Assembly: GCF_014203325.1 (NCBI RefSeq)
Contig: NZ_JACHIV010000001.1
Location: 5,209,501 to 5,273,500 of the forward strand
From: Saccharopolyspora gloriosae
GTDB lineage: Bacteria; Actinomycetota; Actinomycetes; Mycobacteriales; Pseudonocardiaceae
Direction: 5' to 3'
Length of the DNA stretch: 64,000 nucleotides
The notes below the pieces were generated by a model, which searched no databases, was not told the origin of the DNA, and was given only the letters and a program-made list of their open reading frames with translations. Position numbers and translations under genes: made by a program. Each line of letters begins with the position of its first letter. Positions within the stretch are counted from its first letter, which is position 1. This document shows, piece after piece, positions 1-64,000 of this stretch.

Positions 1-57
1 TCAACGTGAACGTGGAAGGAAGTCCTGGATCGCTCGGCGACCCGGGTGCGGCAGCGG

Positions 58-729
58 CTAGGGGAGCTTCCAGTCGACCGGTTCCGCTCCTGCTCGCTGC
101 AGGATCTGGTTCGCCCGGCTGAACGGGCGCGTGCCGAAGAAGCCGCGGTCCGCCGACATCGGGCTCGGGTGCACCGACTCGATGCACTCCACGCCCGGCA
201 TCATGACCCGCGTGCTGCGAGCGTCGTTGCCCCACAGGATCGCCACCATCGGCTGCTGCCGGGCGGCGAGCGCGCGGATGGCCTGCTCGGTGACCGCTTC
301 CCAGCCCTTGCCGCGGTGCGAGGCCGACTTGCCGGGCTGCACGGTCAGCGCCCGGTTGAGCAGCAGCACCCCGTTCTCCGTCCACGGCGTCAGATCACCG
401 CTGGTGGGCCTGGGGTGGCCGAGGTCGTCGCAGTACTCCCGGAAGATGTTGATCAGGCTGCGCGGCGGCTGGACCCCTGGAGCGACCGAGAAGCTCAGCC
501 CCACCGGGTGCCCCGGCGTCGGGTACGGGTCCTGACCGACGATGAGCACTCGCACGTCGTGGAACGGCTGCTGGAACGCACGCAGCACGTTCTCCCCCGA
601 CGGCAGGTACTCCCGCCCGGCCGCGACCTCGGCGCGCAGGAAGTCGCCCATCGCGCCGATCCGGTCGGCGACGGGTTCCAGCGCCTCGGCCCAACCGGCC
701 TCGACCACCTCGTGCAACGGACGTGCCAT
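58..729 (-). CDS. ung: Uracil-DNA glycosylase, family 1
   Basis: Removes uracil from DNA as the first step of base excision repair. The 223-residue product has the usual length for family 1 UDG. The water-activating motif GQDPYPTPG lies near residue 65, a [10 protein letters not shown] segment in the middle, and the minor-groove leucine-loop motif [10 protein letters not shown] near the C-terminus. The ATG at 729 was chosen because the protein begins MARPLHEVV, as expected for the family; the reading frame continues upstream without homology. It is divergent from the transporter at 1098. In M. tuberculosis (Rv2976c) it also sits near thiL, and here the transporter separates the two. Confidence 0.96.
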
Positions 730-1097
730 GGTGGCGCACTCTAGCGAGCGGCCGAGATCGACTGCCCGGCGCCCCGGCCGCGTCGGCCACTGCGGGTCAA
801 CGTGTTGTGCCCCACACTGCGGCCAGTCATCATCGACCCTCGTGCGGGTCATTCCCCCGGCCCAACGATCGTGATCTCCATAGCCGCCTGTGACCAGCGT
901 TCCACCTCCGATCACCCCCTGGCGAGCCTCGCGGCAAACCTACTGCGGAGTGATGTTTTACCCACGACAACAATTATCGAAACGGACACAAGTAGGCGTT
1001 TTGGTGGCCAGGAGGCAGCCGCTCGGCTAAGTTCCTCAGTACTCCAAACGTGTTCACACACCGTGGACGGCACGACCCGGAGGTGGCACACACCCTC
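730..1097. other. Divergent intergenic region between ung and the MHS transporter
   Basis: This stretch of 368 bp holds no convincing gene. It has a locally AT-richer patch near 950-985 and must carry the promoters of both flanking genes. A GGAGGTG Shine-Dalgarno-like sequence lies about 12 nt before the ATG at 1098. Confidence 0.5.
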
Positions 1098-2444
1098 ATG
1101 ACTGCACAGGAAACGGAAGAGATAAGCCCGGAACAGCGATCACTGCTCCGGCGAGCAGTCGGCGCAGCGGCAATCGGGAACACGACGGAGTGGTACGACT
1201 TCGGCGTGTACGCCTACGTGGCGAGCTACGTGGGACATCAGTTCTTCCCCGGCCCGTGGGAGACCGTGTCCGCTTTCGGTGTCTTCGCGATCTCGTTCCT
1301 GCTGCGACCGCTGGGCAGCATGTTCTTCGGTCCGCTGGGGGACCGGATCGGACGCCAAAAGGTGCTGGCGATCACGATCCTGCTGATGTCCGGATCGACA
1401 TTCTTGCTCGGCTGCCTGCCGAACTTCGACACAATCGGACTTCTCGCGCCGATCCTGCTGTTGTTGTGCCGCATGGTGCAGGGCTTCTCCACCGGCGGTG
1501 AATACGGTGGCGCGGCCACCTACATCGCCGAGTACGCCCCGAACCGGAAACGCGGTTTCTACGGCAGCTGGCTCGAATTCGGCACCCTTGCGGGATTCGG
1601 GCTCGGCGCGCTGGTGCCGACCGTTCTGATCCTCACGCTCCCCGCGGAGTCGATGGAGTCCTGGGGCTGGCGAATCCCGTTCCTGCTGGCCGGTCCGCTC
1701 GGGCTGATCGGGCTCTACCTGCGGAGCAAGCTGGAGGACACTCCGGCGTTCAAGAACCTGGAGAAGAGCGACAACCTGGCGCGCTCGCCGCTGAAGTCCT
1801 TGGTGCGCGAGTACTGGCGGCCGCTGCTGATCCTGATGGGCGTCGTGGTGCTCATCAACGTCGCGAACTACACGATTCTGACCTACATGGAGAGCTACCT
1901 CACCGACACCCTGGAAATTCCGGAGGGTCGCGAATACGAGGTGCTCGTCCCGCTGCTGCTGGTGGTCGCGCTGATGATGGCGGCCATCGCCCCGGTGGGC
2001 GCGCTGTCCGACCGGATCGGCCGGAAACCGTTGTTCATCTCGGCGGCGATCTGCTTCATCGTGCTGCCCTACCCGGCGTTCATGCTGATCTCGCAGGGCA
2101 CGATGATCACGACCATGCTCGGGTTGGCGCTGCTGGGCGTCGGGCACCTGCAGTTGATCGGACCGCTGGCCGCGACGCTGCCCGCGATGTTCCCGACGAA
2201 GGTGCGTTACGCGGCGTTCAGCGTCGGTTACAACGTCTCCACGGCGGCGTTCGGCGGCACCGCGCCGCTGATCAACGATTGGGCGGTGAGCTACACCGGG
2301 AATTCGTTCTTCCCGGCGTTCTACCTGATGGGCGCGGCGGTCGTGGCGCTCATTCCGATCCTGCTGATGAAGGAAACGGCGGGCGAGCCGCTGATGGAGG
2401 AATCCGACACACCCGGAACCTCCGCTTCGGCGTCGTCGAGCTGA
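1098..2444 (+). CDS. MFS transporter of the metabolite:H+ symporter (MHS, ProP-like) family
   Basis: A predicted 12-helix inner-membrane symporter of 448 residues. The N-terminus carries the family signature GNTTEWYDFGVYAYVA, followed by the loop motif GPLGDRIGRQK and the segment QGFSTGGEYGGA. A second loop motif, GALSDRIGRKP, starts the second half, so both MFS halves are present. MHS members carry proline/betaine, dicarboxylates or aromatic acids; the substrate cannot be read from sequence. The start at 1098 (MTAQETEE) is preferred over an in-frame ATG at 1050 because of a GGAGG-like site. A strong terminator follows directly, so it is probably a single-gene transcript. Confidence 0.9.
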   Translation: MTAQETEEISPEQRSLLRRAVGAAAIGNTTEWYDFGVYAYVASYVGHQFFPGPWETVSAFGVFAISFLLRPLGSMFFGPLGDRIGRQKVLAITILLMSGSTFLLGCLPNFDTIGLLAPILLLLCRMVQGFSTGGEYGGAATYIAEYAPNRKRGFYGSWLEFGTLAGFGLGALVPTVLILTLPAESMESWGWRIPFLLAGPLGLIGLYLRSKLEDTPAFKNLEKSDNLARSPLKSLVREYWRPLLILMGVVVLINVANYTILTYMESYLTDTLEIPEGREYEVLVPLLLVVALMMAAIAPVGALSDRIGRKPLFISAAICFIVLPYPAFMLISQGTMITTMLGLALLGVGHLQLIGPLAATLPAMFPTKVRYAAFSVGYNVSTAAFGGTAPLINDWAVSYTGNSFFPAFYLMGAAVVALIPILLMKETAGEPLMEESDTPGTSASASSS

Positions 2445-2461
2445 ATCAACTCGAACGGCGA

Positions 2462-2494
2462 AAGGCCCGGTGGGAACTCCCACCGGGCCTTTTC
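2462..2494 (+). terminator. Rho-independent terminator after the MHS transporter
   Basis: Thirteen-base arms (AAGGCCCGGTGGG and its complement) flank an AACT loop and are followed by TTTTC. It lies 17 nt after the transporter stop and faces thiL, which ends at 2547 on the other strand. Confidence 0.85.
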
Positions 2495-2546
2495 ATGTCA
2501 TACGGGACGAATCCGGCTCAGATCGAGGCAATACCTGTTCAGGTGA

Positions 2547-3512
2547 TCAACGCCAGTGCTCCCACCCCGAGGACCCCTCGTAGGTCGCGCCGTCCACGGT
2601 GACTCCGCTGCCCTCCACCACGGCGCCGACCGCGCGCCAGCCCTCCGGCAGCGGCTGGTCCGGCGGGAACGTCGCCGCCAGCGCCTGGTCCTCACCTCCG
2701 GTGAGCACCCAGTGCCGGGCGTCCGCTCCCAGCGCCGAAGCGACCTCCGTCAGCCGCTGCGGCACCTCGATCAGCTCGTCGCGCAGGTCGATGCCCACCT
2801 GCGAGGCCTCCGCGATGTGCCCCAGATCGGCCAGCAGCCCGTCCGAGGTGTCGATCATCGAGGTGGCGCCCGCGTCCGCTGCCAGCGGTCCCGCCGCGTA
2901 CGGCGGCTCCGGCACCCGCTGCGCACCGACCACCGCCACCGGTGAGCGGAATCCGCGCCCCAGCACCGCGAGACCCGCGGCGGCCCAGCCGAGCCGCCCC
3001 GCCACCGCGACCACGTCGCCGGGGCACGCGCCGGAGCGGGTCACCGGGGTGCGGCCCTGCAGATCGCCCAACGCCGTGATGGAAATCGTCAGCGCGGGCG
3101 CGCTCACCATGTCCCCGCCGATCAGACCGGCACCGACGCGCTGCGCCTCTTCCCACATGCCCGCCGACAGCTCGTCGATCACCGACGTCGGCGTCTCCGG
3201 CGGGCAACCCAGCCCCACCAGCAGGCCGGTCGGGACCGCGCCCATCGCGGCCAGGTCGGACAGGTTCACCGCGACGGCCTTGCGCCCCACCTGGTGCGGC
3301 GTCGACCACGCCAAGCGGAAGTGCACCTGCTCGACCAGCACGTCGGTGGTCGCCACCACCCGGCCGTCGGACGCCGCCAGCACGGCGGCGTCGTCACCGG
3401 GCCCGAGCAAGGTCGCGGCGGGCTGCGCCCGCCCGGAGGTCACCCGCTGGATGAGGCCGAACTCACCGGCCTCGGACACGGTCTGGTCCTGCGCCGAAGT
3501 GTCCGAACCCAC
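2547..3512 (-). CDS. thiL: Thiamine-monophosphate kinase
   Basis: Phosphorylates thiamine monophosphate to the coenzyme thiamine diphosphate using ATP. The 321-residue product shows the AIR-synthase-type fold signatures: GPGDDAAV near residue 37, TTDVLVEQVHF, NLSDLAAMGA for Mg/ATP binding, GGDMVSAP, and SMIDTSDGLLADLGH in the second half. The GTG start at 3512 is preceded by a clear GGGAGGT site; the frame extends to an ATG at 3536. Thiamine diphosphate is the cofactor of acetolactate synthase (ilvB) in this window, but no regulatory link is visible. It is divergent from the Lrp-like gene at 3610. Confidence 0.95.
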   Translation of the reverse strand: MGSDTSAQDQTVSEAGEFGLIQRVTSGRAQPAATLLGPGDDAAVLAASDGRVVATTDVLVEQVHFRLAWSTPHQVGRKAVAVNLSDLAAMGAVPTGLLVGLGCPPETPTSVIDELSAGMWEEAQRVGAGLIGGDMVSAPALTISITALGDLQGRTPVTRSGACPGDVVAVAGRLGWAAAGLAVLGRGFRSPVAVVGAQRVPEPPYAAGPLAADAGATSMIDTSDGLLADLGHIAEASQVGIDLRDELIEVPQRLTEVASALGADARHWVLTGGEDQALAATFPPDQPLPEGWRAVGAVVEGSGVTVDGATYEGSSGWEHWR

Positions 3513-3609
3513 GTCAGACCTCCCTTTCTTGAGCATCCGCTCGGCCCGATGGGGTAGCTTTCTCCCAGTTTCCTACCCCGCGCACCACGCCTAGACGAAG
3601 GGGCACGCC

Positions 3610-3843
3610 GTGGTTCAGGCATACATCCTCATCCAGACCGAAGTCGGCAAGGCCGCCGCCGTCGCCGCCGAGATCTCCGGCTCCACCGGCGTGATCACGT
3701 CCGAGGACGTGACCGGTCCGTACGACGTGATCGTGCGCGCCGAGGCGGAAAATGTCGACCAGCTCGGCAAAATGGTCGTCGCCGGCATCCAGAACGTGGA
3801 AGGCATCACGCGGACGCTGACGTGTCCCGTCGTACACCTGTGA
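3610..3843 (+). CDS. Stand-alone Lrp/AsnC ligand-binding (RAM) domain protein
   Basis: A 77-residue protein consisting only of the C-terminal RAM domain of Lrp/AsnC regulators; there is no helix-turn-helix. The segments AYILIQTEVGKAAAVAAEI, GPYDVIVRAEAE and IQNVEGITRTLTC match the beta-alpha-beta-beta-alpha-beta fold and its ligand interface. Such one-domain members form oligomers and may sense amino acids or modulate full-length Lrp proteins. The GTG start gives the expected length. It is followed 37 nt later by the DUF3515 gene on the same strand, so the two may be co-transcribed. Confidence 0.85.
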   Translation: MVQAYILIQTEVGKAAAVAAEISGSTGVITSEDVTGPYDVIVRAEAENVDQLGKMVVAGIQNVEGITRTLTCPVVHL

Positions 3844-3880
3844 GCGCCCCGTTCCCGCTGCCGCGCCCGCGCGTGCTGTA

Positions 3881-4462
3881 GTGGACTCCGTGGTCGACGA
3901 GCATCCGAAGTTCCCCAAGCCGGTCCTCATCGTGGCGCTTTCGCTGAGCGGGCTGCTGGCATTGGGCGTGATCACCCTCGGACTGGTCTCGCGGTTCTCC
4001 GAGCAGCAGGAGCAGGATGCCGTGGAGGCGGCGCAGCAGGCCCGTCGCACCGGCCCGCTCGCGCTGCCGCCCATCCCCTCCCCCGCCGCGTCCGGGCCCG
4101 ACTGCGCGAAGCTGCTCTCCGCACTGCCCGCCGAGCTGGAAGTGGACGGCGCGCAGGTCCCCCGGCGGGCTCTCGCCGACCCGGTACCGCCCGGCGCGAT
4201 CGCCTGGGGCGACGCCGAGCACGACCCGATCACCGTGCGCTGCGGCCTGTCCGCCCCCGCCGAACTCACCCCGACCTCGCCGCTGGTGGACATCTCCGGG
4301 GTGAGCTGGCTGCGGATCACCGAAGCGGGCAACACCTCGTGGCTCGCGGTGGACCGGCCCGTGTACGTGGCGCTGACGGCGCCGGAGAACTCCGGCAGCG
4401 GCCCGGTGCAGGACCTCTCGAACGAACTGCGCTCGCTGCCGAAGCAGCCCGTCTTCCCCTGA
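3881..4462 (+). CDS. DUF3515 membrane-anchored protein
   Basis: A 193-residue protein of unknown function with one predicted transmembrane segment (residues 14-36, PVLIVALSLSGLLALGVITL) near the N-terminus and an extracytoplasmic domain. The start of the DUF3515 domain is recognisable at GPDCAKLLSALPAELEVDG, with a later cysteine (TVRCGLSA). It corresponds to Rv2980 of M. tuberculosis by position beside ddl. The GTG at 3881 is the first in-frame start; GTG 3890 is possible. It converges on ddl with only 6 bp between stop codons, so transcription must run into the opposite gene. Confidence 0.8.
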   Translation: MDSVVDEHPKFPKPVLIVALSLSGLLALGVITLGLVSRFSEQQEQDAVEAAQQARRTGPLALPPIPSPAASGPDCAKLLSALPAELEVDGAQVPRRALADPVPPGAIAWGDAEHDPITVRCGLSAPAELTPTSPLVDISGVSWLRITEAGNTSWLAVDRPVYVALTAPENSGSGPVQDLSNELRSLPKQPVFP

Positions 4463-4468
4463 GCGGGA

Positions 4469-5560
4469 TCAGCGCAGCCCGGTGCCCCGGGCCTGAGCCG
4501 TCTCGATCAGGGTCGTCAGCAGCGCCGGGTAGTCGACACCGGTCTGCGCCCACATGCGCGGGTACAGCGAGATCGCGGTGAAGCCGGGCATCGTGTTGAC
4601 CTCGTTGACGATGAGCTCGCCGTCCTCGGTGACGAAGAAGTCGACCCGCGCGAGGCCCTGGCACTCCAGCGCGCGGAACGCGGTGACCGCGGTGGCGCGC
4701 AGCCGCTCGATGGTGTCGTCGCCGACCTTCGCGGGGATGTCGAACTCGGTGACGTCGTCGAGGTACTTGGACTCGAAGTCGTACCAGTCGGCGGCACCGG
4801 TGACGCGGAGTTCGGCGGGCAGCGAGGCTTCGATGCGGCCGTCCGGGAATTCGAGCACGCCGCATTCGACCTCGCGGCCGACGACCGCGGTCTCGATGAT
4901 GACCTTCGGGTCGGTGCGGCGGGCCTCCGCGATGGCGTCGTCCAGCTGCGCCCAGTCGGTGATCTTGGTGATGCCGAGCGAGGAGCCCGCGCGGGCGGGC
5001 TTGACGAAGGCGGGCAGGCCGATCCGCTCCCGGCGCCGATCGTCCAAAGTGGACTCGTCGCGGCGGAGCACCTCGAAGGTGCCGACGGAGATGCCTTCGG
5101 CCGCCAGCAGCTTCTTCGTGTACTCCTTGTCCATCGACACCGCGCTGGAGAGCACACCCGGACCCGCGTAGGGCACGTCGGCCATCTCCAGCAGGCCCTG
5201 GATGGTGCCGTCCTCGCCGAAAGCGCCGTGCAGCACCGGGAAAACGACGTCCACTTCGGACAGGACCTCGCCACCGCGGCCGGGCTCGACCAGGATCAGC
5301 TCCTGGCGCGTCGGGTCGCCGGGCAGCGCCACGGCGGTGCCCGCGGCGACCTCGGGCACGCGGCGGTCGCGGATCTCCAGCTCGGCCGGGTCCGAGGTGC
5401 CCAGCACCCAGGCGCCCTCGCGGGTGATGCCGACCGGAACGACCTCGAAGCGCTCCGGATCCAGGTGGCTCAGGACGCTGCCCGCGGACAGGCAGGAAAC
5501 GCCGTGCTCGGTGCTCCGTCCGCCGAAGACGACGGCCACCCTGGTCTTGCGCTGAGTCAT
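4469..5560 (-). CDS. ddl: D-alanine--D-alanine ligase
   Basis: Joins two D-alanines with ATP for peptidoglycan precursor synthesis. The 363-residue ATP-grasp enzyme starts [19 protein letters not shown], then shows [25 protein letters not shown], the ATP-binding loop [14 protein letters not shown], the catalytic-loop region ESKYLDD, and the metal site [11 protein letters not shown] with DFFVTEDG before it. The start at 5560 fits the family; the open frame runs further upstream without homology. It lies 10 bp downstream of the MocR-type regulator on the same strand and could be read from that gene's transcript. In M. tuberculosis ddl follows gpsA directly, so the genes from 5571 to 9403 are an insertion. 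Confidence 0.96.
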
Positions 5561-5570
5561 GCGCGGAACC

Positions 5571-7010
5571 CTACCTGCAGGCGCGCGCGCCGCCAGCGAC
5601 CTCCTCGTCGCACCACCGGGCCACGAGCCCCAGCGAACGCTCCAGGTCAGCACGCGTGCACGAAGCGTAGCCGAGCGCGATGCCGGTCCACTGCCGCGGG
5701 CCGTGGTGATGCCTGCGCAGTCCGTCCAGGACGATGCCGTGCTCCGCCGCCCGGTCCACGACGCGCTGTTCGGCTTCGGCGGAGGGCAGCGGCAGCACGA
5801 CGTGAGCGCCCGCCTCGTCGCCGAAGACCTCGATCCCCGCCTCGGCGAGCCGGGACACGACCAGCCCGCGCCGCTGCGACAGTTCGCGGCGCAGTCTGCG
5901 CAGGTGCCGCCCCAGGTCGCCGTTGCGCGCGTACTCGACGAGCACCCGCTGCCCCGCCGGGGCCGGCCCGGTGCTGGTGCGCTCGCGGTGGTCGAGCACT
6001 TCGGCGACGACCCGGTCCGGCCCGAGCATCCAGCCCACGCCCAAGGTCGGCGTGAGGATCTTGCTGGTGGTTCCCAGGTGCACCACGACGTCCGGGGCCA
6101 TCGACGCCAGCACGGGAAGCGGCGCCACGTCGTAGCGCAGCTCGCCGTCGTAGTCGTCCTCCACGATCAGCCACCCCTCGGCGCGCGCCCGTTCGACGAG
6201 CGCGACGCGCCGGTCCGCGGGCAACCGGCCGCCGATCGGGTATTGGTGCGCGGGCGAGCAGTACACGGCCCGCACCCCCCGCGGGATGGCCTCGACGATG
6301 ATCCCCGCGTGATCGACGGGAGCGGGCACCACGGTCGCCCCGGCGGCCAGCAGCGTCTGCACCGCGCGCTGGTAGCCCGGTTCCTCCACGGCCACGGTGG
6401 CGCCGCGACCGAGCACGGTCGCGGCGAGCTCGGTGACCGCCGCGGTCGTGCCGCCGGTGGCCACGACGGTGCCCAGGTGCGGGCCGCCGGTGGTCATGCC
6501 CCGGTGCCGCAGCAGGTGCTCCACCACGGCCTCGCGGTACTGCTCGACGCCCGCGAGCCGCCGGGTCTCGTCCGGTTCCCGGTCGGCGGCGGCCCGCCAG
6601 GCCCGCCGCCACGCCGCGCGGTCGATGCCGCCCGTCCACGGGATTCCCGGCATCAGCCGCACCATCGACTCGGTGTCCCGGCGAGCCGGGCCACCGCCGG
6701 ATTCCGCTGCGGCGGAAGGAGATCCGGGCGGGGCGGTGGTGACGTAGGTGCCGGAGCCGTGCTTGCCGACGATCCAGCCTTCGGCGTGCAGCTGCTCGTA
6801 GGCGGCGGCGGTGACGGTGCGGCTGACGGCGAGGTGCCGGGCCAGCGCCCGCGTCGAGGGCAACCGGTCGCCGCCCCGGAGCTGCCCGAGCGTGGCGGCG
6901 CGCCGGAGCGCGTCGGCGAGCTGCACCGCGAGCGGGCGGTCGTCGTCGCGGCGCAGTTCGATGGCCGGTTCCAGCAGCGGCGAGCTCGCCGCGGGCACGG
7001 CATGTGGCAT
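5571..7010 (-). CDS. MocR/PdxR-type GntR regulator with aminotransferase-like domain
   Basis: A 479-residue transcription factor. Residues 15-90 form a GntR winged helix ([27 protein letters not shown] followed by a GSGTYV wing; segments described here, not one continuous motif). Residues 110-479 form a fold-type I aminotransferase domain that binds PLP, with the Schiff-base lysine in TTSKILTP and [11 protein letters not shown] before it. PdxR members control vitamin B6 synthesis; others control PLP-linked amino acid genes. Its neighbours are cysteine dioxygenase and a PLP-dependent sulfur amino acid lyase on the same strand, so control of sulfur amino acid breakdown is a reasonable inference. 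Confidence 0.9.
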
Positions 7011-7116
7011 CTCAGAGTTCCCCCCGCTCGGCCTCCCGATGATGCCACCACCCGGGGAGCCCGTTCAGGACGGCTCGTACGAGCTCACCGCATGTCCTTG
7101 ATCTCGTCCGTCCAGG

Positions 7117-7262
7117 TGAGCGACGTTGTCGGTCGGCGTCGTGTCAGCGGCGACGCCGCTGAGCAGCGACCACCGGAGCAGAACGACCACCGGCGGGGTC
7201 TCAGCGGCTTCCTCTCGCGAGGACGGGGAAGCCGCTGAGGTTCCGCCGAGCGACCGCCCGCG
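7117..7262 (-). repeat. Palindromic 3'-end element, copy R1 (shortened, type A tail)
   Basis: Minimal copy of the dispersed element. The palindrome at 7200-7239 has perfect 13-base arms (CTCAGCGGCTTCC) around a 14-nt loop. The loop keeps TCGCGAG and GGAC but has lost the T-rich/A-rich inner stem seen in full copies. Read on the minus strand, it starts 43 nt after the cysteine dioxygenase stop. The tail at 7117-7199 contains the small GGCGACGCC hairpin and GACCACC repeats typical of type A. Confidence 0.8.
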
Positions 7263-7281
7263 CAAGCCGAGCGGAGGTCGG

Positions 7282-7758
7282 TCAGGCTCGGGTGAGGCCG
7301 TCCACGGGATCAAGGGAGTAGAGCGTCATCTGGGTGCGGCCCGGCCGGTACACGTGGATCGTGATCGCGGGGTCGGGGCTGTCGTTGACCACCTGGTGCA
7401 CGTGGTCGGGGCCGAAGACGCGGGACTGGCCGGTCTCCAGGGCGTGCCATTCCTCGACCGGCCCGGTCGGGGTGTCGCGCACGACCCGCTCGGTGACGGT
7501 GCCGGAGACCACGGTGAAGGCACCGGTCGCGCCGCCGTGGTCGTGCAGTTCGGTCCGCTGCCCGGGGAGCCAGCTCAGCAGCCAGGCTTCGTGGGTGGCG
7601 GTGCGTTCGAGCAGGCCGGCCCAGCGCTGCTGCGGGTCGTAGCGCAGGCGGTGCGCCCAGGAGAGCCGGTCGGCGGCGAGCTCGCGGGCGATCCGCACGG
7701 GATGCGCGAGCGACCGGTCCGCGTCGGCGGCGACGGTGTTGGGGGGTACGGCGAACAC
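7282..7758 (-). CDS. Cysteine dioxygenase type I (cupin)
   Basis: Probable non-heme iron dioxygenase that converts cysteine to cysteine sulfinate. The 158-residue protein has the cupin metal motif ELHDHGGATGAFTVVSG at residues 77-94 and the second metal histidine in FGPDHVHQVVN. The GTG start at 7758 follows GAGGACG and begins VFAVPPNTVAAD, as in bacterial homologues; the frame continues upstream to 7959 without homology. It sits between the MocR regulator and the Cys/Met-metabolism lyase on the same strand, which suggests a small cysteine-catabolism group. Some cupins of this type prefer other thiols such as 3-mercaptopropionate, so substrate is not certain. Confidence 0.87.
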   Translation of the reverse strand: MFAVPPNTVAADADRSLAHPVRIARELAADRLSWAHRLRYDPQQRWAGLLERTATHEAWLLSWLPGQRTELHDHGGATGAFTVVSGTVTERVVRDTPTGPVEEWHALETGQSRVFGPDHVHQVVNDSPDPAITIHVYRPGRTQMTLYSLDPVDGLTRA

Positions 7759-8308
7759 GGGGCGTCCTCGATGATCGTGAGTGCGGGAAGTGGGAGTGGC
7801 TGCGGTGATGAGCCCGGCGACGCACGTCCCGGCGACGCGATCTCCCCGGAGGGGCGCTGCGCGGAACGGGGCTGGTGCGGAGATCCCGGTTCGGCCACCG
7901 CCCGTGTTCGGGGCGGTTCCGGTTTCGCGGATCGGGTGGATCGCGGCGCGAGGCCGCACGGGTCGTTCAGGTCGGTTCGGGGAGCACGTCGCCCGGTCCG
8001 CCCTGTTCGCCGATCCTGGGGATCACCGACCGTCAGCGGGGTCGATCACCGCTGCAGACAAAGCGCGCTCGCCACCCGGCGCAGGTCGATGTGACCTCGT
8101 CCATCGGTCATGGCTCGCAACACGCGGCGTAGTGAACCAGCGCCGGAAGCGACCCGTCAAGCCGATTGCGCCGATGTCACACCGTCGTGAACCCGCACTC
8201 AACGTGATCACAGCGCGGTGCGCAGCAAGATCATCCACTGGCTCGCCGCCGCCGGAGTGATGATCATCATCCTGTTTGCCGGTCCCGTGCGCGATGGGCT
8301 CGCGGGGT
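7759..8308. other. 550-bp intergenic region without a supported gene
   Basis: Several open frames cross this region but none has convincing protein character. A plus-strand frame from GTG 8218 encodes a hydrophobic stretch but then runs antisense into the lyase gene, so it was not called. The promoter of the cysteine dioxygenase gene should lie near 7760-7850. Confidence 0.5.
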
Positions 8309-9403
8309 TCAGGGCAGGGCCGCGAGCACGTCCGCCACGAGGTCGGCGGGGTCTTCGCACCCGGCCGAGAACCGCACGAAGCCCGGTGCCACCGGGTCGC
8401 CCCACTGCGCCCGCCGGTCCACGGTGCTGTGCAGGCCGCCGAAGCTGGTGGCCGCCACGACGAGCGCGCTGCGGCGCACGAACTCCGCCACCGCGTCGGC
8501 GTCGGCGAGTTCGAAGCGGAACACGCCGCCCCAGCGCCGCATCTGGGCGCTCGCGAGCCGGTGCGCCGGGTCGTCGGGCAGTCCGGGCCAGCGCAGCCCG
8601 GTGACCGCGGGGTGCCCGCGCAGGGCGTCGACCAGCGCCGCCGCGTTCGTGGCCTGCCGGGCCAGCCGCAGGTCGAGGGTGCCGAGGCTGCGGTGCGCCA
8701 GCCAGGTCTCGAACGGACCGGGGATGGCGCCGGAGAGCGTGCGCGCCCGGCGCAGCCGCTGCGCCAGTTCGCCGTCGGCCGTGGACACGTGCCCGAGCAG
8801 CACGTCGCTGTGCCCGGTCAGCGCCTTGGTGTCGCTGGCGAGCGCGATGTCCGCGCCGAGTTCGAGGGGGCGCTGCCCGATCGGGGTGGCGGTGGTGTTG
8901 TCCACGGCCAGCAGCGCACCGGCCCGGTGCGCGCGGCGGGCCAGTTCGGCGATGTCGCAGACGTCGAGGCCCGGGTTGGACGGGGTTTCGAGCAGGACCA
9001 GCCGGACCCCGTCGAAGACGTCCTCGGGCCACGGCCCCGTCGTGGGGATCTCCCGCACGTCCAGCGAGAGTTCGGCGAGCTCTTCGCGCACGAACTGCCG
9101 GGTGGCGTAGTAGCCGTCGGAGGGCACCAGCAGCCGGTCGCCGTGGTGCAGCACGGCGCGCAGCACGGCGCTGATCGCGGCCATGCCGGAAGGCAGCAGC
9201 ACGCACTCCCCGCCGTCGAGCTCACCGATGGCCGCTTCCAGCGCCCGCCACGACGGATTCCCGGCCCTGCCGTAGAAGTCCCCCTGCGGATCCCCGAGGT
9301 GGTACGGAGCGGCGAACACGGGCCCCGGCGCCAGCGGATCGCCCGGCCGCGGATCGCCGTGCCCACCGTGCACGCACTTCGTCCCGTCCCCGAGCTCCGC
9401 CAC
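8309..9403 (-). CDS. Cys/Met metabolism PLP-dependent lyase (cystathionine gamma-lyase/synthase family)
   Basis: A fold-type I PLP enzyme of 364 residues in the cystathionine gamma-synthase/gamma-lyase family. It shows YGRAGNPSWRALE (phosphate/substrate region), LLPSGMAAISAVL, ETPSNPGLDVCDI, LLAVDNTTATP and the PLP lysine in ALASDTKALTGHSD. The GTG at 9403 follows a GGGGAGG site and starts VAELGDGTKCVHGG. Which reaction it performs (gamma-lyase, gamma-synthase, or O-acetylhomoserine sulfhydrylase) cannot be settled by eye. Being next to cysteine dioxygenase and a PLP-binding regulator favours a role in degrading or interconverting sulfur amino acids. Confidence 0.85.
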   Translation of the reverse strand: MAELGDGTKCVHGGHGDPRPGDPLAPGPVFAAPYHLGDPQGDFYGRAGNPSWRALEAAIGELDGGECVLLPSGMAAISAVLRAVLHHGDRLLVPSDGYYATRQFVREELAELSLDVREIPTTGPWPEDVFDGVRLVLLETPSNPGLDVCDIAELARRAHRAGALLAVDNTTATPIGQRPLELGADIALASDTKALTGHSDVLLGHVSTADGELAQRLRRARTLSGAIPGPFETWLAHRSLGTLDLRLARQATNAAALVDALRGHPAVTGLRWPGLPDDPAHRLASAQMRRWGGVFRFELADADAVAEFVRRSALVVAATSFGGLHSTVDRRAQWGDPVAPGFVRFSAGCEDPADLVADVLAALP

Positions 9404-9535
9404 CTGCAACCTCCCCACTAGAACGCCCCTCACCAAATTATTGCGCCCGCAACCCAACCCCTCCAGCAAATGCGCCCCACTCCACAAGAGACCCCTCCAC
9501 CCACACGCGCCACCCCCGAAGCCCACCCTTCACAG
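9404..9535. other. A/C-rich promoter region upstream of the lyase
   Basis: The plus strand is strikingly rich in A and C and poor in G and T (for example CAACCCAACCCCTCCAGC). The minus strand should carry the promoter of the lyase gene. A similar strand bias is seen between the tRNA genes at 21111-21420. Confidence 0.4.
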
Positions 9536-9806
9536 CAGACAACCGCGCAGCGGGCGGCGAAGCCGTGCCTCGGGCGGCGAAGCAAGCCTGCCTCACGGCG
9601 AAGCCGTGCCTGGCGGCCGTAGGCCGTGCCTGTATGCGCGTCAGCGCATAGCCCACGTCAAAAAGGTGACAACCCGCGGATTCTCAGCTGCTTCCTCGCG
9701 AGGACAGCTTTTTCCCTCGTGGCGGAGCCACTTGGGAAAAAGATCCCGCAGCGAGGAAGACACTGAGGTTCCGCCACCCGACCACCAAAGCAAAACGAGC
9801 CGACGA
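9536..9806 (-). repeat. Palindromic 3'-end element, copy R2 (type B tail)
   Basis: Full copy read on the minus strand, palindrome 9683-9777, starting 34 nt after the gpsA stop. The inner stem CTTTTTCCC/GGGAAAAAG and the GTGGC-TCC-GCCAC tip are intact, but the outer variable arms have drifted and now pair imperfectly. The tail (9536-9682) has a TATGCG/CGCATA hairpin in place of the usual TATTCGC/GCGAATA, followed by repeated GGCCTACGGCC and GGCTTCGCC mini-hairpins. Confidence 0.85.
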
Positions 9807-9810
9807 AGCC

Positions 9811-10827
9811 CTACTCGGACTTGCGTTCGCGGCCGAGTAGTTGGGCTGCTCCTGGTACTGGGCCGAGGTCTTCGTGGCACACCCGGTGCACCACTTCGGT
9901 GATCGGCATTTCCACGCCGTGGTGCGCGGCGAGCTCCCGGATGGACGAGCAGGACTTGACGCCTTCGGCGACTTGGCCGTTGGTGGCGTCCTGCGCTTGC
10001 GCCAGCGTTTCGCCGCGTCCGAGCCGTTCCCCGAAGGTCCGGTTCCGCGACAGCGGTGAGGTGCAGGTGGCGACGAGGTCGCCGAGTCCGGCGAGCCCGG
10101 CGAAGGTCATCGGTTCGGCGCCGAGCGCGGCTCCGAGCCGGGTGGTCTCCGCGAGCCCGCGGGTGATCAGCGAGGACATCGTGTTCTGCCCGTAGCCGAG
10201 CCCGGCGGCCATGCCGCAGGCCAGCGCCATCACGTTCTTGCAGGCCCCGGCGAGTTCGATGCCCACGAGGTCGGTGTTGGTGTAGGGCCGGAAGTAGCCG
10301 GTGGAGCACGCCGCTTGCAGCGCGACGGCGCGATCGTGGTCGGTGCAGGCCACGACGGTCGCAGTGGGTTGTTCGCCGGCGATCTCCATGGCGAGGTTGG
10401 GACCGGAGACGACGGCGACCTGGTCCATGGGCACGTCGGCGACTTCGGCGACGACTTCGCTCATCCGCTTGAGGGTGCTGAGTTCGACGCCTTTGGCGAG
10501 GCTGACGAGCGTGGCGTCCGGCGGCAGCAGCGGCTGCCAGCCCGCGAGGTTCTCCCGCAGGGTTTGGCTGGGCACGGCGAGCACCACGGCTTCGGCGCCG
10601 TGCATGGCTTCGACGGCGTCGTCGGTGGCTCGCAGCGACTCGGGCAGCGCCACTCCGGGCACGTACCCGGGGTTCTGGTGCTCGGTGTTGATGCGTTCGG
10701 CGACTTCGGCGCGGCGCGCCCACAGGGTGACGTCGCTGCCCGCGTCGGCGAGGACTTTCGCGAAGGTGGTGCCCCAGGACCCGGCTCCGAGCACGGTGAC
10801 CTTGCGGGCGGGTTCAGCTCCGGTCAT
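9811..10827 (-). CDS. gpsA: NAD(P)-dependent glycerol-3-phosphate dehydrogenase
   Basis: Reduces dihydroxyacetone phosphate to sn-glycerol 3-phosphate for membrane lipid synthesis. The 338-residue enzyme has the Rossmann motif [17 protein letters not shown] at residues 11-27, [30 protein letters not shown], and the catalytic-lysine region [20 protein letters not shown]. The ATG at 10827 lies inside the end of the acyltransferase gene (overlap of 14 nt), so the two are translationally coupled and act in sequence: GpsA makes the substrate for acylation. Repeat element R2 follows its stop codon. Confidence 0.96.
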
Positions 10828-11605
10828 CGTCGCTCCGGGTCTGCTGGTCCCGGCGGCGGGCCGCCGAGTAGAACTCCTCGGGCGGTTGTTGTTCGCGGAT
10901 GTCGCCCAGCAGTTCCCGCACCCGGCTCATCGCGAGTTCGCTGACGGTGCGCAGCACGGGGGCGTCGGCAGGCGCGTCGCGGTATTCGGAGAGGTCGAGC
11001 GGTTCGCCGATCCGCACGTGCACCGTTTTGCGCGGGAACGGGCGGAACTTCTTCTCGTAGTGGTCGTAGACGTCGCGGGTGCCCCAGCGGGCGGCGGGCA
11101 CGATCGGCACGTCGTGCTCCACGGCGAGCCTGGCCACGCCGGGCTTCGGCGACATCGGCCAGCCTTCGGGGTCCTTGGTGACCGTTCCGTCCGGGTAGAT
11201 GATGACGATCTTGCCGGCTTCGAGCGCGTCGTGCGCCGCTTCGAGGCTCTTGCGGGCGTCGGCGGTCTGCCGGAACACGGGGATCTGCTCGACGCCGTTG
11301 AGGACGTTTCTCAGCACCGGCACGTTCCACAGCGTGTTCTTGGCCATGAACCGGGGGACGCGGGCGGCGCGGTGCACGGTGACCGCGTCGTAGAGCGGGT
11401 CGAGGTGCGACACGTGGTTGAGCACGAGCAGCGCCGGGCCGGTGGCGGGGATGTTCTCCAGCCCGTGCACGCGGACGCGGGACAGCAGTGCGGTCAGCGG
11501 GTAGAACACGACCGCCGCCAGCCGCAGCCAGAACCGCCCCATCAGCGTCGGGGGCCGTTCCTTGGTCCGCTTGCGCGACCGCTTGAGGCTCGCCGGTTCC
11601 GCCAC
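10814..11605 (-). CDS. plsC: 1-acyl-sn-glycerol-3-phosphate acyltransferase (PlsC family)
   Basis: Probable lysophosphatidate acyltransferase at the inner face of the membrane. The 263-residue protein has a hydrophobic segment at residues 25-45 ([17 protein letters not shown]), the catalytic HX4D motif [11 protein letters not shown] near 62, FMAKNTLW, and a variant of the EGTRS block, YPDGTVTKD. The GTG at 11605 follows AGAGGAGA; the frame extends upstream to 11689. It overlaps gpsA, forming a two-gene glycerolipid unit. Basic residues at the N-terminus ([10 protein letters not shown]) suggest membrane-surface contact. The exact acyl acceptor is inferred from family. Confidence 0.9.
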
Positions 11606-11739
11606 GCCTGTCTCCTCTCGCCCTAGAGCGGCTGTCAAGTTACCTGGCCCACGCTCCTGGTCGGCGAGCGGTCGGTCCGCGGCGGGCATACTCGATGATC
11701 GACGGTGGGCGAAGGATCGGGGATGCGAGGGAGGGCGGG

Positions 11740-12375
11740 ATGAACGGCGGAGTGTCCTTGCTGGTGCCGATCAAGCCGCTGCACTTGGCGAAGTCCCGGT
11801 TGCGCGACGATCGGCCCGCCGCGCGGCACGCGGATCTGGTGAGCGCGATCGCGCTCGACACGGTGGAGGCCGCGCGGCGCGCCGCCGGGGTGCGGGCGGT
11901 GCTGGTGGTGACCTCCGATCCGAGGCTGGCGGAGTCGTTCGCCGCGGTCGGCGTCGAGGTCGTCGCCGACGACCCGGCGGCGGGGTTGAATCCGGCGTTG
12001 GAGCACGGCGAGCGGGTGCTGCGGTCGCGCGGGGAGGCGCGGATCGGCGCGCTGCAGGCGGATCTTCCGGCGTTGCGGTCTGCGGAGCTGGCGGCGGCGT
12101 TGGAGCAGGCCGGGCCGGAGCGCGCGTTCAGCGCGGATCACCAGGGCACGGGTACGACGCTGCTGCTGGCCGCCGCGCACGGTGCGCTCGCGCCCCGGTT
12201 CGGGCCGGGTTCGGCGGCCGCGCACGTGTCGTCCGGGGCGCGGGCGCTCGACGGCGAGTGGGCGTCGTTGCGCTGCGATGTGGACACCGCGGCGGATCTG
12301 CGGCGGGCGACGGGCCTCGGTCTCGGGGAGCGCACCGCGGCGTGGCTGGCGGGTGCCGCCGGAAACCCGCGCTGA
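11740..12375 (+). CDS. fbiD: FbiD/CofC nucleotidyltransferase of coenzyme F420 synthesis
   Basis: Transfers GMP to phosphoenolpyruvate (FbiD, mycobacteria) or 2-phospholactate (CofC, archaea) to make the activated precursor of F420. The 211-residue protein starts [21 protein letters not shown], the usual guanylyltransferase N-terminus with its conserved K-x-AKSRL, and later has [37 protein letters not shown] and FGPGSAAAH. The ATG at 11740 has a GAGGGCGGG site before it; an in-frame ATG at 11695 is less likely. Position next to ppk1 matches Rv2983. Its presence shows that the organism makes F420. Confidence 0.93.
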
Positions 12376-12430
12376 CCTGTGTGGTGTTCCCCGCGACAAA
12401 GGTCGAGCGACGGCCCCGGAATGGGTGAGA

Positions 12431-15211
12431 ATGGTCGTCGTGAGTACCGACAGCAGCGATCACGAGACCACCAAGCCCGTGCCACGCCGGACCTCGTCGA
12501 CCGCCGGGGCCGCCGGTGCTCGTCAGAACTCGCCGAAATCCGGTCGCGGGAGCCGGACGACCAGGCAGGACGCGGCGTCGTCGTCGGAGGAGTCCGGTAC
12601 GTCGCGGACCACGGCGCGGCGCGGCGCGGCTAAGACCGGCGCGGCGAAATCCGGCACCGCGAAGTCCACGGCGGCGAAGCCGACGGCGGCGAAGCCGACG
12701 GCGGCGAAGACCACCGCTGCGAAGTCCACTGCGGCGAAGAGCACCGCTGCCAAGTCCACGGCAGCCAAGACCACCGCAGCCGAATCCACGGCAGCCAAGA
12801 CCGCGGCAGCCGAATCCACAACGGCCAAGCCGGCAGCGGCCGAATCCGGAGCGGCGAAGCCCACCACGACGAGGTCCGCCGCGGCGAAGTCCACGACGGC
12901 GAAGTCCACCGCGCGCAAGACCGCCACGGCGAAGTCCGCGCCGAACGCCGCGCAGCCGAGGACGTCTCGGACGCGCACCTCGAAGGCCGCCACCACCGCG
13001 GCAACGGCGAGCGCTCGGCGCAAGACCGCCGCCGCGGCTCCCGCGGAGACCGCTCCCCCGGCCCCGCCCGCGACGCCGAAACCGCCGGTGAACGGCGAAG
13101 GCGCCCGCGTGCCCGCCGCGCCGCCCGCGGTGACCCGCGCCGCGGCCAGCACGGACCTGCCCGACGACCGGTACCTCAACCGCGAGCTGTCCTGGCTGGA
13201 CTTCAACGCCCGCGTGCTCGCCGTCGCCGAAGACCCCTCGCAGCCGGTGCTGGAACGCGCCAAGTTCCTGGCGATCTTCGCCTCCAACCTGGACGAGTTC
13301 TACATGGTCCGCGTCGCGGGCCTGAAGCGCCGCGAGGAGACCGGGCTCTCGGTGCGCAGCGCCGACGGGCTCACCCCGCACGAGCAGCTCGCCCGCATCG
13401 CCGCGCGCAACCAGGACCTCACCGAGAAGCTCGGCCGCACGTTCCTCGACGAGCTGGTGCCGGAGCTGGAGGCCAACGGCATCCGGATCATGCGCTGGCA
13501 GCAGCTCGGCGAGCCCGAGCAGCAGGTGCTGGGCCGCTACTTCGACGACCACATCTTCCCGGTGCTGACCCCGCTGGCCGTCGACCCGGCGCACCCGTTC
13601 CCGTACATCTCGGGGCTGTCGCTGAACCTCGCGGTCACCGTCAGCGACCCCGAAGAAGGCCTGCGCCGCTTCGCCCGCGTCAAGGTGCCGGACAACGTGC
13701 CCCGGCTGATCCGCGTGGAGCCCGACCGCGAGAACGAGCAGGCGACGTTCCTGCCGCTGGAAGAGCTCATCGCCGCGCACCTGGACAAGTTGTTCCCCGG
13801 CATGGACATCAGCGACCACCACATCTTCCGGGTCACCCGCAACGCGGACCTGGAAGTGGAGGAGGACCGCGACGAGGACCTGCTGCAGGCCATGGAGCGG
13901 GAACTGGCGCGCCGCCGGTTCGGCCCGCCGGTGCGCCTCGAAGTCACCGACACGATGAGCGAGACGATGCTGGAGCTCCTGCTGCGGGAGCTCGAAGTCG
14001 ACGCGCACGACGTGGTCGAAGTGCCGGGCCTGCTGGACCTGTCCTGCCTGTTCCAGCTGGACAAGCTGCAACGCCCGGACCTGAAGAACCCGCCGTTCGT
14101 GCCCGCCACGCACCCGGCGTTCGCGGAAGGCCAGACGCCGAAGAGCATCTTCGCGACGCTGCGCGAGGGCGACGTGCTGGTGCACCACCCCTACGACGCG
14201 TTCTCCACCTCGGTGCAGCGGTTCATCGAGCAGGCCGCGGCCGATCCGCACGTGCTGGCGATCAAGCAGACGCTGTACCGCACCTCCGGCGACTCGCCGA
14301 TCGTGAACGCGCTGATCGACGCCGCCGAAGCGGGCAAGCAGGTGGTGGCGCTGGTCGAGCTGAAGGCGAGGTTCGACGAGCAGGCCAACATCCAGTGGGC
14401 GCGCACGCTGGAACGCTCCGGCGTGCACGTGGTCTACGGCCTCGTGGGGTTGAAGACGCACTGCAAGACGGCGCTCGTGGTGCGCCAGGAAGGCTCCACG
14501 ATCCGCCGCTACTGCCACCTGGGCACCGGCAACTACAACCCGAAGACGGCCCGCACCTACGAAGACCTGGGGCTGCTGACGGCCGCGCCCGAAGTCGGCG
14601 CGGACCTCACCGACCTGTTCAACGTGCTCACCGGCTACGCCCGGCACGGCACGTACCGGCGGATCCTGGTGTCCCCGCACGGCATCCGGCTCGGCATCGT
14701 GGAACGCATCGAGGCGGAAGCGGAACGCGCTCGCTCCGGGCTGCCGTGCGGGATCCGGATGAAGGTCAACTCGCTGGTCGACGAGCAGATCATCGACGCG
14801 CTGTACCGGGCTTCGCTGGCGGGCGTGCCGATCCGGATCGTGGTGCGCGGCATCTGCGCGCTGCAGGCCGGGGTGGACGGCCTCAGCGAGAACATCGAGG
14901 TGCGCTCCATCCTGGGGCGTTTCCTGGAGCACTCCCGGGTGTTCCACTTCGTCGGCATCGACGAGCGCTGGATCGGCAGCGCCGACATGATGCACCGCAA
15001 CCTGGACCGCCGGATCGAGGCGCAGGTGCGGGTGGTCGACCCGAAGCTGACCGAACAGCTGGACGCGATGCTGGATTCGGCGCTGCACCCGTCCACGCGG
15101 TGCTGGGTGCTCAACGCCAAGGGCGATTGGGAGGCCTCCCCGCGCAGCGGCGAGCAGGTCCGCGACCACCAGGCGGAAATGCTGCGCCAGCACGGGGCGA
15201 AGGTGCAATGA
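12431..15211 (+). CDS. ppk1: Polyphosphate kinase 1 with histone H1-like N-terminal extension
   Basis: Makes inorganic polyphosphate from ATP reversibly. The catalytic part begins near residue 238 ([20 protein letters not shown]) and continues with [20 protein letters not shown], the phospho-histidine segment [29 protein letters not shown] and [20 protein letters not shown]. Residues 1-235 are unusual: about 25 repeats of the type AAKxT/AAKS, resembling the tail of HupB encoded 4 kb away. Typical PPK1 is about 690-740 residues; this product is about 926. ATG 12431 or GTG 12440 could be the start. The stop overlaps the mutT1 start in an ATGA junction. Confidence 0.95.
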
Positions 15212-16239
15212 CCGCGGCGCACGAACCGGAGCAACCGATGACGACGAGCAGGCCGGTCACGATCCGGGCCGCGGGTGCGGTGCTGTGGCGCCCGGGCACC
15301 GACGGGGCGCCCGAGGTGGCCGTGGTGCACCGCCCGCGCTACGACGATTGGTCGCTGCCGAAGGGAAAACTCGATCCGGGTGAGACGGCTGCGCACGCCG
15401 CCGCGCGGGAAGTGCTGGAGGAGACCGGGTTCGGCTGCGTGCTCTCCGGCTTCCTGAGCCGGGTCCGCTACGAGGTGCCGGGGGCGGACGGCGGCACCGG
15501 CAAGCAGGTCGACTACTTCACCGCCCGCGCCGGCGACGGCCACTTCGAGGTCAACGACGAGGTCGACGAACTCGTGTGGACGGCGCTGCCCAAGGCCCGG
15601 GAACTGCTGAGCTACCGGCAGGACCGGCACGTCCTGGACGAGTTCGCGGCGCTGCCCGACGACCCGGTGACGCTGCTGCTGGTGCGGCACGCGAAAGCCG
15701 GGAAGCGGGCGGACTTCGACGGCGACGACACGCTGCGCCCGCTGTCCGGGGCCGGCCGCAGGCAGCGCGACGCACTGCACTCCTGGCTGCCGCTGTTCGG
15801 CCCGGAACGGGTCTACTCGGCGCCTCGGGTGCGCTGCGCGCAGACGGTGCAACCGCTGGCGACGGACCTCGGCATCGAAGTCGCCCCGGAGCCGCTGCTG
15901 TCCGAGGAGGGCTACCTGGAGGACCCGGCCGCGGCCGTGCACCGGCTGCTGCGGATCGCCGCGGGCGCGGGCACCGCGGTGGTGTGCAGCCAAGGCGGCG
16001 TGATCCCGGATCTGGTGGGCAGGCTGGTGGAATCCGCCGCGCTGCACCCGGCCGAACCGGGCGAGGCCCCCGGCGACGCGCCCGCGGTGGGCGACGCCGT
16101 CAGCGGGGACGTGGTCAGCGCCAAGGGCAGCGTGTGGACGTTGCGGTTCAGCCGGGACGTACACACGGGCAACGGCTCCGGCCCACTATTACGCCTGGTC
16201 TCGGCTGCTTACTTGGCTGATGCTTCTGCCGCTGGATGA
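15208..16239 (+). CDS. mutT1: MutT1-type Nudix hydrolase fused to a histidine phosphatase domain
   Basis: Sanitises oxidised nucleotides in two steps in mycobacteria. Residues 14-150 form a Nudix domain with a complete Nudix box ([20 protein letters not shown] then TGF). Residues 155-330 form a histidine phosphatase domain that opens [19 protein letters not shown], with the RHA catalytic histidine. This two-domain layout matches MutT1 (Rv2985), which acts on 8-oxo-dGTP. The ATG at 15208 overlaps the ppk1 stop (ATGA); ATG 15238 with a GGAG before it is an alternative. Repeat element R3 begins almost directly after the stop codon. Confidence 0.92.
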
Positions 16240-16242
16240 TTT

Positions 16243-16600
16243 GCTTTGGTGTCCGGGTAGCGGAACCTCAGTCGGTCTCTCGCTGCGGGATCTTTTTCCC
16301 AAGTGGCTCCGCCACGAGGGAAAAAGCTGTCCTCGCGAGAGACCGACTGAGAACCCGCCGGTGGTCGGCTTTTCGACGTGGGCTATTCGCTGCGCGAATA
16401 CAGGCACGGCCTTCGGCCGCAATGCAGGCTTGCTTCGCCGCCCACTGCACGGCTTCGCCGCTGGGCACGGCCTTCGGCCGCAATGCAGGCGTGGCTTCGC
16501 CCGCCCACTGCACGGCTTCGCCGCAAAGGCACGGTCTTCGGCCGCCAGGCAGGCTTGCTTCGCCGCCCAGCTGCGCGGCTGGGGCTGGGGGTGGCTCGCC
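16243..16600 (+). repeat. Palindromic 3'-end element, copy R3 (type B tail)
   Basis: Full copy following mutT1 by a few nt. Palindrome at 16267-16351: outer arms TCGGTCTCTC and GAGAGACCGA pair perfectly between invariant CTCAG and CTGAG, then the T5C3/G3A5 inner stem and GTGGC-TCC-GCCAC tip. The 5' flank (TTTGGTGTCCGGGTAGCGGAAC) is shared by most copies. The tail (16352-16600) is the longest of all: a TATTCGC/GCGAATA hairpin, then alternating GGCCTTCGGCC and GGCTTCGCC mini-hairpins. Confidence 0.9.
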
Positions 16601-16626
16601 GTGGGGTGGTTTTGGGGTGGAACGGC

Positions 16627-16673
16627 GATGATCCCGGCCCGATCGCTGTTGCGATCGCACCGGGATCATCGGT
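16627..16673. terminator. Long stem-loop between mutT1 and hupB
   Basis: Outer arms GATGATCCCGG and CCGGGATCATC enclose an inner GATCGC/GCGATC stem. There is no U-tract on either side. It sits in the convergent mutT1/hupB gap and may end both transcripts, as stem-only terminators are common in actinobacteria. Confidence 0.55.
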
Positions 16674-16841
16674 GAGAACCGGCGGAGCACCTTGGATGGG
16701 GCACGGCCGCGGTGCCCGTGGCACGGGTACCGGGGCCGCCCGCCGCTCCGCCGCCGCGCGTGGCGCGGGTGACGCTGCGCCGTGTGCGGGGACGCCACCC
16801 GCGAACGCCTGCGAAGCTCGGCTCGCTCAGGCGGCGAGCGC

Positions 16842-17678
16842 TCACTTCTTGGCGGTCTTGCGCGTGGTCTTGCCCGCGGAGGCCTTGGCGGTCGAGGTCT
16901 GGGCGCCGGACGTCTTGGCCGCGGAGGTCTTCGCGGCAGAGGTCTTGGCGGTCGACTTCGAGGCGGTGGCCTTCGGCGCGGCCTTGGTGGTGGCGGCCTT
17001 CTTCGGCGCCGCCTTGGTGGCCGGAGCCTTGGTGGCCGTCGACTTGGCGGCCGTGGCCTTGCCGGTGGCGGCCTTGGAAGCGGTCGCCTTGGTCGCCGTC
17101 GCCTTGGTGCCGGTGGACTTGGCGGCGGTCGCCTTGCTGCCAGCAGCCGTCTTCGGGGCTGCCTTGGCGGCGGCCGGCTTCGCGCTGGACCGCGTGGTGG
17201 CGGCCTTCTTCGGCGCGGTCTTGGTGGCCGCGGCGGTCTTCGCCGTGCTCCGGGTGCCCGCCGCCTTGGTGGCGGGAGCCTTGGTCGCCGTGGCGGCGGA
17301 CTTGGCCGTGGCGCGCCCGGTGCCCGCGGTCTTCGTCGCGGTGCTGCGGGTGCCCGCGGACTTGGTGCCCGCCGACTTCGCGGCAGTCGCGCGGGGCAGT
17401 TTCCGGCTGCCGCCCACGACTTCCTTGAACTGGGTGCCGGCGCGGAATGCCGGGACGTTGGTCTTCTTCACCTTGACGGCCTCGCCGGTGCGCGGGTTGC
17501 GCGCGGTGCGGGCGGCACGTGCGCGCTTCTCGAAGACACCGAAGCCGGTGATGTTGACCTTTTCGCCCTTGTTGACGTTGCGGACGATGAGGTCCACGAC
17601 GCCCTCCACCGCCTGACTGGCGGTCTTCTTGTCGCCGAGGCGTTCCGCAAGTGCCTCGATGAGTTGGGCTTTGTTCAC
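16842..17678 (-). CDS. hupB: HU family nucleoid protein with long Lys/Ala-rich tail
   Basis: Major DNA-binding nucleoid protein. Residues 1-90 are a standard HU domain ([35 protein letters not shown], the DNA-binding arm, then [18 protein letters not shown]). Residues 95-278 form a basic, low-complexity tail of AAKxT/ATKA repeats resembling eukaryotic histone H1. At 278 residues it is longer than M. tuberculosis HupB (214). The GTG start at 17678 has a strong GGGAGGG site. It is divergent in orientation from ppk1, whose N-terminus has the same repeat style. The nested palindrome upstream separates it from leuD. Confidence 0.96.
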
Positions 17679-17735
17679 TTCAGTCCCTCCCAGGACAACA
17701 ACGGCCCCGTCGGGCCGACTCAAAACCCACGGTAA

Positions 17736-17811
17736 AGCCCTGAGTTGCCGAATGCCATTCGCCACGCCCCATTTTTTCGTTGGGGCGTGGGGCTTTCGGC
17801 GGCTCAGGGCT
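17736..17811 (-). terminator. Nested triple stem-loop between leuD and hupB
   Basis: Three nested inverted repeats: outer AGCCCTGAG/CTCAGGGCT, middle GCCGAA/TTCGGC, inner CCACGCCCCA/TGGGGCGTGG around a T-rich loop. On the minus strand the outer arm ends in GGGCTTT, so it can terminate leuCD transcripts. It also lies in the leader region of hupB, where it might influence expression. Confidence 0.6.
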
Positions 17812-17905
17812 CGTTTCGCCGGTTTCCCGGTTGGGTTGTGAACGCCGGCCGCGGAACCGATTTTCCCTGCGCAGCAAGGAGAAAAGGCTCCGCGGCCGAT
17901 CCGGA

Positions 17906-18508
17906 TCAGCCCGTGCGGGCGGGCAGCGTGGCCGGTTTGAAGGAAGGGCGGGTTTTCTCGTACGTGTCGATCGTCTCGGCGTGGCGCAGGGTCAAACCGA
18001 TGTCGTCGAGCCCTTCCAGCAGCCGCCAACGGGTGTAGTCGTCGATGGCGAACGGCACGGTGAGGTCTTTCGCCTGCACGGTCCGCTCTTGCAGATCGAC
18101 GGTCACCTGGGTGCCGGGCTCGTTCTCCAGCAGCTTCCAGAGCAGTTCCACATCGGACTGGGCGCACTCGGCGGCGAGCAGTCCCTGTTTGCCGGAGTTG
18201 CCGCGGAAGATGTCGGCGAACCGGGAGGAGATGACCACCCGGAAGCCGTAGTCCTTGAGCGCCCACACGGCGTGCTCGCGGGACGATCCGGTGCCGAAGT
18301 CGGGTCCGGCGACCAGCACGCTGCCGTCGCGGAAGGCGTCGTTGTTGAGGATGAAGTTCTCGTCGTTGCGCCACGCGGCGAACAACGCGTCCTCGAACCC
18401 GGTGCGCGCGACCCGCTTGAGGTACACGGCGGGGATGATCTGGTCAGTGTCCACGTTGGACCGCCGCAGCGGAACGCCGACGCCGGTGTGCTGGGTGAAC
18501 GGTTCCAT
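17906..18508 (-). CDS. leuD: 3-isopropylmalate dehydratase small subunit
   Basis: Small swivel-domain subunit of isopropylmalate isomerase, the second step of leucine synthesis. The 200-residue protein starts [20 protein letters not shown] and shows [34 protein letters not shown] (substrate loop) and [18 protein letters not shown]. The ATG at 18508 has GAAAGGAGC upstream. It follows leuC after a 25-nt gap, so the two subunits are made from one transcript. Confidence 0.96.
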
Positions 18509-18533
18509 CGTTGCTCCTTTCGGGTCGGGCGGA

Positions 18534-19937
18534 TCAGTCGAGGTCGTCGGGCGAGGACAAGGTGCCGCGCACCGCGGTGGCGGCGGCCACCAGCGGGGAG
18601 ACCAGGTGGGTGCGGCCGCCTTTGCCCTGCCGTCCCTCGAAGTTCCGGTTCGAGGTCGACGCGCTGCGCTCACCGGGGGCGAGCTGGTCGGGGTTCATCC
18701 CGAGGCACATGGAGCAGCCCGCCGAACGCCATTCGGCGCCCGCGGCGGTGAAAACCTCGTTGAGCCCTTCGGACTCGGCCTGCAGCCGGACCTTCATCGA
18801 GCCGGGCACCACCAGCATCCGCACGTCCTGGGCCACCTTGCGCCCGCCCAGGACGGCCGCTGCGGCCCGCAGGTCCTCGATGCGGCCGTTGGTGCACGAA
18901 CCGAGGAAGACGGTGTCCACGGCGACCTCGCGCAGCGGCGTGCCGCCTTCCAGGCCCATGTAGTCGAGCGCCTTTTCCACGGCGTAGCGCTCGGAGTCGT
19001 CGCCGATGGTCGCCGGGTCGGGGATGCGCTCCCCCAGCGGCAGGCCCTGCCCGGGGTTGGTGCCCCAGGTGACGAACGGGGTCAGCGAGTCGGCGTCGAG
19101 GGTGATCTCGGCGTCGAATTCGGCGTCCTCGTCGGTGCGCAGCGTCTTCCAGTACTCGACGGCGGCGTCCCAGTCCTCGCCTTCCGGCGCGTGCGGGCGG
19201 CCCTTGAGGTACTCGAAGGTCGTCTCGTCGGGGGCGATCATGCCGGCGCGGGCGCCTGCTTCGATCGACATGTTGCAGACCGTCATGCGGGATTCCATGG
19301 ACAGCTGCCGGATCGCCTCGCCCCGGTACTCCAGGACGTAGCCCTGCCCGCCGCCGGTCCCGATCCGGGCGATGACGGCGAGGATGATGTCCTTGCTCGT
19401 CACGCCGGGCCGCAACGTGCCTTCGACGTTGATGGCCATGGTCTTGAAGGGGCGCAGCGGCAGCGTCTGGGTGGCCAGCACGTGCTCCACTTCGGAGGTG
19501 CCGATGCCGAACGCGAGCGCGCCGAACGCGCCGTGGGTGGAGGTGTGGCTGTCGCCGCACACCACCGTGGTGCCGGGCTGGGTGAGCCCCAGCTGCGGCC
19601 CCACCACGTGCACGATGCCCTGCTCGGCGTCGCCCATCGGGTGCAGGCGGATGCCGAATTCCTCGCAGTTGCGCCGCAAGGTGTCCACCTGGGTGCGCGA
19701 CACCGGGTCGGCGATCGGCAGGTCGATGCCGGTGGTGGGCACGTTGTGGTCCTCGGTGGCGATCGTGAGGTCGGGGCGGCGGACCGGCCGGTCCGCCAGC
19801 CGCAGCCCTTCGAACGCCTGCGGGCTGGTGACTTCGTGCACGAGGTGGAGGTCGATGTAGAGCAGGTCCGGCTCATGACCTTCGCCTCGGCGCACGATGT
19901 GGCCGCTCCAGACCTTCTCCGCGAGCGTGTTGCCCAT
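18534..19937 (-). CDS. leuC: 3-isopropylmalate dehydratase large subunit
   Basis: Iron-sulfur large subunit of isopropylmalate isomerase, 467 residues. It starts [15 protein letters not shown] and has the cluster-binding cysteines in [14 protein letters not shown] and [13 protein letters not shown], plus [20 protein letters not shown]. The ATG at 19937 follows a GGGGAGGAGC site. The gene is divergent from the IclR-type regulator, and the 96-bp gap holds a strong palindrome. In Streptomyces and Corynebacterium the equivalent IclR protein (NdgR/LtbR) controls leuCD. Confidence 0.97.
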
Positions 19938-20000
19938 CGCTCCTCCCCATCGAGATGTGGTGGTCGCACCCCGGTTCCGGGGCACTGTCCCAAAGAGTGG

Positions 20001-20021
20001 ACTTCTCAGATATCGAGAAGT
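20001..20021. promoter_or_regulatory. Palindromic operator between leuC and the IclR regulator
   Basis: Perfect 7-base arms ACTTCTC and GAGAAGT flank a 7-nt AT-rich centre (AGATATC). It lies 64 bp before the leuC start and 12 bp before the regulator start, a position suited to control of both. Binding by the adjacent IclR protein is inferred. Confidence 0.65.
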
Positions 20022-20033
20022 TAGTATCGGTAC

Positions 20034-20735
20034 GTGGGACAGCATAGCGGCATCGGAGTGTTGGACAAGGCAGTGGCCGTGTTGCAGGCCGTAGCGGGCG
20101 AACCGTGCGGCCTGACGGAGTTGTGCGGGCGCACGGGCCTGCCCAGGGCGACGGCGCACCGGCTCGCGGTGGGCCTGGAGGTGCACCGCTTGCTGCGCCG
20201 CGGCTCGGACGGGCGGTGGCGCCCCGGTGCCGCGCTGGCGGAACTGGCGGGCGGCGCGGTGGACCCCCTGCTGGAGGCGGCGTCGACGGTGCTGCCCAAA
20301 TTGCGGGACATCACGGGCGAAAGCGTGCAGCTCTACCGCCGGGACGGCATGCAGCGCCTGTGCATCGCCTCCGCGGAACCCCCCAGCGGCCTGCGCGACA
20401 CGGTCCCCGTCGGTTCCACCCTCCCGATGGTCGCGGGCTCCGGGGCGAAGGTCCTGGCGGCCTGGGCTGATCCCGCGACGCAGCGAGCGGTCCTGGCCGA
20501 AGCCGTCTTCGGCGAACGCACCCTCCTGGAGGTCAGGCGGCGCGGCTGGGCCCAGAGCGTCGCAGAACGCGAATCGGGCGTGGCGAGCGTCTCCGCCCCC
20601 GTCCGCGACTCCCAGGGCGGCGTAGTGGCCGCCATCTCCGTCTCAGGCCCCATAGACCGAATGGGCCGCCGCCCAGGAGCCCGCTGGGCAGCGGACCTAC
20701 TAGCAGCAACAGAAGGCCTCCAAAACCGCCTCTGA
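20034..20735 (+). CDS. ndgR: IclR-family regulator of leuCD (NdgR/LtbR type)
   Basis: A 233-residue IclR-type regulator. Residues 5-65 form the winged helix ([13 protein letters not shown] then [19 protein letters not shown]). Residues 75-230 form the effector domain, with [20 protein letters not shown] and [15 protein letters not shown]. Homologues next to leuCD (NdgR in Streptomyces, LtbR in Corynebacterium, Rv2989 in M. tuberculosis) control leucine and other amino acid genes. The GTG start at 20034 lies only 12 nt past the operator, so the message may be leaderless or autoregulated. Repeat element R4 follows the stop. Confidence 0.9.
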
Positions 20736-20749
20736 AAGCTTGTCGGGGT

Positions 20750-20937
20750 CCGGTTGCTCTGGTGTCCGGGTGGCGGAACCTCAGCGTTCTTCTCGCTGCC
20801 GGATCTTTTTCCCGAGTGGCTCCGCCACGAGGGAAAAAGCCGTCCTCGCGAGAAGAACGCTGAGAACCCGCGGCGGTGCCGGTGGACATGGTGGTCACCG
20901 CTCAGCGGCTCCGCCGCTGACAAGACACGGACAGACC
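20750..20937 (+). repeat. Palindromic 3'-end element, copy R4 (type A tail)
   Basis: Palindrome at 20780-20864, starting 45 nt after the regulator stop. Outer arms CGTTCTTCTC/GAGAAGAACG pair perfectly. The inner T5C3/G3A5 stem and GTGGC-TCC-GCCAC tip are intact, and CTGCCGGATC replaces CTGCGGGATC. The tail carries CTCAGCGGCTCCGCCGCTGA, a self-complementary type A hairpin. Confidence 0.88.
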
Positions 20938-20994
20938 AAGGCCGAGACCAATGCCAAGGCCGGTAAGGCGCACGAACCACAAACCTCGAACACG

Positions 20995-21032
20995 ATTAGG
21001 GCCCCGCTTCCCAAAGGAAACAGGGCCCTAAT
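20995..21032 (-). terminator. Stem-loop terminator after the distal tRNA-Glu
   Basis: Ten-base perfect arms ATTAGGGCCC and GGGCCCTAAT with an 18-nt loop, 5 nt beyond the 3' end of the tRNA gene at 21038. No long U-tract follows. Confidence 0.65.
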
Positions 21033-21037
21033 CTTTG

Positions 21038-21110
21038 TAGTCCCGACGGGATTCGAACCCGCGCCGCCGGCGTGAGAGGCCGGTGTCCTAGGCCGCTAGA
21101 CGACGGGACC
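21038..21110 (-). tRNA. tRNA-Glu (anticodon CTC), copy 1
   Basis: A 73-nt tRNA read on the minus strand with a full cloverleaf: acceptor starting GGTCCCG, anticodon loop CTCTCAC giving anticodon CTC (reads GAG), and T-arm GGTTCGAATCC. Position 1 pairs as G-U with position 72. It differs from copy 2 only at the 3-70 base pair (T-A here, C-G there). Its own promoter should lie in the G/T-rich (minus-strand) spacer upstream, since a terminator separates it from copy 2. Confidence 0.97.
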
Positions 21111-21470
21111 GCGCTACGACACAAAGCCTACACACCCCACCCACAACCCCCACACCCACCCCAAGAAACCCACTCCCCCACCAACACCAAGAACAAGAAC
21201 AAGACCAAGACCAAGACCAAGAAGACACCAAACCCAAACCCCAAGGCCCAAGTCCCAAGGCCCAAACCCCCAGACCTGAGCCCCCACCCAAAGCACCAAA
21301 CCCACTCAACCCCACCACCACGCAAAGCGCGAAGCGCGAGCCCCCTCCCGGCAAGCGCGAAGCGCGAGCCCCCAGCCCACCCACAAAACCGCCGGCAAAC
21401 CCACACCCAGCACCACCGCACCGTGGGGGCCCGGGGGGTCACCCCCCGGAAAGCGAGGAAAAACGGAAAA
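21111..21470. other. A/C-biased low-complexity spacer between tRNA-Glu genes
   Basis: About 310 bp in which the plus strand is nearly free of T and poor in G, including tandem AAGAAC/AAGACC units and a duplicated AAGCGCGAAGCGCGAGCCCC segment. No protein-like frame is present. The promoter for the distal tRNA-Glu should be inside it. A second G/C palindrome (GGGGGGT-CACCCCCC) lies near 21433-21449. Confidence 0.7.
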
Positions 21471-21495
21471 GCGCCCACCCCAAAGGGGTGGGCGC
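21471..21495 (-). terminator. Rho-independent terminator after tRNA-Glu copy 2
   Basis: Perfect 11-base arms GCGCCCACCCC/GGGGTGGGCGC around a 3-nt loop. On the minus strand it is followed by TTTTCCGTTTTTCC. It lies 14 nt beyond the tRNA 3' end and closes the tRNA-Gln/tRNA-Glu unit. Confidence 0.9.
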
Positions 21496-21509
21496 TGAAC
21501 ACACTTCTG

Positions 21510-21582
21510 TAGCCCCGACGGGATTCGAACCCGCGCCGCCGGCGTGAGAGGCCGGTGTCCTAGGCCGCTAGACGACGGGGCC
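21510..21582 (-). tRNA. tRNA-Glu (anticodon CTC), copy 2
   Basis: A 73-nt tRNA on the minus strand with the same body as copy 1 and anticodon CTC. The acceptor begins GGCCCCG, pairing with CGGGGCT, so the single difference from copy 1 is a compensated base pair. It lies 31 nt after tRNA-Gln, suggesting a shared precursor. Confidence 0.97.
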
Positions 21583-21613
21583 CTAGAACGAACGATCATT
21601 GCTGATCGTTCCG

Positions 21614-21685
21614 CTGGGGTACCAGGACTCGAACCTAGACTAACTGAACCAGAATCAGTCGTGCTGCCGATTACACCATACCCCA
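21614..21685 (-). tRNA. tRNA-Gln (anticodon CTG)
   Basis: A 72-nt tRNA on the minus strand: acceptor TGGGGTA with U1-A72 and discriminator G, anticodon loop TTCTGGT giving CTG (reads CAG), and T-arm GGTTCGAGTCC. The weak U1-A72 pair and G73 are known identity elements for bacterial glutamine tRNA. It is the first gene of the tRNA-Gln/tRNA-Glu unit. In this organism Gln-tRNA is probably made by GatCAB from Glu-tRNA(Gln), and those genes are also in the window. Confidence 0.97.
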
Positions 21686-21765
21686 TCGGCTTCGGCTTTC
21701 AGCGATCCTCTTCCGGGCTTCTGGAGGAAGTCCGACTCGGTGTCGCTGTCTGCCTGCTGATGAAA

Positions 21766-21800
21766 ATAGTAGAGCATGGCCCGCGAGGCCGTGACAGCAC
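21766..21800 (-). promoter_or_regulatory. Possible promoter of the tRNA-Gln/Glu unit
   Basis: On the minus strand a TACTAT -10-like hexamer (21766-21771) sits about 80 nt upstream of tRNA-Gln, with a weak TGTCAC -35-like sequence about 19 nt further up. The call rests on resemblance only. Confidence 0.3.
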
Positions 21801-21887
21801 CCCCCTCTTTTGCCGATTTCCCTGGTGGGGGCGGGTTTCGGGAGTGCTGTCGCGGATGGACGCCGCCGGTTCGCGGGCCGGGCTCGA

Positions 21888-22691
21888 TCAGCGGGTCAGC
21901 GCGCCGATGCGCGTGGTCTCGCGCGGTGCCGGATCACCGGGGGCGTGCTGGGCGGGGATCTCGGGGGCGAACGGCAGGTCGCAGACGAGGAGCTCGGGGA
22001 GCTCGGCGAGGCTGGTGATCATCGAAACGCCGTCGGGCGGCGCATGTTCTGTCCCGCTGCGGTTGAGCCAGACGCCGTGCAGGCCCGCGTCGGCGGCGCC
22101 GAGGGCGTCGGTGTCGAGCCGGTCGCCGACGTGCACGACTTCGTGCGGGGCCGCGTCGAGGGATTCGCAGGCGGCGTGGAAGATCCGCGGATCCGGTTTG
22201 GCGACGCCGAGTTCACCGGAGATGAGCATGCTGTCGAAGGCGCCGGCCAGTCCGGTGTGGCTGATCTTCTTGCGCTGGTAGGCGCTGGGCGCGTTGGTGA
22301 TGACGGCCAGTTGCAGGCCGCTGGCGCGCATCCATTCGAGGCAGGGCAGGGCGTCGTCGAACAGCCGCCAGGCGGCTTGCATGGCGGCCATCCGGTAGTC
22401 CTCGCGGGCGGCGGCTTCGGCGTCGCTGATCTGCTCGCCGAAGGCGGCGAAGAAGGCGCGGGTCCGTTCGACGCACATGGTGGCGAAGTCGACTTCACCG
22501 GCCACGTACCGCTCGTAGTGGTCTTCGGTGGTGTGGCGCCACACGGGCCAGGCGGCGTCGTTGCCGATGAGGGCGCGCAGGCCGAGGCGGGAGGAGGCGG
22601 CGTTGTCGAGCAGGGTGTCGTCGATGTCCAGGCACACGGCTTTGATGCGGCCGGGTTCAGGCGTGGTCGGGGGGTGCGGCGCGGATGTCAC
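21888..22691 (-). CDS. HAD-superfamily hydrolase
   Basis: A 267-residue haloacid dehalogenase-type phosphatase. All four motifs are present: I, VCLDIDDTLLDN at residues 19-30 (nucleophile and acid/base aspartates); II, AVITNAPS; III, the lysine in GVAKPDPRIF; and IV, VVHVGDRLDTD. An alpha-helical cap lies between motifs I and II, as in phosphoglycolate phosphatase and YjjG-like nucleotidases. The substrate is unknown. The gene is alone on its strand between the tRNA unit and gltX. Confidence 0.85.
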   Translation of the reverse strand: MTSAPHPPTTPEPGRIKAVCLDIDDTLLDNAASSRLGLRALIGNDAAWPVWRHTTEDHYERYVAGEVDFATMCVERTRAFFAAFGEQISDAEAAAREDYRMAAMQAAWRLFDDALPCLEWMRASGLQLAVITNAPSAYQRKKISHTGLAGAFDSMLISGELGVAKPDPRIFHAACESLDAAPHEVVHVGDRLDTDALGAADAGLHGVWLNRSGTEHAPPDGVSMITSLAELPELLVCDLPFAPEIPAQHAPGDPAPRETTRIGALTR

Positions 22692-22780
22692 CCCGAGAGG
22701 CTAGGGGTTCACCGGCGGTGTCCGCCTCGTCCAAGACGGTGACAGTCGTTGGCCTGACACGGTTTAGTCGAAGTACCAGT

Positions 22781-22813
22781 ACCGGGTGACGTCCACTGGG
22801 GACATCACCCGGT
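22781..22813 (-). terminator. Stem-loop terminator after gltX
   Basis: Arms ACCGGGTGACGTCC and GGGACATCACCCGGT (two mismatches) around ACTG, 21 nt past the gltX stop on the minus strand. Confidence 0.65.
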
Positions 22814-22833
22814 CGCTGGAATCGTGCTGCTGA

Positions 22834-24327
22834 TCAGACCAGCGCGCGGCGGAGCCGGTTCAGCGAGACCTCGCGGCCGAGCAGTTCCATGGATTCGTAC
22901 AGCGGCGGCGAAACGGTGCGGCCGGTGACGGCGACCCGCACGGGTGCGAAGGCCTTGCGCGGTTTGATGCCGAGTCCGTCCACGACGGACTCCCTCAGCG
23001 CCGTCTCGATGGCTTCGGTGGTCCATTCGGGAAGCGCGTCGAGCGCCCCGATGGCGGCGTCGAGCACGGGCCGGGCGTCGTCGCCGAGGGCCTTGGCCGC
23101 GGAGGCCTCTTCGGGCTCGAAGTTCTCGCCCGCGAACAGGAATCGCATCATGCCGACGGCGTCGGAGAGCACGATGAGCCGTTCCTGCACGAGCGGCGCG
23201 GCGGCCCGCACCGTTTCGAGCTGCTGCTCGGTCGGTTCGGCGTCGAGCACTCCGCCGTCGACGAGGTAGGGCACGACGCGCTGCACGAAGTCGTCCGGGG
23301 CGAGCGCCCGCAGGTGCGCGGAGTTGATCGCGTCGGCCTTCTTCTGGTCGAACCGGGCGGGGTTGCCGCTGACCCGGCTGATGTCGAAGGCCTCGACCAT
23401 CTCGTCGAGGTTGAACACGTCGCGGTCGTCGGCGATGGACCAGCCGAGCAGCGCGAGGTAGTTGAGCAGTCCCTCGGGCAGGAATCCGCGGTCGCGGTGG
23501 TGGAACAGGTTCGACGCGGGGTCGCGCTTGGAGAGCTTCTTGTTGCCTTCGCCCATGACGAACGGCAGGTGCCCGAACTCGGGGACGAAGTCGGTGACGC
23601 CGATGCGCTGCAGCGCTTCGTAGAGCGCGATCTGGCGCGGTGTCGACGACAGCAGGTCTTCGCCGCGCAGCACGTGCGTGATGCGCATGAGCGCGTCGTC
23701 GACGGGGTTGGTGAGCGTGTAGAGCGCGTCGCCGCTGCCGCGGACCAGCACCGGGTCGGGCACCGTGCCCGCGCGGAAGGTGATCTCGCCGCGGACGAGG
23801 TCGGTGAAGGTGATGTCGTGGTCCGGCATCCGCAGCCGCAGCACCGGGGTGCGGCCTTCGGCGCGGTGGGCGGTCTTCTGCTCGTCGGTGAGGTCGCGGT
23901 CGAAGTTGTCGTAGCCGAGCTTGGGGTCGCGGCCCGCGGCCTTGTGCCGGGCTTCGACCTCTTCCGGCGAGGAGAACGCCTCGTAGAGCTCACCGGCGTC
24001 GAGCAGGCGCCGCGCGATGTCCGCGTAGACGTCCTTGCGCTCGCTCTGCCGGTACGGCCCGTAGGGGCCGCCGACTTCGGGACCTTCGTCCCAGTCGAGT
24101 CCCAGCCAGCGCAGCGCGTCGAGCAGCGCGTCGTAGGACTCCTGGCTGTCCCGGCTGGCGTCGGTGTCCTCGATGCGGAACACCAAGGTGCCTTCGTGGT
24201 GCCGGGCGAAGGCCCAGTTGAACAGGGCGGTGCGGATGAGCCCGACGTGCGGTGTGCCGGTCGGTGACGGGCAGAACCGGGCGCGGACGGTTCCGGGCGC
24301 TGGTGTGGCGAACTCTGGCGTGCTCAT
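22834..24327 (-). CDS. gltX: Glutamyl-tRNA synthetase
   Basis: Charges tRNA-Glu, and in organisms with GatCAB also tRNA-Gln, with glutamate. The 497-residue class I enzyme has the HIGH-like motif [20 protein letters not shown] at residues 18-37, [15 protein letters not shown], and the KMSKS-like motif KLSKRDPAS near 255. The ATG at 24327 gives the family N-terminus. No glutaminyl-tRNA synthetase is seen here and gatCAB is, so it is probably the non-discriminating type. It is divergent from a flavin monooxygenase gene; in M. tuberculosis the FAH gene is its direct upstream neighbour. Confidence 0.97.
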
Positions 24328-24394
24328 GACCGGTCCACCCTATCCGGCGAGGTTCGGCGCTTGACCAGCGACTCCGGGAGGAGCACCCTGAGAT

Positions 24395-24414
24395 TATTCA
24401 ACGCCCGTTGAATA
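24395..24414. promoter_or_regulatory. Palindromic operator upstream of the flavin monooxygenase
   Basis: A near-perfect palindrome, TATTCAACGCCCGTTGAATA, centred about 58 bp before the monooxygenase start and about 78 bp before the gltX start. The ATTCAACG-type half site is of the kind bound by MarR or TetR repressors. No such repressor gene is adjacent, so the regulator is unknown. Confidence 0.6.
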
Positions 24415-24462
24415 TCAATCTCGGAGTTCACCGGTGTGCGGCGCCGGATAGGAGTGATCGCA

Positions 24463-25698
24463 ATGGAGCGCACGACTTGCTGCATCATCGGCGGCGGCCC
24501 CGCAGGCATGGTCCTGGGTCTGCTGCTGGCCCGCTCCGGAGTGCGGGTCACCGTGCTGGAGAAGCACGGCGACTTCCTCCGCGACTTCCGCGGCGACACC
24601 GTGCACCCGACGACCTTGCAGCTCATGGACGACCTGGGCCTGGCGGAGCGGTTCGCGGAGCTGCCGCAGCGCCGGGTGGACATCGTCCAGCTGCCCGTCG
24701 GCCGGGACGGCGATTTCCTGACCATCGGCGACTTCCGGCTGCTGCCGATCAAGTACCCCTACATCGCGCTGGTCCCGCAGTGGGACCTGCTGGACCTGCT
24801 CGCCGACGAGGCGAAGCAGGAGAGCGACTTCTCCCTCCGGATGCAGACCGAGGTCACCGAGCTGATCCGGGAAGGCGGCCGGGTCAACGGCGTGCGCTAC
24901 CGCGACGCCGACGGCGGCACCGGGGAACTGCGCGCCGACATCACGATCGCCTGCGACGGGCGGGATTCGCTCGCCCGTCGGCTGCCGGAGCTCCGCCTGC
25001 GCGACTTCCCCACCCCGATGGACGTGCGCTGGTTCCGGGTGCCGCGCAAGGAGGACGACCCGGCCGGGCTGATCGGGCTGGTCCGCGACCGCACGTTCAC
25101 CGCGCTGATCGACCGCGGCGACTACTACCAGACGGCGTCGATCATCGAGAAGGATTCCGACGCGGCCGGCAGGTCCCGGCCGATCGAGGAGTTCAACCAG
25201 CGGCTGCGGCACCTCGTGCCGTGGTTCGACGACGGTCGCGAGCTGGTCGACACGTGGGAGGACGTGAAGCTGCTGCACGTCACCCTCGACCGGTTGAACA
25301 AGTGGCACGTGCCCGGCCTGCTGTGCATCGGGGACGCGGCGCACGCGATGTCACCGGTGGGCGGCATCGGCATCAACCTGGCCGTGCAGGACGCGGTGGC
25401 CGCCGCCCGCCACCTCGCGGCTCCGCTGCGGGAAGGCCGGTTGCGCCGCAGGCACGTGGCGGCGATCCAGCGCAGGCGCTGGCCCACGACGCTGCTGATC
25501 CAGGGATTGCAGAAGGTGTTGCACCGCAACGCGGTCGAGCCCGGCCTGCGCGGCGAGATCGACTTCGGGGACCGGACCCGGCTGCCGCGCCCGATTCGGA
25601 TGATCACGCGATTGCCGCTGCTGCGCATGTTCCCGCCCTACATCCTGGCCTACGGCGCACTACGCGAACGGCCTCCGCGTGAGGCTGTGCGGGGGTAG
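24463..25698 (+). CDS. FAD-dependent monooxygenase (group A, UbiH/PHBH type)
   Basis: A 411-residue flavoprotein oxygenase. The FAD Rossmann motif CIIGGGPAGMVLGLLLARSG is at residues 6-25, the DG motif in ACDGRDSLAR near 165, and the GD motif LLCIGDAAHAMSPVGGIGIN near 287. These are the three signatures of aromatic hydroxylases and related NAD(P)H-dependent monooxygenases. Relatives are often drug- or polyketide-modifying enzymes; the substrate is unknown. The ATG at 24463 follows GGAG with 8-nt spacing. It interrupts the gltX-FAH pairing seen in mycobacteria, and its palindromic operator points to inducible expression. Repeat R5 follows. Confidence 0.87.
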   Translation: MERTTCCIIGGGPAGMVLGLLLARSGVRVTVLEKHGDFLRDFRGDTVHPTTLQLMDDLGLAERFAELPQRRVDIVQLPVGRDGDFLTIGDFRLLPIKYPYIALVPQWDLLDLLADEAKQESDFSLRMQTEVTELIREGGRVNGVRYRDADGGTGELRADITIACDGRDSLARRLPELRLRDFPTPMDVRWFRVPRKEDDPAGLIGLVRDRTFTALIDRGDYYQTASIIEKDSDAAGRSRPIEEFNQRLRHLVPWFDDGRELVDTWEDVKLLHVTLDRLNKWHVPGLLCIGDAAHAMSPVGGIGINLAVQDAVAAARHLAAPLREGRLRRRHVAAIQRRRWPTTLLIQGLQKVLHRNAVEPGLRGEIDFGDRTRLPRPIRMITRLPLLRMFPPYILAYGALRERPPREAVRG

Positions 25699-25709
25699 TC
25701 GGGCTCTTC

Positions 25710-26000
25710 TTGCTCTGGTGGGCGGGTAGCGGAACCTCAGTCGCCTTCTCGCTGCGGGATCTTTTTCCCGAGTGGCTCCGCCACGAGGGAAAAAGCCGTC
25801 CTCGCGAGAAGACGACTGAGAACCGGCCGGTGGTCGGCATTGGGACGTGGGCTATTCGCTTCGCGAATACAGGCACGGCCTTCGGCCGCAACGCAAGCCG
25901 GCTTCGCCGCCCAAGGCACGGCCCTTCGGCCGCCAGGCACGGCTTCGCCGCAGGGCAGGCGTGGCTTCGCCCGCCCACTGGACGGCCTTCGGCCGTGGCG
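25710..26000 (+). repeat. Palindromic 3'-end element, copy R5 (type B tail)
   Basis: Palindrome at 25736-25820, starting 38 nt after the monooxygenase stop. Outer arms TCGCCTTCTC/GAGAAGACGA have one C-A mismatch; the inner stem and tip are intact. The tail has a TATTCGC/GCGAATA hairpin and four or five GGCCTTCGGCC/GGCTTCGCC mini-hairpins running up to the end of the FAH gene. Confidence 0.88.
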
Positions 26001-26006
26001 GGGCTG

Positions 26007-26783
26007 CTACTGGACGGGGTTGGTGAGGGTGCCCAGGCCGTCGATGGAGACCGAGACGCTCTGGCCCGACTTCACCGGGCCGACGCCGGCGGGCGTGCCG
26101 GTGAGGATCACGTCGCCGGGCAGCAGTGTCATGATGCGGGACACCCACGACACGAGACCGGCGACGTCGTGCAGCATCAGCGACGTCCGCGACTGCTGCT
26201 TGAGCTCGCCGTCGAGCTCGGTGCGCAGGCCCAGATCCGCCGGGTCGACGGAGGTGTCGATCCACGGGCCCAGCGGGCAGAACGTGTCGTAGCCCTTCGC
26301 CCGCGTCCACTGCCCGTCGGCCTGCTGCTGGTCCCTCGCGGTGACGTCGTTGGCGATCGTGTAGCCCAGGACCACGTCGAGCCCGCGCGCCTCCGGAACG
26401 TCCTTGCAGGGCTGGCCGATGACGGCCGCGAGCTCGCCCTCGTAGTCCACCCGCTCCGAGTTCGGCGGCAGCTTGATCGGCGCGTTCGGGCTCGTCACCG
26501 AAGTGGACGGCTTCATGAAGATGACCGGGTTCGCCGGTGCCTCACCGCCCATCTCCTTCGCGTGGTCCGCGTAGTTCTTGCCGACGCAGACGACCTTGCT
26601 GGGCAGGATCGGCGCGAGCAGCCGGACGTCGGCCATCGGCCACTTGCGCCCGGTGAAGGTGGGGTCGCCGAACGGGTGCTGGTCGATCTCGATGGCCAGC
26701 ACCTTCTCCTGCGGCGCGGACGGATCGGGTTCCAGCGCGACGAACGACACCCCGTCGGAGTGGGCGACTCGGGCCAGGCGCAC
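26007..26783 (-). CDS. Fumarylacetoacetate hydrolase (FAH) family protein
   Basis: A 258-residue member of the FAH family, which cleaves or decarboxylates beta-diketo acids such as fumarylpyruvate, acylpyruvates or homoprotocatechuate products. It shows VVCVGKNYADHAKEMG, VIFMKPSTSVTSP, the metal-binding glutamates in VDYEGELAAVIG, YTIANDVTARDQQ and LTGTPAGVGPVKSG. It matches Rv2993c by position. The specific substrate cannot be read. It lies downstream of cimA on the same strand with a gap of 117 nt, so co-transcription is possible. Confidence 0.9.
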   Translation of the reverse strand: MRLARVAHSDGVSFVALEPDPSAPQEKVLAIEIDQHPFGDPTFTGRKWPMADVRLLAPILPSKVVCVGKNYADHAKEMGGEAPANPVIFMKPSTSVTSPNAPIKLPPNSERVDYEGELAAVIGQPCKDVPEARGLDVVLGYTIANDVTARDQQQADGQWTRAKGYDTFCPLGPWIDTSVDPADLGLRTELDGELKQQSRTSLMLHDVAGLVSWVSRIMTLLPGDVILTGTPAGVGPVKSGQSVSVSIDGLGTLTNPVQ

Positions 26784-26900
26784 GGCGGACCTCTTTTCGT
26801 TCCCGGTTGCTTCGTACTCGGCTCGCTCGTGCTGGGACGAGGCGAACCGTCCCAGCCTATGCGGTGTCGTCGCCGGTGCCGCCGCCGCCCGAAACGGCCC

Positions 26901-28544
26901 TCACCGCGGACCGGCGATCGCGTTGTGCCGCAAGGCCTTGTAGGCGAGCGCGTCGCACAGGGCCAGCCAGCTCGCCTCCACGATGCTGCCGTGCACGCCC
27001 ACCGTGGTCCACTCGTCGGTGCCGTCGCGGGATTCGACCAGCACCCGCGTCACCGCGTCGGTGCCGGAGGCGTCGGTGAGGATGCGGACCTTGTAGTCCA
27101 CCAGCTCCACCGAATCCAGCCACGGCAACCGCCCCACGAGCGCTTCGCGCAGCGCGGCGTCCAGCGCGTTCACCGGCCCGTTGCCCTCGGCGGTGGCGAT
27201 CACCCGGCTCCCGTCCACGTGCACCTTCACCGTCGCCTCCGACACGACCGTCCCGTCCGGGCGGTGGTCGAGCACCACCCGGTAGGACTCCAGGTCGAAC
27301 GGCGCGTCGGGCTCCCCCGCGTCCTGCTCGCCCGCGGCGGTGAGCTCGCGGCGCAGCAGCAGCTCCAGCGAGGCGTCGGAGGCTTCGAAGGACCAGCCGC
27401 GCGCCTCCAGCTCCTTGACCTTGCGCACCGCCGTGCCGACGGCCTCCGGCGACTCCGTGAGGTCCAGGCCGAGCTCGGCGCCCTTGAGCTCGAGGCTCGC
27501 CCGCCCGGCCATCTCGGTGACCAGCACGCGCATCGTGTTGCCCACGACGGCCGGGTCGAGGTGGTTGTAGAGCTCGGGATCCACTTTGATCGCGCTGGCG
27601 TGCAGCCCCGCCTTGTGCGCGAACGTCGACGAGCCCACGTAGGCCTGGTGGGTGTCGGGTGCGAGGTTCGCGATCTCGGTGAGCGCGTGCGAGACGCGGG
27701 TGAGCTCCCCGATGCCGCCGTCGGGCAGCACCGGCATGTCCAGCTTCGTCGCGAGGTTTCCGAGCACCGCGAACAGGTCGGCGTTGCCCGCGCGTTCCCC
27801 GTAGCCGTTCGCGGTGCACTGCACGTGGGTGGCGCCCGCCTGCACCGCCGCCACCGAGTTCGCCACCGCGCAGGCGGTGTCGTCCTGGCAGTGGATGCCG
27901 ACGCGGAACCCGGTGCGCGCGACGACCTCCCGCACGGTGTCGGCGAGCCCGGTGGGCAGCTGCCCGCCGTTGGTGTCGCAGAGCACGGCCACGTCGGCTC
28001 CGGCGGTCACCGCGGCCTCCAGCACCCGCAGCGCGCAGTCCGGGTCGTGGGCGTAGCCGTCGAAGAAGTGCTCGGCGTCGACGAACACCCGGCGGCCCTC
28101 CCCGACCAGGTAGCGCACCGTGTCGGCGACCATGGCGCGGTTCTCCTCGACGGTGGTGCGCAGCGCGCGCTCGATGTGCCTGCGGTCGGACTTGGCCACG
28201 AGCGTGACGACCGGGGCACCGGAGTCGACCAGCGCCCGCACCTGCGGGTCCTCGTGCGCCTGCGCGCCCGCCCGGCGGGTCGCGCCGAAGGCGACGAGCG
28301 CCGCGTGGCGCAGCTCCAGCTCACCGGCGGCGGCGCGGGCGAAGAACTCGGTGTCCTTCGGCAGCGCGCCGGGCCAGCCGCCTTCGATGAAGCCGACGCC
28401 GAGGGAGTCCAGCAGCCGGGCGACCGCGATCTTGTCGGGAACCGAGTAGGAGATCCCTTCCCGCTGGGCGCCGTCGCGCAGCGTGGTGTCGTAGACGTGG
28501 AAGTCGTCGCCCAGAGGGGTTCCGGCCGGGGTCGTGCGAGTCAC
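26901..28544 (-). CDS. cimA: (R)-citramalate synthase, isoleucine pathway
   Basis: Condenses pyruvate with acetyl-CoA to citramalate, a threonine-independent route to 2-oxobutyrate and isoleucine. The 547-residue protein has the catalytic barrel start VYDTTLRDGAQREGISYSV, FIEGGWPGALPKDTEFF, the HxH/metal region IHCQDDTACAVAN, VQCTANGYGERAGN, and a C-terminal LeuA-type regulatory dimer domain (residues 400-540). The GTG start at 28544 follows CAGGAGAG; length and motifs fit the long citramalate synthase class. The attenuator and the Ile-rich leader upstream support a role in isoleucine supply. It sits directly after leuB. Confidence 0.93.
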   Translation of the reverse strand: MTRTTPAGTPLGDDFHVYDTTLRDGAQREGISYSVPDKIAVARLLDSLGVGFIEGGWPGALPKDTEFFARAAAGELELRHAALVAFGATRRAGAQAHEDPQVRALVDSGAPVVTLVAKSDRRHIERALRTTVEENRAMVADTVRYLVGEGRRVFVDAEHFFDGYAHDPDCALRVLEAAVTAGADVAVLCDTNGGQLPTGLADTVREVVARTGFRVGIHCQDDTACAVANSVAAVQAGATHVQCTANGYGERAGNADLFAVLGNLATKLDMPVLPDGGIGELTRVSHALTEIANLAPDTHQAYVGSSTFAHKAGLHASAIKVDPELYNHLDPAVVGNTMRVLVTEMAGRASLELKGAELGLDLTESPEAVGTAVRKVKELEARGWSFEASDASLELLLRRELTAAGEQDAGEPDAPFDLESYRVVLDHRPDGTVVSEATVKVHVDGSRVIATAEGNGPVNALDAALREALVGRLPWLDSVELVDYKVRILTDASGTDAVTRVLVESRDGTDEWTTVGVHGSIVEASWLALCDALAYKALRHNAIAGPR

Positions 28545-28632
28545 TGGATCTCTCCTGTCGGCTTCGATGGCGATGCCTTCGCGGGGCGGTCGGCGATCGT
28601 CACCACGCTGCGTGGCGGGGTTTTCCGGGCAC

Positions 28633-28665
28633 AAAAAAGACCCCCCGCGAAATTGCGAGAGGTCT
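28633..28665 (-). terminator. Attenuator terminator of the cimA leader
   Basis: On the minus strand an imperfect stem AGACC...GGTCT (28638-28665) ends in TTTTTT (28633-28638). It lies between the leader peptide and cimA. Directly upstream a perfect 10-base hairpin (GCGCGCCGGG at 28666-28675 with CCCGGCGCGC at 28691-28700) overlaps the last codons and stop of the leader peptide, the arrangement expected for ribosome-mediated attenuation. Confidence 0.75.
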
Positions 28666-28687
28666 GCGCGCCGGGGGTGCGGAGTCG

Positions 28688-28717
28688 TCACCCGGCGCGC
28701 GGTCCAATAATGATCAT
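28688..28717 (-). CDS. cimA leader peptide with three consecutive Ile codons
   Basis: Nine-residue open frame MIIIGPRAG ending in TGA, about 145 nt upstream of cimA. Three successive isoleucine codons (ATC ATT ATT) follow the start. The last five codons lie in the left arm of a GC hairpin followed by a T-tailed terminator. A possible promoter (TTGTGG, 18 bp, TTCAAC) ends only a few nt before the ATG, so the message would be nearly leaderless. Regulation by isoleucyl-tRNA level is inferred from the codons and the pathway of the next gene. Confidence 0.7.
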   Translation of the reverse strand: MIIIGPRAG

Positions 28718-28839
28718 GGTGTTGAAGGCCACGACCGCATGCTGCCACAACCCGGCCGGCCGCCACCACCTGGGCGGACCGCCCCCGATCCGGACGACTC
28801 CGGCCGCGCGCCCAGGCGAACGAGCGGATCTCCGTTGGT

Positions 28840-28885
28840 CGTCCTGCCGGCGGCGAAGCCGCTGAGGTTCCACCACGCGGGCACC
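28840..28885 (-). repeat. Degenerate remnant of the palindromic element
   Basis: On the minus strand GTGGTGGAACCTCAGCGGC keeps the conserved 5' flank (GGTGGCGGAACCTCAG) and is followed by a short GCGGCTTCGCCGC hairpin in place of the full palindrome. It lies 100 nt after the leuB stop, beyond leuB's terminator. Confidence 0.55.
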
Positions 28886-28921
28886 CGCGCAGGCCGATCG
28901 AGGCCTCACCACGACGCAGAA

Positions 28922-28950
28922 CGGGCGCCTCCCCGAAGGGAAGGCGCCCG
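28922..28950 (-). terminator. Stem-loop terminator after leuB
   Basis: Arms CGGGCGCCTCCCC and GGGAAGGCGCCCG (one mismatch) with a GAA loop, 16 nt past the leuB stop on the minus strand. It separates leuB from the cimA leader. Confidence 0.75.
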
Positions 28951-28965
28951 CCGTGCGTGCGTGGA

Positions 28966-30009
28966 TCAGGCCTGCTGGGCCACCTCGCGGGAGGACACCA
29001 GCGCCGCCAGCCGGTCGCCGACGGCGAAGGTCGCCCCCGGCGCCGAGTGGTCGCGCGTCGCCAGATCGAAGGCCACGGAGGCCTCCACCCGGCGCGCCGC
29101 CTCGGTCTGCCCGACGTGGTCGAGCAGCAGCGCCACCGACAGCACCGCGGCCGTCGGGTCCGCCGACCCGTGCCCGGCGATGTCCGGCGCGCTGCCGTGC
29201 ACCGGCTCGAACATGCTCGGGTTGCGGCGGGTGGCGTCGATGTTGCCGCTCGCCGCCAGCCCGATGCCGCCGGTCACCGCGCCCGCCAGGTCGGTGATGA
29301 TGTCGCCGAACAGGTTGTCCGTGACGATCACGTCGAACCGGCTCGGGTCGGTCACCAGGTGGATCGTGGTGGCGTCCACGTGCTGGTAGGCCACCGTCAC
29401 GTCGGGGTGCTGCAGCGAGACCTCTTCGACCACGCGGGACCACAAGGAACCGGCGTGCGTGAGCACGTTGGTCTTGTGCACCAGCGTGAGGTGCTTGCGC
29501 GGCCGGGATGCGGCGCGGGCGAACGCGTCCCGCACGACCCGCTCCACGCCGAACGCCGTGTTGAGGCTGACCTCGGTGGCGATCTCGTGCGTGGTGTCCT
29601 TGCGCAGCAGACCGCCGTTGCCCGCGTAGGGGCCCTCGGTGCCTTCGCGCACCACCACCATGTCGATCTCGCCCGGGTCGTTGACCGGGCTCTTCACGCC
29701 CGGGTACAGCCGAGCGGGACGGAGATTGACGTGGTGGTCGAGCTCGAAGCGCAGCCGCAGCAGCAGCCCCCGCTCCAGGATCCCGCTGGGCACCGAGGGG
29801 TCGCCGACCGCACCGAGCAGGATCGCGTCGTGCTGGCGCAATTCGGTGAGCACCGATTCCGGTAGCAGCTCACCGGTCGCGTGCCAGCGCGCGGCTCCCA
29901 GGTCGTATCGAGTGATCTCGGTATCGGGAACGACCTCACCGAGCACCTTCAGCGCCTCGGCCACTACCTCCGGCCCGATCCCGTCACCGGGGATCACAGC
30001 GAGCCGCAT
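28966..30009 (-). CDS. leuB: 3-isopropylmalate dehydrogenase
   Basis: Oxidises and decarboxylates 3-isopropylmalate in leucine synthesis. The 347-residue enzyme starts [19 protein letters not shown] and has [35 protein letters not shown], the metal site [20 protein letters not shown] and [15 protein letters not shown]. The ATG at 30009 has GGGAGG with 7-nt spacing; an in-frame GTG at 30015 is possible. It is flanked by terminators on both sides, so it is probably expressed alone between serA and cimA. Confidence 0.96.
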
Positions 30010-30167
30010 GTACACACCTCCCGACTACCACCCCGAACCGCGGGGCTAGAACTGTTGCGCCGAAGGCTACCGGCAAGGCCACGCAGGCAGGCACGCCGGA
30101 CCCACCAAGTGGTCGAGGCTTCCCGATTGGCGGGACACCCGATCGGGTGACGCAGGTGAGCCGGGTC

Positions 30168-30208
30168 GCGAAAAGGGCCGCCCACAAGTGTGGGACGGCC
30201 CTTTTCGC
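30168..30208. terminator. Bidirectional terminator between serA and leuB
   Basis: Arms of about 18 nt beginning GCGAAAAGGGCCG and ending CGGCCCTTTTCGC around a short loop; the A- and T-rich base gives a U-tract on both strands. It closes serA transcription (stop at 30246) before the leuB promoter region. Confidence 0.85.
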
Positions 30209-30245
30209 AATCGCACCGGACCACGTCCGGCCGGAGATCAGCGGA

Positions 30246-31835
30246 TCACTCGAAGTCGACCGTCCGCACCGTGCGGGCGCCGACGGCCGCGCCGATCGGC
30301 TCCAGGACGCCGGCCTCGACCGGGCGGTCCACCCGCAGCAGCATGATCGCGTCGGAGCGCTCGGTCGTCTGGCTGACCGTGGCGGCCTCGATGTTCACGC
30401 CGACCTCGCCGAGCAGGGTGCCGACGGTGCCCATCACGCCGGGGCGGTCCGGGTACTCCAGCAGCAGCACGCTGCCCTCGGCCCGGAGGTCGAAGTGGCG
30501 GCCGTTGACCTCGATGAGCTTCTCCACCAGGTTCGCCCCGGACAGCGCGCCCGACACGACCGCGGTGCGCCCGTCGGCGAGACCGGCGCGCACCGAGACG
30601 ACGCTGCGGTGGTTCGGGCTCTCCGGCGTGGTCTTCACCTCGACCTCGACCCCGAGGTCCTCGGCCAGCTGCGGCGCGTTGACGAAGGTGACCTGGCTGT
30701 CCACGGCCCCGGAGAACACCCCGCGCAGCGCCGCGAGCTGCAGCACCGACACGTCCTCGTCGGCGAGCTCGCCGCGGGCCTCCACGGTCACCGAGGTCGG
30801 CGTCGTGCCCAGCACGGCCGCGAGCAGCTGGCCCAGCTTCTGGGTCAGCGGCAGGTACGGGCGCACCTCTTCGCCGACGGCACCGCCCTGCACGTTCACC
30901 GCGTCCGGGACGAAGTCGCCGCGCAGCGCCAGCAGCACCGAGCGGGCCACGTCGGTGCCCGCGCGGTCCTGCGCCTCGGCGGTGGAGGCGCCCAGGTGCG
31001 GGGTGGCCACGACGTTGTCCAGCTCGAACAGCGGGCTGGAGGTGGTGGGCTCGGTCTTGTAGACGTCGATGCCCGCGCCGCCGATGTGGCCGTTGCGGAT
31101 CGACTCGGCCAGCGCCTCCTCGTCGATGAGACCGCCGCGGGCGGCGTTGACGACGATCAGGCCCTTCTTGGCCTTCTTGAGCTCCTCCGCACCGATCAGG
31201 CCCAGCGTCTCGGCCGTCTTCGGCAGGTGGATGGAGAGCGCGTCGGCCCGCGCCAGCAGGTCTTCCAGGCTCACCAGCTCGATGCCCAGCTGCGCGGCGC
31301 GCGCGGCGGACACGTAGGGGTCGTAGGCGATGAGCTTGGTGCCGAAGGCGGCGATGCGCTGCGCGAACAGCTGGCCGATCTTGCCGAGGCCGACGACGCC
31401 GACGGTCTTGCCGTTGAGCTCGACGCCGCTGAAGGAGCTGCGCTTCCACTCCCCCGCCTTGAGGCTGGCGTCCGCGGCGGCCACGTTGCGGGCCACCGAC
31501 AGCAGCAGCGCGAGGGCGTGCTCGGCGGCGGAGACGATGTTGGAGGTGGGCGCGTTGACCACCATCACGCCGCGCTCGGTGGCGGCGGGCACCTCGACGT
31601 TGTCCAGGCCCACACCGGCGCGGGCGACGACCTTGAGCTTGCTCGTCGCGGACAGGACCTCGGCGTCGACCTTGGTCGCGGAGCGGACCAGCAGTGCGTC
31701 GGCGTCGGCGACGGCCGCGAGCAGGGCCGGCCGGTCCGTGCCGTCGACGTGGCGGATCTCGACCTCGTCTCCGAGCGCTTCGAGCACGGAGGGGGCCAGC
31801 TTCTCGGCGATCAGGACGACAGGACGATTGGTCAC
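30246..31835 (-). CDS. serA: D-3-phosphoglycerate dehydrogenase (long, ACT-containing type)
   Basis: First step of serine synthesis. The 529-residue enzyme shows VGLDNVEVPAATERGV, the NAD motif GVVGLGKIGQLFAQR, the conserved HLPKTAETLGLIG, NAARGGLIDEEAL and the catalytic histidine in ATPHLGASTAEAQ. The intervening ASB domain (about 310-450) and a C-terminal ACT domain (LEYPDRPGVMGTVGTLLGE) match the actinobacterial type, whose serine feedback acts through these domains. The GTG at 31835 begins VTNRPVVLIAEKL after GGAGCG. It sits within the branched-chain amino acid cluster, as Rv2996c does. Confidence 0.96.
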   Translation of the reverse strand: MTNRPVVLIAEKLAPSVLEALGDEVEIRHVDGTDRPALLAAVADADALLVRSATKVDAEVLSATSKLKVVARAGVGLDNVEVPAATERGVMVVNAPTSNIVSAAEHALALLLSVARNVAAADASLKAGEWKRSSFSGVELNGKTVGVVGLGKIGQLFAQRIAAFGTKLIAYDPYVSAARAAQLGIELVSLEDLLARADALSIHLPKTAETLGLIGAEELKKAKKGLIVVNAARGGLIDEEALAESIRNGHIGGAGIDVYKTEPTTSSPLFELDNVVATPHLGASTAEAQDRAGTDVARSVLLALRGDFVPDAVNVQGGAVGEEVRPYLPLTQKLGQLLAAVLGTTPTSVTVEARGELADEDVSVLQLAALRGVFSGAVDSQVTFVNAPQLAEDLGVEVEVKTTPESPNHRSVVSVRAGLADGRTAVVSGALSGANLVEKLIEVNGRHFDLRAEGSVLLLEYPDRPGVMGTVGTLLGEVGVNIEAATVSQTTERSDAIMLLRVDRPVEAGVLEPIGAAVGARTVRTVDFE

Positions 31836-32052
31836 GGGCGCGCTCCATTGAGAGGGATCACGGTCGTAGCAGGGCACGGCGTTGTACCCGGACGGTCAGG
31901 CAGTTTAACGGGAGATTGAGAACTCGTTCACAAGGGTGTGACGCATCCCAATCCCACTCCACGCCGTCCGGGGCTACCGGCAACGGTGTTCGACCGGATC
32001 GGAATAAGAAGGTGTTCTAGCAGCTCAGCCGCTTGATTGCGCGGTTAATTGA

Positions 32053-32325
32053 TCACGGTTCGTCGAACTCGCCATCCTTTGCTCCGGCGACGAAAGCGTC
32101 CCATTCCTCGGGAGTGAAAACGAGGACAGGGCCTTCGGGTTCGGCACCGTTGCGCATGCCGATGTAACCGTCGACGAAGGCGATCTCCACGCCGGGTTCG
32201 TCGTCGTCCTCGGTGCTGGTGATCCATTCCGCGTCGGTGAAGTCCAGCTTGTGCCGGATGTGCGCTTTGTCGTCCACCGGTGCGTCCACTGTCGTACTGG
32301 TCTCTTCGCTCACGCCGGGCACCAT
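32053..32325 (-). CDS. DUF397 domain protein
   Basis: A 90-residue acidic protein. Its C-terminus (GPVLVFTPEEWDAFVAGAKD then GEFD) is the typical end of DUF397, and a WI-S segment with FVDGYIGMRNG fits the domain start. DUF397 proteins are usually encoded beside a helix-turn-helix (XRE) regulator in streptomycetes, often in clusters that affect development. No such regulator is present here. ATG 32325 is used; GTG 32313 is an alternative. It lies just upstream of EamA's end, on the same strand. Confidence 0.75.
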   Translation of the reverse strand: MVPGVSEETSTTVDAPVDDKAHIRHKLDFTDAEWITSTEDDDEPGVEIAFVDGYIGMRNGAEPEGPVLVFTPEEWDAFVAGAKDGEFDEP

Positions 32326-32335
32326 ACCGCCGCCG

Positions 32336-33373
32336 TCACGCCCGCTCGATCGCGTGATCGGGTGTGGTCGGTGCTGCCGTGCGCTCGTCGGGTCGCTGCT
32401 CAGCGGGGGCGATCCCGCCTCCGCGCACGATCTCGGCCCGCGGGGCGGCCAGCGTCGCGACCGCGTTGGCGCCGACGATGACCACGATGGCGGCCCATTC
32501 CGGCCAGCCCGGCCGCTGCCCCAGCACCACGGCGCCGACCAGCGCGGCCAGCACCGGATTGACGCTCATGAACACCCCGAAGAACTGCGCGGGGACGCGG
32601 CGCAGCGCGAGCAGGTCGGCGAGGAAGGGCACCACCGACGACAGCACGCCCGCGACGACGGCGAAGCCGAGCGCCGCCGCCGTCGGCGGGTGGTGCACGA
32701 GCACCAGGGCACCGATCGGCAGGTATGCGACCGCGGAGACGGCCGCCGCGGCGGCCGAACCCTGCAGGCCGGGCACCCGGCGGCCGACGGTGCGGTTGAG
32801 CAGGATGTAGCAGCCCCAGCACACCGCCGCCAGCAGCGCCAGCGCGATGCCGGGGTAGTCGGTGCTCGGCTGCGGGCGGACGAGCACCACGACGGCCGCG
32901 GCGGCGGCGAGCGCGCAGCCGAGGTCGAGCAGCCGCCGGGACGCGATCAGCGCCACCGCCAGCGGCCCCAGGAATTCCAGCGTGACGGCGAGGCCCAGGC
33001 CGATGCGGTCGATCGCGGTGTAGAGCGACAGGTTCATCGTGGCGAACACCCCGGCCAGGCCCAGCACGGGCCACCACTGGCGGGCGGTGAACGAGCGGAA
33101 CCGGGGCCGCCCGGCCAGCAGCAGCACGATGCCCGCCACCCACTGGCGCACGGCGACCACGCCCGCCGGGCCGATCACCGGGAACGCCAGCGCCCCGGTC
33201 GCCGCCCCGAGCTGGTTGGACAGCCCGCCGCCCAGCATCAGGGCCATCCCGGCGCCCCGGCCGGTGGTCCCGGTTCCCTGCGCACCGGTGCCCGCCGCGT
33301 CGCTCACCGCGGCGGTCTCCGGTCCGGCGATTCCCATCGTGGCGGGGATTCCCGCCCGCTCCGCTCCCGTCAT
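32336..33373 (-). CDS. EamA-family permease (RhtA-like)
   Basis: A multi-spanning membrane transporter of the drug/metabolite superfamily, about 345 residues with ten predicted helices in two EamA repeats. Visible features are GALAFPVIGPAGVVAVRQ, MNLSLYTAIDRIGLGLAVTL, LAAVCWGCYILLNRTVGRR and FMSVNPVLAALVGAVVLGQ. RhtA-type members export threonine and homoserine, so export of an amino acid is plausible next to amino acid synthesis genes. The start is uncertain (ATG 33373 or ATG 33397). It is divergent from the LysR gene, which may control it. Confidence 0.85.
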   Translation of the reverse strand: MTGAERAGIPATMGIAGPETAAVSDAAGTGAQGTGTTGRGAGMALMLGGGLSNQLGAATGALAFPVIGPAGVVAVRQWVAGIVLLLAGRPRFRSFTARQWWPVLGLAGVFATMNLSLYTAIDRIGLGLAVTLEFLGPLAVALIASRRLLDLGCALAAAAAVVVLVRPQPSTDYPGIALALLAAVCWGCYILLNRTVGRRVPGLQGSAAAAAVSAVAYLPIGALVLVHHPPTAAALGFAVVAGVLSSVVPFLADLLALRRVPAQFFGVFMSVNPVLAALVGAVVLGQRPGWPEWAAIVVIVGANAVATLAAPRAEIVRGGGIAPAEQRPDERTAAPTTPDHAIERA

Positions 33374-33442
33374 GGTCCCGAGAATCGGGGTCGGCATCGG
33401 CCGCGCAAAATGCGTCGGCGGCCCCGGCCATACGCTGGAGTC

Positions 33443-34303
33443 ATGGATGTGGAGCTGCGGCACCTGCGGTGCCTGGTCGCGATCGTGGACACCGGCACGT
33501 TCACCGACGCCGCGATCGAGCTGGGCGTCTCGCAGGCGGCGGTCTCGCGCACGGTGCTGGCGCTGGAGCGCGCGCTCGGCGTGCGGCTGCTGCACCGGAC
33601 GAGCCGCACCTGCACTCCGACCACGGCGGGCGTGCAGGTGCTCGCCCGCGCCCGGCACCTGCTCGCCGAAGTCGACGACCTCGTCCGCGAGGCCACCACC
33701 GGGCACACGCGGTTGCGGCTGGGGCACGCCTGGTCGGCGATGGGCGGGCACACCAACGAGTTCCAGCGCCGCTGGGCGGACCGCCACCCCGACGTCGAGC
33801 TCCACCTGGTCCGCACCAACACGCAGACCGGCGGCCTCGCCGAAGGGGCGTGCGACCTGGCGGTGGTGCGCGTGGGGATCGACGCCCACCGCTACGACCA
33901 CGCCACCGTCGGCCACGAACGCCGCTACTGCGCGCTGGCCGCCGACGATCCGTGGGCGCGCCGCCGTTCCTTGACGCTGGACGAGATCCGGCAGCGCGTC
34001 CTGGCCGTCGACCACCGCACCGGCACCACCACCACCGACCTGTGGCCGCCGCAGGACCGCCCCGAACTGGAACGCACACCGGACATCGACGACTGGCTGG
34101 CCGCGATCTCCACCGGCCGCTGCGTGGGCATCACCCCGCAGAGCACCCTCACCCAGTACCGCCGCGACGGCATCGTCTACCGCCTCGTCCGGGACGCCGA
34201 CCCCGTTCCCGTCCACCTGATCTGGCGCCGCCACGACCCGCACCCCGCGACCTCCGCCGCAGTAGCCCTCCTCACGGAGCTCTACGCCGAGGCGGTTCGT
34301 TGA
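33443..34303 (+). CDS. LysR-family transcriptional regulator
   Basis: A 286-residue LysR regulator. Residues 1-62 form the winged helix (ELRHLRCLVAIVDTGTFTD, LGVSQAAVSRTVLALERALG, LLHRTSR). The effector domain follows from about residue 90. It is divergent from the EamA permease across a 69-bp gap, the usual arrangement for LysR regulators that control an adjacent exporter in response to its substrate. The ATG at 33443 gives the normal N-terminus. Repeat R6 lies after its stop. Confidence 0.9.
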   Translation: MDVELRHLRCLVAIVDTGTFTDAAIELGVSQAAVSRTVLALERALGVRLLHRTSRTCTPTTAGVQVLARARHLLAEVDDLVREATTGHTRLRLGHAWSAMGGHTNEFQRRWADRHPDVELHLVRTNTQTGGLAEGACDLAVVRVGIDAHRYDHATVGHERRYCALAADDPWARRRSLTLDEIRQRVLAVDHRTGTTTTDLWPPQDRPELERTPDIDDWLAAISTGRCVGITPQSTLTQYRRDGIVYRLVRDADPVPVHLIWRRHDPHPATSAAVALLTELYAEAVR

Positions 34304-34321
34304 CTGCTTCCACGGCTCGTT

Positions 34322-34615
34322 CTGCTTTGGTGTCCGGGTAGCGGAACCTCAGCGTCCTTCTCGCTGCGGGATCTTTTTCCCAAGTGGCTCCGCCACGAGG
34401 AAAAAAGCTGTCCTCGCGAGAAGAACGCTGAGAACCCGCCGGTGAGCGGCTTTTCGACGTGGGCTATTCGCTTCGCGAATACAGGCACGGCCTACGGCCG
34501 CAAGGCAGGCTGGCTTCGCCGCCCACTGCACGGCTACGCCGCGGGGCAAGCGTGGCTTTGCCCGCCCACTGCACGGCTTCGCCGCCCAACTGCACGGCTT
34601 CGCCGTGGCGCGAGT
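34322..34615 (+). repeat. Palindromic 3'-end element, copy R6 (type B tail)
   Basis: Palindrome at 34348-34432, starting 45 nt after the LysR stop. Outer arms CGTCCTTCTC/GAGAAGAACG have one C-A mismatch. The inner stem is also half-changed (TTTTTCCC against GGAAAAAA), so it looks like an intermediate between the T5C3 and T6C2 forms. The tail has TATTCGC/GCGAATA and several GGCTTCGCC/GGCTACGCC mini-hairpins. Confidence 0.88.
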
Positions 34616-34780
34616 TTCGGGTGCAGGGGGCAGTGAACCCGGCATTCCATGCACCACGGCAACCACACGTCCAAACCCGGGAAGGCTCTGAAACCCGACG
34701 CCACACGCCAAGCCGAGCGAGACTCCAAAGCCGTCCCCCACGGCAAGTCGAACCCGGCTCGAAAGCCGTTCCGGACGACG

Positions 34781-34817
34781 AAGGCCCGGTGATCCCTTGT
34801 GGGGATCGCCGGGCCTT
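34781..34817. terminator. Stem-loop terminator after ilvC
   Basis: Arms AAGGCCCGGTGATCCC and GGGGATCGCCGGGCCTT (one mismatch) around TTGT. It lies 54 nt past the ilvC stop on the minus strand, in the convergent gap with the LysR gene. Confidence 0.75.
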
Positions 34818-34870
34818 GATCGCGGACGTCACCGATCAGATGACTCCGCGAAGTCGTCGTTCGCGAACGC

Positions 34871-36031
<1,161 letters not shown>

Positions 36032-36538
36032 TCAGCGGACCGCGGTGGCGGTGATGGAGCGGGGGCCGCGGCCGATGGCGATCGACCCGGACTGCACCAT
36101 CTCCCGCACACCGTAGGGCTCCAGCATGCGCAGCAGCGCGTTGAGCTTCTCGCCGTCGCCGGTGGCCTCCACGGTCAGCGCCTCCGGGGAGACGTCGACG
36201 ACCTTGGCCCGGAACAGCTGCACGGTTTCGAGGACCTGGCTGCGCACCGAGGCGTCCGCGCGGACCTTCACCAGCAGCAGTTCGCGCTGCACCGCGACCT
36301 CCGGTTCCAGCTCCACGATCTTGATCACGTTGACCAGCTTGTTGAGCTGCTTGGTGACCTGTTCGAGGGGCTGGTCGCTGACGGCGACCACGATCGTCAT
36401 CCGGGAGATCTCCGGGTGCTCGGTCGGCCCGACGGCCAGTGACTCGATGTTGAAGCTGCGGCGCGAGAACAGTCCCGAGACGCGGGCGAGCGCACCCGGC
36501 ACGTTCTCCACCAGCACGCTGAGCGTGTGTCGGCTCAT
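36032..36538 (-). CDS. ilvN: Acetolactate synthase small (regulatory) subunit
   Basis: Regulatory ACT-domain subunit of acetohydroxyacid synthase; it activates the catalytic subunit and confers valine feedback inhibition. The 168-residue protein starts SRHTLSVLVENVPGALARVS and has SLAVGPTEHPEISRMTIVV and a C-terminal ACT-like half (TVEATGDGEKLNALLRML). The start codon is 8 nt past the ilvB stop, so it is translated with ilvB. Confidence 0.96.
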   Translation of the reverse strand: MSRHTLSVLVENVPGALARVSGLFSRRSFNIESLAVGPTEHPEISRMTIVVAVSDQPLEQVTKQLNKLVNVIKIVELEPEVAVQRELLLVKVRADASVRSQVLETVQLFRAKVVDVSPEALTVEATGDGEKLNALLRMLEPYGVREMVQSGSIAIGRGPRSITATAVR

Positions 36539-36545
36539 CGGTGGG

Positions 36546-38378
36546 TCACCCCTCGTCCTCGTCGAACAGCGGGCGGATTCCGCGCGCCGCCATGATCTCG
36601 TCGTTGCCGGTGCCCGCGGCCACCATGGGCCACACCTGGGAGTCCTTGCCCACCACGAAGTCGATCACGACGGGTCGGTCGTTGATCTCCATGGCCCGCT
36701 GGATGACGCTGTCGACGTCCTCGCGGGATTCGCACCGCAGTCCCACGCAGCCCAGCGCTTCGGCGAGCAGTTTGAAGTCGGGGATGCGGTGCTTGTGGGT
36801 TCCGAGGTCACTGTGTGAGTAGCGCTCGGCGTAGAACAGGCTCTGCCACTGCCGGACCATACCGAGGTTGCCGTTGTTGATGACGGCGACCTTGATGGGC
36901 AGTTCTTCGATGGCGCAGGTGGCGAGTTCCTGGTTGGTCATCTGGAAGCAGCCGTCGCCGTCGATGGCCCAGACGTCCTTGCCGGGCACGCCCGCCTTGG
37001 CGCCCATCGCGGCGGGAACGGCGTAGCCCATGGTTCCGAGCCCGCCGGAGTTCAGCCAGCTGCGCGGCTGCTCGTAGCCGACGAACTGGGCCGCCCACAT
37101 CTGGTGCTGCCCGACACCGGCCGCGTAGACGGCGTCCGGGCCCGCGAGGGCGCCGATGCGTTCGATGACGTACTCGGGGGCGAGGCTGCCGTCCGCGGGC
37201 CACTCGTAGCCCAGCGGGAACGTGTCGCGCCAGGTGCTCAGCTGCGTCCACCAGGCGCCGAGGTCGGCGGTGCCGCCGTCCGCGGTGGCGGTGGCGACGG
37301 CGTCGATGAGCTCGGCGATGACCTCCTTGCAGTCACCGACGATCGGCACGTCGGCGTTGCGGTTCTTGGAGATCTCCGCCGGGTCGATGTCGGCGTGCAC
37401 GACCTTCGCGTCCGGCGCGAACGAGGACAGCTGGCCGGTGACCCGGTCGTCGAACCGGGCGCCGAGGGTGATCAGCAGGTCGGAGCGCTGCATCGCGGCG
37501 ACGGCGGCGACCTTGCCGTGCATGCCGGGCATGCCCAGGTGCAGCGGGTGCGAGTCGGGGAACGCGCCGCGCGCCATCAGCGTGGTGACGACGGGGATGT
37601 TGGTGGCTTCGGCCAGTTCGCGCAGCTGCTCGGTCGCTTCGGCCTTGAGCACGCCACCACCGACGTAGAGCACCGGCCGCTGCGCCGCGGTGATCAGCTT
37701 CGCGGCTTCCCGGACCTGCTTGCCGTGCGGCTTGCTGGTGGGGCGGTAGCCGGGCAGCTTCATCTCCGGCGGCCAGGAGAACGTGGTCGCGGTCTGCTGG
37801 ACGTCCTTCGGGATGTCGACCAGCACCGGACCGGGGCGCCCGGAGGCGGCGATGTAGAACGCCTCGGCGATGGTGCGCGGGATGTCCTCGGCCTTGGTGA
37901 CCAGGAAGTTGTGCTTGGTGATCGGCAGCGTGATGCCGCAGATGTCGGCTTCCTGGAACGCGTCGGTGCCGATCAGGCTGGTGGCCTGCTGACCGGTGAT
38001 CGCCACGATCGGCACGGAGTCCATCTGCGCGTCGGCCAGCGCCGTGACCAGGTTCGTCGCGCCGGGACCGGAGGTCGCCATGCACACGCCGACCTTGCCG
38101 GTGGCCTGGGCGTACCCGGTGGCGGCGTGCCCGGCTCCCTGTTCGTGGCGGACCAGGACGTGCCGGACCTTCGTGGAGTCCAGCAGCGGGTCGTAGGCAG
38201 GCAGGATGGTGCCGCCGGGAATGCCGAAGACGATCTCGGCCCCGACGGACTCCAGCGACCGCACGAGCGACTGCGCGCCGGTGACCTGCGCTGGGGCGTC
38301 GTGGGACGGTGCTGGTTTGGAACGGTGTCCCGGCGGCGGTGCCGGGACCGGGCTCTGCCTGGTGTGGGCGCTGGTCAT
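36546..38378 (-). CDS. ilvB: Acetolactate synthase large (catalytic) subunit
   Basis: Thiamine-diphosphate and FAD enzyme that joins pyruvate with pyruvate or 2-oxobutyrate, the shared first step of branched-chain amino acid synthesis. The 610-residue protein has the catalytic glutamate in [33 protein letters not shown], the FAD region [15 protein letters not shown], and the TPP motif [18 protein letters not shown] then NNGNLG. The ATG at 38378 ([10 protein letters not shown]) has GAGGCG before it; the frame runs on to 39242 without homology. An attenuator-type leader precedes it. First gene of ilvBNC. Confidence 0.97.
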
Positions 38379-38423
38379 CGAGTTCGCCTCTGTCCGAACG
38401 GTGGTGGTCGGTGAGTGGGCACG

Positions 38424-38507
38424 AAAAAACCCCCGCCGGGCCGAAAAGGGGACCGTACGAGGGTTGGCGCGTCGACGCTGCGGAGCTTCCTCAGGCGTCG
38501 ACGCGCC
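38424..38507 (-). terminator. Attenuator of the ilvBNC leader
   Basis: Two structures in series on the minus strand. First, a perfect 13-base hairpin with arms GGCGCGTCGACGC and GCGTCGACGCGCC (38466-38478 and 38495-38507); the leader stop codon is in its loop. Then a CCCC/GGGG stem (38430-38451) followed by TTTTTT (38424-38429), about 46 nt before ilvB. The layout matches ribosome-mediated attenuators of ilvB operons; the antiterminator pairing was not resolved by eye. Confidence 0.75.
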
Positions 38508-38541
38508 GGGGAAGTACGAGAATGTCGTGCAGTCGCAGCAT
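38491..38541 (-). CDS. ilvB leader peptide rich in Leu, Ile and Val
   Basis: Sixteen-residue open frame [16 protein letters not shown]. Seven of its residues are Leu, Ile or Val, including the run ILVL. The codons for RRVDA enter the left arm of a perfect 13-bp hairpin that precedes a T-tailed terminator and ilvB. A -10-like TTAACG ends 8 nt before the ATG, so the leader is probably translated from a leaderless message. By analogy with ilvB operons elsewhere, shortage of charged tRNA for these residues would raise read-through. Confidence 0.8.
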
Positions 38542-38549
38542 GGCGAGGA

Positions 38550-38578
38550 CGTTAACGGCACTGGTGCCACCGGGTCAA
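38550..38578 (-). promoter_or_regulatory. Probable promoter of ilvBNC
   Basis: Minus-strand TTGACC (38573-38578), 17-bp spacer, TTAACG (38550-38555). It predicts a transcript start near 38543, at or next to the leader peptide ATG at 38541. Confidence 0.55.
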
Positions 38579-38838
38579 ACCATGCGGGACGCGATTCCCG
38601 CATGGTGGACGCCGAAAACGGCTCGAAACCCCGCTTCCGCTGGCGTTTTCCCTGTTCACGGATATCCCGTTCGCATTCGGCCGAGCCCGGTGTGGCGTAC
38701 GTCGCTCCTCCTCCGGCTCGGTGGGTCGCAGGTCGCGGGACCGGCGGTGCCACCAGGTGGGAACGGTCCGGGCGGTTCGCCGGCGCCTGCGGTCCGGGAC
38801 TCTGCGGACCGCGTGCGCACGGGTGAGAGCATCGGGGG

Positions 38839-39747
38839 GTGAGCGAGTCCCCAGCGGCATCGGAACGGCCCGGCGAGAACGGGCCCGGCCGCACCGGCTC
38901 CGGCTCCGCCCCGGCGGAATCGGGCAGTCCGGACGCGGCGGGCTCGGAACGCGCCGAGGCAGAGGGGACCCGCGAAGTGAGCACGTCCGAGGAGCAGGGC
39001 ACGACCGGCACGGCGACCCGGGACGCCGCGGAGCTGCCCGACGCCGCCACGTCCGGCGCCGGAACGTCCGAGGCGACCGCCGAGCGCGAGATCGTCGAGC
39101 CGAACTCCGGTGAGCAGGACTCCGCTGAGAACGCCCCCGGCGAACGGGACGCGGCCCCGGAAGACCCCGCGCGCCCGGCGGTGGCGAAGGCCACCGCCGG
39201 GCGCGCGAAGGCGCTGCCGAAGTCGCTGACGTTCCAGCTCACCCGGATCTCGCTGCTGGCGGTGTTCGCGGTGGCGATCAGCGTGACGCCGATCGCGTTC
39301 GCGCAGCCGTTCCCGCTGCTGCTGCCCGCGTACCTGATCCCGCTGGCGCTCGGCTACGCGATCATGCGCCCGCGCACCGTGGTGACGGCCGAGCGCATCA
39401 GCTCGCGCGGCCAGTTCAGCACCACCCGCTTCGGCTGGGACGAGCTCGCCTCGGTGCGGCTGGACGAGAAGCGCTGGGTGCGCGCCGTGCTCGTCTCCGG
39501 CAAGGAGGTCGTGCTCCCGGCGATCCGGGTGCGCGACCTGCCCCGGCTCGCCGAGCTCAGCGGCGGTCGCCTGCCGGACCCGAACGCCGCACCGGCGCAG
39601 CCCGAGACCGGCGAGGACGAGCCCGCCGACGACACCGCCTCCGAGCCTCCGGCCGCCGATCAGCAGCCGTCCGAGACCGGCGCCGACCCGGCCGAGCGCG
39701 CGGAATCCGGCGACGACGGGCGCACCGGCCCGAAGTCCGCGGACTGA
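38839..39747 (+). CDS. PH-domain membrane protein (CFP-6-like)
   Basis: A 302-residue protein. Residues 1-115 and 240-302 are acidic, Ala/Pro/Glu-rich low complexity. Residues 120-240 are the conserved part: two hydrophobic segments ([17 protein letters not shown] and [16 protein letters not shown]) followed by a bacterial PH-like domain ([28 protein letters not shown]). It occupies the position of Rv3004 (cfp6), upstream of ilvB on the opposite strand. Function is unknown. The GTG at 38839 is the start used. The long acidic flanks are larger than in mycobacterial relatives. Confidence 0.75.
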
Positions 39748-39885
39748 CGCACCGCACCCGCACGACCACGAGCGCGCTCCCCGAACGACGCGCAGCACCG
39801 CCCGCACGGCTCCCGAGGCGTGCGTCACGAACGCCCGACGAGCGAGAACCGGTCGGACCGGACGGCACCGGGCAGGAGTAGCGTC

Positions 39886-39939
39886 GTGGTCACCGCCGTT
39901 CGCCCCCACCCACAAGGTGGGCGTCTTTCGCCGCTATGA
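39886..39939 (+). CDS. Possible upstream peptide (uORF) before ilvD
   Basis: A 17-residue frame VVTAVRPHPQGGRLSPL that starts GTG GTC 7 nt after CAGGAG and ends 30 nt before ilvD. It has three Val codons in its first five. A hairpin (GCCCCCACCC with GGTGGGCG, then TCTTTC) lies inside the frame, so a translating ribosome would melt it. A control role is speculative. Confidence 0.3.
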   Translation: MVTAVRPHPQGGRLSPL

Positions 39940-39969
39940 CGCGAACTTCGCGAGAAACCGAGAAGGACC

Positions 39970-41814
39970 ATGCCCCAGTTGCGCTCCCGCACCACCACGC
40001 ACGGACGGAACGCCGCAGGCGCCCGGTCGTTGTGGCGTGCCACCGGCATGACCGACGACGACTTCGGCAAGCCGATCGTGGCCATCGCCAACTCCTACAC
40101 CCAGTTCGTGCCCGGTCACGTGCACCTGCGCGACCTCGGCGACGTGGTGGCCGAGAAGATCCGCGAAGAAGGCGGCGTGCCGCGGGAGTTCCACACGATC
40201 GCGGTGGACGACGGCATCGCCATGGGCCACAGCGGCATGCTCTACTCGCTGCCCTCGCGCGAGATCATCGCCGACTCGGTGGAGTACATGGTCAACGCCC
40301 ACCAGGCGGACGCGCTGGTGTGCATCTCGAACTGCGACAAGATCACTCCGGGCATGCTCAACGCCGCGATGCGGCTCAACGTGCCGACGGTGTTCGTCTC
40401 CGGCGGGCCGATGGAGGCCGGCAAGGCCGTTGTCGTGGAGGGCGTCGCGCAGGCCCCGACCGACCTGATCACGACGATCTCCGCGTCGGCGAACGCGGCG
40501 GTGGACGACGAAGGGCTCAGCGAGGTCGAGCGGTCCGCCTGCCCGACCTGCGGGTCGTGCTCGGGCATGTTCACCGCGAACTCCATGAACTGCCTCACCG
40601 AAGCGCTGGGCCTCGCGCTGCCGGGCAACGGTTCGACGCTGGCCACCCACGCGCTGCGCCGCGAGCTGTTCGAGGAGGCCGGGCGCACCGTCGTGCGCAT
40701 CTCCAAGCGCTGGTACCAGGAGGACGACGACTCCGTGCTGCCGCGTTCGGTGGCCAACAAGCAGGCGTTCGAGAACGCGATGGCGCTGGACATGGCGATG
40801 GGCGGCTCCACGAACACGGTGCTGCACACGCTGGCCGCCGCGCGCGAGGGCGAGATCGACTTCGAGCTCTCCGACATCGAGCGGATCAGCCGCCAGGTGC
40901 CGTGCCTGTCGAAGGTGGCGCCGAACTCCGATTACCACATGGAGGACGTGCACCGGGCCGGCGGAATCTCCGCGATCATGGGCGAGCTGGACCGCGCCGG
41001 GCTGCTGCACCGCGAGGTGTCCTCCGTGCACAGCGGCAGCCTCACCGAATGGCTGTCGCAGTGGGACGTGCGCGGCGAGTCGCCCTCGCAGCAGGCGCTC
41101 GACCTGTTCCACGCCGCTCCCGGCGGGGTGCGCACCACGCAGGCGTTCTCCACGGAGAACGTCTGGTCCTCGTTGGACACCGACGCCGCCGACGGCTGCA
41201 TCCGCGACTTCGAGCACGCCTACACCGCCGACGGCGGCCTGGCGGTGCTGCGCGGCAACCTCGCCGAGGACGGCGCGGTCGTGAAGACCGCGGGCGTCGA
41301 GGAGGAGCTCTGGTACTTCCAGGGCCCCGCGCGGGTCATGGAGAGCCAGGAGCAGGCGGTGGCCGCGATCCTGCAGAAGCAGATCGAACCGGGCGACGTG
41401 CTGGTGATCCGCTACGAGGGCCCGGCGGGCGGCCCCGGCATGCAGGAGATGCTGCACCCGACGGCGTTCCTGAAGGGCTCCGGCCTGGGCAAGAAGTGCG
41501 CGCTGATCACCGACGGCCGGTTCTCCGGCGGCTCCTCCGGGTTGTCCATCGGGCACATCTCGCCGGAGGCGGCGGGCGGCGGCACGATCGGCCTGGTGCA
41601 GGACGGCGACCAGATCCTCATCGACGTCCGCGAACGCGCCCTGAAGCTGCTCGTCGACGACGAGGTGCTCGCCGAGCGGCGCGCAAAGATGGACGCCGCC
41701 GAGCACCCGTGGCAGCCGGAATCCCGGCAGCGACCGGTGACCAGCGCGTTGCGGGCCTACGCGCGGCTGGCCACCTCGGCTTCGTACGGCGCGGTCCGCG
41801 ACGTCTCGAAGTGA
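39970..41814 (+). CDS. ilvD: Dihydroxy-acid dehydratase
   Basis: Dehydrates dihydroxyisovalerate and dihydroxymethylvalerate, the third shared step of branched-chain amino acid synthesis. The 614-residue Fe-S enzyme starts [19 protein letters not shown] and has the cluster cysteines in [13 protein letters not shown] and [20 protein letters not shown], and the C-terminal [20 protein letters not shown]. The ATG at 39970 follows GAGAAGGA. It is on the opposite strand from ilvBNC, separated by the PH-domain gene. In M. tuberculosis ilvD lies elsewhere, so here the pathway is more clustered. Confidence 0.97.
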
Positions 41815-41829
41815 CCGGATGACGAAGAA

Positions 41830-41863
41830 GACCGGCCGGGTTCCGCGGGGAACCCGGCCGGTC
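41830..41863 (+). terminator. Rho-independent terminator after ilvD
   Basis: Perfect 15-base arms GACCGGCCGGGTTCC/GGAACCCGGCCGGTC around a 4-nt loop, followed by TCGTTTC, 16 nt past the ilvD stop. Confidence 0.85.
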
Positions 41864-41930
41864 TCGTTTCGGGGGACGTGTCGTTCTCGGGGGAATCGCG
41901 CGGCTCCGCCCGGCGGGCGGGGCCACCGGT

Positions 41931-42656
41931 TCAGGAGCGCAGCAGGATCAGCACCGCGGCCGACGAACCCGCCGCGATCACCAGGCTGATGAAGCCGCTG
42001 ACCAGCGGGTGCCGGAACCAGGCGCGCCCGTTGTCCAGCGCGACCCGGCCGGGCCCGGCGAACATCAGGCACAGCGCGGCGGCGATGAGCACCACGAGGT
42101 ACTCGTAGCCGCCTTCCTGGTCGAAGAACGGGCCGGGCAGCTTCATCGACACGATGGCGCTGGCCATCACGCCGACGATGCCCGCGGCGGCCAGCGGGGT
42201 GAACAGGCCGAGCACCAGCAGCGCGCCGGCGCCGAGCTCGGTCCCGCCGGTGACCAGGGACAGCACCGCGCTCTGTTCGAACCCGGACTTCGCCAGGGAT
42301 TGCGCGAACGCTTCCGGACCGGTGCCGCCGAGCACGCCGAACAGTTTCTGCGCACCGTGGGCGGCGAAGATCCCGCCGATCACCAGCCGCAATGCCAGGA
42401 GTCCGAGGTCGGCTCCGGCGTTCCAGCCGAATGGTTTCCGGGTGTCCAATTCTTCGTAGAACTCGTCGCCGGAACGGCGGTCGACCACCGAGGTCGCCGC
42501 ACCGTCGTTGTAGGCGGCGTCGTCGTAGTAGTCGTAGTCCTGCACGCCGAGGCCCTGGGTTCCCGTAGGCCCGTCGGCGGACTTTTTTCCGCCGCGTTGC
42601 GCGCGGTCGTCGCGGTTTCCGCCCGCGCCGCTCGGGCGATCGTCGTGAATGCTCAC
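41931..42656 (-). CDS. DoxX-family membrane protein
   Basis: A 241-residue protein. Residues 1-75 are hydrophilic with a Tyr/Asp-rich stretch (DYDYYDDAAYNDG). Four predicted membrane helices follow, with the DoxX signature LLALRLVIGGIFAAHGAQKL then FGVLGG, and GGTELGAGALLVLGLFTPLA. DoxX proteins are linked to redox homeostasis and thiosulfate or quinone metabolism; in mycobacteria one forms a complex with SodA and SseA. Its place beside lppZ matches Rv3005c. The GTG 42656 start (VSIHDDRPSG) has no clear ribosome site and could be leaderless. Confidence 0.85.
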   Translation of the reverse strand: MSIHDDRPSGAGGNRDDRAQRGGKKSADGPTGTQGLGVQDYDYYDDAAYNDGAATSVVDRRSGDEFYEELDTRKPFGWNAGADLGLLALRLVIGGIFAAHGAQKLFGVLGGTGPEAFAQSLAKSGFEQSAVLSLVTGGTELGAGALLVLGLFTPLAAAGIVGVMASAIVSMKLPGPFFDQEGGYEYLVVLIAAALCLMFAGPGRVALDNGRAWFRHPLVSGFISLVIAAGSSAAVLILLRS

Positions 42657-43072
42657 GGCGGTGAAGGTTAAGGCATCACACACGGGTGAAGCGACCCTTT
42701 CGGGTGAACCTTTTCCAGACGTAATTCGGTCGGCATCCGGGTGTTCCGGCATCCGGCAGAATGCTCCGCCGGTCCCGCGAACCTTCGGTGAATTCCCGGT
42801 TTCCGCTGGCGACAGCAGTAAGATCGGCATCTGAGAACACCGGGAATCACCGAGTCGGCACCGTCCGTCGCCACCGATCCGCACCGATCGGTGTCCGGGG
42901 GCCCATCCGGAATTGCTGCATTCGGTCGCCGTGCGGCGACTGCTCGGCTCGAACCGGCGGGAAGCGGCTTCCACCGGGTGGGACGGCGCGAGCTCCCGGG
43001 CGCGGCGCCGCATGATCCGGACCCTCGGGTGCTCACCGTGCGTTCACGACCGGGCCGATACCCTCGGACCTC
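42657..43072. other. Divergent promoter region between doxX and the LppZ-like gene
   Basis: About 416 bp with no supported gene. Short frames are present on both strands but none looks like protein. It contains several short inverted repeats, for example CCGATCCGCACCGATCGG near 42880, and should hold promoters for both flanking genes. Confidence 0.45.
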
Positions 43073-44257
43073 GTGGCAGCCTCCCAGCGCACCTCCCGCC
43101 CCGATCGCCGTACTCGCGCGCGAGCGGTGGGAGTGCTGCTGGCCGTGGGCGCCTTCACCGCGGGCGGTTGCGCGCAGTTCCCGAACGAGCACCCGAACGC
43201 CTGGCGGGACCAGCCTTCGCTGGAGCCGCAGGCCGGACCGCAGCCCTCCATCGAGCAGCCCGCCCCTCCCCCGCCGGAACCCGGGCAGCCGACCGAACCG
43301 CCGTCTTCGGTACCCGCGGGCTGCATCGACCCCGATCCGGCGGTCGTCGCGACCTGCCTGGACCCGGTGGGCGCGATCACCGTGCTGCCCGACGGGAAGG
43401 CCGCGCTGGTGGGCGAACGCACCACCGGCCGAATCCTGCGGGTCGAGCAGGACGCCGAACCGGTCGAGGTGGCGCGCGTGCCGGTCGACCCCTCCGGCGG
43501 CGGCGGGCTCACCGGGCTCGCGCTGTCGCCGAGCTACCAGGAGGACGAGCTGATCTACGCCTACGCGAGCGTGGACGGCGAGAACCAGGTGCTGCGGGTC
43601 GCGCCGCGGGACAACCCGAAACCGGTCCTCACCGGCATCCCCAAGGGCGCCTCCGGCAACTCCGGCGCGCTGCTCGACGACGGCCGGGGCGCGCTGCTGG
43701 TCGCCACGGGCGACGCGGGCGACCGGGCGAACGCGACCGATCCGGCTTCGCTGGCCGGCAAGGTGCTGCGCATCGACGGGTTCGGCGCGGCGGCGCCCGG
43801 CAACCCCGACCCGGCTTCGCGCGTGGTGGCGTCCGGGGTGTCGAATCCCGGCGGGCTGTGCGGGGCGATCAACACCGGTGGCTACTGGCTCACCGACCGC
43901 GCCGGTTCGCGCGATGCGCTGCACCGGCTGGAGTTCGGCGCGGCCCTCGGCGCCCCGGCGTGGAGCTGGCCGGACCGCCCCGGCGTGGCCGGATGCGCGG
44001 CCGGGCCCGCGTCGGTCGTCGTGGCGCTGACGGACGCGGCGGCGCTCTACACCCTCAACCCCGGCCCGGACGGCACCTTCACCGGCCAGCCGTCCAAGGT
44101 CATGGAACGCACCTACGGGCGCTTCTCCGCCGCCGCGACCGGCCCGGACGGCCAGCTCTGGCTAGGCACCGCGAACAAGTCCGGCGGCACCCCCGTCCCC
44201 AGCGACGACCGGGCCATCCGCATCGAACCGCCCTCGGGCGACAGCGGCAAGGACTGA
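43073..44257 (+). CDS. PQQ-dependent sugar dehydrogenase-like lipoprotein (LppZ-like)
   Basis: A 394-residue secreted lipoprotein. The signal peptide ends in the lipobox FTAGGC at residues 28-33, followed by a Pro-rich linker and, from about residue 85, a six-bladed beta-propeller of the glucose/sorbosone dehydrogenase type (ITVLPDGKAALVGERTTGRI, VATGDAGDRANATDPASLAG, KVLRIDGFG). It matches Rv3006 (lppZ) in position. Family members use PQQ to oxidise sugars; whether this one does is unknown. The GTG at 43073 gives a basic N-region (RTSRPDRRTRAR) typical of secretion signals. Confidence 0.85.
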   Translation: MAASQRTSRPDRRTRARAVGVLLAVGAFTAGGCAQFPNEHPNAWRDQPSLEPQAGPQPSIEQPAPPPPEPGQPTEPPSSVPAGCIDPDPAVVATCLDPVGAITVLPDGKAALVGERTTGRILRVEQDAEPVEVARVPVDPSGGGGLTGLALSPSYQEDELIYAYASVDGENQVLRVAPRDNPKPVLTGIPKGASGNSGALLDDGRGALLVATGDAGDRANATDPASLAGKVLRIDGFGAAAPGNPDPASRVVASGVSNPGGLCGAINTGGYWLTDRAGSRDALHRLEFGAALGAPAWSWPDRPGVAGCAAGPASVVVALTDAAALYTLNPGPDGTFTGQPSKVMERTYGRFSAAATGPDGQLWLGTANKSGGTPVPSDDRAIRIEPPSGDSGKD

Positions 44258-44566
44258 CCGCGACCTGACGAGGCCGATCCGCGCCGCGTGACCGCAGCGC
44301 GCACCGGGAGCCGGTCCCGCCTAGGGGCGCGCACGGCACACGTCGCAATCCCGCGGGTCCGGCAGCGTCCCGCTCGCGGGGAAAGCGACGCCGCTCGTGG
44401 CGCGGCCGCGCACGACATCGGTCCTGCGGCGAGCACGACGCCGAAGCAGAGCGACCGGCGCGGACCAGCGTGGCGCACCGGACGAAACGACCCGGCTCAT
44501 GGTCCACTCAGGACGCATCGCCGATCCGGAGCGCGGCGACGCGCCGGTGGCCGGGACGGGGAAGCG
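44258..44566. other. Intergenic region upstream of the antiporter
   Basis: About 309 bp, no supported gene. The antiporter's frame is open upstream through this region but shows no membrane-protein or homologous character before ATG 44567. Confidence 0.4.
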
Positions 44567-46063
<1,497 letters not shown>

Positions 46064-46147
46064 CCCCGGCCCGGTGGCGCGGGGAGGCGTCCGGGCAGCG
46101 GAACGCCCGCGGTCTCCGGTGCGCGAGCTCCGCCTCCCAGCCGGACA

Positions 46148-47113
46148 TCAGCCGAACAGCACGACGACCTTGCCCACGAGGCCGCCACCGCGCAGCAGCT
46201 CCACGGCGCGGTCCGCCTCGGCGAACGGCACGGTCCGGGCCACGACCGGAGTGATCTCGCCGCTGTCGACGGCGGCGGACAGGTCGCGGCGGATCGCCGC
46301 CGCGATGGCGGCGCGTTGCTCGTCGTCGCGGGTGCGGAAGGTGGTCCCGACGATCCGGACCCGACGCAGGGCGAGCCGGTCGAGGTCCAGCGCGGCGCGC
46401 CGCCCGGCGAGCCTGCCGACCTGCATGATCGTGCCGCCGATCCGGGTCGCGGCGATGAGCTCGTCCAACCAGTCCCCACCGGTGTGGTCGACGATCAGGT
46501 CGGCCCGCAGCCCGTCCGCGACGGCGCCGCGCAACCCGCCGATCCCGCCGGTGATCACCCGCAGGCCGCGTCCGGCCAGTTCCGGTGGTGCCTGCGCCCG
46601 CGTCGTGGTGACCGCCACCGCCCCTGCCCCGGCCCACCGGGCGATCTCGGCGCCGATCAACCCCACCCCGGAAGTCCCGGCCGTGATCAGCACCGATCCG
46701 CCGGGCGGCATCCCGCCCTGCCGGATCAGCGCGTCGTACTCCGTCATCAACGCCGACGGCAGGGCCGCGGCCTGCTCCGCGGTGAGGCGGGCCGGAACGG
46801 GGATGACGAGCCGGTGGTCCAGCGCCACGTACTCGGCGAGAGCGCCTTCCACCATGGCCAGGACGCGGTCGCCGATGCGCACGCCCGTCACGTCCGAGCC
46901 GACGTCGACGACTTCGCCGGTCACGTCGGAACCCGCGACGTGGCGGTCGGTTCCGGTGCCCCGGGGCCGGTAGGAGCCGTCGGCCTCGTCGAGGTCCGCG
47001 CGGTTCACCGCCGCCGCGCGCACGCGGACCAGCACCTGGAACGCGCCCGCTTCGGGCACCGGACGTTCGGCGAGATCCCAGCGCTCGCCGGGAGCGGTCA
47101 GCCACGCTCGCAT
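46148..47113 (-). CDS. Zinc-independent alcohol dehydrogenase / quinone oxidoreductase (MDR family)
   Basis: A 321-residue medium-chain dehydrogenase/reductase with the GroES-like N-domain (VRVRAAAVNRADLDEADGSY, GSDVTGEVVDVGSDVTG, VRIGDRVLA) and an NAD(P) Rossmann domain (SVLITAGTSGVGLIGAEIA). Zinc ligands of classical alcohol dehydrogenases are absent, which fits the quinone oxidoreductase branch. The substrate is unknown. It lies just after gatB's terminator, transcribed in the same direction, and probably forms a separate unit. Confidence 0.87.
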   Translation of the reverse strand: MRAWLTAPGERWDLAERPVPEAGAFQVLVRVRAAAVNRADLDEADGSYRPRGTGTDRHVAGSDVTGEVVDVGSDVTGVRIGDRVLAMVEGALAEYVALDHRLVIPVPARLTAEQAAALPSALMTEYDALIRQGGMPPGGSVLITAGTSGVGLIGAEIARWAGAGAVAVTTTRAQAPPELAGRGLRVITGGIGGLRGAVADGLRADLIVDHTGGDWLDELIAATRIGGTIMQVGRLAGRRAALDLDRLALRRVRIVGTTFRTRDDEQRAAIAAAIRRDLSAAVDSGEITPVVARTVPFAEADRAVELLRGGGLVGKVVVLFG

Positions 47114-47146
47114 GTCTCCCCCGGTTCGTCGCGTCGAACGAAAAAA

Positions 47147-47178
47147 GACCTCCCGCCCCGCGAACGGGACGGGAGGTC
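47147..47178 (-). terminator. Rho-independent terminator after gatB
   Basis: Arms GACCTCCCGCCCCG/CGGGACGGGAGGTC (one mismatch) around CGAA. On the minus strand it is followed by TTTTTTCG, 18 nt past the gatB stop. Confidence 0.88.
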
Positions 47179-47195
47179 CGATCAGTCGACCCGGG

Positions 47196-48701
47196 TCACT
47201 GCCCGCAGGCGGCGAGGATGAGCTCGCGGACCCGCTTCGCGTCGGCCTTGCCGCCGGTGGCCTTCATGACCGCGCCGACGACGGCGCCCGCGGCCTGCAC
47301 CTTGCCGCCGCGGATCTTGTCCGCCACGTCGGGCTGCGCGGCCAGCGCGTCGTCGATGGCGGCCTGCAGCGCGGAGTCGTCCGAGACGACCTCCAGGCCC
47401 TGCGCGGTGACGACCTCGTCGGGCTCGCCCTGGCCGTCGAGCACGCCGTCGACGACCTGGCGGGCCAGCTTGTTCGTCAGCTTGCCGTCCGCGACCAGCG
47501 CGATGACCCGCGCCAGCTGCGCGGGCGTGATCGCCAGCTCGGTGAGCTCCACGCCGCGGGTGTTGGCCTGCTGCGACAGGTAGGCGACCCACCAGGAGCG
47601 CGCCTCCGCCGCGGGCGCACCGGCGTCCACGGTGGCGGCGACGAGGTCGAGCGCCCCGGCGTTGACCAGGTCGCGCAGCTCCTCGTCGGAGAGCTTCCAC
47701 TCGTCCTGGATGCGCTTGCGGCGCTCCCACGGCAGCTCGGGCAGCGTCGTCGACAGCTCCTCGACCCACTCGCGGGACGGCGCGATCGGCACGAGGTCCG
47801 GCTCCGGGAAGTACCGGTAGTCCTCGGAGGTCTCCTTCTTGCGACCCGCCGAGGTCGTCGCGGTCGACTCGTCGAAGTGCCGGGTCTCCTGGCGGATCTC
47901 GCCGCCGGAGGTCAGCACCGCGGCGTGCCTGCGCATCTCGTAGCGCACCGCGCGCTCCACGCTGCGCAGCGAGTTGACGTTCTTCGTCTCGGTGCGGGTG
48001 CCGAACTCGTCCGCGCCCTTCGGCATCAGCGAGACGTTCGCGTCGCAGCGCAGCGAACCCTGGTCCATCCGCACGTCGGACACGTCCAGCGACCGCAGCA
48101 GGTCCCGCAGCGCCGCCACGTACGCCCGAGCGACCTCGGGAGCGCGCTCACCGGCACCGACGATCGGCTTGGTGACGATCTCCACCAGCGGGACGCCCGC
48201 GCGGTTGTAGTCGAGCAGCGAGTGCTCGGCGCCGTGGATGCGGCCGGTGGCCCCGCCGACGTGCAGCGACTTGCCGGTGTCCTCCTCCATGTGCGCCCGC
48301 TCGATGTCGACGCGGAACGTCTCGCCGTCGTCGAGCACCACGTCGAGGTGACCGTCGAAGACGATCGGCTCGTCGTACTGCGAGGTCTGGAAGTTCTTCG
48401 GCTGGTCCGGGTAGAAGTAGTTCTTCCGCGCGAACCGGCACCACTCGGCGACCTGGCAGTTCAGCGCCAGCCCGATGCGGATCGCCGACTCCACCGCCTT
48501 GCCGTTGACGACCGGCAGCGCGCCGGGCAGCCCCAGGCACACCGGGCACACCTGAGTGTTCGGCTCGGCGCCGAACACGTTGGCGCACCCGCAGAACATC
48601 TTGGTGGCCGTGGACAGCTCCACGTGCACCTCGAGGCCGAGGACCGGGTCGAACCGCTCCAGGACCTCGTCGTAGTCCATGATCTCGGCGACCGCGGTCA
48701 C
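47196..48701 (-). CDS. gatB: Asp/Glu-tRNA(Asn/Gln) amidotransferase subunit B
   Basis: tRNA-binding and kinase subunit of the amidotransferase that turns Glu-tRNA(Gln) into Gln-tRNA(Gln). The 501-residue protein has [20 protein letters not shown] with the first zinc cysteines, [18 protein letters not shown] with the second pair, [17 protein letters not shown] and [14 protein letters not shown], and a C-terminal YqeY/helical tail domain. The GTG at 48701 overlaps the stop of the small gene by 4 nt. It is last in gatC-gatA-(small)-gatB. The window's tRNA-Gln is a likely substrate. Confidence 0.96.
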
Positions 48702-48895
48702 TTGCCGTCATCCCCCTTGCGCAGGGTGCGGATCGCCAGCGCGGTGCCTGTGATCAGGCCCAGCGCGGTGATGATCGAGTCGGCCATCGCGAGCCGGTCG
48801 TTGTTCGCCTTGGCGTCGCGGATGCTCGCGCGCAGCCCGAAGGCCGCGGAGAGCACCGACGCGAGCTGGAACGCTGCCTTGATCTTCGAGTTCAT
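48698..48895 (-). CDS. Small membrane-associated protein inside the gatCAB operon
   Basis: A 65-residue protein (starting [20 protein letters not shown]). It has a helix-forming N-terminal segment with small residues, a charged middle ([14 protein letters not shown]) and a hydrophobic helix [19 protein letters not shown] ending in a basic/acidic tail. It overlaps gatA by one base (TGATG) and gatB by four. I do not recognise the family. Codon use is like its neighbours and the tight overlaps favour a real gene. M. tuberculosis has pfkA between gatA and gatB instead. Confidence 0.7.
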
Positions 48896-50430
48896 CACGC
48901 CACCTCCAGAGCGGGGACACGGTCGAGCAGCGGGCCGCCCTGGGCGGCGTCGCGGGCGGTCTCGTAGGCCGCACCGACCCGGTAGAGCCGGTCGTCGGCC
49001 AGCGCCGGGGCCATGATCTGCAAGCCCACCGGAAGATCGTCCTCATCGGACAGTCCGCTGGGGATGCTCATGGCGGCGTTGCCCGCCAGGTTCGACGGGA
49101 TGGTGCACAGGTCCGCGAGGTACATCGCCAGCGGGTCCTCGGTGCGCTCGCCGATCTCGAACGCCGTGGTCGGCGTCGTCGGCGACACCAGTACGTCCAC
49201 CTGCTCGAACGCGGCGGCGAAGTCGCGGGTGATCAGCGTCCGGACCTTCTGCGCCTGGCCGTAGTAGGCGTCGTAGTAGCCGGACGACAGCGCGTAGGTG
49301 CCGAGCATGATGCGGCGCTTCACCTCAGGGCCGAACCCGGCCTCGCGGGTCAGCGACATGACCTCTTCGGCGCTGTGCGAACCGTCGTCGCCGACGCGCA
49401 GGCCGAAGCGCATCGCGTCGAACCGGGCCAGGTTCGAGGAGCACTCGCTCGGCGCGATCAGGTAGTAGGCGCCCATCGCGTACTCGAAGTGCGGACAGGA
49501 GACCTCCACGACCTCCGCGCCCAGCTTCGAGAGCTGCTCGACCGCGGCGCGGAACGACCGCTCCACGCCCGGCTGGTAGCCGTCGCCCGCGAACTCGCGG
49601 ACCACGCCGACCTTGACGCCGGTCAGGTCGCCCGCGGCGCCTTCGCGCGCCGCCGCCACGACCTGCGGCACCGGCGAGCTGATCGAGGTGGAGTCCATCG
49701 GGTCGTGCCCAGCGATCACCTCGTGCAGCAGCGCCGCGTCCAGCACCGTGCGCGCGCACGGGCCGGGCTGGTCCAGCGAGGACGAGAAGGCGACCAGGCC
49801 GTAGCGGGACACGCCGCCGTAGGTGGGCTTCACGCCGACGGTGCCGGTCACCGCGCCGGGCTGGCGGATCGAGCCACCGGTGTCGGTGCCGATCGCCAGC
49901 GGAGCCTCGAACGCGGCCAGCGCCGCCGAGGAGCCACCGCCGGAACCGCCGGGGATGCGGTCGGTGTTCCACGGGTTGCGCGTCGGGCCGTACGCGGAGT
50001 TCTCGGTGGACGAGCCCATCGCGAACTCGTCCATGTTGGTCTTGCCGAGGATGACGACGCCCGCTTCGCGCAGCCGTCGCGTCACCGTCGCGTCGTACGG
50101 CGGCCGCCAGCCCTCCAGCATCTTCGAGCCGCAGGTGGTGGGCATGTCGCTGGTGGCGAAAACGTCCTTGAGCGCCAGCGGAACGCCCGCCAGCGGCGAG
50201 GCCGCCTTGCCCGCGGACCGGTCCTCGTCGGCCTGCCGGGCCGCGGCCAGCGCGCCCTGCTCGTCGACGTGCAGGAACGAGTGCACGGTGCCGTCCACGG
50301 CGGCGATGCGGTCCAGGTGGGCCTGGGTGGCCTCCACCGAGGTCACCTCGCCCGAGGACAGCCGGTCGGCGAGATCGGCGGCGGACAGGCCGATCAGGGC
50401 CGAGTCACCTCCGGTCGCGGTCGAAGTCAT
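48895..50430 (-). CDS. gatA: Asp/Glu-tRNA(Asn/Gln) amidotransferase subunit A
   Basis: Amidase subunit that releases ammonia from glutamine for transfer to the tRNA-bound amino acid. The 511-residue enzyme has the amidase signature with its Ser-cisSer-Lys triad: lysine in [15 protein letters not shown], the first serine in [20 protein letters not shown] and the nucleophile serine in [16 protein letters not shown]. Later DTSRD-type segments ([16 protein letters not shown]) fit the family. The ATG at 50430 overlaps the gatC stop. Confidence 0.97.
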
Positions 50431-50729
50431 CACGCCTCCTCACTCAGGATCCGCGGAACGCGGAACCGGTTGTCCTCCGCCGCGGGCGCGCCGTCCAGCG
50501 CCGCCTCGCGCGGCAGGCTGGGCCGCACCACGTCGTCGCGGAACACGTTCGTCACCGGCACCGCGTGGGAGGTCGGCGGAATGTCGTCCGCGGCGACCTC
50601 ACCCACCCTCGCCACCGACTCCAGGATGACGTCGAGCTGCCCGGCGAAGGTGTCGAGCTCCTGTTCGGTGACCGCCAGCCTGGCCAGGCCGGCGAGGTGC
50701 GCGACCTCGTCGCGGGAGATCTTGGACAC
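50430..50729 (-). CDS. gatC: Asp/Glu-tRNA(Asn/Gln) amidotransferase subunit C
   Basis: A 99-residue linker subunit that holds GatA and GatB together. It begins [20 protein letters not shown], with the helix-loop pattern [19 protein letters not shown] and the tail RDDVVRP. The GTG at 50729 is the only reasonable start. First gene of the gatCAB operon. Confidence 0.95.
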
Positions 50730-51331
50730 TACGAAGGCTCCCTGGTCATGTCCGGTATCACGGTTGGACCTCAGTCTATTGCGGAGCCCGCATGTGCCCG
50801 TTCAGGGGGCGAACCGAGTGTCGCGCGCGCTGTGCGCGGCGCCGGTTCGGCCGGTCGTCCGGGCACCGTGAACGGTCACCACCCCCGTTTGCCGGTGACC
50901 GTTCACGCGCCACCCGCCCCCGCTTCCGAATGCTCCCCGCATCGGCACGAGCGCAGCGGCGCGACCGCGGCTCGTAGGGAATTCCCCCGTCCTGCGCCGC
51001 CGTCTCCCCGCTCCCGTGATGCGGACGGGACGGGTGCGGCGCCGTCCGCTCAGCGGAAACCCGATCCGGTGCCCAGGGACGTGCGCCCGCGGGCGGGCGG
51101 CGGCCGGGGGTCCGCACTCCGGGACGCGGGCGCCGCGGTGCGGGAAACATCCGGGACCAGCGACGGCGGCCCGCCGTTTCACTACACGAACGCCGGTCTC
51201 ACCGATAGGCTGCGGTGTCTGCCACAATTTGCCCCGCCTGCCGGGCGCACGGTGGCCTCCGCGTGCGGCCGTGCGGCGCGGGGAGCGCGGACGGCGAGGT
51301 GCCGCGCACGAAGCTGGAGGCGTTGAGTCCG
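50730..51331. other. 600-bp divergent region between gatC and the ACT protein
   Basis: No supported gene. It contains the long inverted repeat at 50867-50907 and the promoters of both flanking genes. The ACT protein's frame is open upstream to 51215 but has no homologous character there. Confidence 0.45.
50867..50907. promoter_or_regulatory. Long inverted repeat upstream of gatCAB
   Basis: Perfect 14-base arms CGTGAACGGTCACC and GGTGACCGTTCACG separated by 13 bp. Each arm is itself nearly palindromic (GTGA...TCAC), so the site could be a tandem operator rather than, or as well as, an RNA hairpin. It lies about 140 bp upstream of gatC. Confidence 0.5.
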
Positions 51332-51985
51332 GTGTCCTTCCTGATCCGGGTGCAGATACCGGACCGTCCGGGCGTGCTCGGCGCGGTGGCCTCCGCGTTG
51401 GGCGAGATCGGCGCCGACATCCTCAGCGTCGACGTCGTCGAACGCGGCGGTGACGTGGCGATCGACGACATGGTCGTGGAACTGCCCTCGGGCAGGCTGC
51501 CGGACATCCTGATCACCGCCGCCGAATCGGTCGACGGCGTCGAGGTCGACGCGGTCCGCCCCTACGCGGGCGTGCTGGACACCCACCGCGAGCTGGAACT
51601 GGTGGAGGACATCGCGGCCGAACCCGGCAACGGCCTGCAGATCTTCGCCGAAGGCGTCCCGAAGATCATCCGATCGGGCTGGGCGATCGTGTTCGGGCAC
51701 CACTCGGGCGGCGCGGAGCAGCTCGCCGCGAGTTCATCGGCCCCGCAGCAGGGCTACCTGGAACTGCCGTGGTTACCGCTGCCGCGGGCCACGATCCTCG
51801 ACGGTGACGAGATCTGGGTGCCGGAGACCTGGCAGGAGCTGGGCACCGAACTGGCCGCGACACCGATCGGCAAGCCCGACCGAGTGCTGCTGGCCGGCCG
51901 CCCCGGCGGCCCCATGTTCCGCGCCGCCGAGGTAGCGCGACTCGCGCACCTGGCAGGAATCGTCTCCGTCGTCCTCGACGGCTGA
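51332..51985 (+). CDS. ACT-domain amino acid-binding protein
   Basis: A 217-residue protein with an N-terminal ACT domain (LIRVQIPDRPGVLGAVASAL, GADILSVDVVERGGDVAIDD) and a conserved C-terminal domain of unknown fold (WAIVFGHHSGG, YLELPWLPLPRATILDGDEI). It corresponds to Rv3013, which has almost the same length. ACT domains bind amino acids, so a sensor role is likely, but no catalytic domain is visible. The GTG at 51332 follows GGAGG and matches the mycobacterial N-terminus. Repeat R7 follows. Confidence 0.8.
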   Translation: MSFLIRVQIPDRPGVLGAVASALGEIGADILSVDVVERGGDVAIDDMVVELPSGRLPDILITAAESVDGVEVDAVRPYAGVLDTHRELELVEDIAAEPGNGLQIFAEGVPKIIRSGWAIVFGHHSGGAEQLAASSSAPQQGYLELPWLPLPRATILDGDEIWVPETWQELGTELAATPIGKPDRVLLAGRPGGPMFRAAEVARLAHLAGIVSVVLDG

Positions 51986-52005
51986 GGGCTCCCCCGGTCC
52001 GCTTG

Positions 52006-52180
52006 CTGTGGTGGCCGGGTGGCGGGTTCTCAGGTGTCTTCTCGCTGCGGAATCTTTTTCCCGAGTGGCTCCGCCACGAGGGAAAAGCTGTCCTCGCGAG
52101 AAGACACCTGAGAACCCGCTGTTGGTCCGGCTGCGTGCGTGGTCGCTGCTCGTCGGCTTCGCCGCCGACAAGACGATGAT
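52006..52180 (+). repeat. Palindromic 3'-end element, copy R7 (type A tail)
   Basis: Palindrome at 52029-52112, starting 44 nt after the ACT protein stop. Outer arms GTGTCTTCTC/GAGAAGACAC pair perfectly. Unlike the other copies the 5' flank is GGCGGGTTCTCAG rather than GGCGGAACCTCAG, so both outer ends match and the palindrome is extended (GGGTTCTCAGG/CCTGAGAACCC). The tail has a GTCGGCTTCGCCGCCGAC hairpin. Confidence 0.88.
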
Positions 52181-52215
52181 CGAACCGTTCCACACGGATT
52201 CCCGAGCTGCGGACT

Positions 52216-52420
52216 GCCCAGGTGAGCGACGTTCGTCGTCGTTGTCCTGTCAGCGGCGAAGCCGCTGAGCAGTGACCACCAGAGCAAAAAGACCACCCGC
52301 GGGTTCTCAGCGGTTTCCTCGCGAGGACGGCTTTTTTCCTCGTGGCGGAGCCACTTGGAAAAAAGATCCCGCAGCGAGGAAACCGCTGAGGTTCCGCCAC
52401 CCGACCAGCTACGCAGGCCG
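52216..52420 (-). repeat. Palindromic 3'-end element, copy R8 (type A tail)
   Basis: Palindrome at 52306-52390, reading on the minus strand from 48 nt after the ligA stop. Outer arms CGGTTTCCTC/GAGGAAACCG pair perfectly and the inner stem is the T6C2/G2A6 form. The palindrome differs from copy R9 by one base. Its tail (52216-52305) includes CAGCGGCGAAGCCGCTGAG. R7 and R8 lie tail to tail between convergent genes. Confidence 0.88.
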
Positions 52421-52437
52421 AAGACCGGGCAACAGGC

Positions 52438-54702
<2,265 letters not shown>

Positions 54703-54879
54703 CTAACCAGGGCCCCCGACGGCTCGCGCGGATCACCACGCCCTCGGGAGCGGGCAGCACCACCTGATACAGCACGGTCCGGCCCGTATCCGGTGCTCAT
54801 CCGGCGGACGGTGCCCACCGTGCGCGGTCGGCGCCCGAGGACGAGCCGCCGTGGTCGCCGGGGCGGGTGGAACCGGAGA

Positions 54880-55752
54880 TCACTCGGAGTCGTGCGAGGC
54901 GGATCCCGACCAGTCGTCGCGCCCGGAAGCGCCGTCCGATCCCGGCGCGCTGTCCGCGGTGCCCGGCGCGTCCCGGCCGTCCGAGTCACCGGCGCCCACC
55001 GATCCGGCGGCGTCCAGCACCTCCGCCGAGCCCGCCGCGTCGCCGGCACCACCACCGGTCCCGCCGGACTCCGCGGAGTCCGCTCCGCCCGCGGCGTCGA
55101 AACCGCGCACCAGCTCGCGGAACTCCAGCAGGCCCATCGCGCCCCGCGGCTCCTGCTCCGCGGTCTCCACCCGGCCGAGCCGGTCGGCCGCGAGCCGCTC
55201 GCCGAGCGTGGCGTCCAGCGGCAGGAAGGTCAGCGCGGACTGCGCCGCGGACTCCATGCCCGCGAACCTCGGGTGGTACACGGAGACGTCGACCAGGCCC
55301 TCGGCCGCGTCGACCTGGGCGAACACCCGCACGTCGGCCAGCGGGTAGCTCTCGCCGCGCAGGTTCACGGTGACCTGCGTCGGATCCGGCACCGGCGGCA
55401 CCGAGTCGTGGTACTCGAACAGCGCGTTGCGCTGCGGCGCCGCCGCCAGCCAGGCATCGGTGTACGGCCGCACCTCAGGATTCGCCTGGCCGCTGACGAC
55501 CAGCGCGTAGACGGCCCGCTCGCCCTGCTCCACGGAGAACGTCAGGTCCGGGTGCAGCGCCGCGACCGCCTCGGCCAGGTCGTGATCGACGCGCTGCGGC
55601 ATGCCCTCGCCCAGCGCCGCAGCCACTTCGGGCAGCAGTTCGTCCCAGCGCCGCCAGAACTCCTCCGCCCGCTCCCGCGCATCGGCGGTGACGTCGACCT
55701 CGTCCCCCACGACATCGGCCTGGTCGGTGCGGCGGCGGAAGAACTTGAACAT
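54880..55752 (-). CDS. Uncharacterised protein with acidic low-complexity tail
   Basis: A 290-residue protein starting MFKFFRRRTDQADVVGDEVD. Residues 25-210 look globular and soluble (AEEFWRRWDELLPEVAAALG, HPDLTFSVEQGERAVYALVV, DPTQVTVNLRGESYPLADV, VYHPRFAGM). Residues 215-290 are Gly/Ala/Ser/Asp-rich and probably disordered. I do not recognise the family; the FW..W start is slightly reminiscent of DUF695. ATG 55752 is preferred because the basic FKFFRRR start recurs in such proteins. It lies between ligA and a DUF6461-like gene on the same strand. Confidence 0.65.
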   Translation of the reverse strand: MFKFFRRRTDQADVVGDEVDVTADARERAEEFWRRWDELLPEVAAALGEGMPQRVDHDLAEAVAALHPDLTFSVEQGERAVYALVVSGQANPEVRPYTDAWLAAAPQRNALFEYHDSVPPVPDPTQVTVNLRGESYPLADVRVFAQVDAAEGLVDVSVYHPRFAGMESAAQSALTFLPLDATLGERLAADRLGRVETAEQEPRGAMGLLEFRELVRGFDAAGGADSAESGGTGGGAGDAAGSAEVLDAAGSVGAGDSDGRDAPGTADSAPGSDGASGRDDWSGSASHDSE

Positions 55753-55834
55753 GCCCTCATTGTGCCGGTCCCGCCCCGGCCGCCGGGGTCGTTCGGCGAT
55801 ATCCGCGATCAGCCGCCCGGCGCGGACGCGGTCC

Positions 55835-56902
55835 TCACGCGAGCGCCGCGGTGACCAGGTCTGTGAGGTCGCTGCGTTCGACACGCAGGCGCCCGGCCTC
55901 GGCCAGCGCGCCCAGCAGTCCGGTCATCGGATCCCGGTTCGTGGCCTGGCGCAGCACTTCCAGCGCCCGCACCCTGGCGCGGTCCGCGCTGGTCACCGGG
56001 CGACGGTGCAGCTCCCACCGCCGCAGGCGCACCACTTCGCCGATGGCCGCGTCGTCGGGTTCGACGCCGTCCTCCAGCGCGCGCAACGTCTCGGCCACGA
56101 CCAGCTGGTCGTGGCCCGCGGTGAGGTCGAGCACGTGGCGCGCCACGCTCGCCGCCGCGCGCCTGCACCGCGCTGGGCCCGCCCGGCGCACCGAGTCGAG
56201 CAGCACCGCGGAGTCCGCTTCCAGATCGTCGGCGTGGAACCGGATGCCGACCTGGTCCAGCCCCACCTCGTCGAGCAGCACCTCCGGCGAGGACGGCAGG
56301 TCCAGCGGCCAGGACGCGACGGGGTAGGTGGCGAAATCGCCGTCGAACCAGTCCGGCGTCAGCGGCTCACCGGTGATCCGCGCGGCCAGCGCCAGCATCA
56401 GGTCGATGGTGCTCGCCCCCGGCTCCCCCGCCGGGTCGAGGCCCGGCCAGGGCAGCCCGGCGCGGATGTCCTCCAGCCCGTCCGGGCGGGTGCCCTGCCG
56501 GAATGCGGGCATCAGCGCCTCGAACGCGGTGCGCAGCTCCCCGTCGACGGCGTGCGAGAACTGGGTGAGGGCGTTGACGTTCCAGAAGGCGGAGACGGCC
56601 TCGGTGCGGTGGCTGACCCGGCGCAGCACTTCCGCCCTGCTGCCCTGGAATCCGCCGTCCTCGGCGATGAGCGTCCACTCGCCGACGCTGCGCAGGCCGA
56701 TCACCGGGTACCGGTCCTGGTGCGCGAACGCCTCCTCGCAGTACTCGTCGAAGTCGAGGGTGCGCGCGTGCTCGGTGATCGCGCCGAAGCGCTGCGCGAG
56801 CCGATCGAGGTCGGTGCCGCGCACGAAGGTCAGGCACGCCGCGTCCTGGACGGTGCTGCGGTGCACCCATCCGAACCGCTCGACTTCGCCGGTGTTCGAC
56901 AC
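55835..56902 (-). CDS. DUF6461-like uncharacterised protein
   Basis: A 355-residue soluble protein. The start VSNTGEVERFGWVHRSTVQD followed by AACLTFVRGTDLDRLAQRFG resembles DUF6461, a family of unknown function common in actinobacteria. VIGLRSVGEWTLIAEDGGFQ and VSAFWNVNALTQFSHAVDGE extend the match; the C-terminal half is helical and may hold a second domain. The GTG at 56902 is used; the frame extends to 57049, into the MetE-like gene. No role can be assigned from context. Confidence 0.65.
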   Translation of the reverse strand: MSNTGEVERFGWVHRSTVQDAACLTFVRGTDLDRLAQRFGAITEHARTLDFDEYCEEAFAHQDRYPVIGLRSVGEWTLIAEDGGFQGSRAEVLRRVSHRTEAVSAFWNVNALTQFSHAVDGELRTAFEALMPAFRQGTRPDGLEDIRAGLPWPGLDPAGEPGASTIDLMLALAARITGEPLTPDWFDGDFATYPVASWPLDLPSSPEVLLDEVGLDQVGIRFHADDLEADSAVLLDSVRRAGPARCRRAAASVARHVLDLTAGHDQLVVAETLRALEDGVEPDDAAIGEVVRLRRWELHRRPVTSADRARVRALEVLRQATNRDPMTGLLGALAEAGRLRVERSDLTDLVTAALA

Positions 56903-56990
56903 GTCTGGTTTCTTACCATCGTTGGGGCATTCAGGTGACGTGAACGGGACAAAATGATCATGGAATCCCACGAGGAGTTCCTTGCGGCGA

Positions 56991-58022
56991 CTAGCGTTCC
57001 GCCGCTTCGGCGAACACCTCGGTGATCTCCTTGGCCACCGACAGCGCACGCCGCGCCCACTCCGGTGAGGCCCCCGCCAAGCCGCAGGCCGGGCTCACCG
57101 CGCTGCGCTCCAGCAGCGCCTTCGGCGCGAATCCCAGCCGTGACGCCAATTCCAGACCCGGGCGGGCCAGCTCCCGCACGTCGGGGCGCCCCTCCGGATC
57201 GACTCCGGGCACGAGCCCGAGCACCAGCCGGGTGCCTTCCTCCCACGCCTCGCCGAGTTCGTCGGCCAGCGCGCCGGACACCGAGCCGAGCCGGGTCGCG
57301 TCCAACGCGACCGCCCCCGCCCCGGCGCCGCGCAGCAGCCCCACGGGTGGGCGGTTCGCGCAGCAGTGCACCAGCACCGGCGCGCCCGACGCCGCGGCCA
57401 GCGCCTCGATCACCTCGCCGAGCAGGCTCTGCGCCTCCGGTTCCGGCACCGCCGCCACCCGCCCGTAGCCGGACGGGGTGGGCAGGCTCCCGGCGAGCAC
57501 CGCGGGCAGCGACGGCTCGTCGAGCTGCACCACCACCGGCGCGCCGGTCCGCTGCGCGACCTGCGCGACGTGCGCGCGGAGACCTTCGGTGAGCGACTCC
57601 GCGAAGTCCCGCAGCGCGCCGGGATCGGTGAGCACCCGGTGGCCGCGTTCCAGCTCGATGCCGGCCGCGAGCGTCCACGGCCCCGCCGCCTGCACCTTCA
57701 CCGCGCGCGGCGGGCCCGCCTCGGCGACGGCCTGCTCCACCGCGTCCAGGTCCCAGCGCAGCAGGTCCAGCGCCCGGCGATGGTCCCGGCCCGGCTTGCC
57801 CGCGACGCGGTAGCCGGACGGCACGACCTCCACCGCGAGGTCGACGAGCAGCCCGGCGGTGCGGCCCAGCATGTCGGCGCCGACTCCGCGCGCGGGCAGT
57901 TCGGGCAACGGCATCAGGTCGGGCAGCTCGCCCAGGACGATGCGGGCGGCCTCGACCGGATCCGTTCCCGGCATCGATCCGAGGGCGGTCACGATGCCGG
58001 GGTTCCACGCTGCGTCACTCAC
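56991..58022 (-). CDS. MetE C-terminal-like protein (cobalamin-independent methionine synthase family)
   Basis: A 343-residue protein covering only the catalytic (C-terminal) half of the cobalamin-independent methionine synthase fold. It has VKVQAAGPWTLAAGIELERG, VVVQLDEPSLPAVLAGSLP, VLVHCCANRPPVG (HxCxN zinc-type motif) and SVSGALADELGEAW. Full MetE is about 750 residues and binds methylfolate with both halves, so this probably uses another methyl donor. It corresponds to Rv3015c in position. The GTG at 58022 (VSDAAWNPGIV) is the start. Divergent from the iron-regulated lipoprotein gene. Confidence 0.82.
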   Translation of the reverse strand: MSDAAWNPGIVTALGSMPGTDPVEAARIVLGELPDLMPLPELPARGVGADMLGRTAGLLVDLAVEVVPSGYRVAGKPGRDHRRALDLLRWDLDAVEQAVAEAGPPRAVKVQAAGPWTLAAGIELERGHRVLTDPGALRDFAESLTEGLRAHVAQVAQRTGAPVVVQLDEPSLPAVLAGSLPTPSGYGRVAAVPEPEAQSLLGEVIEALAAASGAPVLVHCCANRPPVGLLRGAGAGAVALDATRLGSVSGALADELGEAWEEGTRLVLGLVPGVDPEGRPDVRELARPGLELASRLGFAPKALLERSAVSPACGLAGASPEWARRALSVAKEITEVFAEAAER

Positions 58023-58074
58023 TCGTCCATTATCGGCTCCGCCGTAGGACGGAGGGACAGGCGGGATGCGCACT

Positions 58075-58093
58075 GTAGGTTAGGCTAACCATG
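58075..58093. promoter_or_regulatory. IdeR/DtxR iron box
   Basis: GTAGGTTAGGCTAACCATG is a 19-bp match to the consensus TTAGGTTAGGCTAACCTAA at 15 positions, with the central GGTTAG-G-CTAACC perfect. It lies 58 bp before the siderophore-binding protein start, where a repressor would block transcription when iron is plentiful. Confidence 0.88.
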
Positions 58094-58150
58094 CTTACCG
58101 CCTTTCGGTGTCACCCGCACGGGCGCACCGGCTCTGCGAAGGAGTACCCC

Positions 58151-59116
58151 ATGCCGCTGTCCCGGACATCCGCGCTCTCCCGTCGCGGACTGCTGCAGGC
58201 CGCGACGGCGCTGGCCGCGCTGGGCGTCGCGGGGTGCGCAGGCGGAGCGGGCGGAGCCCGGCCCGAAGGCCCGACTCGCCGCGTCGAGACCCACCAGGGC
58301 CCGGTGGACATCCCGGCGAACCCGCAGCGGGTCGTGTGCCTCGACCAGTACGCCACGATCGCGCTGCTCGACGTGGGCATCCGCCCGGCCGCGACCGTCG
58401 ACGGCCTCGACGATTGGATGCCCGCGCAGCACCTCGACACCTACCGCGCGCTGCCCCGGGTCGGCGGCTACCAGCCCGAGTTCGAACGGGTGCTCGCCGT
58501 GCGCCCCGACCTGATCATCGGCAACAGCGCGTTCACCCTCAGCGGCGGCAGCACCTACGAGCAGCTCACCGGGATCGCCCCCACCGTCATCCTGACCTCC
58601 CGCGTGTCCGGCGAGTGGCAGGAGATGGCGTTGCGCGCCGCGGACATCGTCAACCGCCCCGAGCCGATGAACCGGCTCCGCGACCGCTACTTGGAGCGCG
58701 CGGCGGAGATCCGCAAGACCTACGCCGCCGCGCTGGAACGCACCCGGTTCAACCTGGTGGCCTCGTTCAAGTCCGGCAGCTGGAACCTGTGCCTGCCGGA
58801 TTCGTGGAGCGGCGTGGTGCTCGCCGAGGCGGGCTGCCGCTTCGGCTCCGCCGCCGAGGGGCGCACCGGCAGCGCCGTGGAGCAGTCCTACGAGCAGCTC
58901 GGCGTGCTCAACGACACCGACGTGCTGTTCTACCAGGTCAACCCGGACGGCCAGGTCGACCAGGCGATGCAGGCGCTGCTCGGGCAGGGCTCGTTCCAGA
59001 ACCTCCCGGCCGTGCGCGAATCCGGCGGAACCCCGTTCAAGAACCTCTACGTCTTCGGCTACGGCCAGGCCCTCGGCGCCCTCGACGAACTAGAAGCGGT
59101 CCTGCGAACCCGCTGA
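58151..59116 (+). CDS. Iron-siderophore ABC transporter substrate-binding lipoprotein
   Basis: A 321-residue periplasmic-type binding protein of the FecB/FepB class. The N-terminus has a twin-arginine-like signal (SRRGLLQAATALAALG) and lipobox GVAGC. It is followed by VDIPANPQRVVCLDQYATIA, VGGYQPEFERVLAVRPDLII and LLGQGSFQNLPAVRESG, typical of the type III fold. The ATG at 58151 follows GAAGGAG; the frame opens 60 nt earlier. The iron box upstream predicts de-repression under iron limitation. Permease and ATPase genes are not adjacent, so it works with a transporter encoded elsewhere. Confidence 0.93.
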   Translation: MPLSRTSALSRRGLLQAATALAALGVAGCAGGAGGARPEGPTRRVETHQGPVDIPANPQRVVCLDQYATIALLDVGIRPAATVDGLDDWMPAQHLDTYRALPRVGGYQPEFERVLAVRPDLIIGNSAFTLSGGSTYEQLTGIAPTVILTSRVSGEWQEMALRAADIVNRPEPMNRLRDRYLERAAEIRKTYAAALERTRFNLVASFKSGSWNLCLPDSWSGVVLAEAGCRFGSAAEGRTGSAVEQSYEQLGVLNDTDVLFYQVNPDGQVDQAMQALLGQGSFQNLPAVRESGGTPFKNLYVFGYGQALGALDELEAVLRTR

Positions 59117-59129
59117 CCGCCTGCCTGTG

Positions 59130-59320
59130 ATCTCACCGTTCCAGGCGAGCGGCGTTGCCGATCATTGTCCTGTCAGCGACCACCAGAGCAGAACGACCAC
59201 CGGCGGGTTCTCAGCGGTTTCCTCGCGAGGACAGCTTTTTTCCTCGTGGCGGAGCCACTTGGAAAAAAGATCCCGCAGCGAGGAAACCGCTGAGGTTCCG
59301 CCACCCGGACACCTACGAAG
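59130..59320 (-). repeat. Palindromic 3'-end element, copy R9 (type A tail)
   Basis: Palindrome at 59210-59294, minus strand, starting 49 nt after the mnmA stop. Perfect outer arms CGGTTTCCTC/GAGGAAACCG and T6C2/G2A6 inner stem, one base different from copy R8. The tail continues to about 59130 with GACCACCAGAGCAGAACGAC but lacks the full GGCGAAGCC hairpin seen in R8. Confidence 0.88.
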
Positions 59321-59342
59321 GCCACGAACAAAGACAGGAAAA

Positions 59343-60431
59343 TCAGCGGGTAGCGGAGATCAGGCCGCTGCCCAGGACGAGGTCGCCCTCCGGTTCCGGG
59401 CGGTACAGGACGATGGCCTGGCCCGGTGCGACGCCGCTCAGCGGCTCGCTGAGCCGCACCCGCAGGCCGCCGTCGGCGACCTCCGCGACCGCACCGGCGG
59501 TGCCGCCGTGCGCCCGCACCTGCACGACGCACTCGGTGGAACCGTCCAATTCCCGTTCCGAAGGCCAGATCGGCCGCTTCGCATCGATCCCCGTGACCCC
59601 GAGCCGATCGGCGGAACCGACCTTCACGGTGCCCGACACGGGCTCCAGCGACAGCACGTAGCGCGGCTTGCCGTCCGGCGCGGGCGCCTCGATGCCGAGG
59701 CCCTTGCGCTGCCCGACGGTGAAGCCGTGCACACCCGTGTGCTCACCCAGCACGGCGCCCGTCTCGGCGTCCACGAGCTGCCCGGGGCTCTGCCCGAGCT
59801 TGGACTCCAGGAAGGAGCGGGTGTCGCCGTCGGGGATGAAGCAGATGTCGTGGCTGTCCGGCTTGTTGGCCACTGCCAGATCGCGCCGTTCCGCTTCGGC
59901 GCGCACCTCCGACTTGAGCGAGCCGCCCAGCGGGAACATCGAGTGCCGCAGCTGCTCGGCCGTCAGCGAAGCCAGCACGTACGACTGGTCCTTGCCCTCG
60001 TCGCGGCTGCGGCGCAGCTCCGGAACGCCGTCCTCGACGACGAGCCGCGCGTAGTGCCCCGTGCAGACGGCGTCGAAGCCGAGCGCCATCGCCTTCTCCA
60101 GCAACGCCTCGAACTTGATCTTCTCGTTGCAGGTGAGGCAGGGATTCGGGGTGCGCCCGGCCGCGTACTCGCCGACGAAGGTCTCGATGACCTCCTCGGT
60201 GAACCGCTCCGCGAAATCCCACACGTAGAACGGGATTCCGAGGATGTCGGCGGCGCGGCGCGCGTCGCGGGAATCCTCGACGGTGCAGCAGCCGCGGGCA
60301 CCGGTGCGCAACGTGCCGGGTTTCGCCGACAGCGCCAGGTGCACGCCGGTCACGTCGTGGCCGGCCTCCACCGCGCGGGCGGCGGCGACCGCGGAGTCCA
60401 CGCCGCCGCTCATCGCAGCCAGTACTCGCAC
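59343..60431 (-). CDS. mnmA: tRNA-specific 2-thiouridylase
   Basis: Adds the 2-thio group to wobble uridine 34 of tRNA Lys, Glu and Gln. The 362-residue enzyme has the PP-loop [13 protein letters not shown] near residue 6, [19 protein letters not shown] with the first catalytic cysteine, [11 protein letters not shown], and the second cysteine in [12 protein letters not shown]. The GTG at 60431 is 4 nt past the upstream cysteine desulfurase stop, so the sulfur donor and the thiolase are made together. MnmA commonly receives sulfur from IscS. Confidence 0.96.
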
Positions 60432-60435
60432 TGCC

Positions 60436-61668
60436 TCACACCTCCGTCGTGGCGGTCGACGCCGCCGCCGCTCGCCGCAACCCGGTCAGCCCGGCGTTGC
60501 GCGCTCGTTCCACCACCGGCCCGATGACCTCGGTCAGCGCCCGCACATCGGCGCCGGTGGAGTCGTGTCCCAAGGAGAATCGCAGGGAGCCGCGCGCCGC
60601 CCGCGGCTCGGCCCCCATCGCCAGCAGCACGTGGCTCGGTTCGGCGACCCCGGCGGTGCAGGCCGAACCCGTGGAGCACTCGATGCCCTGCGCGTCGAGC
60701 AGCATCAGCAGGCTGTCGCCCTCGCAGCCGGGGAAGGTGAAGTGCGCGTTGCCGGGCAGCCGCGCCGGTGAATCGCCGGTGACCTCCAGCGTCGGATCGC
60801 CGTTGAGGATCACGTCGGGCACCGCCGCGCGCACCCCGTCGATGAGCTCGTCGCGCAGCGCCGCCAGCTCCGGCACGTGCCCGGCGCGGCGCCGGACCGC
60901 TTCGCGGGTCGCGCTCGCCAGCCCCAGCACACCGGGCACGTCGAGGGTGCCGGAGCGCACTTCGCGCTCCTGGCCACCGCCGTGCAGCACCGGGGTGCAC
61001 TCCACGTCGCGCGCCAGCAGCAGCACACCCGCACCGTAGGGGCCGCCGACCTTGTGCCCCGTCATCGTCAGCGCGGCCGCACCGGACGCGGCGAAGTCCA
61101 CCGGCACCGTCTCCACGGCCTGCACCGCATCGGTGTGCAGCGGCACCCCGTAGCGGTCGGCGACGGCGGCGAGCTCCGGGATCGGGTTGACCGTGCCGAC
61201 CTCGTTGTTCGCCCACATCACGGTGGCCAGCGCCACGTCGTCCGGGTTCGCGCGCAGCGCGTCCTCCAGCACCTCCGGGCGGACCCGGCCGTGCTCGTCG
61301 ACGGGCAGCCAGGTCACGTCGGCGCCTTCGTGGGCGGCGAGCCATTCCACGGTGTCGAGCACCGCGTGGTGCTCGACCGCCGAAGCCAGCACCCGCCTGC
61401 GCGCGGGCTCCTTGCCGCGGCGCGCCCAGAAGATGCCCTTGACCGCGAGGTTGTCGCTCTCGGTGCCGCCACCGGTGAACAGCACCTCGGAAGGCCGGGC
61501 GCCGAGCGCGGTGGCGATGCTCTCGCGGGATTCCTCGACGGCGCGGCGCGCGCGGCGGCCCGAGGTGTGCAGGGACGAGGCGTTGCCCAGCCGGGCCAAC
61601 GCCTCGCTCATCGCCGCGACCGCTTCCGCCCGCATAGGCGTCGTGGCGGCATGGTCGAGATAAGTCAT
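60436..61668 (-). CDS. iscS: Cysteine desulfurase (IscS/NifS family)
   Basis: Releases sulfur from cysteine as a persulfide for tRNA thiolation and Fe-S clusters. The 410-residue PLP enzyme starts [20 protein letters not shown] and has [24 protein letters not shown], the PLP lysine in [15 protein letters not shown] and the active cysteine in [17 protein letters not shown]. The ATG at 61668 matches the family start; the frame extends upstream without homology. It is directly upstream of mnmA. Repeat R10 lies before its start, in the promoter region. Confidence 0.96.
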
Positions 61669-61708
61669 CGCCGTTCCAGGGTAATGCAGGGGGCCGGTGC
61701 TGGATGAG

Positions 61709-61935
61709 CTGCGTTGGTGGTCGGGTGGCGGAACCTCAGTCGGTCTGTCGCTGCGGGATCTTTTTCCCGAGTGGCTCCGCCACGAGGGAAAAAGCTGTCC
61801 TCGCGACAGACCGACTGAGAACCCGCGGGTGGTCGACTTTTGAACGTGGGCTATTCGCTTCGCGAATCCAGGCACGGCTACGCCGCAAGGCACGGCCTTC
61901 GGCCGCCAGGCATGGGTTCGCCGCGAGGCACGCTT
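61709..61935 (+). repeat. Palindromic 3'-end element, copy R10 (type B tail, exceptional orientation)
   Basis: Palindrome at 61735-61819 with perfect outer arms TCGGTCTGTC/GACAGACCGA. Compared with R3, one C-G pair is replaced by G-C. It is the only copy not placed after a gene of matching strand: it reads on the plus strand, starting 67 nt from the cysteine desulfurase start codon, which lies on the minus strand. The tail has the TATTCGC/GCGAAT hairpin and GGCTACGCC/GGCCTTCGGCC units. Confidence 0.87.
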
Positions 61936-61986
61936 GTTCTGCCGGTTCGTTGCCGGGTAGGGCGCAGGGGGTGTTGGTGGGCGGGC

Positions 61987-63441
61987 TCACGGGTGTTCGG
62001 TTGTGGTGTCAGGGGTGGGGTCCGTGCTGCGGAACGCTCGGGCCGCGCCGAGGAGGGCTAGGCAGCCCAGGGCCAGGTTGAGGGCCACCACTCCCGCCGT
62101 CGGGGAGTCCGGGGTCGCCAAGGCTGCGACGAGCACTCCGCCCAGGCCCACCAGCAGCGCCTGGCCGAGCATGTCGGAGATCTGCAGGGCGGAGGAGTGG
62201 AAGCCGCGCCGGTCCGCCGCCGACAGCGCCAGCACCCGCACCGAGGTGCTCGCCACCCCGATGCCCATGCCGACGCCGCCCACGGACCACAGCAGGAACA
62301 CCGCCCACGCCGGCCCCCACGCGGGCGCGATCAGCACGAGCCCGACGACCGCGACGGCGACCAGCCCCAGCCCGGCGGCGACGACGTGCTCCCGGCGCAC
62401 GTCCGGACGACGGCTCTGCCACAACGCGCCCACGGTCCAGCCGAGGGAACCGACGGTCAGCGGAATTCCCGCCGCGGTCGGCGAATAACCGTGCACCACC
62501 GAGAGGATCAGCGGCACGAACGCCTGCGCGCTGAAGAACACCCCGGCCAGCAGCCCGCGCGCGAGCACCATCACCGGGATGCCGGGCCGCCCGGTGCCGG
62601 TCCCGCGCGGCAGCAGCACCCGCAGCGACGGCACCAGCACGAGCACCGCCACCAGTCCCACCGCCAGCACCGGCAGCGGAGTCCCGCCGGAGGTCTCCGC
62701 GCCGGAGATCCGCTGCGCGGCCCAGTTCAACCCGACCGTCCCGGCCGCCGCGCCCACCGCGGCCAGCGGCAACCGGGCCGAACCCGGCGCCGCCGCCTCC
62801 TCCGCGGCACCGAGCCGCCGCACCGTCGGCACCAGCAGCGCCGCGCCGACCAGCATCAGCGGGGCCAGCCCGAGGAACACCCAACGCCAGCCGACGTGCT
62901 CGGTCAGCGCCCCCGCCACGACCGGGCCGACCAGCGCGGGCACCACCCACGCCGCGGAGAGCGCGCCGAACGCGGCCGGGCGATCCCGCTCCGGGTAGAC
63001 GCGAGCGATCAGCACGTACAAAGCGACGATCTGCGCACCGGCCCCTAAGCCCTGCAACGCGCGCGCCACCAGCAGCACGGACATGTCCGGGGCGAGACCG
63101 GCGAGCACCAGGCCCGCGGCGAACGTCGGCATCGCCACCAGCAGCGGGATAGCCGGGCCGATGCGGTCGGAGAAGCGGCCCGCCACGACGGTGCCGATCG
63201 CGCTGGCCGCCATGAAGATCGTGAACGGCCACGAGTACCACTGCTCGGCGTGCCATTCCCGCACGATCGTCGGCAGCGCCGTCCCGATGCCCATCGCCTC
63301 GAAGGCGGCGAGCGTGATGACCAGGACCAGACCGAGGGTGAAGTTCCGGCGCCGCGGCCCCCACAGCGCGCTCTCCGAGGTCGCGGGGGTGTGCTGCGTT
63401 CCACTGGTTCCGTCGTCGATCGTCACCCGATGAGCCTGCAT
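61987..63441 (-). CDS. MFS transporter, DHA2-like multidrug/metabolite exporter
   Basis: A 484-residue membrane protein with about 14 predicted helices. Motif A-like VVAGRFSDRIGPAIPLLVAM follows helix 2, and QGLGAGAQIVALYVLIARVY is a helix-4 type motif. SAAWVVPALVGPVVAGALTE is the motif C typical of drug:H+ antiporters. The substrate is unknown. The ATG at 63441 (MQAHRVTIDDG) is used; GTG 63426 is possible. It is probably a single-gene transcript ending before R10. Confidence 0.85.
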   Translation of the reverse strand: MQAHRVTIDDGTSGTQHTPATSESALWGPRRRNFTLGLVLVITLAAFEAMGIGTALPTIVREWHAEQWYSWPFTIFMAASAIGTVVAGRFSDRIGPAIPLLVAMPTFAAGLVLAGLAPDMSVLLVARALQGLGAGAQIVALYVLIARVYPERDRPAAFGALSAAWVVPALVGPVVAGALTEHVGWRWVFLGLAPLMLVGAALLVPTVRRLGAAEEAAAPGSARLPLAAVGAAAGTVGLNWAAQRISGAETSGGTPLPVLAVGLVAVLVLVPSLRVLLPRGTGTGRPGIPVMVLARGLLAGVFFSAQAFVPLILSVVHGYSPTAAGIPLTVGSLGWTVGALWQSRRPDVRREHVVAAGLGLVAVAVVGLVLIAPAWGPAWAVFLLWSVGGVGMGIGVASTSVRVLALSAADRRGFHSSALQISDMLGQALLVGLGGVLVAALATPDSPTAGVVALNLALGCLALLGAARAFRSTDPTPDTTTEHP

Positions 63442-63558
63442 GCTGCACCCAGGTCCAAGTCCACCCCCCTCCACCGAACGGCGGTGGGTGGTCAGCGGTT
63501 CCGCGCGGTCTGCGCAACGCTGGCCACCGCCCGGACCGCACCGCGAAGGAGCAACGAC

Positions 63559-64000
63559 ATGGTCGACGCCAGATCAACGCCGTGGAGCGCACCGTCGGGA
63601 GCCGCGAGCTCGCCTCCGGCACGGCGCGCGCGGCCACGATGGTGCAGCACTTCGCCGCGCCCATCGACGACGTGTGGGACGCGTGCACGAACCGCGAACG
63701 GATCGCCCGCTGGTTCCTGCCGATCACCGGCGACCTGCAGGCCGGGGGCACCTACCAGCTGGAGGGCAACGCGGGCGGCACCGTCGAGCACTGCGACCCG
63801 CCGCGCTCGTTCGGCGCCACCTGGGAGTTCGGCGGCGACGTGAGCCGGATCGAGGTGCGGCTGCGCGAAGCCGGTGGCGGGACCCGGTTCGAGCTGGAGC
63901 ACGTGGCGCACGTGCCCGACGAGGCGTGGGCCGAGTACGGGCCGGGCGCGGTCGGCCTGGGCTGGGACATGGGCCTGCTCGGCCTCGCCGCGCACCTGGG
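63559..64000 (+). CDS. SRPBCC/AHSA1 domain protein, partial, with apparent N-terminal frameshift
   Basis: The frame from about 63573 to the window end encodes an AHSA1-type (START-like) domain: INAVERTVGSRELASGTARA, FAAPIDDVWDACTNRERIAR, WFLPITGDLQAGGTYQLEGN, FGATWEFGGDVS. The best start, ATG 63559 with GAAGGAGC upstream (MVDA), is in another frame; one extra base near 63571 would join it to the domain. Either there is a one-base deletion (real or assembly error), or translation starts at GTG 63582. The 3' end is cut by the window. Confidence 0.75.

Follow-up and report, generated by a model that had tools for sequence, protein, structure and literature searches.

Covariation in a stem is commonly taken to prove that an RNA is functional, and a hairpin that recurs behind genes of Saccharopolyspora gloriosae, with arms that differ between copies and remain paired, raises the question of whether selection on the transcript or copying at the DNA level maintains the pairing. 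The analysed stretch, hereafter the window, comprised 64,000 nt (GCF_014203325.1, contig NZ_JACHIV010000001.1, positions 5,209,501-5,273,500 of the forward strand). The original prediction had described ten copies and one remnant; the dispersed hairpin family was confirmed as real, while the count was revised to nine full hairpins and two remnants, located as follows.

7191..7248, minus strand, remnant of 57 bp with the core deleted and the outer arms joined (40.6 bits)
9674..9775, minus strand, hairpin R2, drifted arms TGTCTTC/CTGCTTC, tail type A
16259..16360, plus strand, hairpin R3, perfect arms TCGGTCT, tail type A
20772..20873, plus strand, hairpin R4, perfect arms CGTTCTT, tail type B
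25728..25829, plus strand, hairpin R5, arms TCGCCTT/TCGTCTT with one C-A mismatch, tail type A
28825..28873 (ends approximate), minus strand, remnant without hairpin, 5' foot fused to the tail hairpin
34340..34441, plus strand, hairpin R6, arms CGTCCTT/CGTTCTT with one C-A mismatch, tail type A
52021..52121, plus strand, hairpin R7, perfect arms GTGTCTT, tail type B
52297..52398, minus strand, hairpin R8, perfect arms CGGTTTC, tail type B, behind a DNA ligase-like gene
59119..59339, minus strand, R9 element of 221 bp, the most complete in the window, with both decayed terminal inverted repeats (TIRs) present
59201..59302, minus strand, hairpin R9, perfect arms CGGTTTC, matching the search model at 123.5 bits
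61727..61828, plus strand, hairpin R10, perfect arms TCGGTCT, tail type A

The R9 element fills the gap between two convergent stop codons and is bounded by the TIRs TCCTGTCTTTGTTC at 59339-59326 (minus strand) and GCCTGCCTGTGATC at 59119-59132 (plus strand), each agreeing with GCCTGTCTTTGAWC at 12 of 14 positions. The outer loop of R7 carries GTT in place of AAC, which results in a perfect outer stem. A weak model match at 44363-44443 (36.3 bits) was taken for chance. The Rfam search of the window returned three tRNAs only, with low-scoring chance matches at R3, none near the gathering score, and the literature searches made turned up no earlier description of the hairpin family.

The genome as a whole (6.8 Mb, Saccharopolyspora-type) contains more than 150 hairpin copies. 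The core pattern, allowing up to two mismatches, gave 158 + 130 matches genome-wide against 5 + 8 for a reversed control, and the main copy set comprised 175 copies, including all nine of the window, with none in the reversed control at an equal cut-off. An earlier, less sensitive copy set skipped weaker matches and contained 141 rows, with one copy doubled and only three of the nine window copies; this set or the same kind of search underlies the results given below on tip variants, tail consensus and the GTRG motif, spacing behind stops in the earlier set, odd gene contexts, G397 rows, TIR traces and TIRs in further genera, the terminal repeat of type A, and target duplications around copies with two TIRs.

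Regarding position, each of the nine window copies is preceded by a sense-strand open reading frame of 100 aa or more, whose end lies 20-46 nt before the foot. The location behind genes and the sense orientation claimed by the original prediction hold genome-wide, with 133 of 163 intergenic copies of the main set in sense orientation (109 of 133 in the earlier set, where the median gap between stop and foot was 38 nt). Two candidate sense frames each were seen at 16260 and 25729, and at 61728 the gene caller favoured a frame on the opposite strand. This caller was home-made; among 29 odd contexts inspected, R6 of the window certainly had a missed gene, and several others had long sense frames. 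CTNAG overlaps the stop codon in 10 of 100 sense copies with a 20-50 nt gap, compared to 125 of 1043 for all genes (12%), and within the window in one of nine copies, R7 being the only one with a stop codon inside CTNAG, which is no more than among genes in general. The presence of CTNAG at stop codons was consequently rejected as the reason for the position, as the copies showed no excess over ordinary genes.

The arm tally of the original prediction was reproduced in the window (six copies with perfect pairing, a single C-A mismatch in each of those at 25728 and 34340, and one drifted copy at 9674), and the covariation extends to the whole genome, where the 7-nt arms match perfectly in 139 of 172 parsed copies (119 of 138 perfect in the earlier set). 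When the 3' arms were reshuffled 1000 times, perfect matches averaged 12.2 and never exceeded 24. At 30 orthologous loci with a mean coding identity of 94.6%, the arms were identical in one, with 0.9 expected (1 of 28 in the earlier set), whereas the tail type agreed in 24, with 15.4 expected (p = 0.0002). Since the tails are inherited and the arms are random-like at orthologous loci, the hairpins have been overwritten; this overwriting was not total, because tip variants agreed slightly above chance (12 of 29 loci, 8.0 expected, p = 0.025). Additionally, multi-base corrections were found in 5 of 242 outer loops and inversions of the whole core in 3 of 242. Among the single mismatches of 41 distinct stems, 19 were A-C, 11 G-U, and 11 of other kinds (p = 0.20; 21 A-C versus 11 G-U in the earlier set), so that no excess of G-U was found. 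The original prediction had offered two causes for the paired arms. Selection on RNA structure is not supported for the arms, G-U not being in excess over A-C among the mismatches, while a copying mechanism that rewrites both arms in one joint process is supported by orthologous loci that retain tails but not arms, by the loop corrections, and by the core inversions.

In genome G397 the hairpin lies within units of about 228 bp that carry TIRs and 5-bp CTNAG duplications; TIR matches numbered 254 there, against two in the control. Loci chosen by TIR match yielded 33 hairpin rows, in which L268 and L320 represent one locus; 25 rows had both TIRs, of which 22 were 227-230 bp long and 20 had CTNAG before the TIR. 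By manual count, about half of the rows had five identical bases on both sides, and at L324 one copy is nested in another with CTCAG on either side. Frames of at least 120 aa whose end precedes the TIR by exactly 2 nt numbered three sense and three antisense; their stops lie inside the duplicated CTNAG, some belong to nested copies, and the six are too few for a rate. An insertion sequence of the IS5 family, about 960 bp long, is present nine times in the same genome. Its TIR, AGTGCCTGTCTTTGATC, differs from that of the hairpin unit at one base of 14; the insertion sequence encodes a 277-aa IS5-family transposase matching NF033580 and DDE_Tnp_1. Across 20 insertion-sequence copies examined in G397, G017 and G018, CTNAG was present in 19 and identical 5-bp duplications in 18, and 12 of the 20 lay inside a hairpin foot (14 under the looser rule of the script). 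The R3 locus in G002 has the element, split by an insertion sequence. A related insertion sequence in G381 has a different TIR and was not seen in hairpin feet.

In the window's genome, TIRs are still recognisable in only a minority of copies: both were present at 10/14 or better in 12 of 174, including R9 (control 0), and one 246-bp copy (L334) has perfect 14-bp TIRs. At 11/14, leaders of 10 of 101 type-B copies matched the TIR (control 0) and one of 67 type-A leaders did; a search for a terminal repeat of type A found none. Both this genome and G017/G402 show TIR traces at -37 to -39, and genus g26 shows weaker ones. In the window's genome the copies with two TIRs had no visible target duplication around them, none of 21 copies from further genera had the TIR at 11/14, and no close transposase was found at E <= 1e-40 in G000-G005.

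The hairpins are probably a small non-coding, MITE-like element that derives from a transposon and would have been moved by an IS5-family transposase. The original prediction had named a match to a known transposon-derived repeat as a finding that would refute it, and such a repeat is what the TIRs, the 5-bp duplications, and the insertion sequence with its near-identical TIR point to. The unit runs from a TIR through a leader, a large, imperfect hairpin whose internal loops are conserved, and a small tail hairpin to the second TIR (227-230 bp in G397). The feet of the hairpin, CTCAG and CTGAG, are targets of the same transposase, so that the insertion sequence and other copies nest there, and an IS5-type insertion sequence may once have mobilised the copies of the window's genome. 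Copies are inherited, yet what lies between leader and tail, the hairpin, is replaced with sequence from other copies; its arms would be homogenised by DNA copying, presumably template switching or gene conversion, which would generate covariation without selection on RNA pairing. The spacing of about 38 nt behind stops and the sense orientation are left unexplained by the transposon reading; selection after insertion and targets spanning stop codons are candidate reasons.

Related hairpins were found in 85 of 390 genomes and 15 of 46 genera of the family; across genera the stems vary and stay paired, 16 of 31 pairs have changed on both sides, the internal loops are retained, and the loop bases are near-invariant. 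Part of the data fits the transposon origin less well: such loop conservation is beyond what a MITE needs, the target does not explain the sense bias, and old copies seldom have TIRs. A 3'-UTR element of older date, in most genera no MITE, whose hairpin was captured in some lineages by IS5-type insertion sequences drawn to its CTNAG feet, would account for the invariant loops, for the common layout of leader, hairpin, and tail even without TIRs, for the few or absent TIR remnants in type A and further genera, and for the lack of a CTNAG excess at the stop codons of this genome. We nevertheless consider such a capture doubtful, given the traces at -37 to -39, the 12 two-TIR copies against none in the control, and the patchy presence across the family, with a single copy in some genomes. 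Slightly less doubtful is a mobile 3'-UTR element, in which the conserved-loop hairpin would be useful at mRNA 3' ends in one orientation only, hosts would therefore keep sense copies, the arms would be rewritten by template switching and copy exchange faster than neighbouring genes diverge, and the feet would be landing pads of the element's own transposase. Because CTNAG is not enriched at stops, the odds of the IS5-MITE reading were lowered and those of both capture and the mobile 3'-UTR element were raised.

That selection on the sense RNA maintains the pairing, the hairpin being a terminator or a stabiliser of mRNA 3' ends whose internal loop binds a protein, seems unlikely. The sense orientation with its tight spacing, the very stable consensus fold (-61 kcal/mol), and the two-sided changes with near-invariant loops agree with it; the lack of a G-U excess (small numbers) and the random-level likeness of orthologous arms do not, nor does the type B tail consensus, in which no T-run follows the stem directly (in type A a short CTTTT comes 11-15 nt further on). 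Palindromes of the REP type moved by a RAYT (Y1) transposase are highly improbable: the copies are many and extragenic, with GTRG immediately before the 5' foot, but no Y1_Tnp match occurs in G000-G003 despite the very numerous copies, the result on which this candidate was rejected, and the G397 units exceed 200 bp and have TIRs and 5-bp duplications. Integron attC-like sites, suggested by the location behind genes, were dropped since the flanks include several dispersed core genes.

When compared to known systems, the element resembles MITEs of IS5-family insertion sequences in a TIR close to that of an insertion sequence, short target duplication, lack of coding capacity, many dispersed copies, and nesting, and differs in its large hairpin, near-invariant internal loops, covarying arms, sense position behind genes, and feet that are themselves target sites. 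REP/BIME sequences with RAYT are similarly numerous extragenic palindromes, although the element has TIRs and 5-bp duplications and lacks a Y1 transposase. The SPRITE elements of Streptococcus pneumoniae are terminator-like MITEs (PMC10969869), sharing intergenic hairpin repeats, clustering, and insertion into one another, and differing in sequence and host. Template switching that maintains stems has been inferred in rRNA genes and yeast coding genes (PMC8794818, PMC8604942), with similar multi-base arm homogenisation and spacer inversion; that work concerns a mechanism rather than a family, whereas here a dispersed repeat is involved. In this large family the stems covary although arm turnover is saturated at orthologous sites and a wobble signature is lacking; the family can therefore serve to measure how much covariation DNA copying alone makes, providing a test bed for separating it from RNA selection. 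The opposite reading, a mobile 3' end under selection, can be tested directly through the unexplained sense position behind stops. In Streptomyces, a 23-base tip is common to 13 loci in seven strains, the tip alone contributing 20.2 of their 20-38 bits.

The window (bases 5209501–5273500 of one 6,825,909-bp contig; G+C content of 71%) contains nine full copies of an imperfect hairpin of about 102 bp, a 57-bp remnant, and one hairpin-less remnant. From the outermost to the innermost part, the hairpin is composed of GCGG/CCGC, an AAC/AAC loop, the feet CTCAG/CTGAG, a 7-nt arm that differs between copies, CTCGC/GCGAG, an asymmetric loop region that is conserved (TGCGGGATC opposite GCTGTCCTC), an inner stem, and the tip. 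The core pattern, with up to 2 mismatches, was matched 288 times genome-wide versus 13 for the control. A covariance model gave at least 150 matches in this genome (G000), and more places turned up with a second model, model R2. Certain leaders start with, and certain tails end with, an inverted repeat (TIR), and one window copy retains both termini:

59119–59339, R9, the most complete element of the window, filling the interval that separates two convergent stop codons, with both TIRs at at least 10/14

In genome G397, this repeat, GCCTGTCTTTGAAC, had 254 matches versus 2 for the reversed control. Sampling of 56 G397 loci, picked by this repeat or by the covariance model (L268 and L320 being one locus), yielded 33 hairpin rows, 25 of them with both TIRs; among these 25, the length was 227–230 bp in 22, and CTNAG was situated ahead of the TIR in 20. 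At L324, the 5′ foot of one copy contained a second copy, flanked by CTCAG on each side. The same genome bears an insertion sequence (IS) of approximately 960 bp with the TIR AGTGCCTGTCTTTGATC and a 277-aa transposase containing the Pfam domains DUF4096 and DDE_Tnp_1, assigned by NCBIfam to the IS5 family; eight copies are identical, one is at 99%, and one is split in two pieces. Across G397, G017, and G018, CTNAG was found at 19 of 20 IS copies and identical 5-bp duplications at 18, while 12 were located in the foot of a hairpin element (14 by script, L355 and L360 being doubtful). A MITE, probably moved by an IS5-family transposase, is therefore well supported for G397. TIR traces were sparser elsewhere. 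G000 has one 246-bp copy with perfect 14-bp TIRs, and both TIRs reached at least 10/14 in 12 of 174 copies (control, 0), including R9; two of the twelve, 968448 and 5300171, may reflect chance resemblance to a type-A tail. Traces at 11/14 were detected in 10/101 leaders and 15/101 tails of type B (controls, 0), in 1/67 leaders and no tails of type A, and in 0/21 copies of further genera, and a close transposase was not found in G000–G005. Considering this distribution, we infer the same origin for most G000 copies. In G002, at the locus of window copy R3 (tiles L148–L151), an integrase-like IS of about 1.1 kb splits the element in the leader at GGTAG, which is present on either side, and a second transposase-like frame, judged by eye, lies just past it.

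The element is widespread. Model R1 found matches in 14 of 60 relatives. Model R2, for which 31 copies from several genera were used, matched 85 genomes out of 390, representing 15 of the family's 46 genera; certain genomes had a single match. Between genera, 16 of the 31 predicted pairs of the hairpin showed both-sided changes, and the GGGATC/GCTGTCC region was near-invariant. The 23-base tip also occurred at 13 Streptomyces loci (L036, L044, L050–L052, L064, L065, L068, L072, L078, L080, L081, and L086) within different palindromes, which have several differing outer inverted repeats around one common core; they are possible kin of the hairpin element. No earlier description was found in the literature searched (most subscription journals and ISfinder fell outside its scope), nor in passages of PMC3733652, PMC3610266, and PMC10969869.

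Concerning the covarying arms, for which the original prediction offered selection on RNA or joint copying of both arms, pairing was perfect in 190 of the 242 copies parsed in four genomes of this genus (139/172, 38/55, 7/9, and 6/6), representing 31 perfect arm types. Arm type was associated with tip, inner stem, leader, and tail (z 3.9–6.6; 117 copies of an earlier, incomplete G000 list), indicating copying of elements as a whole. A match in the sampled part of G000 was found for 43 of 67 copies from related genomes; apart from 3 that could not be used and 10 places lacking an element, these gave 30 orthologous pairs. One pair, L040, may be paralogous, given its repeated upstream gene. Tail type was the same in 24/30 pairs (15.4 expected, p = 0.0002) and is thus inherited, but the arms were the same in 1/30 (0.9 expected), with a mean difference of 3.37 bases versus 3.61 when shuffled (p = 0.20), so the hairpin has largely been overwritten in place. 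In an earlier set of 29 pairs, which like several other early counts came from a search that missed copies, leaders were the same in 19 (14.2 expected, p = 0.024), tips in 12 (8.0 expected, p = 0.025), and inner stems in 14 (13.5 expected).

A sense RNA under selection is expected to accept G-U sooner than A-C. Single mismatches in 41 distinct stems comprised 11 G-U, 19 A-C, and 11 others (G-U versus A-C, p = 0.20, in this small sample). Outer loops had been turned into perfect pairing in 5 of 242 copies, cores were inverted relative to the flanks in 3 of 242 (two confirmed by eye), and one copy had the tip TCG in place of the usual GAG, all of which show copying at the DNA level. Arm homogenisation and spacer inversion by template switching are described in PMC8604942 and PMC8794818. 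Correction is not immediate, since one common C-A mismatch was left uncorrected in 18 of the 33 G397 rows.

The predicted position behind genes was surveyed, using our own gene caller, in 1.484 Mb of G000 (the window, 220 kb adjoining, and 60 tiles, nearly all picked for holding listed copies). The 175 copies present, including all 9 of the window, comprised 3 at tile edges, 9 overlapping a called gene, and 163 intergenic ones. Among the latter, 133 lay in sense 3′ of a gene (77 in convergent and 56 in codirectional gaps), 23 were antisense in codirectional gaps, and 7 were in divergent gaps; the foot was 20–50 nt past the stop codon in 100 of the 133 (median 38). For 60 copies from other genera, 39 sense genes ended 20–60 nt ahead of the foot, and antisense gene ends were dispersed (at most 9 per 21-nt window). 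Target choice could contribute, as CTNAG spans the stop codon in 125 of 1043 G000 genes and occurs at 0.11% of all positions, which would favour gene ends. The stop nevertheless lay within CTNAG for only 10 of the 100 sense copies close behind it and, in the window, for R7 alone among 9; decay of old target duplications could mask others. As it stands, the CTNAG target leaves the position behind genes in G000 unaccounted for. Nor does it account for sense orientation, because IS insertions were about equal in CTCAG and CTGAG and the element occurs in both orientations in G397. As the other candidate, selection may have retained the sense copies, which would bear on both position and orientation.

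Among the matches listed, the + strand carried 47 of the 52 G000 copies at 1.5–3.0 Mb and the − strand 7 of the 8 at 3.0–3.5 Mb, as expected if copies track gene and replication direction. Twelve G000 copies (366057, 4244641, 5059374, 5567230, 5841594, 5932475, and six more) have in common a long near-identical upstream stretch, GTGCGTGGAAGGTCGG..., suggesting a multi-copy gene that brings the element along. Small GGCACGGCxxCGCCG hairpins are arrayed at 61830–61960 of the window and 3′ of many type-A tails, and a long array of them also lies within the R7/R8 interval of G001.
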